From: Clytia hemisphaerica
Taxonomy: Eukaryota; Cnidaria; Hydrozoa; Leptothecata; Clytiidae
Length of the DNA: 64,000 bases
Reading direction: 5' to 3'
Assembly: GCA_902728285.1 (NCBI GenBank)
Contig: CACVBU010000474.1
Location: 1-64,000, forward strand
The notes under the pieces: generated by a model
What the model was told of the DNA's origin: nothing
What the model saw: the letters and a program-made list of their open reading frames with translations, nothing else
The model's database searches: none
Part shown: positions 1 through 64,000 of the stretch, piece after piece
Numbering within the stretch: position 1 is the stretch's first letter
Layout of the letters: each line of letters begins with the position of its first letter
Made by a program: the position numbers and the translations under genes

Positions 1-3000
1 GAATTGCACCTTGAAAGTGAAATTATTAAAATGAACAGTTTAAACTTAAATAATTTCTGATTAAATTTAGATGGTCAGATTAGCGAAAAGTGAATTAATT
101 CATTCAGATTGGATTTTCAAAGTAAACTTGTAAACCTTCGAATGTCCCTAAATGAATAAAATGGGACGAGCTATAAAAATCAATGAAAACTCCGAATCTA
201 TTCTATTTCTGGCGAAAAAAAAAACGATCCACGTTAAAGGAATGCTGGGAAAAAAATATTAATTTCAAAACAAATGCTGGGAATAAATAATCTATTACTA
301 AAACCAAAAAAATCTATATAATTTAACAATTCTAATGTTTACATATTTTTTTCATAATTTAAAGTCAAAATTTACAAAAAATAAGTTGAAATTGATGTAA
401 TCACATCTGAGATAAATTACTTGAAGTTATGTTTGGAGGCAGATATGGCGAGGTCTTCTGATGGTATTCTATATTCCGAGTTATCTTTACCAGTCAACCA
501 ATAGGTGGTCATTCGTCCTTTACCTTTGACTTCACGTTCACCACGACAAATGGATTGATAACCACCAAGGCTTTCCAATACTGTATAAGTGCTTTCCGAC
601 ATGTGAATTTTCAAAGCTGAAAAGTTCGAAAATTAAGGATAGTTAACATTCAATAAAATATTTATCCGAATTTTTGGAAATCAAACACTCGGTAAAAGTA
701 AGAGTACCAAAGGAGAGGTCTGACAAAGATATTTCAATTCTATAGCAACTAGAATAAATATCAAAATAAATTTTTGATGGTTACTATAGTCTCATAAAAA
801 AATCACGTGGATTATTAGAGGTTTTCAAACAAAAGATATCGTAAGACTGTTGAATATTTTAAAAAGTTTAGATAAATCTCAGCATCTAGTGTAATCTCTG
901 TATAGCAACATTATTTCTAATGTCCGTTACCAATAGCAACATAAATTCAATCTCCAAACAAGAAACTTAGAAGTCGAGGGTCCAGTAAGTCCAACAAATA
1001 GAAGTGTCTGCCTTTTAAAAGAGCATTTATTTTAGGGGTCTGTCTAAGTTCCAAGGCCAACACCATGAAATTAAAAGTGGGGGTGGGGCAATGAATATAG
1101 AGTCTGGCACAACCAAAAATTTTTACTTTGCAAGAAGGTGGGGGGAGGGGAGTTCATGACCCCCTTTGACCCCCCCCCTTGTCCCCCGGTGACGTGGGCC
1201 CTGAGTTCGGAAATACACTAAAGTATATGCAGAATACAATAAAAACTCACCATAACCACCACTTTCCATACGAGAAGCTGTATTCATTGTATCACCAAAC
1301 AAACAATAACGCGGCATTTTCGAGCCGACAACACCGGCCACAATGGGTCCAGTATTCAGTCCCATACGAAGCTGTACTTGAGAGCCGGGCATGTTTTTGT
1401 ATCCAACGCCATCGATGGTCGTCATAAGGGCCAGTGCCATGGACGCAATTTCGCCGGCATGATTGTCACCGTTACGTGTCGGTAATCCCGAGGCCACGAC
1501 GTCTATTTAGCGGAAAATATCATAGGTTTAGGGTTTACTTGGGTACCAACATAGGTATAACTTTTAACTTAAGTTAGCACAGTGTTTCTTACACCTATCT
1601 TTTACTTTTCGAGAACACCATTAAACTCTCTTAGCTATTTACAATAATTTCCGATAACGGAAATTTTTTAGCAATAAAATCGAACTAGATTCCATGTGAC
1701 TAAATAAGGTAAGGCAAATTCTACCAAAAAATGATTTCTATATATGAAAAAAATAAATACAAACTATAAAGTGATGAAAAGAAAAACAACCAAATTCAGA
1801 CTTACAGCAGTCTCCGATAGTTTCCACTTTGTAACAATCGAAAGATTCGATAATATCATCCATAATCGAATATAAGTCGTTTAATAATTCGACCACTTGA
1901 TAAGGTGAAGCGTCTGAGCAAATTTGACCAAAACCAACACAATCACTGGAGAAAAGGAAGATAGAAGTTGTATAAATACAAGGAAACCCTGGTATAAGCG
2001 AGTTGATGTTGTAAAGGCGTTTTCCTGCAGTGGAAACGGTAAGTTATTGCTTTGTTTGGATCTTGACCCACTAAGGTAAATCAGTATTTTTAGGGATTCA
2101 TACCTTGTAAGGAAATCACACTTGATAATTATATGTAATCAGAATGTCCAAGTTCAAACAGTGTAGAGACATCCTCCAAATTGCCCGATGATGGGAGAAG
2201 AATCTCTCCAAAAGTACATAGCCAAACTTAAATTTCGTGATCCAAGTCACGATAAAACTTCCAATATAGTATTTTTAAAGTCAGCAGCGATTTTATGATA
2301 TGAAAATCAAAATCAAAACAACTAAGTCGTATAAGTACCTGAAATAGATGGTAACGCTAGCAAAGTATTCTGGTTGAGGATTCTTTCCTAATTTCAATTC
2401 TTCAGCGATCAACGGTGGCAACATCTTGCTAAGAAGTAAGTCTCCTTTCTCTTTCTCTACAATAATATCAGCAGTACGTTCTGCGACGATAGATTCTAAG
2501 CTAGTTGTGTATTGCTCCATCAATTCGATCAAGTTATCCATCAATTCACCGCGATGTGGACAGATTTTACCGAGTTCCGACAAACAATATTTAAATTCTG
2601 GTCTGCATTTTGGATCTTCGTTCCAGCATAGTTCGATAAGTTGCATCAGCATTGAGGCTTGTTTTTTCTTCATTGGGCAGTTCGTCTTCTTCGACGGTCG
2701 GACGCAAACAATCGACAGCCATTTTCTCGTAGTCACGGCATTGCTAAAAGAGGGACGGAGATGAATTCTAAAAGATTGACTTTAACTCAATTCAATTCGA
2801 ATAAAACTTTCACTATTAACTTTAATATAGATGTCTTCTAAAAATAAAGAAAAATAGATCACCCTTTAAGTTGTGAACAGTTTGCATGTATTTAGGGGCG
2901 GAACGGGAAAAAGTAGGTCTCTTTTACAAGAACGATCTATACTTCCATGGATTGTACTTCAAACATTCTTATAATTTTGCGCGGCAAGCGCTTCGTTATA

Positions 3001-6000
3001 CACATGAATGTTGATACCATTCATCACTCAAAGAAAATATTAAAACATAACCCATTCTGTCCATTTTTAAAGTTTTTTCTCATTTTCATATTCAATTTTC
3101 AGAGAATTGTTTTAAGGCTTACGTCGATCCACTCAAATTATTCTTTCCCAACGAGGTGTAGCTTTTAATGATAATGTGTTTGTTGAACAACCATTAAAAG
3201 AGTGCTCAATACTTTTCGTAGAGCAAATTCAATAAAGTTTTATTTCAAAAATCACCATGTAAAATACACTACTAAAAGTTTCATGCTACATACGCAATCA
3301 TCAGATGTATCAGCTTTTAATGATATATTTTTCCCATCAATAGAAATGTAAATTTTTGAACTTCCAATTTTTGAAGGTAATTTTAAGGTGAATTAAAACA
3401 TAAGAAATTATACTCACAATAAGTTTCAATGTTTTTCCGGGGTCAATGAGTCTACCAACAATTTGAACAATTTCAGCTGGTCCTAAATGATCCACCTCGT
3501 GGTATGGATGCTGACGTGTGCACATTTCAACCATGATGATAGCAAAACTACAGACAGAAAGAATTAAAAGAAATTTAACATCATTTTGTTTACACTTCAC
3601 ACAGCTCCAGGTTTAGGCTCTACGAATTAAGAAAATGTGACCATATGATCCCAGGGGAAGGGATACCTAGGCAAGTAAAGGGTACGGGTAATTGTTGCCC
3701 TTGAGGGTACCTTCTTGGAGCCTGGAGCTCCCTGTAAAGGTTAAGAAAATTAGCACATTAAATCTCAGTCCAACAAGGGTCGAAAGAGTAGGAAAATTTC
3801 AGCTTTCTGCTCCTTCGAAAATCGAAATTTAGTCAAATTGGTACAAATTAGTCTCATTAAGGCTCGAAAAATACGCTTTTTTCTACTTTACCTCCTTTTA
3901 GACCCGCACGGGTCTGAACGTCGAAAGTTGGGCGGTGCATACCCGTCAGCTCACACCCCTGATACCCCGGGCATATAATTCACTGGAAATTAGGGTATGG
4001 TCGACTGCATTTAACGTTAGACGATGTTATCGTCCGTTACAGTGATAGTGAAAGCGGGAAAATATGGCGGTATGGCGGTATACAGAAAAAAATCGGAGTT
4101 GGCAAACTTTACCGACTGTAAACTATTTTCGGCAAAAAACCCGTTTGCGAATTTTCTTCGGCTTATTTCTTAGATAGTGATTTGTCTTATATAAATATAG
4201 TATACTATAGCATAGTCTAATTTAACCTTTAGAGTGTTAATGAAAATGTCTCTCTTAAAATACCTGTACATATCGCCAGCTCTTGATCCATAACCAACAT
4301 GATCGAGATGAGAGACGCCAGTTGCTGCAATCTCTGGTGCTGTCCACAATAATGAACTATTCGGTTTGACAGAAAAATGATTTAACGGTTAAAATTGCTA
4401 ATATTTAATGCGTAAAACCAGAAACTTGGCCGAGTTTCGAAGCTGTCCACAATAAGGAACTATTGGTGTGACAGAAAAAACGGCGAAATGAATAAATCCT
4501 ACTGGCTTTGGAAAAACAGAAATTTGATATCTATTTTAAGACGAATTGTCTACGTTTTGTTCAGCTTGTACACTTTTCATTTCAATTAAATATTGAATTC
4601 AGTACGAACACTTCGCCCACGTATGGATGTCTTTAAAACATGGCTTTTTAACTTTTTGTGTTTCAAAGAAAGATCTTCATATTTGAATCTATTAATTTGT
4701 TAGCTTAAATTTTAGTCATTTTAATAATTTGCTCAGCATTTTTATACCCATTCCCAAAAGAGAAAAATTCATCTAACTTTTTTTAACTTTTTGCGTTTCA
4801 AAGAAAGATCTTCATATCTGAGTCTAATAATTTGTTAGCCTAATTTTTGCTCAACATTGTTATACCCATTCCCAAAAGAGAAAAATTCATCCACTTGCCT
4901 GAATCGAAAATCAAACTTTTGTTTTAAGGTTATATGGAATTCGACCCTTCTGTAAGTAACTTACTAATAATCACATTCATCCAATTCGTTGAACCTTGGT
5001 AAACTAACACCGATTCCGTTTTCTGGTGAAAAGACACGAACACCTTCTTGACCAGATTTGAAAGATTTCAGTCCATAATCTAAATGATAGGATTATATAA
5101 AATTAAATTAAATGTTTTGTCCCAAACAGCCAGTGGTATCCGGTGGAAGAGGGATTTTAGAGGATTTTCAGTTTTTCGTAACTTTTTCCATTATCGAAGA
5201 AAACGATCGATTCAAATTTTCTACCGTGATGGCAGTTCTTCTTAGTTACAAACATTCAAACACAGATATCATATTCTTTTACACACTAGATAGGCTAACT
5301 GCTACAGATTTCCCGTGGAACTCTGTCCAGTTTCGAAGTCGGCAATGTTGTTTTCCAATTCATCTTACATTTTCGAGCGTTCGAATTTCAAACATTCGAA
5401 TCGTGCTTTTGCAATTGAAAACAAGATGGCGGACTAGTAAGCTCTAAAACTGGACACGCTTCCTGTTTTCGGGTAGCCCGATCCAGTCAAGTAGATTGAG
5501 ATCACTAGTTACAAAACTTTGCCAAATAGACTTCTTTTTAAAATAGTGTGCAGAAAATTAGGTACACAGCCTGACACAGCTGATTTCTTAAAAATTTTCA
5601 TATTTTTTTCTTCTCAGTCCATTTTGAAGATTTTTTTGCTACACATGAGATAGTAAAGCCTCACCTAGTAGGTTTTTTTTTATTTAATTCTTGAGGCGAC
5701 GAAAAATGCACAAAAACTTACCAGAAAGTTTGATAGTCCATCGATTATCAACCAAACAGTTAGAGCTCTTCAAACGACCATGTGATCCAATATCTGTGTT
5801 TTGTAAATACATCATTCCTCGACAAATATCCTGCAAGTACGAAAAGGATGTGATTCAATCATTTCTGAGGTCCATGCCTTGAACCAATTTTTTGGATAAT
5901 TCTACTAAGGGGTCTGTAAGTATCAGAGTACCAGTTTTGATTAGGCATTATCGGAATGTAATTTGCATCTTGAATTTAAATTAGATAGTCGACTTTCTGC

Positions 6001-6712
6001 AAAACCACCGTTAGATATGTAAGAGACAGCAGAAACAGAGGAAGTGCTTTTATGATTGTATTGACAGTGGAAGAAAGCCATCGAATTGACTTTAAACAGT
6101 CGACTTTTATCAAAAACGAGAAATAGGAAAGGTAGAAATTTGGACTTCTAAACTAGAGCTTCGAACAAAACAAAAAGTTCTCAGAGTGTGTCAACTATAA
6201 ACAAACCAACCTTTAACATTGAGTATCTGAAATCCCATCCAAGATCGATGTCATCATTGGACAAAATATCTTCCAAGCTGCCTTTACCACAAACTTCATT
6301 CAAGATGGCCACGTGGTCAGTATCGATGCAAGCTCCAATGAAGAGACAGAGATTCGGATGTTTGATGTCTCTCATTTCTTTCACTTCCCATCTCAATTGA
6401 TCGTTCAACTCTACGTTTTCTTTACGAATCAATTTAACAACAATGTCTCTTCCATTCCAATTACCTAAATGGAGAAGCAGAGATTATTAAAAGTTTCTCT
6501 AATACGAGAGTTTCAACCTTAGCGGATCGCCATAAACAAGGGTGGCGCTTCAATTTTTCTTGAATCATTGTAACGACAGAGTATTTTGTATACGTGAATT
6601 TACTGTCAAAGAGTTATAATTTTAAGAGGCTATGTTATGGACGTTAAAATGACGATATTTAGATATTTTATGTCACCTTGGAATACGATACAATGAATGG
6701 GATTGGATAATG

Positions 6713-6866
6713 ACCCTGGAAGAAGTTTCTCAATCCCAATCAACCAAAATCCTTGATCTGAGCTTTGAAACTGGTGCCCTAATGGTAGCACTACTCGATA
6801 AGGTGTAAATGTACCGAGAGCGCTAGATCAAATTGCGGATGTAGTTTTTTAGTCCAGGGTTTATTA
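6713..6866. mobile_element. Inverted-repeat element, family 2, internally deleted (unit A)
   Basis: Begins CCCTGGAAGAAGTTTCTCAA and closes near TCCAGGGT. Compared with 36021-36261 in unit C, about 91 bp are missing between two AGATC repeats. Unit B has the same deletion near 18722. Confidence 0.75.
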
Positions 6867-7775
6867 TCCAGTTTGGTGGATATAATTTTCTCAAATAACC
6901 CCAAAATTTGAACCGAATGTCCCCCCTTAAGGCGTGCTTCCGGGGAGCATCGTTATTCCTGGTTATTCCCGCTTACTTTTATATATCCCTGGACCAAGCT
7001 ATATCCGCCATCTTTGATCGAAGTTTTTTGAAAGTTGGTATCCGCGAAGAAAACATTGTAGTGTTTGAAACTTTGCCTACCGACAAACGGCGCTACATCA
7101 CTAGTGTACAAACGAAATAAGAACTAGCACTCTCTCCGCCGGTACCAATTTCAGGAAAACTCCGATCATAATATTTTGGTTGGCCGGCATTGAGTAACTT
7201 GGTCCTGGGATGTATAAAGATATATGTACAATGGTTATTCCTCACCTTGATTTACACAAACAGTTTTCTCTTCTCTCTGTTCACTCTTTCCTGAAACCAT
7301 ACTAATCATACTGATGAGAGACTTAGCACTACTCTTATTTTTCTTTTGGCGCATGCGTATAGTATCCCATTCAACCATCCAATCAGTGCTCATTAACTGT
7401 GCGTTCAATTCAATCTTCTTGTAATAAAGCCGACCAATATAGAACAAAACAGCAAGGATAGCTAAAGCAGCAAAAGCGGTCGGCGCTGCAATAACCGCAA
7501 TGTGTGTTTGACATCGACTTCCGGTGTGACTTGATTCACAGGTGCATAAACCGGAGCCGCTGTTTCCGTCCGAACATTTTCCAGTTACGCAATCGCACTT
7601 TTGGGAGCAATCTTTTCCATAATAGTCTGGCTTGCATTTACAGAAATCACCACCGGTGCAATTACCGTTCATCGCATGACAACCATACCTTAAATTGAAC
7701 AATACGCGATAAACTTATAGCTACATGGAAGGGATTTGGTATGCGGTCATTTGACGTCAATCAAATTTGTACTAG

Positions 7776-8274
7776 TAATCTCATGGTTAAGAGGGAAATT
7801 CGGGATAAATTTCCCGAGGTCAATTTTGAAATTTTTTGAAATTTCCCGAGTGCAACGAGGGAAATTTAAAACATTTCGAAATTTGACCGAGGGTAATTTA
7901 TCCAGAATTTCACGAAAATAAGCATGGGATTCCTGGTTAATCTCATGGTTGGGGTTGAAATTCTAGCAATTCTGAAAGACGTCAAATTTACACTGGAAAT
8001 CAATCTGAAACTTTAAAAAAGAGATCTGATAAAAGTCATAGAAGCGCGATTCGAGTTTTAATTGAATAATATTCCATTTAATTAAGCCTTCGAAGTTAGT
8101 AAGAAATTTGAAAAAGGTGATGAATTTCCAAACGATGGAAATTTCACTTTCGCGGGAAATTACAAAATCTAGGAGGGAAATTACAAAAGCTAGAAGGGAA
8201 ATTACAAGTTCGCGGGAAATTACAAATTAACGTAAGCTAAAACGTCAATCGAATTTCAATCAACCATGAGATTA
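7776..8274. mobile_element. Inverted-repeat element, family 1 (copy in unit A)
   Basis: Ends TAATCTCATGGTT and AACCATGAGATTA, about 500 bp, with internal GGGAAATTACAA short repeats and no coding capacity. It lies in the intron between cassette exons 22 and 23. It is absent from unit C at this place, so it marks the A/B lineage. Confidence 0.85.
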
Positions 8275-8638
8275 ATGTTACAAAGAACAAGTTCCAAAAA
8301 AGAATGCAGCGAGTGCAGTCAAGCAAATCAGTTGACAGCAAAACAATACTAATAGTGCCAATAGTGCTCGGGTAAGCATTTAGCGAGTCTATAACATACA
8401 AGTTGAACTTACTTCAGACACGTTGGAATGGCACAGTCATTGGTCGAATTATCTGTATTGATGTAAGCTTCATGACAAGTGCAATTTCCTGGCCTATAGG
8501 TAAAATAAATTACTATTGGTCTCGAGATTGTGATTTAAGTAATCTTTTATTCATTTTGAGCTAAAATTTGCTTTTCTCAATAGATTAACATCATTTGACT
8601 GATGCTGATCACAAAGAACGTTTTTATTAGACAGATAT

Positions 8639-9466
8639 GACCTCGTTCGCTAATAAGAATTGCACCTTGAGAGTGAAATTATTAAAATGAACAGTTTAAA
8701 CTTAAATAATTTCTGATTAAATTTAGATGGTCAGATTAGCGAAAAGTGAATTAATTCATTCAGATTGTATTTTCAAAGTAAACCTTCGAATGTCCCTAAA
8801 TGAATAGAATGGGACGAGCTATAAAAATCAATGAAAACTCCGAATCTATTCTATTTTTGGCGAAAAAAAACGATCCACGTTAAAGGAATGCTGGGAAAAA
8901 AATATTAATTTCAAAACAAATGCTGGGAATAAATAATCTATTACTAAAACCAAAAAAATCTATATAATTTAACAATTCTAATGTTTACATATTTTTTTCA
9001 TAATTTAAAGTCAAAATTTACAAAAAATAAGTTGAAATTGATGTAATCACATCTGAGATAAATTACTTGAAGTTATGTTTGGAGGCAGATATGGCGAGGT
9101 CTTCTGATGGTATTCTATATTCCGAGTTATCTTTACCAGTCAACCAATAGGTGGTCATTCGTCCTTTACCTTTGACTTCACGTTCACCACGACAAATGGA
9201 TTGATAACCACCAAGGCTTTCCAATACTGTATAAGTGCTTTCCGACATGTGAATTTTCAAAGCTGAAAAGTTCGAAAATTAAGGATAGTTAACATTCAAT
9301 AAAATATTTATCCGAATTTTTGGAAATCAAACACTCGGTAAAAGTAAGAGTACCAAAGGAGAGGTCTGACAAAGATATTTCAATTCTATAGCAACTAGAA
9401 TAAATATCAAAATAAATTTTTGATGGTTACTATAGTCTCATAAAAAAATCACGTTGATTATTAGAG
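8639..9466. repeat. Truncated fourth duplication unit
   Basis: It begins with the same left-edge sequence (GACCTCGTTCGCTAATAAG) as units B and C, and loses homology after TTATTAGAG at 9466. It contains only the orphan terminal exon. Confidence 0.9.
9063..9262 (-). pseudogene. Orphan fourth copy of the terminal cyclase exon
   Basis: This copy encodes the same 65 residues plus stop as the last receptor-cyclase exon, with the acceptor (CTTTTCAG) retained. The homologous stretch runs from 8639 to 9466 and then stops abruptly in unrelated sequence, so the preceding ten exons are missing. Its flanking bases (for example GAGAGTG and ACGTTGATT) resemble copy C rather than A or B. It is therefore the broken beginning of a C-like unit that followed A. 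It cannot make a cyclase alone. Confidence 0.9.
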
Positions 9467-9743
9467 GACCTTAGGATCTGAGGATCCAAATGTTCAAAAA
9501 TGGTCCAGTAGGGCTTGAAATATAGCCTAGAAACCAATAAATCCCTCCCAGATCGAAATAATCGATGAAATCAAGTTGAGGGCCTAAAATTGACATTCTC
9601 GCCCGAACTTCAATTTTCGAAAAATGGTAAATTAGCCAAAAGTGCAAATATATTATGGCACGGATTGTAGTCTCCTTTTTTAATGTGAGAAATATATTTC
9701 AGACATTGTACAACCTTTTCGATAACTATTGTATCGTTCGTTA

Positions 9744-9964
9744 AAGGGAAGAAATCTTCGCGGAATTTGATTTCACGGTTCACAGCTCAAAATTCGGAAG
9801 TTTCACGGAATTTAATTTTGCGGTTGAGAGGAATTTTTGTTTAAATATGGCTTATTTTGCCCCAAAAACACCAATTCTATAGGTGATTTTCTAAATCATG
9901 AGAATATTCTTGTTTCGCAGAATTTAATTCCGCGATAATTTATTCCGCGAAAACTTCTTCCCTT
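9744..9964. mobile_element. Short inverted-repeat element with CGCGGAATTT motifs
   Basis: Ends AAGGGAAGAAATCTTCGCGG and CCGCGAAAACTTCTTCCCTT are near-perfect inverted repeats around a 220-bp non-coding body. Related fragments (GTGAAAACTTCTTTCCCTTT) appear at 23450-23660. Confidence 0.75.
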
Positions 9965-10840
9965 GGTAAAAGCGGGAAAATATATATGAGCCGAGTTTAA
10001 AGCCGCATTGGTGGTAGAGTTTCGAAATCATGGTGGAGAATTTATCACAGGGAAAGTTTTCTACAGCGAAAAATTAGGTTGTAGAAAATATAATTTTCAT
10101 TACCAACCCCTTTACATAACAGCTAGGAAGTTGATTCTCGCAATTCTGTGGGAGGAGATTGTATATGCAGCAAATCATAAAAAAGTGAGCTATAAGGGGC
10201 TGGGTATGAATTTGGTTGTCACCAACAGATCTAATGCTAAGTAAAATCTGAGAACAAATTAAGTTAGTCACGTATGAAATGGAGTAACTGAAATCCAAAC
10301 ACAAGCTTTAGTTGGAAAAAATGCTATGACCACATCCCGAAATCGGATCTTAAACTTTAAAGGAAACAGTGGCTTACTCTATGTAAGCATCTGAATTGAA
10401 TTAAATTTCTTTGAACACCTTCCTGTAACCTGTAACCTGATACGAATTCTTTAGCCAGAGCATTGTATTTTAAAGTTATTTCATTGGGCAAGTGGGATTT
10501 TAAGGGAATTTCTCTCGGTTCTTAAATTTCAAAAATTTCTTAAAATTCAAAAGCTCAACAATATCCAGTGGGTAAATTGCGATTTAGCCGTTAATCGCAC
10601 GATGAGTTATTTTTTCTTCTTTGGCACGCCTTCAAAGAGAGCAATTAATCGTTAATCACACTCTTCAATGAGGCGCCAATATTTACAAAATTGATTTTAA
10701 TGTTTTTTCTTACATTTTTTTTGCATCGAACGTTTTAATTGCATTCGAAATTTATTTTGTGAGAAAGAAAATCAATAAACAACAATAAAAGAAAGACATA
10801 AAGAGAAGAGAATAATATAAAACTCTCAGTGTAATTTCTG

Positions 10841-11336
10841 TAATCTCATGGTTGATTGAAATTCGATTGACGTTTTTGCTTACGTTAATTTGTAATTTCC
10901 CGCGAACTTGTAATTTCCCTCCTAGCTTTTGTAATTTCCCTCCTAGATTTTGTAATTTCCCGCAAAAGTGAAATTTTCATCGTTTGGAAATTCATCACCT
11001 TTTTCGACTTTCTTACTAACTTCGAAGGCTTAAGTAAATGGAATACTATCCAATTAAAACTCGATTCGCGTTTCTATGACTTAGTTGACCTCTTTTTAAA
11101 TTTTCAGATCGATTTCCAGTGTTAAATTGACGTCTTTCAGAATTGTTAGAATTTCAATCCAAACCATGAGATTAACCAGGAATCCCATGCTTGTTTTCGT
11201 GAAATTCTGGATAAATTACCCTCGGTCAAATTTTGAAATGTTTTAAATTTCCCTCGTTGCACTCGGGAAATTTCAAAAAATTTCAAAATTGACCTCGGGA
11301 AATTTATCCCGAATTTCCCTCATAACCATGGGATTA
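10841..11336. mobile_element. Inverted-repeat element, family 1 (opposite orientation, in spacer)
   Basis: Reverse-complement copy of the element at 7776-8274, with the same ends and the same internal GGGAAATT motifs. Its flank also shows GATTACTAGTAC, like the flank of the unit A copy, so the true terminus may extend a few bases. Confidence 0.85.
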
Positions 11337-11673
11337 CTAGTACTAATTTTCAATATTTTATTTTCAATATTTGTATAAGAGTTTCATGAACTTTCAGGAA
11401 GGAATTTCAGGAAAAATACTTTTCATTGGGGTCATAGCATAATTAGGTTACTGTAGCGTGTTTTTTTTGCACAGTTGACCACGAAGGTTTTTTCTCGTGA
11501 TTTGCGGAAAGAAGAATGGTGTGGTTTTAGTGTTTTGAAACGAGAAAAAAGAAACATTTTTTAGCTCGCTAAAAAAGCGGGAGGAGTTTTACCACATCTA
11601 AAAATTTAGACCTAAATTTAGATATGTCACTATGTCAATGGTGAATGAACTATATTAAAACCTAATATTGTTA

Positions 11674-11833
11674 TTTATAGCCCTGCAATACAACTGTCAA
11701 TCATTTTTAAGAAAACTGATTGGATGATTAATGTCACGTGGCCGGTCAATATTTCTCCATAGTGACCAGTTATGAAATTGACATCATTAAAAATGTCAAT
11801 TACTTTTATTATTTTATTTTGCAGGGCTATAAA
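11674..11833. mobile_element. 160-bp inverted-repeat element
   Basis: Perfect 15-bp ends TTTATAGCCCTGCAA and TTGCAGGGCTATAAA around a non-coding core, just outside the left edge of unit B. Confidence 0.8.
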
Positions 11834-12309
11834 TGGATTATTAACCTCAGAAGCCTGTCTCTCTTGCAAAATATCGACCTCGTTCGCTAATAAGAATTGC
11901 ACCTTGAAAGTGAAATTATTAAAATGAACAGTTTAAACTTAAATAATTTCTGATTAAATTTAGATGGTCAGATTAGCGAAAAGTGAATTAATTCATTCAG
12001 ATTGGATTTTCAAAGTAAACTTGTAAACCTTCGAATGTCCCTAAATGAATAAAATGGGACGAGCTATAAAAATCAATGAAAACTCCGAATCTATTCTATT
12101 TCTGGCGAAAAAAAAAACGATCCACGTTAAAGGAATGCTGGGAAAAAAATATTAATTTCAAAACAAATGCTGGGAATAAATAATCTATTACTAAAACCAA
12201 AAAAATCTATATAATTTAACAATTCTAATGTTTACATATTTTTTTCATAATTTAAAGTCAAAATTTACAAAAAATAAGTTGAAATTGATGTAATCACATC
12301 TGAGATAAA

Positions 12310-15300
12310 TTACTTGAAGTTATGTTTGGAGGCAGATATGGCGAGGTCTTCTGATGGTATTCTATATTCCGAGTTATCTTTACCAGTCAACCAATAGGTG
12401 GTCATTCGTCCTTTACCTTTGACTTCACGTTCACCACGACAAATGGATTGATAACCACCAAGGCTTTCCAATACTGTATAAGTGCTTTCCGACATGTGAA
12501 TTTTCAAAGCTGAAAAGTTCGAAAATTAAGGATAGTTAACATTCAATAAAATATTTATCCGAATTTTTGGAAATCAAACACTCGGTAAAAGTAAGAGTAC
12601 CAAAGGAGAGGTCTGACAAAGATATTTCAATTCTATAGCAACTAGAATAAATATCAAAATAAATTTTTGATGGTTACTATAGTCTCATAAAAAAATCACG
12701 TGGATTATTAGAGGTTTTCAAACAAAAGATATCGTAAGACTGTTGAATATTTAAAAAGTTTAGATAAATCTCAGCATCTAGTGTAATCTCTGTATAGCAA
12801 CATTATTTCTAATGTCCGTTACCAATAGCAACATAAATTCAATCTCCAAACAAGAAACTTAGAAGTCGAGGGTCCAGTAAGTCCAACAAATAGAAGTGTC
12901 TGCCTTTTAAAAGAGCATTTATTTTAGGGGTCTGTCTAAGTTCCAAGGCCAACACCATGAAATTAAAAGTGGGGGTGGGGCAATGAATATAGAGTCTGGC
13001 ACAACCAAAAATTTTTACTTTGCAAGAAGGTGGGGGGAGGGGAGTTCATGACCCCCTTTGACCCCCCCCCTTGTCCCCCGGTGACGTGGGCCCTGAGTTC
13101 GGAAATACACTAAAGTATATGCAGAATACAATAAAAACTCACCATAACCACCACTTTCCATACGAGAAGCTGTATTCATTGTATCACCAAACAAACAATA
13201 ACGCGGCATTTTCGAGCCGACAACACCGGCCACAATGGGTCCAGTATTCAGTCCCATACGAAGCTGTACTTGAGAGCCGGGCATGTTTTTGTATCCAACG
13301 CCATCGATGGTCGTCATAAGGGCCAGTGCCATGGACGCAATTTCGCCGGCATGATTGTCACCGTTACGTGTCGGTAATCCCGAGGCCACGACGTCTATTT
13401 AGCGGAAAATATCATAGGTTTAGGGTTTACTTGGGTACCAACATAGGTATAACTTTTAACTTAAGTTAGCACAGTGTTTCTTACACCTATCTTTTACTTT
13501 TCGAGAACACCATTAAACTCTCTTAGCTATTTACAATAATTTCCGATAACGGAAATTTTTTAGCAATAAAATCGAACTAGATTCCATGTGACTAAATAAG
13601 GTAAGGCAAATTCTACCAAAAAATGATTTCTATATATGAAAAAAATAAATACAAACTATAAAGTGATGAAAAGAAAAACAACCAAATTCAGACTTACAGC
13701 AGTCTCCGATAGTTTCCACTTTGTAACAATCGAAAGATTCGATAATATCATCCATAATCGAATATAAGTCGTTTAATAATTCGACCACTTGATAAGGTGA
13801 AGCGTCTGAGCAAATTTGACCAAAACCAACACAATCACTGGAGAAAAGGAAGATAGAAGTTGTATAAATACAAGGAAACCCTGGTATAAGCGAGTTGATG
13901 TTGTAAAGGCGTTTTCCTGCAGTGGAAACGGTAAGTTATTGCTTTGTTTGGATCTTGACCCACTAAGGTAAATCAGTATTTTTAGGGATTCATACCTTGT
14001 AAGGAAATCACACTTGATAATTATATGTAATCAGAATGTCCAAGTTCAAACAGTGTAGAGACATCCTCCAAATTGCCCGATGATGGGAGAAGAATCTCTC
14101 CAAAAGTACATAGCCAAACTTAAATTTCGTGATCCAAGTCACGATAAAACTTCCAATATAGTATTTTTAAAGTCAGCAGCGATTTTATGATATGAAAATC
14201 AAAATCAAAACAACTAAGTCGTATAAGTACCTGAAATAGATGGTAACGCTAGCAAAGTATTCTGGTTGAGGATTCTTTCCTAATTTCAATTCTTCAGCGA
14301 TCAACGGTGGCAACATCTTGCTAAGAAGTAAGTCTCCTTTCTCTTTCTCTACAATAATATCAGCAGTACGTTCTGCGACGATAGATTCTAAGCTAGTTGT
14401 GTATTGCTCCATCAATTCGATCAAGTTATCCATCAATTCACCGCGATGTGGACAGATTTTACCGAGTTCCGACAAACAATATTTAAATTCTGGTCTGCAT
14501 TTTGGATCTTCGTTCCAGCATAGTTCGATAAGTTGCATCAGCATTGAGGCTTGTTTTTCTTCATTGGGCAGTTCGTCTTCTTCGACGGTCGGACGCAAAC
14601 AATCGACAGCCATTTTCTCGTAGTCACGGCATTGCTAAAAGAGGGACGGAGATGAATTCTAAAAGATTGACTTTAACTCAATTCAATTCGAATAAAACTT
14701 TCACTATTAACTTTAATATAGATGTCTTCTAAAAATAAAGAAAAATAGATCACCCTTTAAGTTGTGAACAGTTTGCATGTATTTAGGGGCGGAACGGGAA
14801 AAAGTAGGTCTCTTTTACAAGAACGATCTATACTTCCATGGATTGTACTTCAAACATTCTTATAATTTTGCGCGGCAAGCGCTTCGTTATACACATGAAT
14901 GTTGATACCATTCATCACTCAAAGAAAATATTAAAACATAACCCATTCTGTCCATTTTTAAAGTTTTTTCTCATTTTCATATTCAATTTTCAGAGAATTG
15001 TTTTAAGGCTTACGTCGATCCACTCAAATTATTCTTTCCCAACGAGGTGTAGCTTTTAATGATAATGTGTTTGTTGAACAACCATTAAAAGAGTGCTCAA
15101 TACTTTTCGTAGAGCAAATTCAATAAAGTTTTATTTCAAAAATCACCATGTAAAATACACTACTAAAAGTTTCATGCTACATACGCAATCATCAGATGTA
15201 TCAGCTTTTAATGATATATTTTTCCCATCAATAGAAATGTAAATTTTTGAACTTCCAATTTTTGAAGGTAATTTTAAGGTGAATTAAAACATAAGAAATT

Positions 15301-18300
15301 ATACTCACAATAAGTTTCAATGTTTTTCCGGGGTCAATGAGTCTACCAACAATTTGAACAATTTCAGCTGGTCCTAAATGATCCACCTCGTGGTATGGAT
15401 GCTGACGTGTGCACATTTCAACCATGATGATAGCAAAACTACAGACAGAAAGAATTAAAAGAAATTTAACATCATTTTGTTTACACTTCACACAGCTCCA
15501 GGTTTAGGCTCTACGAATTAAGAAAATGTGACCATATGATCCCAGGGGAAGGGATACCTAGGCAAGTAAAGGGTACGGGTAATTGTTGCCCTTGAGGGTA
15601 CCTTCTTGGAGCCTGGAGCTCCCTGTAAAGGTTAAGAAAATTAGCACATTAAATCTCAGTCCAACAAGGGTCGAAAGAGTAGGAAAATTTCAGCTTTCTG
15701 CTCCTTCGAAAATCGAAATTTAGTCAAATTGGTACAAATTAGTCTCATTAAGGCTCGAAAAATACGCTTTTTTCTACTTTACCTCCTTTTTAGACCCGCC
15801 ACGGGTCTGAACGTCGAAAGTTGGGCGGTGCATACCCGTCAGCTCACACCCCTGATACCCCGGGCATATAATTCACTGGAAATTAGGGTATGGTCGACTG
15901 CATTTAACGTTAGACGATGTTATCGTCCGTTACAGTGATAGTGAAAGCGGGAAAATATGGCGGTATGGCGGTATACAGAAAAAAATCGGAGTTGGCAAAC
16001 TTTACCGACTGTAAACTATTTTCGGCAAAAAACCCGTTTGCGAATTTTCTTCGGCTTATTTCTTAGATAGTGATTTGTCTTATATAAATATAGTATACTA
16101 TAGCATAGTCTAATTTAACCTTTAGAGTGTTAATGAAAATGTCTCTCTTAAAATACCTGTACATATCGCCAGCTCTTGATCCATAACCAACATGATCGAG
16201 ATGAGAGACGCCAGTTGCTGCAATCTCTGGTGCTGTCCACAATAATGAACTATTCGGTTTGACAGAAAAAATGATTTAACGGTTAAAATTGCTAATATTT
16301 AATGCGTAAAACCAGAAACTTGGCCGAGTTTCGAAGCTGTCCACAATAAGGAACTATTGGTGTGACAGAAAAAACGGCGAAATGAATAAATCCTACTGGC
16401 TTTGGAAAACAGAAATTTGATATCTATTTTAAGACGAATTGTCTACGTTTTGTTCAGCTTGTACACTTTTCATTTCAATTAAATATTGAATTCAGTACGA
16501 ACACTTCGCCCACGTATGGATGTCTTTAAAACATGGCTTTTTAACTTTTTGTGTTTCAAAGAAAGATCTTCATATTTGAATCTATTAATTTGTTAGCTTA
16601 AATTTTAGTCATTTTAATAATTTGCTCAGCATTTTTATACCCATTCCCAAAGAGAAAAATTCATCTAACTTTTTTTAACTTTTTGCGTTTCAAAGAAAGA
16701 TCTTCATATCTGAGTCTAATAATTTGTTAGCCTAATTTTTGCTCAACATTGTTATACCCATTCCCAAAAGAGAAAAATTCATCCACTTGCCTGAATCGAA
16801 AATCAAACTTTTGTTTTAAGGTTATATGGAATTCGACCCTTCTGTAAGTAACTTACTAATAATCACATTCATCCAATTCGTTGAACCTTGGTAAACTAAC
16901 ACCGATTCCGTTTTCTGGTGAAAAGACACGAACACCTTCTTGACCAGATTTGAAAGATTTCAGTCCATAATCTAAATGATAGGATTATATAAAATTAAAT
17001 TAAATGTTTTGTCCCAAACAGCCAGTGGTATCCGGTGGAAGAGGGATTTTAGAGGATTTTCAGTTTTTCGTAACTTTTTCCATTATCGAAGAAAACGATC
17101 GATTCAAATTTTCTACCGTGATGGCAGTTCTTCTTAGTTACAAACATTCAAACACAGATATCATATTCTTTTACACACTAGATAGGCTAACTGCTACAGA
17201 TTTCCCGTGGAACTCTGTCCAGTTTCGAAGTCGGCAATGTTGTTTTCCAATTCATCTTACATTTTCGAGCGTTCGAATTTCAAACATTCGAATCGTGCTT
17301 TTGCAATTGAAAACAAGATGGCGGACTAGTAAGCTCTAAAACTGGACACGCTTCCTGTTTTCGGGTAGCCCGATCCAGTCAAGTAGATTGAGATCACTAG
17401 TTACAAAACTTTGCCAAATAGACTTCTTTTTAAAATAGTGTGCAGAAAATTAGGTACACAGCCTGACACAGCTGATTTCTTAAAAATTTTCATATTTTTT
17501 TCTTCTCAGTCCATTTTGAAGATTTTTTTGCTACACATGAGATAGTAAAGCCTCACCTAGTAGGTTTTTTTTTATTTAATTCTTGAGGCGACGAAAAATG
17601 CACAAAAACTTACCAGAAAGTTTGATAGTCCATCGATTATCAACCAAACAGTTAGAGCTCTTCAAACGACCATGTGATCCAATATCTGTGTTTTGTAAAT
17701 ACATCATTCCTCGACAAATATCCTGCAAGTACGAAAAGGATGTGATTCAATCATTTCTGAGGTCCATGCCTTGAACCAATTTTTTGGATAATTCTACTAA
17801 GGGGTCTGTAAGTATCAGAGTACCAGTTTTGATTAGGCATTATCGGAATGTAATTTGCATCTTGAATTTAAATTAGATAGTCGACTTTCTGCAAAACCAC
17901 CGTTAGATATGTAAGAGACAGCAGAAACAGAGGAAGTGCTTTTATGATTGTATTGACAGTGGAAGAAAGCCATCGAATTGACTTTAAACAGTCGACTTTT
18001 ATCAAAAACGAGAAATAGGAAAGGTAGAAATTTGGACTTCTAAACTAGAGCTTCGAACAAACAAAAAGTTCTCAGAGTGTGTCAACTATAAACAAACCAA
18101 CCTTTAACATTGAGTATCTGAAATCCCATCCAAGATCGATGTCATCATTGGACAAAATATCTTCCAAGCTGCCTTTACCACAAACTTCATTCAAGATGGC
18201 CACGTGGTCAGTATCGATGCAAGCTCCAATGAAGAGACAGAGATTCGGATGTTTGATGTCTCTCATTTCTTTCACTTCCCATCTCAATTGATCGTTCAAC

Positions 18301-20381
18301 TCTACGTTTTCTTTACGAATCAATTTAAACAACAATGTCTCTTCCATTCCAATTACCTAAATGGAGAAGCAGAGATTATTAAAAGTTTCTCTAATACGAG
18401 AGTTTCAACCTTAGCGGATCGCCATAAACAAGGGTGGCGCTTCAATTTTTCTTGAATCATTGTAACGACAGAGTATTTTGTATACGTGAATTTACTGTCA
18501 AAGAGTTATAATTTTAAGAGGCTATGTTATGGACGTTAAAATGACGATATTTAGATATTTTATGTCACCTTGGAATACGATACAATGAATGGGATTGGAT
18601 AATGACCCTGGAAGAAGTTTCTCAATCCCAATCAACCAAAATCCTTGATCTGAGCTTTGAAACTGGTGCCCTAATGGTAGCACTACTCGATAAGGTGTAA
18701 ATGTACCGAGAGCGCTAGATCAAATTGCGGATGTAGTTTTTTAGTCCAGGGTTTATTATCCAGTTTGGTGGATATAATTTTCTCAAATAACCCCAAAATT
18801 TGAACCGAATGTCCCCCCTTTAGGCGTGCTTCCGGGGAGCATCGTTATTCCTGGTTATTCCCGCTTACTTTTATATATCCCTGGACCAAGCTATATCCGC
18901 CATCTTTGATCGAAGTTTTTGAAAGTTGGTATCCGCGAAGAAAACATTGTAGTGTTTGAAACTTTGCCTACCGACAAACGGCGCTACATCACTAGTGTAC
19001 AAACGAAATAAGAACTAGCACTCTCTCCGCCGGTACCAATTTCAGGAAAACTCCGATCATAATATTTTGGTTGGCCGGCATTGAGTAACTTGGTCCTGGG
19101 ATGTATAAAGATATATGTACAATGGTTATTCCTCACCTTGATTTACACAAACAGTTTTCTCTTCTCTCTGTTCACTCTTTCCTGAAACCATACTAATCAT
19201 ACTGATGAGAGACTTAGCACTACTCTTATTTTTCTTTTGGCGCATGCGTATAGTATCCCATTCAACCATCCAATCAGTGCTCATTAACTGTGCGTTCAAT
19301 TCAATCTTCTTGTAATAAAGCCGACCAATATAGAACAAAACAGCAAGGATAGCTAAAGCAGCAAAAGCGGTCGGCGCTGCAATAACCGCAATGTGTGTTT
19401 GACATCGACTTCCGGTGTGACTTGATTCACAGGTGCATAAACCGGAGCCGCTGTTTCCGTCCGAACATTTTCCAGTTACGCAATCGCACTTTTGGGAGCA
19501 ATCTTTTCCATAATAGTCTGGCTTGCATTTACAGAAATCACCACCGGTGCAATTACCGTTCATCGCATGACAACCATACCTTAAATTGAACAATACGCGA
19601 TAAACTTATAGCTACATGGAAGGGATTTGGTATGCGGTCATTTGACGTCAATCAAATTTGTACTAGTAATCTCATGGTTAAGAGGGAAATTCGGGATAAA
19701 TTTCCCGAGGTCAATTTTGAAATTTTTTGAAATTTCCCGAGTGCAACGAGGGAAATTTAAAACATTTCGAAATTTGACCGAGGGTAATTTATCCAGAATT
19801 TCACGAAAATAAGCATGGGATTCCTGGTTAATCTCATGGTTGGGGTTGAAATTCTAGCAATTCTGAAAGACGTCAAATTACACTGGAAATCAATCTGAAA
19901 CTTTAAAAAAGAGATCTGATAAAAGTCATAGAAGCGCGATTCGAGTTTTAATTGAATAATATTCCATTTAATTAAGCCTTCGAAGTTAGTAAGAAATTTG
20001 AAAAAGGTGATGAATTTCCAAACGATGGAAATTTCACTTTCGCGGGAAATTACAAAATCTAGGAGGGAAATTACAAAAGCTAGAAGGGAATTACAAGTTC
20101 GCGGGAAATTACAAATTAACGTAAGCTAAACGTCAATCGAATTTCAATCAACCATGAGATTAATGTTACAAAGAACAAGTTCCAAAAAAGAATGCAGCGA
20201 GTGCAGTCAAGCAAATCAGTTGACAGCAAAACAATACTAATAGTGCCAATAGTGCTCGGGTAAGCATTTAGCGAGTCTATAACATACAAGTTGAACTTAC
20301 TTCAGACACGTTGGAATGGCACAGTCATTGGTCGAATTATCTGTATTGATGTAAGCTTCATGACAAGTGCAATTTCCTGGC
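12310..20381 (-). pseudogene. Receptor cyclase cytoplasmic cassette, copy B (11 exons, frameshift in kinase homology domain)
   Basis: Exons 20301-20381, 19137-19579, 18102-18356, 17614-17722, 16857-16971, 16157-16249, 15309-15438, 14231-14634, 13698-13837, 13143-13394 and 12310-12509, matching exons 22-32 of the intact gene with all splice sites kept. One extra A in the run at 18325-18329 shifts the frame inside the beta-3 strand (the GRDIVVK motif), so as written the product would end early. The rest, including the cyclase motifs, is open and nearly identical to copy A. There is no ectodomain or signal-peptide exon between it and copy C, only a large TTAA-flanked element. Alternatives: an assembly or sequencing error at the homopolymer, or an alternative 3' cassette of the same gene. 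Confidence 0.85.
19667..20162. mobile_element. Inverted-repeat element, family 1 (copy in unit B)
   Basis: Same position and ends as the unit A copy, with only small indels. It was duplicated along with the unit rather than inserted independently. Confidence 0.85.
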
Positions 20382-21176
20382 CTATAGGTAAAATAAATTA
20401 CTATTGGTCTCGAGATTGTGATTTAAGGTGGGAGTCACATGAAAAATTGAGAAAGTTGATTTTTTACATTTTCCTGTATAACTTTTGAACTTGAAGAGAT
20501 TTTTAAATGAAATTTTCTACAGAGGTAACTTAACAATAGATAATTTCAAAAATGTAAAAAAAAGTCTAAAAATAGCCAAGACGGGGGTAAAACCAGCCAG
20601 GGGGTAATGTACTGTGAAAATATTGTGTCAACGTTTTAGAAAAATCTACAAAACCTATCACAAAAATTTTTTTTGCAGCTTGTTAATATTTGGATAAGGA
20701 GTGTTATGAATGGAATTTTTTTTTTAAATTTCATTCCAGGGGGTCTGGAAACTAAAAAATGCATTTTTTGAATTAAGAAATCAAAGAAGTATTTTTTCAA
20801 AAATGTAATCCATTCATAACACTCTAGACCATAAATTGAATTTCTCCTGAAAATTTCAAGTTCATAGCACTTGTCAATCCTGAGAAAACGTTGCCAAGGT
20901 GTGCGAAAACCCCCTGAAACCTATTTTGAGAAAACGGTCCGTAAAGTCAGAAGTAGATATATATCTCTATTTCTCTGTAATAAATCGACCGTTTTACAAA
21001 ATTCTTTCGCTGTTTGACTAAAATGGACTATAGTTCTACTTTATATACTTTAAAAAAGGCTTTGAAATATCAAAATAGTCCAGAAATTCCAAACTATCAC
21101 TTTCACGTGATGTGCGCCAATCCTTAAAATTTTGCGCCAAACTCCACGTCAACATTGATTTAAGTCAATAGACCTT

Positions 21177-24100
21177 TTCGCCTTTGCGTCCGCCATATTG
21201 AATTGTATGCAAAAAAAATGGTGGCGAATTTGCCGTGGTGAAATTCCCTTAGAAAGTATGCAAAACATATGCAAAAAGAAAGTATAAATTAAAAACTTAC
21301 ATGCATAATTGGCATTATATTAAAGTGTAATCTTGTAGAAGAAAGATTAAATTTGCTTCTCTTGAAAACTAAAAACTCAACGATCGTAAGGGGCCCAGTC
21401 TGTAAAATACCGATTTTGCGCTTTTTGAGATTCCAGGTCTTAGATATTGAATTTTTCGAGTTATACGCATGCTAAACGATTGGAAACAGTTTTATATGAA
21501 AGTTACATCCTTTTTGTGTCCAGTAAAGTTTAAATTTCCGACCTAAACATTTCCCGAAAGCCAGAATTGAGACGCCAGTAGGGGTTTGTTTTTAGACGGT
21601 TTTTGGCGTTTAGCATGAACTTTTTTGCCTGACGCATATGGATTTTTTTGTATTTTTGGGTTGAACAGACCTATCTGCACCTGAATTAGCCTAGGCAGAT
21701 GGTTCAAAAATTTTTATACTGTTGATTTTTAAAGAAATTGTGTCAAAATTACGTGCTCTCTCACTTTGATAGCTTCTGTGACCCCATCAATTTTAATTGC
21801 GGACATCTGCCTGGGCAGAAAAATGTGGCAAATTTATCTGGCTTTCAGAAAAACCAAAAATATGGGGGTGTTTTGGATGGGAAGTACATGCAGTTTTTAA
21901 CTTTGCACAGACACCCCTACCAAGAAAAAAGTCCTGTGATTCTAGACTGATTTTCGCCGAATATTAATTTTAAAGACCAGATTCAATCTTCAGCCAGTAT
22001 CAAAGTCCGTAGTAAATTTTGCTTGAAAAAGACATCCGCGGCACAGGCTCACGGGTACAGGCTGAAATTTCAAAAACTGATTTCTCAATTCAAAAGAGGC
22101 GGGAAGATATTTTTTACAAAATGGAGGTAGTTTCTGGATGCTTTGCTGGAAAAACTTGCTTTTTATTTACTTTTTATGGGTTATTGTTTGTACAATTGGT
22201 ATTATATTACAGCTAGAGTAAATTACAAACAAACTTTTCTTATCATGCTGTAATTTCGAGGCTAAACAAATCGAAGTATTGTTGGTAAGAAATTGATTGG
22301 TTGAAATGTTTGTGTTTTTTGTTTCTCTTCTCTTTTAATAACTAAACATTCATGCTTTGGAAGTACATATTTTCCAGAAAAATATGCTTTCAAAGCAGTT
22401 CATCTTTGCAAAAGATGATATTTTACTGCTTGGCTGTTTGTTTGGTTTGGCATTTTTTGCTTGCTGTCTCAGGCAAAACAGGCTGTCAGCAGAGTTATAG
22501 CAATAAACCAAACTTAGAGAGATCTTTTCACAAGTAACTTCCTAAGATTTTGCTTAAATGGAGGGACAAAGAAAATAAAATTTGTAAGAATTCTAAAATT
22601 TTTTGGTCTTGCCGTCGACGTTAAAGAACATAGCCCACTCATTTTTAATCTACCGATGGGGCTAACTGAGACAACCCTGACAATCTGACAATGCACTGGA
22701 CTTGCTGTACCAATACGTGTTGCCGCAAAGTGAATAAAAAAACAAACTGTTAGGTGTATATACACAAGTGATTAATTTTAAACCCAGAAAACACAAACAC
22801 TACTCTGATTTGTCTGTTGTCAGAACAGGATAATTTTCAACACCAAGCAAAACACCGAACAAAACACTTAACAGTCTGATGCGTTGTCAGGGTTGTGAAC
22901 TGAGGGGAAATATGAAATGGCGGAACAAAGCTGCCAGTTCTTTCTTTATTCTTCTTTGTGTACTTTTTTAAAGCTAATAAGGAATGTTCAGGGTCAGACC
23001 TGTGTTAGGTATATTTGCTTTATGCATTTTAAAGGTAAGTTTTGTAATTGGCATTCTCCGCCTAACAGCCAGCAACTCCTTATTAGCTTAGAATTGTTCA
23101 CTTGAATTGAGAACGTGGCGGTCTATTGAATACTTATTTCCAGTTGTCTTATAAAGCATTAAACATTAGATGACGTTGTCGTCAACTAAATTTATTCAAT
23201 AGACTACTGATTTATTCTGCTTATCCAGTTAGGGTGCTAACGTCGAAGGAAAAATTTTTATGGAAAATTATAAATTAATTTCACTGTTGGTCAAATAGTT
23301 TTGTTTACATTTTGCGGATCACCGCAATCTTAGATTTTTTTATTTGACGGCATGTTGTTTTTTGATAAAAAAAACCTAGGAACCTTAGGCTACGAATGTT
23401 AGGGAAACTCACAAATTATATACAGTATAGGAAAAATTACCGATTAAAAATTTTTGTGGGAACTTAATTTTGCGGTTTCAGACAAACCGAAACCTGTAAA
23501 GCTTGATAAAAATTTTCTTCCAGTGAAATCTTCTTCACTTAATTGAAATTACCACTTGCAATAAGTTCATAATTATTTTTCAGGAAACTTCAACAAATCA
23601 CAAAAGTCTAAAAGCCTGCAAAAACTGCGAAATATTTTTCCGGTGAAAACTTCTTTCCCTTTATAAATTGAAATTACTGCTGTACACTGTACTCTTTAGT
23701 TTGGTACTTATAGTGAGCCGCTATAACTTCCTCTGATAAATTAAACGCACACGACTAAAAAAATTTATCCTAGTGGTGTACTCACTCATTAGTCGCATAC
23801 GTTTAGTGCTAAACACATGCTTTTAATATTAAACGCCTGTAAAAAGTTAAACGCACATATCAAAAGGTTCAAAGGCACCGCAATATAAACACGATTCAAT
23901 TCTTTTGTAATTTTAGGTTTATGCTTTCTATTTTGTTTCACTTTTCCCCTCTTTTACTATCTCTTTTTGCTAAAAAGTACAAAAGATGATCTGAAAAGTT
24001 AAACGCCTGAAACTAACATTATACGTGCGCGATAAGTGTTAAACGCCAATCTTTTAATAGTGAGTACCAAGATTTTGTTTCACTTTTCCCCTCTTTTAAA

Positions 24101-26375
24101 TATCTCTCTTTGCTAAAAAGCTCCCGGTGAGTACAAAAGATGATCTGAAAAGTTAAACGCCTGCGACTAACAATAAACGCGCACAATAAGTGTTAAACAC
24201 CAATTTTTTTAATATGTGAGTACCAAGCTTAAAAGAATAGCCTTAAATTTAATCATGCAAAGGGATGAGTTTGAAATATTACTTTATTTCAGAAAATTTC
24301 TGAGAATACCGTCAAATCCCTCAACAACAATTTTTATACAGGCGTCGTTTAAAATTAGTTCTATTTCTTATTTCTTTACGTTTAGAATGTTGAACGGTGT
24401 TTCAGATTGATGAGCGCTTGACTCTATATACCAACTCCTTAATAGACTAATAGACAAACTTACTACTCAAAATACTCCAGCACAGCTTTTAAAAACTTTT
24501 GTGCGTAAAATTATACTTTGAATTGAGTTCATACTTTTCAGAACAAAAAATTCTTCAGATTTAAAATGTTTTTAATAAATTTCTTTTGAAAAACATATTT
24601 GATAAATCAATGCAAAATGTAAACTCAGAAGTAGTACCTTTTAAATTTTATCATTAAATTTCTTTGGCACGACACGCGCTGAAATGATAAAAAAATATGT
24701 CTATGCTATTTTGTTAAAAGAAAAATGAAGGAATTTCTTGTTTATTGGTCCAAACTAACGTAACGCTAGGGAAAAATTGCAAGTCACTTAACTTTTCTGA
24801 AGCGTACGTATGACGCAGACCGCAGTCCTTCCATTGAATCGCAAGAGTGTATCTCCTATGCAAGCATTTTAATCAGGAACAAATGAAGAATTTTGACACA
24901 ATTTAAAAACTGCCAAAAACAAAGAACCACATTTATAGTGCCCCCTTTGCTGATAGTTTTCTACACTTTTGATTCTTCCTGCCTCCAAGCGACACGAATA
25001 GAGTTATATGTTGCAATACACCAGCTGTCTCTTTGCAATAAAAGATAGAGGCAATACCACACTGTTGATAAACAAGCAATCTCAGGCAAAATAGCAACTG
25101 TTAGGTTACAATTTTGCCCAAGATTTATAATTATCGTCAGCCGTAGCATTACCAATACAATTTATATAAAGAGCGGTACGTCCAGCCACACGCCAGATTT
25201 GATCTGACAGCTCACACTGTACCAGTTAATTGTATTGATCAAATAACTTAAGTGTCCATCATGTTTGAGTAAAGTAACCCAGTCTAACAAAGGTTTAGTT
25301 AAAAATATTTGTTCTCAGGCTGCAATGAAATAGCTTGTGTTTGTGTCAATTTAGGCTCAAAAAAGTGGTGGATTTGTAAGTCAGTTAGTTGGCTTTTCAC
25401 TTTCACTCTTAAAAAAAATAACAAATCAAAAGCCAATTTTAAAAACATAAACATCAAAAGAATCACTACAAAATCACAGCACTCACCCAGAGGCATTGCC
25501 AAACAAAGAGTTTTGCTGAAGAAAAAACACTTCTTACCTTTTATCGACAGTAATTATGAAATATATAAGGCATATCCAAAGAATTTCATAAAAAACACAA
25601 GCCACATCAAACCAGTTGAAAGGAATGAAACTTTCGAAGCTCCCTCTCGAAAAAGTAGCTTGTTCAAAACAAAGACCGCAACCGGGTAGGCGAATCATGG
25701 TCAAACGTCGATTTATTTTTACCCACGATAAAAAATTACAGCATGTCTGACCACGGACAAACATTAAAACCGGACATCCGCAAACTATAATTCCGTCAAT
25801 CTAGGCAACCGCGAAATAGAAATACAGTACCTTACGATCCTTGAGAACAATTATATTCACTCATCTCTTAGAACAAGCACTTCAAAAGACCATAACATTA
25901 GACAGAAACTCAAACTGAAAAATCACCCGCGAAGGTAAAAAACAATCCTTATTCGGCTGACGGCAAATTATTCTCCTGGGAATAGAGCCGCCAAATGATC
26001 AAATCAAAACATTGAGAAAGTGTGACGTCATAATTACTGCTTTCAGTTTGCGTGTTTTGAAAGTTTGATGTGTGTACTCCGTCTTCGTGGAATTTTTTTA
26101 TGGCATGAAAACAGAATATGCAATGTCTTTAAGAACAAATTCCTAAAAGGCTTTTGTTGTTCTGTAAATATTTCCTTTTGGATTAAGAAATTCCATCTTT
26201 TATTGTTCTAATGATTATAATATTTATTTATAAGATGCTTTGTTGTCTTTTTAATCTTTGTGTAAACTTGCATATGTTTTGCATACTTTCTAAGGGAATT
26301 TCACCACGGCAGTTCGGCCACCTAAATTTTTGCATACAATTCAATATGGCGGACGCAAAGGCGAAAAGGTCTATT
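21177..26375. mobile_element. 5.2-kb element with ~100-bp inverted ends, inside the TTAA element
   Basis: The left end (21177 to about 21275) and right end (about 26268-26375) are long inverted repeats sharing AATAGACCTTTTCGCCTTTG, CGTCCGCCATATTGAATTG and TGGTGAAATTCCCTTAGAAA. No clear target duplication is seen and no recognisable transposase. The interior holds direct repeats around 23931-24230 with many TTAAACGC motifs. Confidence 0.75.
23931..24230. repeat. Two direct repeats of about 142 bp with TTAAACGC motifs
   Basis: TTTTGTTTCACTTTTCCCCT recurs at 23931 and 24073, each followed by AAAAGATGATCTGAAAAGTT and AACGCCTG. Shorter TTAAACGCnC motifs continue upstream to about 23740. Non-coding; purpose unknown. 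Confidence 0.75.
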
Positions 26376-27795
26376 TAAATGTGTTTTCACAACAAAAACC
26401 ATATTGTCAATGTAATAGATCATCCTAGTATATTTTCCTCACTGATTCTACCAGTTATAGGTTAATCTAAAGTTGATCTGTTGTGATACAAGAATCCACT
26501 TGGACATCTATCTAGCCGTGCACGATTTCTTCGACTCTTCGTGACATGTAAATAATCCAGCCAGAGGGCGGAGGGAGCGCCCCAGACCTTCAATAATTCA
26601 TCACACACAATTGTTAAACCAGCCTCCAGGCTTTCAATTCCTTTAACACTTGGATCTTTAAATAGATACATCATTGAATATGCCTTTGGTCTTCCGTCCT
26701 TCAATAAGTTTTTCGGTGTCGTCAAACTAAGTTCATATCGAAAACGTTGAGTTTGAGAATCAAGTCTTTGGTTTCACCTAGCTCAAGCTTTCTAAGTTGA
26801 GAAGAATGACATCAAAGAGCTAAGAATGTCATCAGTCAATCCAACATTAAAGCAGTTTTCAAAGTCGAAATCACTGCTGACAGCCTCCAAAATTTGTATG
26901 TTTTTAAAAATATCATTTCTTTGGTTACCATCTTTGATTACGTCATATTAGGAAATCCCGCGAAAAAAAGGCGGTATTGATTTAGACGCCCGAAAAGGGC
27001 GTAAAAAGATCTTTCGTTTGGTATGTCATGATCCTATGTTTAGATCAGCCATAAAGAAATCGGGCCCTAGCAACGGGTATGATTTTTCGTTGCTAAGGAA
27101 AATACTTTCGATCAGGGTCTAGAAAAAACCTTATATCTCAGGAAATATAAATGCTACGTCCTTAAAATTTTCAGAGTGTGTTCAGAAAGGGTATAGGGTC
27201 ATAAAACACGCAAAATCCCGAAATCGATAATTTTTTCACCAAATCTCAAAACTTCATGTGACTCCCACCTTAAGTAATCTTTTATTCATTTTGAGCTAAA
27301 ATTTGCTTTTCTCAATAGATTAACATCATTTGACTGATGCTGATCACAAAGAACGTTTTTATTAGACAGATATGACCTCGTTCGCTAATAAGAATTGCAC
27401 CTTGAGAGTGAAATTATTAAAATGAACAGTTTAAACTTAAATAATTTCTGATTAAATTTAGATGGTCAGATTAGCGAAAAGTGAATTAATTCATTCAGAT
27501 TGTATTTTCAAAGTAAACCTTCGAATGTCCCTAAATGAATAGAATGGGACGAGCTATAAAAATCAATGAAAACTCCGAATCTATTCTATTTTGGCGAAAA
27601 AAAACGATCCACGTTAAAGGAATGCTGGGAAAAAAAATATTAATTTCAAAACAAATGCTGGGAATAAATAATCTATTACTAAAACCAAAAATCTATATAA
27701 TTTAACAATTCTAATGTTTACATATTTTTTTCATAATTTAAAGTCAAAATTTACAAAAAATAAGTTGAAATTGATGTAATCACATCTGAGATAAA

Positions 27796-29326
27796 TTACT
27801 TGAAGTTATGTTTGGAGGCAGATATGGCGAGGTCTTCTGATGGTATTCTATATTCCGAGTTATCTTTACCAGTCAACCAATAGGTGGTCATTCGTCCTTT
27901 ACCTTTGACTTCACGTTCACCACGACAAATGGATTGATAACCACCAAGGCTTTCCAATACTGTATAAGTGCTTTCCGACATGTGGATTTTCAAAGCTAAA
28001 AAGTTCGAAAATTAAGGATAGTTAGCATTCAATAAAATATTTATCCGACTTTTTCGAAATCAAACACTCGGTAAAAGTAAGAGTACCAAAAAGGGGTCTG
28101 ACAAAGATATTTCAATTCTATAGCAACTAGAATAAATATCAAAATAAATTTTTGATGGTTACTATAGTCTCATAAAAAAATCACGTTGATTATTAGAGAT
28201 TTTCAAACAAAAGATATCGTACGACTGTTGAATATTTTAAAAAGTTGAGATAAATCTCAGCATCTAGTGTAATCTCTCTATAGCAACATTATTTCTAATG
28301 TCCGTTACCAATAGCAACATAAATTCAATCTCCAAACAAGAAACTTAGAAGTCGAGGGTCCAGTAAGTCCAACAAATAGAAGTGTCTGCCTTTTAAAAGA
28401 GCATTTATTTTAGGGGTCTGTCTAAGTTCCAAGGCCAACACCATGAAATTAAAAGTGGGGGTGGGGCAATGAATATAGAGTCTGGCACAACCAAAAATTT
28501 TTACTTTGCAAGAAGGCCCCACCTTGGGGGGGAGTTCATGACCCCCTTTGACCCCCCCCCCTTGTCCCCCGGTGACGTGGGCCCTGAGTTCGGAAATACA
28601 CTAAAGTATATGCAGAATTCAATAAAAACTCACCATAACCACCACTTTCCATACGAGAAGCTGTATTCATTGTATCACCAAACAAACAATAACGCGGCAT
28701 TTTCGAGCCGACAACACCGGCCACAATGGGTCCAGTATTCAGTCCCATACGAAGCTGTACTTGAGAGCCGGGCATGTTTTTGTATCCAACGCCATCGATG
28801 GTCGTCATAAGGGCCAGTGCCATGGACGCAATTTCGCCGGCATGATTGTCACCGTTACGTGTCGGTAATCCCGAGGCCACGACGTCTGTTTAGCGGAAAA
28901 TATCATAGGTTTAGGGTTTACTTGGGTACCAACATAGGTATAACTTTTAACTTAAGTTAGCACCGTGTTTCTTACACCTATCTTTTATTTTTCGAGAACA
29001 CCATTAAACTCTCTTAGCTATTTACAATAATTTCCGATAACGGAGATTTTTTAGTAATAAAAACGTACTAGATTCCATGTGACTAAATAAGGTAAGGCAA
29101 ATTCTACCGAAAAATAATTTCTATATGAAAAAACAAAATACAAACTATAAAATGATGAAAAGAAAAACAGAGAAATTCAGACTTACAGCAGTCTCCGATA
29201 GTTTCCACTTTGTAACAATCGAAAGATTCGATAATATCATCCATAATCGAATATAAGTCGTTTAATAATTCGACCACTTGATAAGGTGAAGCGTCTGAGC
29301 AAATTTGACCAAAACCAACACAATCA
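27796..29326 (-). CDS. Receptor cyclase exons 30-32 (copy C): class III guanylyl cyclase domain
   Basis: Exons 29187-29326, 28634-28885 and 27796-27995. Visible catalytic features: first metal Asp1591 (YFSDCVGFG), second metal Asp1635 in KVETIGD, guanine-selecting Glu1631 (KVE) and Cys1703 (MPRYC), glycine loop GPIVAGVVG, and Asn1710/Arg1714 of NTASRMES for the transition state. Glu plus Cys mark guanylyl rather than adenylyl specificity. Unusual changes are Cys and Gly where most members have Ile and Thr (DIVGFT), and Cys in place of Ala after the second metal Asp. A normal C-terminal segment of about 60 residues follows (Cys-Arg-Gly-Glu, [11 protein letters not shown]). It acts in the cytosol as a dimer. 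Confidence 0.93.
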
Positions 29327-32300
29327 CTGGAGAAAAGGAAGATATAAGTTGTATAAATACAAGGAAACCCTGGTATAAGCGAGTTGATGTTGTAAAGGCG
29401 TTTTCCTGCAGTGGAAACGGTGAGTTATTGCTCTGTTTGGATCTTGACCCACTAAGTAAATCCGTATTTTTAGGGATTCATACCTTGTAAGGAAATCACA
29501 CTTGATAATTATATGTAATCAGAATGTCTAATTTCAAACAGTGTAGAAAATAGTCGAACGTGCGCAACGCACTGGGCTCAACTTCAGTGGCTTCAAATCA
29601 TTCATAGGCCAATTGTAGACCCCCAGATATTCACCCAATGAACAAGTGTGCCAAATTTCAACCAAATCCGATCATTTTGGAGGCCTGTAGACTGCTCCAA
29701 AGCTTTAGCCTCGTTTTGGCAAAAAACTCGTTCCCAGGCCCCAAAAATCAAAATTTTTGAAAAATGCAAAAAGCAACCCAAGATATTCACCGAAGGAACA
29801 AGTGTGCAAAATTTCAGCCAAATCGAACAATTTTTGAAGTCTCCAGGCTGCCCCAAAGTTTTAGCCTCGTTTTGGCGAAAAACTCGTGCCCAGGCCCCAA
29901 AAATCAAAATTTTCAAAAAATGAAAAAAACACCCCCAGATATTCACCCAAGGAACAAGTGTGCAAAATTTCAGCAAAATCGAACAATTTTTGAAGTCTCC
30001 AGGCTGCCCCAAAGTTTTAGCCTCGTTTTGGCGAAAAACTTGTGCCCAGGCCCCAAAAATCAAAATTTTCAAAAAATGAAAAAAACACCCCCAGATAATC
30101 ACCCAAGGAACAAGTGTGCCAAATTTCAGCCAAATCGAACAATTTTTGAAGTTTCCAGGCTGCCCCAAAGTTTTGGGACATACACACAGACAGACACACA
30201 CACAGACACACATTCTCAGATTCTAACTCAACTGTCGAACGTGCTAACCACACTGGCTCAACTTCAGTATCTTTGAAATCATTTGTAGGCCCAATTGTAA
30301 ACTTAATGGCTTAAGAAAAATTATAGCATTTTGGGTTTTAGCCTCGTTTTGGCGAAAAACTCGTCCCCAGGCCCCAAAAATTAAAATTTTGAAAAAATGA
30401 AAAAAACACCCCCAGGGATTTGCCCAAGGATCAAGCGTTCAAAATTTCAGCCCAATCAGACCATTTTTGAAGTCTCCAGCCTGCCCCAAAGTTTTAGCCT
30501 CGTTTTGGCGAAAAACTCGTCCCAGGCCCCAAAAATTAAAATTTTGAAAAAATGAAAAAAACACCCCCAGGGATTTGCCCAAGGATCAAGCGTTCAAAAT
30601 TTCAGCCCAATCGGACCATTTTTGAAGTCTCCAGCCTGCCCCAAAGTTTTAGCCTCGTTTTGGCGAAAAACTCGTCCCCAGGCCCAAAAAATCAAAATTT
30701 CGAAAAAATGAAAAAAACACCCCCAGGGATTTGCCCAAGGATCAAGTGTTCAAAATTTCAGCCCAATCGGACAATTTTTGAAGTCTCCAGGCTGCCCCAA
30801 AGTTTTAGCCTCGTTTTGGCGAAAAACTCGTCCCCAGGCCCCAAAAATTAAAATTTTGAAAAAATGAAAAAAACACCCCCAGGGATTTGCCCAAGGATCA
30901 AGCGTTCAAAATTTCAGCCCAATCGGACCATTTTTGAAGTCTCCAGCCTGCCCCAAAGTTTTAGCCTCGTTTTTGGCGAAAACTCGTCCCCAGGCCCCAA
31001 AAATCAAAATTTCGAAAAAATGAAAAAAACACCCCCAGGGATTTGCCCAAGGATCAAGTGTTCAAAATTTCAGCCAAATCGGACCATTTTTGAAGTCTCC
31101 AGCCTGCCCCAAAGTTTTAGCCTCGTTTTGGCGAAAAACTCGTCCCCAGGCCCCAAAAATCAAAATTTTGAAAAAATGAAAAAAACACCCCCAGGGATTT
31201 GCCCAAGGATCAAGTGTTCAAAATTTCAGCCCAATCGGACCATTTTTGAAGTCTCCAGCCTGCCCCAAAGTTCTAGCCTCGTTTTGGCGAAAAACTCGTC
31301 CCCAGGCCCCAAAAATCAAAATTTTGAAAAAATGAAAAAAACACCCCAGGGATTTGCCCAAGGATCAAGTGTTCAAAATTTCAGCCCAATCGGACCATTT
31401 TTTAAGTCTCCAGCCTGCCCCAAAGTTTTTGTCACAGACACACAGACACACACACACACAGACAGACATTCTCAGATTCTAGCTCAACTGAAGTTGAGAA
31501 CTGAAGTTGAGAACATCCTCCACATTATCCGATGAAATCTCGTGATCCAAGTCACGATAAAACTTCCAATATAGTATTTTTAAAGTCAGCAGCGATTTTA
31601 TGATATGAAAATCAAAATCAAAACAACTAAGTCGTATAAGTACCTGAAATAGATGGTAACGCTAGCAAAGTATTCTGGTTGAGGATTCTTTCCTAATTTC
31701 AATTCTTCAGCGATCAACGGTGGCAACATCTTGCTAAGAAGTAAGTCTCCTTTCTCTTTCTCTACAATAATATCAGCAGTACGTTCTGCGACGATAGATT
31801 CTAAGCTAGTTGTGTATTGCTCCATCAATTCGATCAAGTTATCCATCAATTCACCGCGATGTGGACAAATCTTACCGAGTTCCGACAAACAATATTTAAA
31901 TTCTGGTCTGCATTTTGGATCTTCGTTCCAGCATAGTTCGATAAGTTGCATCAGCATTGAGGCTTGTTTTTCTTCATTGGGCAGTTCGTCTTCTTCGACG
32001 GTCGGACGCAAACAATCGACAGCCATTTTCTCGTAGTCACGGCATTGCTAAAAGAGGGACGGAGATGAATTCTAAAAGATTGACTTTAACTCAATTCAAT
32101 TAGAATAAAACTTTCACTATTAACTTTAATATAGATGTCTTCTAAAAATAAAGAAAAATAGATCACCCTTTAAGTTGTGAACAGTTCGCATGTATTTAAG
32201 AGCGGAACGGGAAAAAGTAGGTCTCTTTTACAAGAACGATTTATACTTCCATGGATTGTACTTCAAACATTCTTATAATTTTACGCGGCAAGCGCAGCGT

Positions 32301-35300
32301 TATGCATGAATGTTGATACCATTCATCACTCAAAGAAAATATTAAAACATAACCCATTCTGTCCATTTTTAAAGTTCTTTCTCATTTTCATATTCAATTT
32401 TCAGAGAATTGTTTTAAGGCTTACGTCGATCCACTCAAATTATTCTTTCCCAACGAGGTGTAGCTTTTAATGATAATGTGTTTGTTGAACAACCATTAAA
32501 AGAGTGCTCAATACTTTTCGTAGAGCAAATTCAATAAAGTTTTATTTCAAAAATCACCATGTAAAATACACTACTAAAAGTTTCATGCTACATACGCAAT
32601 CATCAGATGTATCAGCTTTTAATGATATATTTTTCCCATCAATAGAAATGTAAATTTTTGAACTTCCAATTTTTGAAGGTAATTTTAAGGTGAATTAAAA
32701 CATAAGAAATAATACTCACAATAAGTTTCAATGTTTTTCCGGGGTCAATGAGTCTACCAACAATTTGAACAATTTCAGCTGGTCCTAAATGATCCACCTC
32801 GTGGTATGGATGCTGACGTGTGCACATTTCAACCATGATGATAGCAAAACTACAGACAGAAAGAATTAAAAGAAATTTAACATCATTTTGTTTACACTTC
32901 ACACAGCTCCAGGTTTAGGCTCTACGAATTAAGAAAATGTGACCATATGATCCCAGGGGAAAGGATACCTAGGCAAGTAAAGGGTACGGGTAATTGTTGC
33001 CCTTGAGGGTACCTTCTTGGAGCCTGGAGCTCCCTGTAAAGGTTAAGAAAATTAGCACATTAAATCTCAGTCCAACAAGGGTCGAAAGAGTAGGAAAATT
33101 TCAGCTTTCTGCTCCTTCGAAAATCGAAATTTAGTCAAATTGGTACAAATTAGTCTCATTAAGGCTCGAAAAATACGCTTTTTTCTACTTTACCTCCTTT
33201 TTAGACCCGCCAAGGGTCTGAACGTCGAAAGTTGGGCGGTGCATACCCGTCATCTCGCACCCCTGATACCCCGGGCATATAATTCACTGGAAATTAGGGT
33301 ATGGTCGACTGCATTTAACCGTAGACGATGTTATCGTCCGTTACAGTGATAGTGAAAGCGGGAAAATATGGCGGTATGGCGGTATACAGAAAAAAGTCGG
33401 AGTTGGCAAACTTTACCGACTGTAAACTATTTTCGGCAAAAAAACCCGTTTGCGAATTTTCTTCGGCTTATTTCTTAGATAGCGATTTGTCTTATATAAA
33501 TATAGTATACTATAGCATAGTCTAATTTAACCTTTAGAGTGTTTATGAAAATGTCTCTCTTAAAATACCTGTACATATCGCCAGCTCTTGATCCATAACC
33601 AACATGATCGAGATGAGAGACGCCAGTTGCTGCAATCTCTGGTGCTGTCCACAATAATGAACTATTCGGTTTGACAGAAAAATGATTTAACGGTTAAAAT
33701 TGCTAATGTTTAATGCGTAAAACCAGAGACTTGGCCGAGTTTCGAAGCTGTCCACAATAAGAAACTATTGGTGTGACAGAAAAAACGGCGAAATGAATAA
33801 ATCCTACTTGCTTTGGAAAAACAGAAATTTGATATCTATTTTAAGACGAATTGTCTACGTTTTATTCAGCTTGTACACTTTTCATTTCAATTAAATATTG
33901 AATTCAGTACGAACACTTCGCCCACGCATGGATGTCTTTAAAAAACATGGCTTTTTAACTTTTTGTGTTTCAAAGAAAGATCTTCATATTTGAATCTATT
34001 AATTTGTTAGCTTAAATTTTAGTCATTTTAATAATTTGCTCAGCATTTTTATACCCATTCCCAAAAGAGAAAAATTCATCTAACTTTTTTTTACTTTTTG
34101 CGTTTCAAAGAAAGATCTTCATATCTGAGTCTAATAATTTGTTAGCCTAATTTTTGCTCAACATTGTTATACCCATTCCCAAAAGAGAAAAATTCATCCA
34201 CTTTCCTGAATCGAAAATCAAACTTTTGTTTTAAGGTTATATGGAATTCGACCCTTCTGTAAGTAACTTACTAATAATCACATTCATCCAATTCGTTGAA
34301 CCTTGGTAAACTAACACCGATTCCGTTTTCTGGTGAAAAGACACGAACACCTTCTTGACCAGATTTGAAAGATTTCAGTCCATAATCTAAATGATAGGAT
34401 TATATAAAATTAAATTAAATGTTTTGTCCCAAACAGCCAGTGGTATCCGGTGGAAGAGGGATTTTAGAGGATTTTCAGTTTTTCGTAACTTTTTCCATTA
34501 TCGAAGAAAACGATCGATTCAAATTTTCTACCGTGATGGCAGTTCTTCTTAGTTACAAACATATAAACACAGATATCATATTCTTTTACACACTAGATAG
34601 GCTAACTGCTACAGATTTCCCGTGGAACTCTGTCCAGTTTCGAAGTCGGCAATGTTGTTTTCCAATTCATCTTACATTTTCGAGCATTCGAATTTCAAAC
34701 ATTCGAATCGTGCTTTTGCAATTGAAAACAAGATGGCGGACTAGTAAGCTCTAAAACTGGACACGCTTCCTGTTTTCGGGTAGCCCGATCCAGTCAAGTA
34801 GATTGAGATCACTAGTTACAAAACTTTGCCAAATAGACTTCTTTTAAAATCGTGTGCAGAAAATTATGTACACAGCCTGACACAGCTGATTTCTTAAAAA
34901 TGTTCATATTTTTTTCTTCTCAGTCCATTTTGAAGATTTTTTTGCTACACATGAGATAGTAAAGCCTCACCTAGTAGGTTTTTTTTATTTAATTCTTGAG
35001 GCGACGAAAAATGCACAAAAACTTACCAGAAAGTTTGATAGTCCATCGATTATCAACCAAACAGTTAGAGCTCTTCAAACGACCATGTGATCCAATATCT
35101 GTGTTTTGTAAATACATCATTCCTCGACAAATATCCTGCAAGTACGAAAAGGATGCGATTCAATCATTTCTGAGGTCCATGCCTTGAACCAATTTTTTGG
35201 ATAATTCTACTAAGGGGTCTGTAAGTATCAGAGTACCAGTTTTGATTAGGCATTATCGGAATGTAATTTGCATCTTGAATTTAAATTAGATAGTCGACTT

Positions 35301-37249
35301 TCTGCAAAACCACCGTTAGATATGTAAGAGACAGCAGAAACAGAGGAAGTGCTTTTATGATTGTATTGACAGTGGAAGAAAGCCATCGAATTGACTTTAA
35401 ACAGTCGACTTTTATCAAAAACGAGAAATAGGAAAGGTAGAAATTTGGACTTCTAAACTAGAGCTTCGAACAAAACAAAAAGTTCTCAGAGTGTGTCAAC
35501 TATAAACAAACCAACCTTTAACATTGAGTATCTGAAATCCCATCCAAGATCGATATCATCATTGGACAAAATATCTTCCAAGCTGCCTTTACCACAAACT
35601 TCATTCAAGATGGCCACGTGGTCAGTATCGATGCAAGCTCCAATGAAGAGACAGAGATTCGGATGTTTGATGTCTCTCATTTCTTTCACTTCCCATCTCA
35701 ATTGATCGTTCAACTCTACGTTTTCTTTACGAATCAATTTAACAACAATGTCTCTTCCATTCCAATTACCTAAATGGAGAAGCAGAGATTATTAAAAGTT
35801 TCTCTAATACGAGAGTTTCAACCTTAGCGGATCGCTATAAACAAGGGTGGCGCTTCAATTTTTCTTGAATCATTGTAACGACAGAGTATTTTGTATACGT
35901 GAATTTACTGTCAAAGAGTTATAATTTTAAGAGGTTATGTTATGGGCGTTAAAATGACGATATTTAGATATTTTATGTCACCTTGGAATACGATACAATG
36001 AATGATGGGATTGGATAATGACCCTGGAAGAAGTTTCTCAATCCCAATCAACCAAAATCCTTGATCTGAGTTTTGAAACTGGTGCCCTAATGGTAGCACT
36101 ACTCGATAACGGTGTAAATGTACCGAGAGCGCTAGATCTATTTTTCCCTGAATACTTGATAATATAGCGCCGTTTTACGTCAATTTGAAACACTTTGCGG
36201 ATACCACTTTCGATAAGAAAGCTCAGATCAAAGATGGCGGATGTAGTTTTTTAGTCCAGGGTTTATTATCGAGTTTAGTGGATATTCTCAAATAACACCA
36301 GAAAGTCGGATAACCCCAAAATTTGAACCGAATGTTCCCCCCTTAATGCGTGCTTCCGGGAGCATCGTTATTTCTGGTTATTCCCACTTACTTTTATATA
36401 TCCCTGGACCAAGCTATATCCGCCATTTTTGATCGAAGTTTTTTGAAAGTTGGTATCCGCAAAGAAGCCATTGTAGTGTTTGAAACTTTGCTTACCGACA
36501 AACGGCGCTCTACATCACTAGTGTACAAACGAAATAAGAACTAGCACTCTCTCCACCGGTACCAATTTCAGGAAAACTCCGATCATAATATTTTGGTTGG
36601 CCGGCATTGAGTAACTTGGTCCTGGGATGTATAAATATATATGTACAGTGGTTATTCCTCACCTTGGTTTACACAAACAGTTTTCTCTTCTCTCTGTTCA
36701 CTCTTTCCTGAAACCATACTAATCATACTGATGAGAGACTTAGCACTACTCTTATTTTTCTTTTGGCGCATGCGTATAGTATCCCATTCAACCATCCAAT
36801 CAGTGCTCATTAACTGCGCGTTCAATTCAATCTTCTTGTAGTAGAGGCGACCAATATAGAACAAAACAGCAAGGATAGCCATAGCAGCAACAGCGGTCGG
36901 TGCTGCAATAACCGCAATGTGTGTTTGACATCGACTCCCGGTGTGACTTGATTCACACGTGCATAAACCGGAACCGCTGTTCCCGTCCGAACATTTTCCA
37001 GTTACACAATCGCACTTTTGGGAGCAATCTTTTCCATAATAGTCTGGCTTGCATTTACAGAAATCACCTCCAGTGCAATTACCGTTCATCGCATGGCAAC
37101 CATATCTTAAATTGAACAATGGGCCATTCCATTAAATTTCCATACAGGGGGGGGGGGTGGACGACCCTTTTCAAGTCAAAAAAGATTTCTCGGAGATACC
37201 CCTGGAAAATGGAAAAATTAGCAAAACATCCCTTGGAAAATTTATTTTC

Positions 37250-37291
<42 letters not shown>

Positions 37292-40200
37292 TATACAAGT
37301 TCAAGGCACACGAGGGCCTCTGAGAACCGGATCTTGATTACAATTGTCTTGTCTCGAATCTTTTCGGATGTTTTTTCCAAGCTTCGTTGAGTCTTTCTTT
37401 AAAGATTTTGACAGTCTTTGCCTCTACAACGTATCTTGGTAATCTATTCCAGTAATCTATACCTGTAAGTATCGGTGGACGAACTAAAATCAGTCTTTTA
37501 CCCCTCGGGAATTTTAAAATCATTTTTTTACCCCCTGGAAAAACAAAAAAACACTCTTTTAGACCTCCTGGAAATTCTGCTCAAGTCACCCCCTGGAAAT
37601 GTTCGTCCATCCCCCCCTGTATGGATATAAAATGGAATGGCCCGATACGCGATTAGTTTATAGCTACATGAAAGGAATTGGGTATGAGTTTACGAGTCTC
37701 GAATGTTTTCAAATACGCAGTCATTTGACATCAATCAAATCTGTCATCATACAAAGAATTCATAATATGCAGCACTGGAGACTCTTCTAAGAATTATTAA
37801 AAATTTCTACCCAATACGTCATTTTTTCTTTTGTTCAAGTGACGTATTTAGTGGAAAATTTTAAAAGTTCTCAGAAGACCTTCCAGTGATGCATACCATG
37901 AATAACTTCCAAAAAGAATGCAGCGAGTACAGTGAAGCAAATAAATTTATAGAAAAATATTACTAATAGAACCAATAGTACTCGAGTGAGAATTGTGGGT
38001 CTATAAAGAAACAGTATACAAGTTGAACTTACTTCAGACATGTTGGAATGGCACAGTCATTGGTCGAATTATCTGTATTGATGTAAGCTTCATGACAAGT
38101 ACAATTTCCTGGCCTGTAGGTAAAAGAAATTACTATTGGTTCTCGAGATTGTGATTTAAGTAATCATTGTCTTCTTTTTTTTTTGGGGGGGGGGGGGTTA
38201 AAATTTGCTTTTCTCAATAGTTAAACATCATTTAACTGATTACTTTTTACTGATGCTGATCACCAAACACGTTTTTATTAGACAGATAAGGGTACTCTTT
38301 TACACAGCTCTAGAATGGAGAATGATAGAGTGTATTACTTGAAACAATATTCTTCTGAGAGATTATTCTCAAAAAAAAGTTTGTATTAAAAAGAGTGTAT
38401 TAGTCAGAGATTTACTTACGCTAAACAATCGCCAAAGATGCATCCTGGACAAGAAGGAACTTCACAATTTGCACCAGTGTATAATTGTTGATTGGTGAAA
38501 GGATCAATTTTACAGCTGTAATGAATTATACAGTAATTCAATAAATAAAACTTTGTGTCGTGGTGTCGAGACAGCTGATTAGCAAAGTGGATTGAAAAAT
38601 TAGAATGCCAAAAAATAAGAATAATGCGAATCCTGCTTTCTGGAAAATGGAAAGCTACTGCAAGATGCAAACAAAAAGCTTTCGAACTCAATGAAAATAT
38701 CTGTCAGTAACGAAACGAGAGAGATTAAAAGAGGTACTACATACGAGCACGTGTCTTGTTGAATGCATTCTCCATTCTCCCACATGTGGTGATTATCAGG
38801 CGAAACCATACCGCCACAACCGCCAGTGCAAAAGAATGCGGGTGGAATGCGAATGGTCATATTTACATTCTGCATTGCTTCTGATGTTTGATGTTTCAAA
38901 TTCATCGTCGATTTGCAGCCTTTAATTCTATAAACGAGAAAATAGATAAATGATAAATTGACTTTTTCCAGCATAGTTTGGTTATGGTCATAAAGAAATC
39001 ACTTAACTAGCTTTTGTGGATACTGACCACACCAGATTATAAGACAACTAGTTTTATAGATTCAGACTTTTTGAAGAACAAATTGGTTTACAGTTCAGTA
39101 AATGCAAGTGTTGTCAAAACCTTTTACATCCAAATTTTCAAAATACCTTTTTGATGGAGGGCTTTTCCTTAGCTGTCTAGCAACTCTCAAGATAAAAGAG
39201 AACTGGCTGTATAATCTTATTTTTGAGCAGCATGAACATGTTTTAGTAGTAGAATTAAGAAACCCACTTACGTAACACTGATCAATTCAGAATCTGGTGC
39301 TGGCATATAAAACATATTTTGACCAGTGATTTGAACCTCTTTCAAGACATTGTCTTTACTGATATTGTAAGGTGCAACGTCGTCACCAAGGTACAGATAA
39401 CGCTTAGCAACTAAAGATTCTTTTCCAATGATCGTCATATTTTCCGAATAATCGATTTGCAGAAGGAGAGCTATGATGAAATTAAATCCGCTTTTACTGG
39501 GCCTTTTCATAAATTACGTCACAAACATCACTTGCCTCGTATTCAAACAATTACCATGTTGATTACGTCCCTTGAGACATTAAATGATTTTTTATGAATA
39601 GAAAGTAGTTTTAATAAAATACGCTGGGAGTTAATCACCATGGCAATAATTTCAGAACGAGGCAAGTGATATTCGTGACGTAATTTATGAAAAGGTCTAT
39701 TTGATACACCTATCAGCCCTTAGCAGTGTGTTCAGCTTTTGAGAAGACTGGTGACTACAGGGGGGTCGGTACTGAGTTGTGGGGGCCAGTGCCGGGTGGT
39801 GGTCTGATAAGGAAAGTAAAAAACAACTTAGTACATGGTACTAAGTTGTGGTTCTAATTGAAAAAAACATTTTTGCAACTTTGTATCAAGGGTCTAAATG
39901 GTGGTCTCAATACTCAATATGAGGCATCAAGTTAGTATCTGGTACTCAAAATCCTGCAAAATTACAAAGAAGGTTCTTTCACTTTCTCTTGACTTATCCA
40001 ATTTTTAAGAAAATGCAAGATAATGAGTTGAAGATAATTTCAATTCAATAATATACTTCAGTAGCTTCAAATTATTTATAGGCCCAATTGTAGACACCCA
40101 GATATTCATTCATCCAAGGAAGAATTGTTTCCAAAATTTCAGCCAGATCCAGGCTGCCTAAAAGTTTTAGCCTCGTTTTGGCGAAAAACTCGTCCCCAAG

Positions 40201-43200
40201 CCCCAAAAATCACGATTTCTGAAAAATGAAAAAAACCCCACATATATGAAAAAAACATTTTTGCAACTTTGTATCAAGGGTCTAAATGGTGGTCTCAATG
40301 CCCAATATGAGGCAAGGGTGGTACAGAGTGGTGTGGCATGTTTTGTAATACAGTGTTGTAAAGTTTTTTAGAAAATTTAAAGGAGGTGTACCAGAAAGTA
40401 CCATTACTAAGAATTAAAGGGTGGTATACCTATTTTGAGGGGGAAAATCAACTTAGTGCAGGGTACTTAACGGTGGTGTGTCATTTCTCAATGGTGATAT
40501 CAAGATTTTACCGGGTACTAAGGGGTGGTATACCTATTTAAGGGGTAGATTCAACTTAGTACCAGGGTACTAAGTGGTGGTGGTCTCAGATAAATTTCAA
40601 AAAACAAGAAAGTACAACTTTTCGGCACTGGTCCAGTACCACAACTTGGTACCCTCCCCCCTGGTAACGAAAATATAAGGAAAACTCTTCTCAATGGCGG
40701 TATCGAAAACACATATGTAGGAGTGCTCTTGTTCTACTACTCGCTCCATTGTTTGATAATTTTGAAAGTCACCGTCAACAAGAAACTCTCATAAAGACGC
40801 TCGATACTATTCGATGGAAATCTAACCCCCCCTTGAATTTCGAATTAGAGAGCGTCAACTGTACGACTGTACAAATATCCATTTTAATTTTTTGAACAGA
40901 AACAGTTTAGCAAAACATGGCTTCACGCCCTGGTCGTAGGGGGGGGCTAAAAGGTTTCAGGGCAATTGGTACCAAAGCTTGAAACCTTTTACAGACCTTT
41001 TTCAGTAAATCTTTTGTTATAAACTTAATTTGCTTTTGTTTAATTTTGATAATAAATCTTTCACTTTTTCTTTGTTTTTAAACTTTTAGGGGCCACCTAG
41101 AATAGTTTTCCAGTAGGGACCACCTAGATTCTTAGGGGCCACCTAGAACCTGGGATGAAGCCACGCAAAATCAACACTTGAAAAATAACTTACCGGAGTA
41201 GTTGGAGCGATCGTAGTTCTTATCGAAAATAACAGAATCTCCTGTCAAAGGCATGGGATGGACAATCTAAAAACAATCAAGTGAATGTTCAGTAGAATGA
41301 AAAATCTTTCTCCAAAAGCGTAAAAAAACGTCAAAAAATTGACCAAGGAACTGGATGTTTCTTAATAAAAAAGTTCATCGTCAACATGTAAAATATGAGC
41401 AATCTGATTGGCTGAAAACGCTTACACAAATCCTGTATTTCCTATTTTACACGTAAAAATACGCCTAAAAATATGACGAAAATTCTGAACAAGAAAAATA
41501 AATCCCATATGATATTGTATTCGGCACTGTACCATAACGGTATTATAAGACCTTTAAGTTGAGATTGTCATTTTGAATTTCAAAGGAAATCGTGTTTACA
41601 AGTGGAGCTCAAATTGCTGGTAGGTGCAATTGTATATTTAAAGACATTACCTGCATAAAACGGTCAATGAAACCTTGAGTACTCCAAGTCACCGAAGCGT
41701 CAATAATTCCAGCAAGGGAGGTGATGGTGGAATAAGCTGCGTCATAGATTAATCCTATCTGTAAAAGCCCTTCGTCATCCTGAAAAAAGAATGGGGATCC
41801 ATCGATAATATGTGACTTCAAATAGTTTGAACCCCGCTCTCCAATACTTAAAGGAGAGGTAGAGTCAAAAATCAAAAAATTATTAAAAGGTAGGAGAAAA
41901 AAGGAAGGGAGGGGTAAGAAATAAGAGTGGGGTAGATCTTCAAAGGGTGGGGTAAAGATATTTAAATAATTATTGAAGATGTGCTTGTTGTTTTGTTTTT
42001 TATTTCAAAACCAGTAAAATTCATAAAAAGAATGTTTTCTTAGTTCAAAAATTATGAAACATCTTTAGAATAAAAGTATTCTGATTGCAATACAGTATAA
42101 TATATTTTACTTACAGTGGGAAGGTTTCCAGTTGGCTGACCGTTCTTCTTAGCAACCTCTTGTGACATTTGAAGTAAACCCTTCAATGCACTCCAATAAC
42201 CATTGTCAAAGCCATAAGTCGCGTAGTTGGGTTTAAACATGATCGTACCTCTAAACGTCTCCATACAAGTAAGATTCTATAACCGAAAGAAGAAAAATTC
42301 AAATAACATAATAACGACAAGAAAAACTGTGGTTCAGCGTAGTCTGACAAGGATACACGTTTTTTATGAGAACAAAGTATATAAGAACATAAGGCTTCCA
42401 TGGCCAAAATATTAAGAATAAGTTAAGAACATCTTAAGGCTTTGTGGATTCTAAAACATCTTAGGAAAATGGACAAAAATACTCATAAGAACATTTTTAG
42501 ACTTAAACCTCAAAAAGTTAAGAACATTCAGAGACTTCAAAATTTTTGGATATCTTTATAAAAAAAACGTGTACTCTAGTTACTGTTCAATTTGTGTGAT
42601 ATTGGGGCGTTGATATAATTCTGCAATGGTTATCACATTATCATAATGACACTTTATAATTTCAACTCGTATTATAACGAGAATGATAAATAGATGAATG
42701 TGAAGGAACTGACCTTTATATACTATGGACCAAGTTGCTCAATCTCGGCCAAGCAAAATCTTTGATCGGAGTTTTTTGAAAAGTGGTACCCTAATGGCGG
42801 CACTACTCAATAGCGGTGTAAATGCATCGAGAGCGCTAGATCTACTTTCCTTCGAAAACATTTGATGATGTAGCACCGGTAGACATTAATTGTGTACACT
42901 GCAATGGCTTCTTTACGGGTACCAATTCAAAAAAACTTCGATCAAAGATAGCGGATATAACATCACGTCAACAATGTAAAATCGCAGTCACTTAAAAGGA
43001 GGATTATCTATCCAGGTTTTTTTATCTCGATAGACATACAGACTGCACTTACAGTAGGTCCTTGAGTACCATTACACCTTCCTTCGTTGTTGTAAGGGAA
43101 ATGATCATTCATTCCCAAGGTACCAATCCATTGATAACCATTGGCGTGTGATAAATTACGCCTGAAAAAAGGTAAAAAATAGTACTGTAAGTCTCTGTAT

Positions 43201-46200
43201 CTGACGATAGCGAATTTACCATGTGTGGACTGACTGATGCTGGAGACGTACCATACGCAAAACCCCTAATCAATTCACTAGAGGACAAAATATAGTGAAA
43301 ATCTTAGTGGTTTTTTAATTTATTTACTGTCTAAATATGGTGAAAAAGCGATCGAAATCTAAACAAACAGACCAAAGTTTGAATAGAGCCTTTTTCAATA
43401 AATTTCTGTAATCTTCGATCAAAAATTGGGTGAATTCAAAATCGACAATCGTGGAGTTGGATATTCACCGATATGAAGAGCGTGAAATGGTGATAATATA
43501 AAAAATACTTAGTAGCTTCGGCAACGATGTAGTTCAAAGCAGATCCTGTGGCTGCGTTGATGATTGTTTTGATGTTAACTTCGTGTAATTGGTCAAAGAA
43601 ACTATCCAATTTGGCATTGCTTATCACTGTGCTATTATCTTGTACCGGTGGAAACGCAATCTAAAGGCATTTCAAAACAGTGTCATTTAAAGTTTGTAAG
43701 TTTCTTTATCAAAGGAGCGAAGCGATGGAATAAAAGACATCATAGTAAGAACTTTAGCGATCGTCAAGTTTGCTTGGCTACACAATAATTCATGATATGC
43801 ACCATCGGAGAATCTTCTGAAAACTTTTAAAATTTTCCACCCAATACGTCACTAACAATAGAAAAAGTGACGTATTGGGTGGAACAAAAATAGAAAAGTT
43901 GCGTAATTTCGTGAAGTCATTGCAGTGGTGCATATCATGAATAGGTTAAACTTTCACAAAAACATACTACATCTTGAATTACCTGACCTTGCCATCTGAC
44001 CGATCAAACTTGCATTAAAACACTTTAAAAAACCTACCGGACTGTACTTGATATCGAAGATACGTGCACAATTGACAAACTCTGACGGAACACTCTCGTC
44101 TATTGATGTCACCAAAACCTTCAAACAAAAACATTAAAGTATTCTGTGAGTTATTTTTCTTTTACTGACGGAAAAATGAATAGTATAGTTTGAGCTCCAA
44201 ATGACAGTTGACAGCATTGCCAATCAAATTTTCTTTTTTCAATGGTCACATTTGCTTACAAAAATGCAACACTCAAAGCTTCTTTATTTTAATGTGATTT
44301 TTTTGGCAGAAATCAAACTCACAGGTCATGTATTCACGATAGGCATCACTTCAACGTCTACTAGCTGATTGGACTTATTTTACGCCACCTACAACCAATC
44401 AGTTGTTGAGACTATGATGTTATGTCAGAAGACATTGCTAGCTAGGAAAGGTGATAACTAGTGGCGGACTAAAAGTTCTTCGACTAAATTTTTTTCAAAA
44501 GGTATAAACCCAACTCATTGCGTTCCGACCAGTGACCTTTTGTATACCCTGGACAAAGTTTCTCAATCCCGGCCAAAAAAATCTTTGATCAGAGTTTTTT
44601 AATAGAAGCGCTACTCAATAGCTGTGTGAATGTAAATACTTTTGATGATGTAACGCCGTTATACGTTAAACGACGGATACCAACTAAAAGAAAACTCCGA
44701 TCAAAGATTGGCAGATAGCTTTCCATAGGGATATATAAAGGTCAGTAGTTCCGACTTCAAGACAAACCTATAATACATCATAACTTACCAAATTATCCCA
44801 TTTCCGTGATTTCAAAAAGTTGCAAATCATGGAATATTGATATTCATCGCTGTATCTCATTCGGACGAAATTCGGAAAACGCGTCTACAAAATTAAAAGA
44901 GAAAATGGTGGCGAATACAACTTTGAGCAGAAGATTAAAAAAATAAGTATTTCGCATAAGAAATTAGACACTGCCTCTAATCTTCACGAACCATTAAAAC
45001 TAGCCGAAGGATACAACAGTATCAAGTAGATTAAATTCATCAGAAGAGTGCTCGATGAACCAGGACCAGTGCTTTATTTTACATCTTTAATGTTTCAGAC
45101 AGTCGAAAATAATCTTTGCCCACTTTCCAAATATGACGAGGGATTTCATCTTTCTTGTATATTATGCTTCTGTACACGCATTTGATTGGTTGGTGTTTCG
45201 TCAAGGTTAGGGAGAGCCAATCAGAATGGTCAATAAATTGGTAAAAAACTCAAACAGCCATTCAGTATCTACAATCATGTACGAGAATGACGAGACAAGA
45301 GTAGAACATAAGCTTCACCCCACCCTCCCTCAGTGGCAATGTTGAAAAATCGGTTGAACGGCGATTCCAAATCAACATCTCCACGGGGAAAGGGGGGTCA
45401 TGGGGGAGATTGCATTCAAAAATAGAGCCCCAAAAAGTGAGGTTTTCAATCACAGCCACTTTTTAGCCCACAGCGTTGATATTCTTGTGGCTGCTGTGTA
45501 GTACAAAATTCTACAAAATAAGGAAATTGATGAGCTTTCCAAAAATGTGGCTCCCTTTGAAGTTGAGTGATTCAGTCTTGAAATATAAGATGGCAAAGTG
45601 AGGTCAGGTTTTGTGGCTGTATGTCATGTGGCTCACTCAACGGGTTGGCTTATATGTGCTGTCCTGCTTTAAGACTTCAATATTTTTTAACCGTTTTTCT
45701 TGGAATTGGTAGTTTGAGGTCTGATAAAGATACTTATGGGTTTAATTTGTGGCTGCAGAGTTTTCAATGGGCTTAAAACAGCTTAAAATGTGGCTTCAAT
45801 CACTAATTTATCAATTTATAAATTCCAGGTTGGGTTTGGTTTTCGAAATATGAATATTTGCAAAGCCTGATGCAAAACAAACACAATCTGACACAATACA
45901 GTGTTATTTTAAGAAAAAGTGTACATTTTGTGGCTGCAAATACCATTTTTTGTACATAAAACCTTCTGAGCTGTTACATATAAGTATTAGTTGGCATTTT
46001 TAGGGTTGGCTCATGTGCTGTCCTGCTTTAAGACTTCAATATTTTTTAACCATTTTTCTTGAATTTGGTAGTTTAATGTCTTATAAAGATACTTATGGGT
46101 TTAATTTGTGGCTGCAGGGTCTTCAATGGGCTTAAAATGTGGCTTCAATCAAAGCATATATGAAAAAATCGTCAACTTTGAGCCGCAATTCTAGCCCAGT

Positions 46201-49200
46201 GACCCAATGATTTTAGTTCCATTTTTGATATTTTGTGGATAAACCCTTTTGCTACGAGTTTCATCTGAAAAAAATGATTTTTACTCATTGAACAAATTTG
46301 TGGCTGCTGTTTTATCAACATAGTGTTTTTCTTGATTTGTGCCGCAGTTTTGGCCCATTTTACAAAATTTTTTTTTTCAACCTACTTATATCACCTTTAG
46401 AACCAATATTGTGAAGTTTCGTTTGAAAAGAGTTATTTTTAAAAAGGATATTCAAATTTCTTTTTTTTTTGCTGTTTTTGAAAACCTCGCGCAATTTTTG
46501 AATGTCATCGGGACCTTTCCATTGTTTCCCCAGCATTTCCCAGTGTTTTTCTCAAACATTAAAGTCTATGATTGTAGAATTAGAGGTATCATACCTTATC
46601 TGAATACTTCGAGTCTGTGGAACGATAATTGACCAATGGGAAATCATAACCTTGTGATACTTGAACCCAATCAGTTAAGAGATTATCATTCGATGGACCC
46701 AACATTAACATAAAGTTTAAGACCTTTTCATCGGTTTGCTAGAAAAAAATAGATAAGAATGGATAAAGAGTAAAGTATTATGAAAATTGGTTAGTATATA
46801 ACGCCAAACCTAAGCTTACTCTGAAATTAAACTGTGGAGACAAACTGTGTTACTTTTATCGCGCATGTATCAATCACATTAATATCAGAAGATGGAGAGA
46901 TTAAACTCTTTCACTGAATCCGTGATTTCTTTCATCCAAGATCTTAGATGATTGGTATGTACTTTTGTCCATGGTGAGTAGACATCTATTATAATGCGCG
47001 TTAAATGAAATCGGGATTTTTCTTCACAGCATAATGTAACATTCGCACGTTGTGATACTCATAGCCAAAATAGCGTCATCCCCCCTGCCAGTTGGGGGGG
47101 GGGGGGGGGTTACACCTTCCGAAAAGCCCCAAAAAAGGTGGGGGCTAAAGATGTTTCAAATATTTGGGGGGGACTTAATGTACTTGGGGGAGCTTAAATC
47201 TCAGCATTTAACATGGGGGCTGAATGCTTCACCTTGATGGTTGACTTCAATTACTCAAAATAAAGCTGCTGAAGCTGAAAGATTTTCGCCTGCGCCGCAA
47301 TATTTCATAGAAAACGAGCAAAATATTTTATCTTAACCTTCAAACTGCAACACAATTTACATTGAATAACCCTTTTTTAAGGAACAAACTTTTAAAAGTG
47401 TCGAGGGTCGAAATCCCTGGTGTTGCCAGAAATTTCATGAATCTTTGGAGGGGACTTAAAACTCAGGGGGGGGGCCTAATTTTTGCAACATCGAGAGGTG
47501 TTCCGATCAAATATTGCGGAAAAAGCTTAGTTAAGGGTTTCAAATAGAGGTCAGTGGTTATCGTATCGATATAGCCTCAATAAGACCATGCTTGATCACA
47601 GGGCGAAAAGCCATCTCCATCACTTTTATTTAGATGTCTTTTGTTGATCTTCATCCTTCGTCTTCTTTCTTGAAAAATTTATGTCATGTCGTCTTGAGAC
47701 ATATTTATCGTTCACTAACTCGTCCCTTATTTCTTTGTCGTTGACTAGACAAATCTGGCTTTTAGCAGCCAGTAGGAGAGTGAAATTGCCGTAAACCAGG
47801 CAAACACTAAAACGGTACTGGTTCTGAATTTTGATCACCCTATCCAGGCGGACATTGCTTTTAACTTGCACCCAACTAACTCACCCAGGTTTTAATTTGG
47901 TCTTTTTCTTGTTGCAAGTTGGCATACAGTTCATCCATTGTGTCTACTTTCATTTTAAGTTGAAATAGTGCTTTGTCTGTCAAAAAAAAACAAGAGAAAA
48001 TTGAACAATTTGAAAATACATTATTTTATATGATATAAAAAGGAGGCATGCTCTTTGTGCTCTACTCTGTAGCAGAGTGTATCTCAGGTTTGCCTACGGC
48101 AATGAATTCTGAAATCAGCCGTAGATATCTTAGCCTATACTATACGTTTTTTTAATGTTTTGAGCCCAGGTTTTCGGGCTCCAAACATTCGATTTTTTGA
48201 CGTCACTTTTAACTTTCGTCGAAGCTCCTTCAGTAGCGAGAAAATCGAATTTGCGTCAAAGCACTTGAAAGGCTTCTTTTTTTAGAAAATTATCAAAGTG
48301 GAACGCTCACTAAGATACGGAATAAAAAATCCCGATTCTTGGTGAGGTGCTCGCTATATAGATATCGGGTCTGTGTACTTAGGCTCCGACAAACCAGAAT
48401 TAACAAACTTTTATTGAAAATTTGTGTTAGCATTCACGTGGCGCAAGAGGGGGAGAAAGTTGTTCTTTCTTTTATTCTTCCGTCTGATTGGTCTTTTCGA
48501 CCTGTACAAGAGATTATTAGGCAGGTATATTTTGTTTTTGCTTTAAGCAATAATGGTGGGTTATCAGTGTTAATTTAACCTACCGTTAAGAGGGCCAGTA
48601 TTATCATATTGGAGATAATATTTGATAGCTTCCAGGGTGTCTCCTTCGATTTGCTGGCCATTGTAGTTAATAATTGGATAAACATCATCTATGGGAAAAA
48701 AGGGAAAATTATAATATTAAAGAATAGGTTTTGTTTGCAGACTAATTTTAAGGTTATCAATATCATCTTACATAGTTTTTCTTTTATAAAAACTTTATAA
48801 GAACAACGAGGCTCAAAATCGCCAAAAAATTTTATCTCAGCGGAATAGCAGTGTCTAGCACTTAACGTGAAGAGATAATTAGACGGCCCACACTTCGTCC
48901 TGCCTATTCTAATTCTGGGTTAAAGTGGGCAGAGAGTTGGCTGTCTAAAATCAATGCATTTTTTTTTTTTTGACGTTAATACAATATCTTCGTTCAATCT
49001 TGTTCAAGCAATGAATTTAACTGCCATCTTTCTCCCCACTTTTTTGCCTACCTTAACAAATAAATTTGGCAGGGCAAAAAGTGGGAGGCCTAAACCATAC
49101 CTAGGACATTCAAGCCTTCTCTTTTAAAAGCTGAGAAACGCTGAAAAAACTTACTTGTCACAACAAAATCAGGTGTGTTTGCAGATTGAATAGCCACACT

Positions 49201-52200
49201 AGAATTAGTGGTGGTTGTGAAATATACATGAATGGTTCCACTTGCTTCTGAGGTCACTGATCCTTGCCATTCAGCATAACCACGGTTCAAAGTGATCACA
49301 GCATCACTGCTGAATTTGACCATTGAATTACTGCCGTGTGGTGTCAATGTCTTTTTAAGAGAAAGGATAGGGAAATCATTAGTATTTTTACAAGATTACA
49401 CCCATTGCTTTTGATTAACAAAATAAAAAAATAGGAAAATTAGTAATCAAAAGCTCAATGGTAGTGCAAATGCCCGCGAATGGCATGGTTGTGAGTTCGA
49501 GTCTCGCTAGATCCGTTGGTTTTCCAACGGTTCTGGTGGCTGGTCAGAAAACAATATGAGAGCGACTGTATTCACTTCATTGTAATACATAAGGGAAATA
49601 TTCATGAGTAATTATACTGATTTTCAACTTATGACTTTATTGGTAAGGTAAATTCAAATACGTTACGATTAACAAGATCTCTTCATCTCTCCTCGACTAT
49701 TTTCTTAAGGGGCACCCCCTAGGGGGTAAAACTTGCTGGAAAAGCAAATTACGAGAAAAGATCAGTTATGTTATTTACAGCAAGATCACAATTTATCCAC
49801 AATTTATAAAATATTTGCCGCAAAAATATACAATCTTAAGCAATCCTTATTTTTTGGCAAACACGAAACTTACCAACATAGAATCTGGTCCTGAAGTTAC
49901 ACGTCTTCCATTTGCATCCAACATTTCTACCGCTAGTGGTCCTTTGAATTTACGGTTGATAAACTGAGTACTCATCCACTGTGGTGGTAAGATTAAGTTG
50001 ATCGATGTTCCATTTTGAGCTGTATTAGTAAAAAATCGAAAATGAGCATAGAGCAAAGCAAATCAACCACACGTTTTTTATAAGAACAAGAGCAAACTTT
50101 ACAAGAACATAAGGCTTCGATGGCCAAAATGTTAAGAACAAGTTAAGAACATTTTAAGGCTTTGCAGACTCGAAAACAGCTATTTTCTTAGGAAAATGGA
50201 CAAAAATACTCTCAAAATTGTGAAAATAAGAACATGTTAAGAACATTTTTAGGCTTAAAACTCAAAAAGTTAAGAACATACGAAGGCTTTGGATGTTCTT
50301 ATAAAAAATCGTGTAACGGGATAAGTATTGAGTTTTGAAAGTGGAAGAACATTTTGATTTCATTGGGAAACAAGGGATTTTTTTAAACATTGTGATGATA
50401 ATGATATGAACACAAAAAAACTTCGAGAAAAAATTGTTTCGTGAATTGATAAATTTTTGTTTTAATTCAAGAGATTTTAACGAAATTTATTTTACAATAA
50501 TCGGTCGGAGCTTGTAATCGTATCTTTTTAAATAATCTTAAAAAGAAATTGTAGGAGGGGAAAACTTACAAAAAACTAGTTGAAAGTGGGAAAGAATTCT
50601 TGGTACTTACCAGTGACATTGATAGGGACAATCAATACACCTCGGAAAAAATTGGGTTGATTTTCAAAATGTTGATATTTGATGTGTGTCTCGTTTGACG
50701 AAGGATGTGTCAAATAACTGCCATACGTATTGAAAACATCATAATCAACCAACATCCCTCCGGCTTTGTAAGGATGGATTTCTTTGTCCGGGAAACGTCG
50801 GTAATTTGCCAGTGGCCATTTAGAAGTGCAATTCAATTCCATATTTTCGAAAGCATCTTCTATCTCCATTGTAATGCTGGCCTGAAAGAAATTCACGAAA
50901 AACTTTAAAAGGTAAATTGTGGTACTAGAAAAACAATTAGGGGAAACAATTAAAATTCGTTAAGTAGGTGAATCGACAATGCATTTCTCGTTATTTAAAA
51001 AGTGCACAACTTATCGAACAAAATCAATTTGCTTTAAGTATGTACTAATTTTAGTTTGGCATTTTTCAACCAGTACTTCAAATCTGACATAATGTATAGT
51101 TGAAAAGATAATTCTAAGGACTAGAGTTTTTGAGAAAATTAATTCAAAAAAGTGCACACTTAAGCGAATGGACTTCAGAGATATTTCATAAAAATAATCT
51201 GATTGTAAATCAGGAATTTTCTAGCACAACGTAAATAAATTTAAAGTATTCCGTCGTACGAAAAAAATCTGCTCCACAAACAACGCTTCAAAGGGGAAGA
51301 GTGAAAATTGATTAACCTATAAGTATTACGTCTAATCTTTCTATCGAATATAGTAGGATTGAAACAGAGGTGTAAGTGACATAATATGAGTAGGAGTGTA
51401 GTTAAAATATAGATTGTAGACAAAAGGATAATAGCGAGACAGGGGTGATGATAGGGGGGATGGGATACAAACTTACTTACTCAATAAATTTTACGACTTA
51501 TCGATTCTAGTAATGTTTCAATTTTGAATTTCTTTTCAATAAGATCAAACTTGTATCACATGTAGTTGATGATTGTAAGCATGAAACTTCTACATATAAA
51601 AAAAAGTTTTGACTTATCATTATTACAAACTTACCAGCCCATTTTGGAATCTTGCAAAAATGACTTTATCATTAATAACTGACGTCACTACGTCGGCACC
51701 TTTTAAGACGGCGTCAGTTTGCGCCAACCACAAGCCGCCGACACGTTCGAACCATTTATGAGTGTAAGCCACCTGGCACATAATTTCCAAACCAGAATTG
51801 AAGCTACTTGTAATGGTATGACCAGTAGCGTTGACCATTTTCAATTGAAGAGTGAAAGGTTCATTCGCTTCGACGGAGGAGGGGGCAGGAGAAGCTAACA
51901 TGATGCGGTCAGGTTTGTATTCGTTACCTGTAAAAGAAAATTTCATTTGAAAGTTTTCAATATTGGGACCGCCGAAAAGAGTGATACGGAAACTAAGGCC
52001 CACAAGCGCATGTACAAGATAACTTACCCAAAGCTTTAACGGGTGGAATTTCAAAAGTCATTGGTGCAGTCCTTGGTGTAAACCAATCACCATAATGTCT
52101 TGGAATGATACGGATAGGACGTTCATTTGCAGGATCATTGTTGAAGGGTTTGGAGAAGAAAACACCACTGATGTACGAGTGACCGTAAATTGTTGTAGTG

Positions 52201-55200
52201 TAAGGTGAAGTGTACCACCAACAACTTCCCATACAATTCGGCATGAGTGGTAAATCTGGTTTCAAGCTATCAACAAAGAAAATGAAAGAAGGAACATTAT
52301 CATTCAAGTTATTCTTTTTCTCGCTAATTTGCAGTACAATCATGGTTAAAATATATTGAGAATTTCGGTTATTTTAACGTTTTTCAAGATTTAAAGTTCC
52401 GTTGAGAAAGTCGATTTTGTTCTCTTTAATTTAATCGAATATTTCAATTTGGGAGGGGTTGGCAGACTTCCAGGCTATATTCTGAGCCTTATTGGACTAT
52501 TTTTAAACTTTTGGATCCTCAGATCCTGTGAAGTCTTAAGTTTAGCGTTAAAACTCAGAGTTAAAACTCTACCCTTCGAACCTAGTTTAGGGCACTTACA
52601 AATCGATTGTGGTTTAAAACTTCCCGGTGAATTTCCCTTTTTTCTCAAATATTATGACCTTGATTGTAGATAGCATTTTTAAAGACGTAAGAATACATTT
52701 TCTCCACATCCCACACCACCCAAGAAAAATGAGAGAAAGATCTTTTTTCGATTCTGCTTTGCAAACATAAGTTAGACGCCTGCTGCAAGAACAAAACAAG
52801 GAAAACTTTTCCAAAATAAAAGTACCAGTTAAATTTCTCTCTAATTCGAACCTCAATAATCGAATCTTTCTGTAATTCGAACTAAGATATTGGTCCCCTC
52901 AGCTGGGTTAAATCACTCTTTATAATTCGGATCTTTCACAAATTCAAAAAAAATCCTTGGTTCCTTGAAGATCGAATTAGAGAGAGTCAACTACTGTAAC
53001 TTAACTTTAAAGAAAACTTTTGAGAAGTACAAAAAGTACTTACATATCCAAGCCAGAGAGCATACCATTGTTCTGGACACACATTGAACCTGTATAAGCT
53101 GAATCTGTTGCAAAATCACTTGTGTTGTAGTAATTTGCAGACATACCAGCAACATATGTCAAGCCATTAAAGTTTACGTCAACTTTACCAGTGTCGTTGT
53201 GTACCACCATAAGTGCAATCTATGGAAACAAATGAAGGAGATAATGTGACCGAGTCTTCATCGCAAATATTAAAGAATTTCTACCGGGCACGCCCGGTTT
53301 CAACGTTTTCGAGCACTTTCTGAAAGTAACTTTTTTATTCAATTGAGCATAACTTTTGATCTATTGAATTTAATGAATAACCCATCAAAATTTAAATTCA
53401 TCTTTCTTCTCTCCAATGAAATAGGGATGTTTCTTTTAAAATCTTTAGATTTCGAGAAAGTTAGTTTTAAAGAGAGAAACTTTTTTGTGGCACAGCCGGT
53501 ATGTTATCCTAAAAATCTCATCTACACCTACATATTTTGGTACATTGCTCTTAAAGGAGAAAAGATATACACGCTTTTTTATATAAGAATATACTCAAGG
53601 TTACCTATAAGCGTTCCCCTTTATATAAGAATATCTATGATGAAATTAGCCAAAAACTTAAGAACATGGTAAGAATACCGCAATCATGGAGTTTGGAAAA
53701 TGAACCTAAGAATGCCATTTGTAGAGCATTTTCTCGTTAAATCACCAAATATTACGCGGCAGGTTCAGCCTAGGTCTAGGTCCCAGGCAAAAAAAGGTCC
53801 CCTTAAATATTAAAAGTTTTTTTAAGCAGCCCCCAGTCCTTTACCTAGTACACGCTTTTTTTTTTATAAGAATGGTGTAAATCCATTTCATCATGGATAT
53901 TCTTAACTTTTTTGAGAAAATCATCCTAAAATATTCTTACAGCATTCTTAGGTTAGGATCCTAATTGACGATTTATAGTTTAAAATCGTCTAAAAATGGC
54001 ATTCTTAGCTTGAGTAGCAAAATTCTATGATGGTGATATTCTTAGCATATTCTTAATTTTTTGGTCATTTTCATCATGGACATTCTTATAAAGTGTATTC
54101 TTATAAAAAAAAAAGCGTGTATAAAATATTTGTTGATTTAATATCGTTTTTAGGAAAATCACATTTCTATTCTATTGACTATAATGGTTAATTTAAGATG
54201 GTAGACACAAGTGAAAACAAACAGAATCGCAATTGACTGTAAAATGAAAGGTTTGTGGATTAAAATGTGGTGATATAAAGAAAAACAAGTGATAGTTTTA
54301 TGGACCTACCTGGTTATGCATTTAACACATGTGAGCGTGACCATTAAACAATCATTCAGAACACAAAAAGTAACGATCTATCAAAATTAGTCGTTTGTTT
54401 CTTATAAAAAAACGTTTAGAAACCAAAATTTCATGCTCTTGAAATATTCTTTCATATTCAAGACTTTGTGCGCAAAAAAAAAATCTATCTCATCAAAAAA
54501 TTGAGTAATTTGGCTAAGAACATTGATGTATGCTTATTAATAGTGATTCTTATAGATAAACATGCGTTTTTTGAGCCAAAAAACTTTTTTTGAAAAAATC
54601 TGCTTGAGCCATCTTTTACCTATGATGGTACCCTACTTTCATGCAAAAAATCAGAAAAAGTTAATAATCCAATTTTTCACAAAGACCAAAATACCTGTTT
54701 TTTAGCCGTTTTTTGGCCCAAATTTGCCCAAAAAATTTTGTTTTCGAAAGTCGGGCTCCATCACATTGGAGGGTTCTTTGTGCAAAAAATCATAAAGAAT
54801 CAAAGAGCCAATCTCGAGAAAAGCTAATACCTAAGTAATTGATAATGTGCTTATAAATAAATATCGAATTTGGCCAGTTTTTCTATAAAAACACGCCAAG
54901 AAACCAAAATTTCATGTCTAAACACACATATTCTTCAAAAGTAAGCCGTCATGCGCAAAAAAAACATATATCTCATAAAAGAATTGAGTAATTTACGAAA
55001 ATCGGGCTCCGTCACATTCGAGGGTTTAAAGTTACACATCTTTGTGCAAAAAAATCAGAAAAAACTAATGAGCCAATCACGAGGAAAGCTAATAACGAAC
55101 GAACGAACGAACGGACAAAGGTTAATTTATAGGACCTCCATCCCACCGGGGTAGGTCCAATAATAGAAGATATATTCAATCCCCAGCCTTGCCATTGATA

Positions 55201-56493
55201 TTCCAGCAGCCCCCCAAACATATTAGGTGCCCCAAAATATTTGGCTGTATTTTAGCTCCCAGTTTTCGTTTGCAATTTTTTGGGTGTAACCCCCCCCCCC
55301 TAATAAAAAATAGCAGGGGGGCTGACGCTATGCGCCTGGCGGCAATACTAAAAGGTTCCACAAAAATGCCAAATTTTTGCTTGAGGTATGTTTTACATGC
55401 TGGGTTTTGGCTGGGTTTGGACCCAAGCTTAAGAACACCGTATGATTTCTCCAAAAAAAGTTAAAAATATTCATGATGAATCTGGATAAATTGGAAAAAC
55501 GGATTATTTCAGGATTTCAATCTCTATAATAATTTCGAAAATTAAGATGAAAAATAGAAATGAATAGAATTTTTAACCGAAAAGCTTAAACTTTAATAAG
55601 CTTCGTTGATTTCAAATATGTTTTCAGGTTTCTTTATCTTATTTGAGATCAAAAGTTTCAGCCCTGCTAAGTGGGTCCATTTTGCCGATTTAAGCCAAAA
55701 GTTTTTAGCCTTTTTATGGACTGAAAATTTTTGTTGGAATAGAATAAAAAAATTTCAATACCTTGTGGTGAATATATTCTCCACTTCCACCGGCAACCAC
55801 ATTCCAACCACTTTTATCAAAATCATTGAAATCTGGATCTGTCAGTGGATTGGTAAAACGTGGATTCCATATCACCTTTCGATTGCTGTAATCAAATTGA
55901 GCAGTAGAACTACTGATCCATCCTAATATTTAACAGAAAAATAATAACTTCAGTATTCCAAACATACGAAATCACGCAGAATCTCATTGTGAAGGGTTTA
56001 AATCAAAATGAGGTTTTTTCTATAACTACCTCTAGTTTGACAAAATGAATCTTAGGGACTTTAAGCTCAGTGAAAAAAAATCTTCCAAAATGTCGGGGTT
56101 TTATCTGTCGTCTATTTTTTGAGGAGTTAAATTATCCGAAGGCCCTTTAGGCGACCAAGAGACTGCGGGGAGGTGACTACCCTGAGGCTTTACCAAAGAT
56201 TCAAGGATTAAAAAAAGTTAGGATTTTGATATTGAAATTAAGTTTGCCGGTCAGTTTGAGACAGGTTTGAGAGTACCGCTTCCGAAAAATCATTGATTTG
56301 TAGAGGTACAGAGATGTCAGAACAGAAAATTCATGGACAATGGTCACAATCTATACGGGATCTATAATACCTAAGTAATTTGTAACACAAAGTATAAAAC
56401 CCAATTCAACACAAAGAAATGAATCAAACAAAATGATTCTAAAGAAATATGCTTACCTATGAGCAGCAATGCTAACTGCAAAGCAAAGTGCAT
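27796..56493 (-). CDS. Receptor-type guanylyl cyclase, complete, 32 coding exons, 1,786 aa
   Basis: Single-pass receptor that should make cGMP from GTP when its outer domain binds ligand. I built the model by splicing at GT..AG sites. The exons total 5,361 nt, divisible by three, with matching phase at every junction, ATG at 56493 and TAA at 27796-27798. Order of parts: signal peptide (about 1-20), unknown region (21 to about 505), type-1 periplasmic-binding fold (about 507-900), Cys-rich and EGF-like stalk (about 955-1136), membrane helix (about 1137-1159), kinase homology domain (about 1222-1505), linker, cyclase (about 1585-1770). At 1,786 residues it is far longer than the roughly 1,000-1,100 usual for animal membrane guanylyl cyclases, and the extra length is in the ectodomain. 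Exon coordinates are in the block entries below. No canonical poly(A) signal was seen just past the stop. The family call is firm; the ligand is unknown. Confidence 0.93.
29547..31511. mobile_element. Minisatellite-bearing element (156-bp core repeats plus microsatellite), pearl/Helitron-like
   Basis: Two successive blocks: flank GAACGTGCGCAACGCACTGG, about three and a half core repeats to 30175, a CACAGACA microsatellite and right flank TTCTCAGATTCTAACTCAACT; then a second flank, about seven core repeats (30310-31430), a second CACAGACA tract, and the end CTCAACTGAAGTTGAG, which is a hairpin. Core spacing is 155-156 bp. Flank + tandem core + microsatellite + hairpin end is the layout of mollusc 'pearl' and related Helitron-like non-autonomous elements. 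Empty sites in A and B show that it inserted only into unit C, in the intron between exons 29 and 30. Confidence 0.75.
31644..35769 (-). CDS. Receptor cyclase exons 24-29 (copy C): kinase homology domain and linker
   Basis: Exons 35516-35769, 35027-35135, 34272-34386, 33569-33661, 32720-32849 and 31644-32047. The domain has the beta-3 Lys ([11 protein letters not shown], Lys1232), [20 protein letters not shown], then HGRLKSSNC in place of a kinase HRD loop, and SDYG in place of DFG (Asp1343), followed by LLWTAPE and [12 protein letters not shown]. Loss of the HRD Asp is standard for this pseudokinase, which in known receptors binds ATP and restrains the cyclase. Exon 29 adds the helical dimerisation linker ([32 protein letters not shown]) and the first cyclase strand (ASVTIYFS). 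This copy has neither of the 1-nt insertions seen in A and B. Confidence 0.92.
36021..36261. mobile_element. Inverted-repeat element, family 2 (full copy, unit C)
   Basis: Ends ACCCTGGA and TCCAGGGT, with the family-typical 'CTCAATCCC..CC' and 'GATCAAAGATGGCGGAT' sub-ends. It sits in the intron between exons 23 and 24. A second, partial copy in opposite orientation follows to about 36450. Confidence 0.75.
36663..37105 (-). CDS. Receptor cyclase exon 23 (copy C): last EGF-like modules, membrane helix, juxtamembrane
   Basis: A long 443-nt exon. It begins in an EGF-like module ([10 protein letters not shown]...GKDC), runs through a second ([11 protein letters not shown]...[10 protein letters not shown]), and then encodes one hydrophobic helix, [20 protein letters not shown], followed by a basic stop-transfer flank (RLYYKK). 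The cytosolic part has a Lys/Ser-rich juxtamembrane stretch, the region that is phosphorylated in natriuretic-peptide receptors. In copies A and B the helix differs at two residues (Phe and Leu in place of Val and Met). A short inverted-repeat element sits only about 25 bp upstream of the acceptor in this copy. Confidence 0.9.
37131..37643. mobile_element. Inverted-repeat element beside the membrane-helix exon, with nested LINE remnant
   Basis: Ends GGGCCATTCCATTAAATTTC and its imperfect inverse, followed inward by CATACAGGGGGG on both sides. The internal repeats CCCCTGGAAA are symmetric. It is absent from A and B at this site. It contains a (TAA)n tract at 37250-37290 and a reverse-transcriptase-element remnant. 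Confidence 0.8.
37285..37480 (-). mobile_element. 3' remnant of a non-LTR retrotransposon
   Basis: The minus-strand reading contains [19 protein letters not shown] followed by KERLNEAW, the 'WN.LP..VV.A.SV..FK..L...W' pattern found at the C-terminus of many CR1/jockey/RTE reverse transcriptases. On the same strand it runs into an (ATT)n microsatellite at 37250-37290, as LINE 3' tails often do. Strongly 5'-truncated. Confidence 0.6.
37758..37903. mobile_element. Inverted-repeat element, family 3 (unit C)
   Basis: ATTCATAATATGCAGCACTG and CAGTGATGCATACCATGAAT bound a core with ACCCAATACGTCA. Same family as 43788-43942. Unit C only. Confidence 0.75.
38033..38927 (-). CDS. Receptor cyclase exons 20-22: cysteine-rich/EGF-like stalk
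   Basis: Exons 38745-38927, 38420-38515 and 38033-38113 encode about 120 residues dense in Cys and Gly ([53 protein letters not shown]). Together with the first 60 residues of exon 23 they form two or three EGF/tenascin-like modules directly before the membrane. Animal natriuretic-peptide-type cyclases normally pass from the binding domain to the membrane with only a short juxtamembrane segment, so this stalk is unusual. Exon 22 is the first exon inside the duplicated unit; exons 20-21 exist only once. The GTAAGT donor at 38419 can join in phase to the exon-22 acceptor of copies A, B or C. Confidence 0.85.
39272..48688 (-). CDS. Receptor cyclase exons 9-19: PBP type-1 (ANF-receptor-like) ligand-binding domain
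   Basis: Exons 48584-48688, 47885-47976, 46595-46738, 44789-44884, 44038-44118, 43509-43660, 43053-43161, 42115-42276, 41651-41779, 41194-41266 and 39272-39470. Joined, they show the type-1 periplasmic-binding fold of natriuretic-peptide, GABA-B and glutamate receptors: [15 protein letters not shown], then [16 protein letters not shown], then [19 protein letters not shown] and WDNLVLVTS. This is the usual order: surveillance of the bound pocket, a 'pick the present state' loop, then 'YP.F.RT.PSD..Q' followed by the W-x-x-V strand. Later exons give the C-terminal lobe ([32 protein letters not shown]). The ligand cannot be deduced. Exon 19 uses a weak acceptor (ATTTCATCATAG), but only it preserves phase on both sides. 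Confidence 0.85.
39502..39695. mobile_element. Inverted-repeat element next to exon 19
   Basis: CCTTTTCATAAATTACGTCAC at the left and its inverse at the right, with further inverted matches (CACTTGCCTCGT, ATTACCATG). It begins about 30 bp upstream of the exon 19 acceptor. Confidence 0.8.
40066..40245. mobile_element. Solo fragment of the 156-bp core element
   Basis: TTCAAATTATTTATAGGCCC, AGACACCCAGATATTCA and TTTTAGCCTCGTTTTGGCGA match the element at 29547-31511 (one core unit plus left flank), so that family is dispersed. It sits in a GGTGGTACTAAGTTGTGG-rich degenerate repeat region. Confidence 0.75.
40918..41165. mobile_element. Inverted-repeat element with GGGGCCACCTAGA motifs
   Basis: TGGCTTCACGCCCTGG and CCTGGGATGAAGCCACG are imperfect inverted ends around 250 bp. 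Non-coding, ending about 30 bp upstream (in plus coordinates) of the exon 18 donor. Confidence 0.6.
42354..42573. mobile_element. Inverted-repeat element, family 4 (TA-flanked)
   Basis: Ends TACACGTTTTTTATGAGAAC and ATAAAAAAAACGTGTA, with a body of repeated AAGAACAT motifs. The flanking TA suggests a Tc1/mariner-type non-autonomous element. Confidence 0.75.
42720..43016. mobile_element. Inverted-repeat element, family 2 (intron of ectodomain)
   Basis: TGACCTTTATATACTATGG start, GAGAGCGCTAGATCTA core and GATCAAAGATAGCGGAT near the right end, shared with the unit C element. It is non-coding and lies in the intron between exons 15 and 16. The right limit is approximate. Confidence 0.65.
43788..43942. 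mobile_element. Inverted-repeat element, family 3 (ectodomain intron)
   Basis: ATTCATGATATGCACCA and TGGTGCATATCATGAAT are inverted ends. The centre is palindromic around CACCCAATACGTCAC. Non-coding, 155 bp. Confidence 0.85.
44533..44744. mobile_element. Inverted-repeat element, family 2 (intron of ectodomain)
   Basis: TGACCTTTTGTATACCCTGG and its inverted partner CCATAGGGATATATAAAGGTCA bound about 210 bp. The core shares AATACTTTTGATGATGTAACG with the 42.7-kb copy. Confidence 0.75.
45651..46150. repeat. Direct repeat of about 150 bp, period ~353, in the intron between exons 11 and 12
   Basis: GTGCTGTCCTGCTTTAAGAC through TTTAATTTGTGGCTGCAG and TGTGGCTTCAATC occurs at 45651-45812 and again at 46004-46150 with several substitutions. 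Further TTTGTGGCTGC motifs are scattered over 45480-46330. No exon seen in the stretch 44885-46594 apart from this. Confidence 0.75.
47073..47250. repeat. G-rich element fragment with long G run
   Basis: ATCCCCCCTGCCAGTT, then about 20 G, then GTTACACC and several GGGGG blocks. An inverted relative lies at about 55170-55345 (GGGTGTAACC then a C run and CAGGGGGGCTGACGC). Non-coding, in the intron between exons 10 and 11. Confidence 0.6.
49155..55922 (-). CDS. Receptor cyclase exons 2-8: N-terminal ectodomain of unknown fold
   Basis: Exons 55762-55922, 53044-53219, 52028-52266, 51635-51927, 50611-50881, 49874-50019 and 49155-49350 encode residues about 13-507. The stretch has scattered Cys (a Cys-Met-Gly-Ser-Cys-Trp-Trp motif in exon 4), several N-glycosylation sequons and beta-rich hydrophobic alternation, but no family I recognise. 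In typical animal receptor cyclases the ligand-binding domain follows the signal peptide directly, so these roughly 480 residues are an extension. The phases fit (exon 2 starts with two bases completing Gly13; exon 8 ends with one base of an Asn codon). Calling it ectodomain follows from its place between signal peptide and binding domain; its function is unknown. A jelly-roll or immunoglobulin-like set of domains is possible but unproven. Confidence 0.82.
49448..49615 (+). mobile_element. Possible tRNA-derived SINE
   Basis: An A-box-like AAGCTCAATGGT (49451) and a B-box-like GTGAGTTCGAGTC (49491) at tRNA-like spacing are followed by a short hairpin CCGTTGGTTTTCCAACGG and about 100 bp of unrelated body. 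The 5' half cannot fold as a complete tRNA from what I see, so a SINE head is more likely than a functional tRNA gene. Confidence 0.5.
50068..50315. mobile_element. Inverted-repeat element, family 4
   Basis: CACACGTTTTTTATAAGAAC to TTATAAAAAATCGTGTAA. The body shares GGCTTCGATGGCCAAAAT and GTTAAGAACA with the 42.4-kb copy. Confidence 0.75.
53849..54122. mobile_element. Inverted-repeat element, family 4 (with partial neighbour at 53562-53670)
   Basis: TACACGCTTTTTTTTTTATA to TATAAAAAAAAAAGCGTGTA, flanked by TA. A second, truncated copy beginning TATACACGCTTTTTTATA lies at 53562-53670 in the same intron. Confidence 0.75.
54400..55160. repeat. Two diverged half-copies plus (AACG)n, large intron between exons 2 and 3
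   Basis: GAAACCAAAATTTCATG, GCGCAAAAAAAA and ATTGAGTAATTT recur around 54418-54510 and 54899-54995. The second block ends in a short AACG repeat (about 55097) and GGACCTCCATCCCACCGGGG. The rest of this 2.5-kb intron (53220-55761) holds family 4 elements and a C-rich fragment; no exon seen. Confidence 0.55.
56457..56493 (-). CDS. Receptor cyclase exon 1: start codon and signal peptide
   Basis: This first coding exon carries ATG and the start of a hydrophobic leader ([13 protein letters not shown]), and ends at a GTAAG donor with one base of the next codon. Joined to exon 2 the leader continues as WISSSTAQ, a good signal-peptidase site after Ala20. The ATG is chosen because it opens the signal peptide, is in phase with all later exons, and has no in-frame upstream extension with an acceptor that I could find. 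It explains how the large N-terminal region reaches the cell surface. Confidence 0.88.
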
Positions 56494-56695
56494 TGTATTT
56501 ATAACCAAAAATCTTCCTTATGTTTTGGTTATTTTTCCCAAAAGATTAAAAAAATTAAAAAGCGTCGTCCCTCTTTCGAAGAAGGCTTTGTTTTGATATG
56601 TTACCAAAGATAGAACGTTAAAAACGAACACGACGTTCGAATGTCCAAAAATAGAAAAAAAACGTTCGAAAATAGAAAAAGAAGCTAACGCAGTG

Positions 56696-56956
56696 TTACG
56701 CATTGCGCCCCAAGTTATATAATGCACGCGCGGGGAAATTAAGAGCGTACGGCATGCGCGCACCTGTCACGAAAACAATGGAATTCAAATCCCCAGCCAT
56801 TAAGACCATGGGAACATCAATCCCCATCGAGTTTTGGTCCGTTATTCTTACCTCCACTGGCTGAAAAAATCCTACCGGGTCTGTGAGAAGGGGCGGGGTG
56901 TTTAAAATACTATTTTGAAGGCCAAATCTCGGGAGCCAAATGAGCCTATAAATCAT
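56696..56956 (-). other. Unidentified open frame upstream of the receptor gene
   Basis: An 86-codon frame reading PVEVRITDQNSMGIDVPMVL and AGDLNSIVFVTGARMPYALN, less AT-biased than its surroundings. I do not recognise it. It overlaps the candidate promoter and could be a transposon fragment or chance. It does not join in phase to exon 1 by any clear splice pair I could find. Confidence 0.25.
56715..56721 (-). promoter_or_regulatory. Possible TATA box of the receptor cyclase gene
   Basis: TATATAA on the minus strand, in a locally CpG-richer stretch (GCGCGTGC), about 220 bp upstream of the start codon. That would give a transcription start near 56690 and a 5' leader of about 195 nt. A second TATAAATA ends only about 3 bases before the ATG and is too close to serve. 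Sequence match only. Confidence 0.25.
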
Positions 56957-57255
56957 CGAAAATGGACCACTCTGCCCTGTGAATTACCAGTTTGCCATTT
57001 TACTTTAGCTTAGGTTAGAATTGTAACTTTGAAAAAATCAAACTAATGGCTAATCTTTGATGCTACGTTTTGCAAAAACCCTACCGATTCACAAAATTAG
57101 GTCCCAGAATTAGTTCTTTTAACGTTTAAATGAAAATAAAGTTTTACCTATTTCTCAAATACGAGAAATCTCGTCAAAAACCATCTCTCAACTTGTTTTA
57201 GAGGAAGATGCATGGTCATTTATTCAGTTTAATGTTGGCAGTGAAAATTTAGCCA

Positions 57256-57413
57256 TATACCTAGATTTCGCGAACTTTTATTTTCGCGATTGTAAAATTC
57301 CAAATAATTACGCGTTGACTAATTTTCGCGAATCTAAGGCCTTCAAAAATTTGCATGAATTAAATTTCGCAAAAACGGCCAAAATTTGCGAAAACCGCGA
57401 AAATTAGGTTATA
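57256..57413. mobile_element. Inverted-repeat element with CGCG motifs
   Basis: TATACCTAGATTTCGCG and CGCGAAAATTAGGTTATA bound about 160 bp containing several TTCGCGA motifs. Intergenic. Confidence 0.7.
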
Positions 57414-59060
57414 AAATAATGTGATCATAGGCAAATAAATTTGGCCTCGATATTTTGCAAAGCAAGGAAAGATCCAGTTTGTGTGTATATTTGCAACTTA
57501 AATTCAAAAGTTATTTACAAGAGAGCGCAAACACATATAAGATTTTTCGTATAAAATTTTAAGTTATAATTTTTGGAAAATATTTTAATAATAGATTAGA
57601 GGTGGAACAAAAAAAGAAATACATAGAATTAAAAAGCCTAATTTTGAGTTGGTTAGAGTAGGATTCAATGAGAAAAAAGGCTGACTATTTCTGCAATTCG
57701 AACTAAAACAATGTTTTAGTTTCCAAAAGACTCTATGCCCTTTACGCCGACCCTAATTTATCGCCAATTCCATTCGCCGGCCCTGATTACGCCAGCAACG
57801 AAAAAATAACGCCAAAAAGGGCCAAAAAGATGGCCAAAAAGAGGCGAAATTTCGATGCAATTCGAATGCACGGAAAACTAAAGTCACAAATAGCATATAA
57901 TTAAAAACAAACTATTAGACACCACAAACAACACCTTAGTCTCACAAAAACAAAATAAAGTACTATACAATAATACCTACAATTTTCTAATAACATAGAA
58001 ACTAAAAAATATTATCTAATAATGAAAAAACTGTCCGGCCAGCTTTTCAAAATAACAAAAAAATGTACTTTATTTTTTACCATTTATTATTGATCAATGA
58101 AATTGTACAAAAATACATTTTTAGAAAAAAACAATACGATTTGATGTTTCTTAGGGGAGGCGAATAAGGACAAAATACTTCCGTCTGGAAAGCTAAAATG
58201 CCTTTAAGTTACAATTGACAAAAAGAAAACAGCTCGCCCATCCCGACTGGTACGGTATTGAATGCAGGGGTTTAAGAAATGTAGAAAAAACTAATAGATA
58301 CAGGTCAAGTTTTACTTGTTCATATGTTAATGTACTTTTGGTAGAGGCTCTAGCGCCAAACTCATTATCTTAAAAAAACCACAATCAAAACCTTTCTTTC
58401 ATAGAACGTTTATTCCACTGAAAGTTTGCCATCCTGGATGGCACAAAACTTTGAGTATGAAATTAACTCTAACCGTTTTCTTTACTCAAACTAGCAAAAC
58501 CTTTCATTGGATGTAACGGTATAACAAATATATCCAAACAAGAAAACGCTCTTCTCGAAATCCATAAAATAACTGTGAATCTCGTTCTCAAAGACTTGAG
58601 AGTTGCTACTATACTTCAACGTCGTCAGATATAATTAATGTTTGCGAGCGATTACGGTTTTGTATTAAAATTGAAAACGATATTTTGTTGTTTGAAGAGA
58701 TTATTCCATTGAGGCTGATTTTATCTCGAGAAGTGTGTACTTCAAAAACCTTAAGTTAAGCGGAGTTGTTGCATCGTCAAGTGGGCAAAGCGAGTTAAGG
58801 GAGTAAGGTTATGCCAAAAAATCATTTTCTTAAATACTTATTATCAAAATACATATATACGAAAATAGTTATAACACTAACAAGGTCTTTTTAACGCAAT
58901 TAAACTGATCGTGTAACAAAAGATAAAAAACATGGTGTAAAATTTGATGGGTGTAAAGCATAAACCAAACCACCCAACGTCGAAATAAAAAAGAGGACTT
59001 TAGTACAAACATTTTTCGTCTCGCTTGTTCATCAAACATTTTTAATACAATAATTTGATC
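57414..59060. other. Intergenic stretch, no gene seen
   Basis: AT-rich DNA between the receptor 5' end and the convertase 3' end. Short frames are unsupported. The only texture noted is a GCC/GGC-richer patch at 57735-57850 (CGCCGGCCCTGATTACGCC and GGCCAAAAAG repeats). Confidence 0.5.
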
Positions 59061-59065
59061 AAATA

Positions 59066-59294
59066 AAGGATGAAACACAATCCATAAATAAAGAGAATTA
59101 GAGATAGAAATATTTATTCATGGATTGTGTTTCATTTTTTATTCAGGACGAGATGGAGTTTTTACAAGCTGTTATTTGATTTGGTTGGTCGTTAACCAGT
59201 AATAAAACAATTTTGTTACTTTTTCTAAAGAACGCGTCATTTTTATTACTTCGAAATGACCAATTATTAAAGTATCTTATAAAAACTCCATCTC
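59066..59294. repeat. Two adjacent inverted repeats downstream of the convertase gene
   Basis: GGATGAAACACAATCCATAA pairs with TTCATGGATTGTGTTTCAT (59066-59140), and GAGATGGAGTTTTTACAAG pairs with TTATAAAAACTCCATCTC (59150-59294). Both are compact hairpins; the second looks like a small transposable element, and the first could also be one. Confidence 0.6.
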
Positions 59295-59300
59295 ATCTGC

Positions 59301-59306
59301 TTTATT
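59301..59306 (-). promoter_or_regulatory. Candidate poly(A) signal of the convertase gene
   Basis: AATAAA on the minus strand, about 340 nt past the convertase stop codon. Another lies near 59231. No competing signal was noticed closer to the stop. Confidence 0.3.
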
Positions 59307-59644
59307 CTTGAGTGCAATATTGGTCTTGCGCATACGAATGAGGAAAGTTATCCAAAACATGGCAAGAAGACACGTGATTCTGGCGTTCGATAGCCTACGT
59401 CATGTTTTTCAACGAAGTGAGATGATGATGATTATGTAGACTGAAATCATGTTGACTGTTCATTAATCCACCTTTCAGCGATATACCTATCAATACCTAT
59501 CAACCGGCTTCATATTTCACGTCAATCTTTCCTGGTAAACTCGAACCCAGACTCTTTAAGAGTTATAGGTGTTAATCTCTCATAATCAAGCATTTGCAGA
59601 CTTAAAATACACCCAAGCTTGAATTAACAAAGCTTCTCTTCACA

Positions 59645-62132
59645 TCAAGATTTGATATTCAGTTTGGTGTGAACATCTGCATCAACATCCTCTTCGCCTT
59701 CTTCCTCTTCGCCTTCCTGGGCCCCCGTGCTTTCCGCACACGGATACTTAGACATAGCGTGATATCCCTTAGGTAAGTTCTTGATACTTGGCATTTTAGC
59801 AGCAAAATATGCTATACCAGCAACCATGAGGCTTATAACAACAAGCGATAAACAGATGATTGCAAATTTAGCGGAAAGCGGCATGGCAACAGCCGGCTTG
59901 ATGGTATGTTTCTTGTCCGAATCTGTTTTATGTTTAAATTCCAAAGAACGTTTGCAATGTCTTAAATTGTCATCAGCCTCTAAGTGCGGCTCACATGCTG
60001 GAACGCATTCACCTCTAGTGCAGTCACAGTATTGTGAACAATCAACACACTCAGTTGCGAATAAGTTCGGTGACGGACATCCTTCGCGGCAGTGTGTTCC
60101 ACAAATTTCCGTTTCGTTAATTTTGATGTTGAAGACATTCTTGATATCACAAGTACCGGAGAATTTGAGTCTCCATTTCAATACCTTGTGACTCCAATCT
60201 TTACTGGACGCGTCACGGATGGTCAACTTCCACTTCCCTTTAGGTGATTCGTCCCAATGTAGAACGGTGAGGAATTCCCAATTTTCGAATCCTTTAGTAT
60301 AGGACGTATCACGAGCACGCTGTCTCAAGATATCCGACCGTGTACCTGAGGGTGAGGTCAACACGATTGAATGTTTTCCACGTTGCGTGTGATAAGCACG
60401 GCCACGCCCAAATTGTAATGTGATAGCAACATGTACGTGCTCCACTTTGGTCACGCATTTGTCTTGCTCGACAACGCACGAATCTGTCTCAATAAAGGAA
60501 GTAATTTTGTCTGTCGACCCGGATTTAGACAGATCAACAACTTTGACATCCGTCTCGCAGATGTGTTGTTTCTTAGCTGTTTTCCAATCGGAGCTAGATG
60601 CAACTTCTACCAATTTGTTAGTGTCCAGAGCACCGAATCCGAATTTGACATTGACTTTGTGTCCAGCACCGTTGGTTTGCCAATCTGAATCATCAGGACT
60701 AATGACTTTAGAGGTTTGAGCTACTAGATGTTGTAAATCACGCCATGTCAGTTTACGGTTTGCTTCTAACACCAAAGCAAATATACCTAAAATAAACAGT
60801 AATAACTATATATAAATGATGATCGACTATGTTTTTCATATCATATTTTTTTGCCTAGTGTTTGTCTGAGATATCGTGAAAAATCCGGGGTAAGGCTCTG
60901 AAGAAGAAATATATGCAGGGGGGTTTGACCTCGTTTTCTTTGTGGAACAGTAGCTAGAAATTAGAAATTTAACCGATTGAATGGAACTTTATACGTTTTT
61001 GTGGTAAACGTTAGCAAATAATACTTTGATAGTTTTTATTGATAAAGTTCTTACAGCTGTATAAAATTGCAGTAAATCGAAAATGGAGGAAGAAAGCAAA
61101 ACATCAACAATGAACTGATTAGGAAACGTCAGAATCAAAGCCATCATTTTTCTTACCTGCGGCCAGAGGTGCGGCGGCTGAAGTGCCCGTATGGGTGTGC
61201 GTGCATTTGCCACTCAAGTCAGTGGTTGAGATCTGTTTATCTCGATTCCCCGTTGGTTCTCCGCTACTGTACGTCACCGCAAAGGTGCCCGGGCATGCTT
61301 CAGAATACCAAGGTTTGCGACCACAATTATCTACAGCTCCAATGGAAATGGTGAAAGGTGAATTGATGTAACCATCACATGAACAGTAATCACTGTATCG
61401 GCCACCATTACCGGTCGCCCATACGAAGATAGAGCCACGCCCTTTACGCCCTTTCTTGATACCTGAAAAAAGGAATAAAATCCATTAGAAAGAAACTCAA
61501 GGCATCAAAAATTTATTTTATAGAAGTTTTTCGTTGTTTGGCTCTCATTAAAAAAAATCATTTCAGTTCGAATTTCAAATAATTGCTTGAACATACCATT
61601 TCTGAAGGCTTTCTTAGCTAACGGTCCTGGACCGTCGACAGTTTTACCGTCGTCGTCGGGTCCCCACGAGCTGCTGTAAATATCAATGAAATCTGACGCA
61701 AAAGACAACGAGCCTGTGAATGAAAGAAATTATATTATCAATTTTATCAAATTATAACTCAGTTCTATTTTGGTTAATAAATCCAGATAAATCTCCTAGT
61801 TGGACCTTTAAGGGCCGAAAACTTTTTTTCGAAATTGAATTCGGATCTATTGAATGTCTGGAGCCGATTTCAAAGGATTTTTACCATATTTTTCCTTGGA
61901 ATATTCTGAGGGATTTTTCATTGCCTGATCAAATTTGATCGTAGAAAATGACGTCATTATTAATTATCTTAAGAACCTACCATTGTGGCTTTAATCTGTC
62001 TACAACGTACCTGCTTCTACAGCATCAGTTACTTCGCCATCCAGCATTCTTATGCCGCCCACACGACTATTGTACGCCACACCACGCCCACAAACACCAT
62101 TGCCTCGTTCACCAGCCACCTCTCCTGCACAT
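59645..62132 (-). CDS. Furin-type proprotein convertase, 3' four exons (5' part not in window)
   Basis: Exons 62011-62132, 61597-61713, 61157-61462 and 59645-60786 join in phase to about 562 codons. It is a calcium-dependent serine protease that cuts precursors after basic residues in the late secretory pathway. Seen in order: the stretch just after the His-loop ([33 protein letters not shown]), [17 protein letters not shown], the oxyanion Asn in WATGNGG, the catalytic Ser in [13 protein letters not shown], the P domain ([15 protein letters not shown]), a short Cys-rich segment, a membrane helix ([20 protein letters not shown]) and a cytosolic tail with YHAM and an acidic cluster ([10 protein letters not shown]). 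Tyr and acidic signals are how furin is held in the trans-Golgi network. Exons for the signal peptide, prodomain and catalytic Asp and His are not visible up to the window end. Confidence 0.93.
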
Positions 62133-62384
62133 CTGATTGAAGAAAAATGAAAATGTTTGGAATTATAAAAAAACTGATAATTACTATCTATAGCAACGAA
62201 ACAACAGAAAACCACCGCAACAGAAAACGAAATATCATATGGTCCAACCCCCCATTTAGTGCAAATGTTAAAACCAATGTTGCAAAAAGATTAGTTTACT
62301 TTGTCATGAAAAACTTTCCAAAAAATCACAGACTTCAAACTTTATAACAGAAATAATCTCAAAGTTAGTTACAGATGTATGCCA

Positions 62385-62914
62385 AATGTTTCAAACATCA
62401 TTTCCTCCCATAACAAAAAATCCTCAACTCAAACGAACCAGAACCAGAACCACTAAACGTCAAACAATGCAACTGCAGAAGAAAAACTGACTGTCCGTTA
62501 AACGGCAAATGTCTCCAAAACGAAGTCATTTATCAATGCAAAATCGAAGAGTCCGAAACAAACATAGAAAAATTTTATATGGGCTAAACAGCAAACACCT
62601 TCAAACAAAGATGGTACGGACATAAACACACCTTCAAATATGAAACCAAAAGAGCGTAAACAGAGTTATCCAACCACGTTTGGGACCTACAAATTAAAAA
62701 TATACAGCCGAAATTGTCATGGAAAATTATCGACCACGCCCACCCGTATGTTAATGGCTCAAAAAAATGTAACCTCTGTCTCACAGAAAAATTTCATATA
62801 ATTACGTCAGAACTCGATCTCGTTAACCAGAGATCTGAACTTATTTCTAAATGTCGTCATAACAACAAATTTATTCTAAAAAACTTCGAATCGGTCCCCC
62901 CGGACAAATCATAA
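62385..62914 (+). mobile_element. Remnant of a Penelope-like retroelement (C-terminal GIY-YIG endonuclease)
   Basis: The plus-strand frame reads CNCRRKTDCPLNGKCL, then FYMG-stop-TANTFKQRWYGHKHTF, then TELSNHVWDLQ, WKIIDHAHPY, CNLCLTEKFHIITSE and NQRSELISKCRHNNKF, and ends at 62914. This is the order of the Cys cluster and GIY-YIG-type nuclease at the C-terminus of Penelope-like elements. Two in-frame stops and loss of everything upstream (reverse transcriptase) make it dead. It lies upstream of the last visible convertase exon, probably in an intron. Confidence 0.7.
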
Positions 62915-63043
62915 ATTTTATTTTCAATACTTTTTAATGCTTTCATCATTGTTTTTATTACCTAGTTTTATTGCACTAACTATCCAGTTTTTTAACTTTT
63001 TACGTCGAATTTCAATTTTTTCCAATCATTTTGTACATATGAA

Positions 63044-63489
63044 TACCGTAAATCACCGATTAAGCGCCCGGCTTGAATTAGTGCCCCGCTCGAAAAAACG
63101 CCCCCCATTTAGTTAAAATAATTTTATAAGCGCCCCGCTCGAATAAGCGCCCCCCTTTGAATAAGCCACCCCCCTCCAGGGAGGGGCGCTTATTCGAATT
63201 GGTGGCCTAGGCTAATTTCCGGGATAAGAATTTCTCTTCAGATGATTAACAGTCGAAAAAAATTGGAACAAAAATAAAAATCAAGGTCTTTTAGCTTTCT
63301 TTTTTTTCTGTTTCTTATTGGATTTTTCTTTTATTCATCCTTTTTTGAAGTTAAGTTTAAGCAGATTCCGAATTTGTTGATATACGAATTTCTGAAATAA
63401 AAAAATAAGCGCCCCGCTTGAATAAGTGCCCCTCTCAGAGCCTGAAAAATTTAAAAAGCGCACGGGCGCTTAATCGGTGATTTACGGTA
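63044..63489. mobile_element. Inverted-repeat element with GCGCCCCGCTTGAATAAG repeats
   Basis: Perfect or near-perfect ends TACCGTAAATCACCGATTAA and TTAATCGGTGATTTACGGTA, flanked by TA. The body has repeated AAGCGCCCCGCTtGAAtAAG units in both orientations. Non-coding, 446 bp. Confidence 0.9.
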
Positions 63490-63742
63490 GTGTGAAAACA
63501 CGAAACTCAGAGTAATGTACTTTTATACTTAGTTTTTTTAAATGGAAGATAACTTTTAAAAATATTGATCTACAGCAACGATGATGGTATAAGACCGAAA
63601 AGCTTTTGCTTCAATTTTAACCAAATATTGTTCTGTTTTTTTTCCTTAACTGTTAAAGTAGTTCTCCAGAAAGACTGCAAATTAGTAGGGGCCAACCTTT
63701 GATCTGCAGCATCTTTCGTGGGACTCGACCGCACGTGATTGG

Positions 63743-64000
63743 TTCGAAAGTAGATAGGATTTTGAGACTTTTTTGAGTGGGACAAAACTTATAACCTCCA
63801 AGATTAGTAAAAAATTGACGATTTTTAGAAAAAAAAATTTTCGAAAGTAGATAGGATTTTGAGACTTTTTTGAGTGGGACAAAACTTATAACCTCCAAGA
63901 TTAGTAAAAAATTGACGATTTTTAGAAAAAAAAATTTTCGAAAGTAGATAGGATTTTGAGACTTTTTTGAGTGGGACAAAACTTATAACCTCCAAGATTA
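63743..64000. repeat. 97-bp tandem repeat running off the window
   Basis: TTCGAAAGTAGATAGGATTT starts at 63743, 63840 and 63937, an exact 97-bp period with virtually no differences between units. The array continues past the window end. Confidence 0.92.

Follow-up and report, generated by a model that had tools for sequence, protein, structure and literature searches.

Tandem 3' cassettes, apparently under purifying selection, behind a single predicted receptor guanylyl cyclase ectodomain in Clytia hemisphaerica

RESULTS

The window analyzed here comprises the first 64,000 nucleotides of contig CACVBU010000474.1 of Clytia hemisphaerica (C332:1-64000), and its domain content identifies the locus as the gene for a predicted NPR-like receptor guanylyl cyclase. 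In the same assembly, the mitochondrial genes and genetic code point to Hydroidolina, in part through adjacencies given in PMC4655093; a scan of the first 10 kb of the mitochondrial contig detected no tRNA. No paper on this locus was found in a literature search. The gene is read from the minus strand, along which a single ectodomain is followed by cassettes C, B, and A, with the same exon order in all three. Using colinearity with a paralog on contig C308, the chain of splice sites, and Pfam and PDB matches, we placed 18 ectodomain exons (38420..55885, minus strand). An earlier note on this DNA had counted 21; its numbering is retained here, and the last ectodomain exon is exon 21, with its donor at 38420/38419. 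The ectodomain model is approximate, as 16 of its 17 joins are phase-consistent in C332 and one is out of phase. The ectodomain matches ANF_receptor (PF01094; E 1.6e-15, 57.5 bits, cut-off 25.4), and the 516 residues N-terminal to this ligand domain have no Pfam or PDB match.

Cassette C (exons 22-32; 27796..38113, minus strand) adjoins the ectodomain and has an open reading frame once spliced. It encodes an EGF-like stalk, for which the Pfam matches score below their cut-offs, and a single predicted membrane helix in exon 23, a hydrophobic stretch that was read by eye and lies near the start of the alignment with ANP receptor 1. These are followed by a kinase homology domain (PF07714, E 2.4e-33), in which HGRLKSSNC aligns with HGNLKSSNC of ANP receptor 1, and by a guanylate cyclase domain (PF00211, E 5.8e-63), in which conserved residues that we take to be the catalytic metal and guanine-site positions align with those of ANP receptor 1. 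The best match among solved structures is likewise ANP receptor 1 (9bcv; whole-sequence E 1.8e-143), to which cassette C residues 86-722 align. The predicted protein resembles NPR-type receptor guanylyl cyclases in having an ANF_receptor ectodomain, a kinase homology domain, and a cyclase domain in equal order, but it differs from them in its N-terminal region without a family match, its EGF-like stalk, and its repeated 3' cassettes.

Cassettes B (12310..20381, minus strand) and A (417..8493, minus strand) also consist of exons 22-32. As the earlier note had reported, the splice sites of all three cassettes are intact (AG at 33 of 33 acceptors and GT at 30 of 30 internal donors), ectodomain exons are found only upstream of C, and the exon 21 donor, correctly located there, is phase-compatible with exon 22 of C (38113), B (20381), and A (8493). 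Exon 21, whose last base is 38420, leaves two codon bases, and every exon 22 completes the codon; such a match follows automatically when one exon is duplicated. Exon lengths are equal across the cassettes except in two one-base cases. As assembled, exon 24 of B has one extra base that is absent from A, C, and the paralog, and exon 29 of A has one that is absent from B, C, and the paralog, A being otherwise the same sequence as B. Thus, the copies are intact in their splice sites but not in the reading frames of B and A, each of which carries a one-base frameshift. Apart from these frameshifts, no sign of decay was seen, and C was rejected as a decayed copy because it is open once spliced. Alignment of C with A gave identities of 96.9% (2,176 columns), 98.8% (4,609), 93.8% (897), and 80% (398), and we judge this tandem similarity not to be due to chance. 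A 156-bp tandem satellite in intron 29 of C (29619..31429) has no matching stretch in A or B. The count of three cassettes holds for the assembly, although it had missed a partial fourth copy, fragment F (8635..9467, minus strand), which contains the end of intron 31, exon 32 (9262-9064), and 3' flank.

Alignment of the copies places a junction at 27270..27372 (minus strand), where the 3' flank of C abuts a copy of intron 21 that is also present at 8535-8637, before A. This junction looks alike under duplication of the cassette and under deletion between two full genes. It contains AATAAA at 27363 and 27286, the only such hexamers after the stop codon of C; between that stop and the junction there is no AATAAA or ATTAAA, and the 3' flank of C has the variant hexamers AATAGA, AATACA, and AATGAA. 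Region X, downstream of B (9468..11870), includes a 510-bp dispersed element and three AATAAA hexamers (11818, 11810, and 11362), and the 3' flank of C stops short of these. In the intron 21 copy before exon 22 of B lies a 6.84-kb nested transposon (20424..27273), recognized from its repeat structure and TTAA, for which A has the empty site. The outer element (~1.65 kb) is multi-copy and has terminal inverted repeats and a TTAA target duplication, and the inner element is ~5.2 kb long. By these features, the insertion is a TTAA-target DNA transposon. The headless junction is older than both elements, the inner of which is nested in the outer.

The paralog on C308, in the same genome, has exons 22-32 with identical borders and an ectodomain colinear with that of C332. 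Within the 40 kb examined, it has a single head and a single cassette, and its exon 23 is longer by 9 bases. Synonymous divergence (dS) between the two loci is 0.33 in the cassette and 0.40 in the ectodomain, the latter from 11 of the 18 ectodomain exons. A genome search with the N-terminal head gave 16 matches, all on C332 and C308. The exon 21-22 region gave 15, with 4 on C332, 2 on C308, and 9 short ones (34-53 bases) on other contigs. Matches to the cassette protein above 75% identity were confined to C332 and C308 among the 66 matches listed (60 of 168 candidates scored). A haplotig or second head elsewhere was ruled out, since head and exon 21-22 matches are confined to these two contigs apart from the short ones.

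Cassettes A and B are 99.84% identical over 8,543 columns, and a single substitution and 13 one-base gaps separate them over this ~8.5 kb, not counting 3 mismatches at the transposon edge. In comparison, two 3' blocks of C and B differ by 91 substitutions, 15 one-base gap runs, and 8 longer gaps, and the mix of substitutions and one-base gaps differs between the two pairs (Fisher p 5e-9). The excess of one-base gaps between A and B has the appearance of consensus error, as if a single sequence had been rendered twice, and to such error we also provisionally ascribe the one-base frameshifts. Cassette A, which reaches the contig end, may not be independent of B, and at a contig end the two should not be counted as independent copies without reads. 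Exon 32 of fragment F is identical to that of A. The fragment is a mosaic, B-type above ~9250 and C-type below ~8900; away from the break, each part is free of substitutions relative to its type. The fragment equals C from the transposon edge to 9251 and B beyond. Read from F into A, B-type sequence gives way to a flank and junction of C type, after which comes a cassette of B type. This make-up would be the expected product of unequal crossover between the exon-32 regions of B and C; it reflects either array expansion by such a crossover or a join between two haplotypes at the contig end.

To compare the coding sequences, A and B were pooled as an A/B type and cannot be tested apart; columns with an extra base in A or B were dropped, or the exon sequence came from whichever copy matched C in length. 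Between C and A/B there are 21.5 synonymous and 2.5 non-synonymous changes (omega 0.032); of the 24 coding differences that distinguish the two types, 20 lie in exons 22-23. Changes were polarized with the C308 paralog and evaluated against a neutral fraction of 0.744 derived from the noncoding spectrum. The A/B branch carries 11 synonymous and 2 non-synonymous changes (p 1.4e-5), and the C branch carries 9 and 1 (p 3.6e-5), with one change unpolarized and a two-base codon change scored as two. On the A/B branch, exons 22-23 account for 9 synonymous and 2 non-synonymous changes (p 1e-4) and codons 176-740 for 2 and 0 (p 0.07); the signal in these codons comes from comparison with noncoding sites, whose differences cannot be polarized. 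Across exons 24-32, C and A/B differ at 4 of 1,696 coding sites compared with 84 of 4,840 noncoding sites (1.7%; p 2e-7), making the exons ~7-fold less divergent than adjoining noncoding DNA, with 228 splice-border sites (3 differences) set apart. In the same exons, ~11 non-synonymous changes would be expected on the A/B branch under neutrality, and none was seen.

The divergence between C and A/B is unevenly distributed. Its dS is 0.17 in exons 22-23 and 0.011 in exons 24-32, and divergence per window is 2.8-18% around exons 22-23 and mostly ~1% in exons 24-29. By this measure, exons 22-23 are old copies, and exons 24-32 were homogenized later. The substitutions suggest that the A/B-type cassette, although both of its copies are frameshifted as assembled, has been kept by purifying selection and was thus probably translated after duplication. 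These results speak against the view, which the earlier note had considered the simpler one, of recent tandem duplication with decay. The note's description of "alternative signalling halves" is also too strong, as, frameshifts aside, only 2 of 740 residues distinguish the C protein from the A/B protein.

DISCUSSION

We propose that a tandem duplication copied the 3' half of this gene, from intron 21 to just beyond the stop codon, and left out the ectodomain. The AATAAA hexamers and the rest of the original downstream flank would have been lost from cassette C, in the first position, and the last cassette would have retained the hexamers. In transcripts reading through C, exon 21 would be joined to exon 22 of either C or B, yielding in both cases the same receptor, its cytoplasmic half almost identical, but with different 3' ends. 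Receptor cyclases act as dimers. A faulty B half would thus be able to poison receptors through dimers, which could account for the purifying selection on A/B-type exons. Homogenization between copies reached exons 24-32 but not exons 22-23. One head with alternative halves gains some support, since no other head was found for B and the C flank ends before reaching the AATAAA hexamers located after B. Splicing of B to the shared head is our leading hypothesis. For the explanation as a whole (duplication of the 3' half, B spliced to the shared head, and constraint acting through dimers), our confidence falls a little below even. A more tentative suggestion is that long-range splicing from exon 21 to exon 22 gives one ectodomain interchangeable multi-exon cytoplasmic cassettes, each kept functional through selection on mixed dimers, in an array that is still growing and being homogenized by unequal exchange.

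Other histories could produce a similar locus. Cassette B could be the remnant of a second complete tandem gene that lost its head, with selection in the past and decay now starting. The junction would look no different after a deletion between the 3' flank of C and intron 21 of the second gene, the assembled B carries a frameshift, and a dS of 0.17 in exons 22-23 would mark an old split, about half as deep as the cassette dS of 0.33 to the paralog. However, contigs other than C332 and C308 hold no second head, the headless junction predates both transposons, and exons 24-32 have no non-synonymous differences against 1.7% noncoding divergence; we consider this history unlikely. Concerted evolution without use, in which the copies trade sequence through unequal crossing over and conversion and selection sees only the one adjoining the head, fits the strongly heterogeneous divergence and the mosaic of B-type and C-type sequence in F. 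Exchange alone, though, does not favor exons over the intervening introns, and exons 22-23 are constrained on the A/B branch, which is not shared with C, making this a distinctly improbable account. Finally, B might be expressed from its own promoter as a headless membrane cyclase with the exon 23 helix as signal anchor, as the hydrophobic helix is present in every cassette and the kinase homology and cyclase domains are complete if the frameshifts are disregarded. Given that the DNA before B is transposon and that such an enzyme would lack ligand control, we attach very little probability to it.

A separate alternative, limited to A and compatible with any reading of B, is that A and the F-A order are an assembly product, either a B-equal repeat or another haplotype placed at the contig end. 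We regard the chances of this as evenly balanced. Cassette A stops at contig base 1, 23 bp before the homology border, and it differs from B by one-base indels far more than by substitutions, yet lacks its two nested insertions; in F, B letters give way to C letters as they would in two joined haplotypes. Conversely, if B and C had crossed over unequally around exon 32, the same mosaic, junction, and cassette would result, so that a true recent expansion of the array also fits. Precise excision, which has been reported for TTAA elements, could leave the empty site in A.

Several features of the locus sit uneasily with the shared-head proposal. Both B and A are frameshifted as assembled, and a two-residue difference gives a second half no clear benefit. 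Exons 22-23 may owe their constraint to an earlier period in which B possessed a head of its own, and in codons 176-740 the A/B-branch count is only 2:0. Transcripts could end after C, given the AATAAA hexamers in the junction and the variant hexamers in the C flank, and exon 22 of B is preceded by the 6.84-kb nested transposon.

Partial gene duplicates that lack a 5' end are usually dismissed as dead, whereas the headless 3' half described here appears constrained on its own branch. The locus therefore offers a test case for the use of tandem terminal cassettes via a common head and for exchange versus selection along one duplicate. In the immunoglobulin heavy chain locus, splicing and poly(A) choice connect one upstream part with C-mu or C-delta, which are tandem multi-exon tails; those tails are strongly different, whereas the cassettes here are almost equal. 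In mod(mdg4) of Drosophila, common 5' exons are reported to be combined with alternative 3' exons by trans-splicing, with independent promoters (PMC12692577). The arrangement proposed here from genomic DNA would share with mod(mdg4) the pairing of shared 5' exons with alternative 3' exons, but it differs from the trans-splicing described there in that its alternatives are near-identical multi-exon cassettes (PMC12692577).

Organization of the locus

The window spans the opening 64 kb of contig C332 (560,744 bp). On its minus strand, exons 22-32 of a receptor guanylyl cyclase gene are repeated in three tandem cassettes: C at 38113-27796, B at 20381-12310 and A at 8493-417. A fourth piece, F, has exon 32 as its only exon. 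Acceptors are AG at 33 of 33 sites and internal donors GT at 30 of 30. The anatomy and coordinates proposed in the earlier note are confirmed. Exon lengths are common to C, B, A and a paralogue on contig C308, except that exon 23 of the paralogue is 9 bases longer and exon 24 of B and exon 29 of A are each 1 base longer. The cassette encodes an EGF-like stalk (Pfam EGF matches fall under their cut-offs), a hydrophobic stretch, a kinase homology domain and a guanylate cyclase domain. In the PDB it is matched best by ANP receptor 1 (E 1.8e-143).

We placed 18 ectodomain exons on the minus strand upstream of C (55885-38420), colinear with the paralogue and including an ANF_receptor domain (Pfam). 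The first 516 ectodomain residues (55885-48584) are conserved in the paralogue and had no match in Pfam up to E 0.1 or in the PDB up to E 1. When the assembly (417 Mb, 951 contigs) was searched, 16 of 16 matches to this N-terminal head fell on C332 and C308. For the cassette protein (60 of 168 candidates scored), identity above 75% was likewise confined to these two contigs among the 66 matches listed. In the 40 kb examined on C308, the paralogue has a single cassette. Other cyclase matches comprise two on C398 (L001 and L002), with open frames of 515 and 427 aa, and C417:180075-181502, where a single 689-aa frame is matched from kinase homology through cyclase with 30% identity.

Minus-strand open frames at 59648-61800 are candidates for a proprotein convertase on motif resemblance, and the window closes with an exact direct repeat of 161 bp (63743-64000), perhaps part of a tandem array.

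Assembly of the array and copy number

C's 3' flank stops at ~27370, where it joins straight onto an intron-21 copy, and this junction is also present before A. B's flank leaves C's at the same point before entering a different sequence, X; the repeated unit therefore extends from intron 21 to a little beyond the stop codon. A 6.84-kb insertion that has inverted ends and a TTAA duplication interrupts the intron-21 copy before B; in it, an inner element of ~5.2 kb is nested inside an outer one of ~1.65 kb that occurs uninterrupted elsewhere (40 of 1,995 candidates scored). A has the empty site. A dispersed 510-bp element occupies part of intron 22 in both B (19654-20162) and A (7763-8274) and recurs, inverted, between these copies in X (10841-11349; 94%); the copies flanking B exons 23-32 could pair in a transcript as long double-stranded RNA. 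Intron 29 of C holds a 156-bp tandem satellite (29619-31429) without counterpart in B or A, and a related unit lies upstream of C at 40148-40245.

Exons 22-32 are present three times as assembled, as the earlier note had it, but the copy number is doubtful because A is near-equal to B. Between A and B, ~8.5 kb of sequence shows 1 substitution and 13 one-base gaps, mostly within short single-base runs; the 3' blocks of C and B show 91 substitutions and 15 gap runs of one base (p 5e-9 for the contrast). C versus B is true divergence. A starts at the contig end, 23 bp before homology would finish. F (9467-8535) is mosaic, with a clean switch between B-type and C-type sequence near exon 32. At 9467-9252 it has 8 differing sites versus C and one versus B, located at the break; between 9251 and the transposon edge, 0 substitutions and 4 gap columns separate it from C, and the differences number 13 in total (8 substitutions and 5 gap columns). 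Such a mosaic is the expected trace of an unequal crossover in which the exon-32 region of B recombined with that of C and, with equal probability, of two haplotypes joined at the contig end.

C is open throughout, whereas the frame as assembled is lost in B at exon 24 and in A at exon 29; at each site C, the paralogue and the other A/B copy are normal. Given the error pattern of the one-base gaps between A and B, consensus error is likelier than real mutation at both sites.

Signs of purifying selection on the cassettes

Comparison of C with A/B across 740 codons gives 21.5 synonymous and 2.5 nonsynonymous changes (omega 0.032). With the paralogue as outgroup and one change unpolarised, the A/B branch carries 11 synonymous and 2 nonsynonymous changes (p 1.4e-5) and the C branch 9 and 1 (p 3.6e-5), against a neutral nonsynonymous fraction of 0.744 taken from the spectrum of introns and flanks. 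The decay suggested in the earlier note finds no support in the substitutions. Against the paralogue, omega is 0.18 for C and 0.21 for the ectodomain (11 exons).

Codons 1-175 hold 19 of the 23 codons that differ between C and A/B, and dS is 0.173 there versus 0.011 in codons 176-740, indicating that the 3' exons have been homogenised. Of the 1,696 coding sites in exons 24-32, 4 differ, none nonsynonymously, versus differences at 84 of the 4,840 noncoding sites (p 2e-7); the 228 splice-border sites, which contain 3 differences, were kept out of both classes. Roughly 11 nonsynonymous changes would be expected in these exons on the A/B branch without constraint; the synonymous-to-nonsynonymous ratio is 2:0 per branch (p 0.07), counts that are not decisive alone. 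Taken together, the selection evidence is not what would be expected of a cassette dead since its origin.

A possible route to translation of B

The search for the N-terminal head, with matches on C332 and C308 only, found none for B. C's flank up to the junction contains no AATAAA or ATTAAA, though weaker variants are present; C's only AATAAA hexamers sit in the intron-21 copy, and AATAAA is present after B, within X. Given that no head was found for B and given this hexamer placement, the simplest candidate route to translation of B would be for transcription to read through C into B and for exon 21 to be spliced onto B's exon 22. The main rivals, that B is a remnant whose second head was lost or that the cassettes undergo concerted evolution without use, each explain part of the pattern but not the whole.

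Frameshifts aside, two residues, each within the hydrophobic stretch, would distinguish C-type from B-type products. Use of B by read-through and splicing would therefore alter dose and the 3' ends, not signalling. Selection on the cassettes may arise from receptor dimers poisoned by a bad half. The long-range splicing proposed in the earlier note may take place. The duplication breakpoint (27797-27370 versus 12311-11810) separated C from the AATAAA hexamers located after B. At 27800 a fair match to a splice donor (CAA|GTAATT) overlaps the exon 32 stop codon, and the phase of this donor would suit exon 22 of the next cassette, making a tandem-cassette read-through protein conceivable.

Mitochondrial contig

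Contig C900 (14.6 kb) carries mitochondrial genes, named from our reading of the translations, in which TGA is read as tryptophan. Their order, cox2-atp8-atp6-cox3-nad2-nad5-nad6-nad3-nad4L-nad1-nad4-cob-cox1, and the code fit those of hydroidolinan hydrozoans. Several of these adjacencies are given in PMC4655093.
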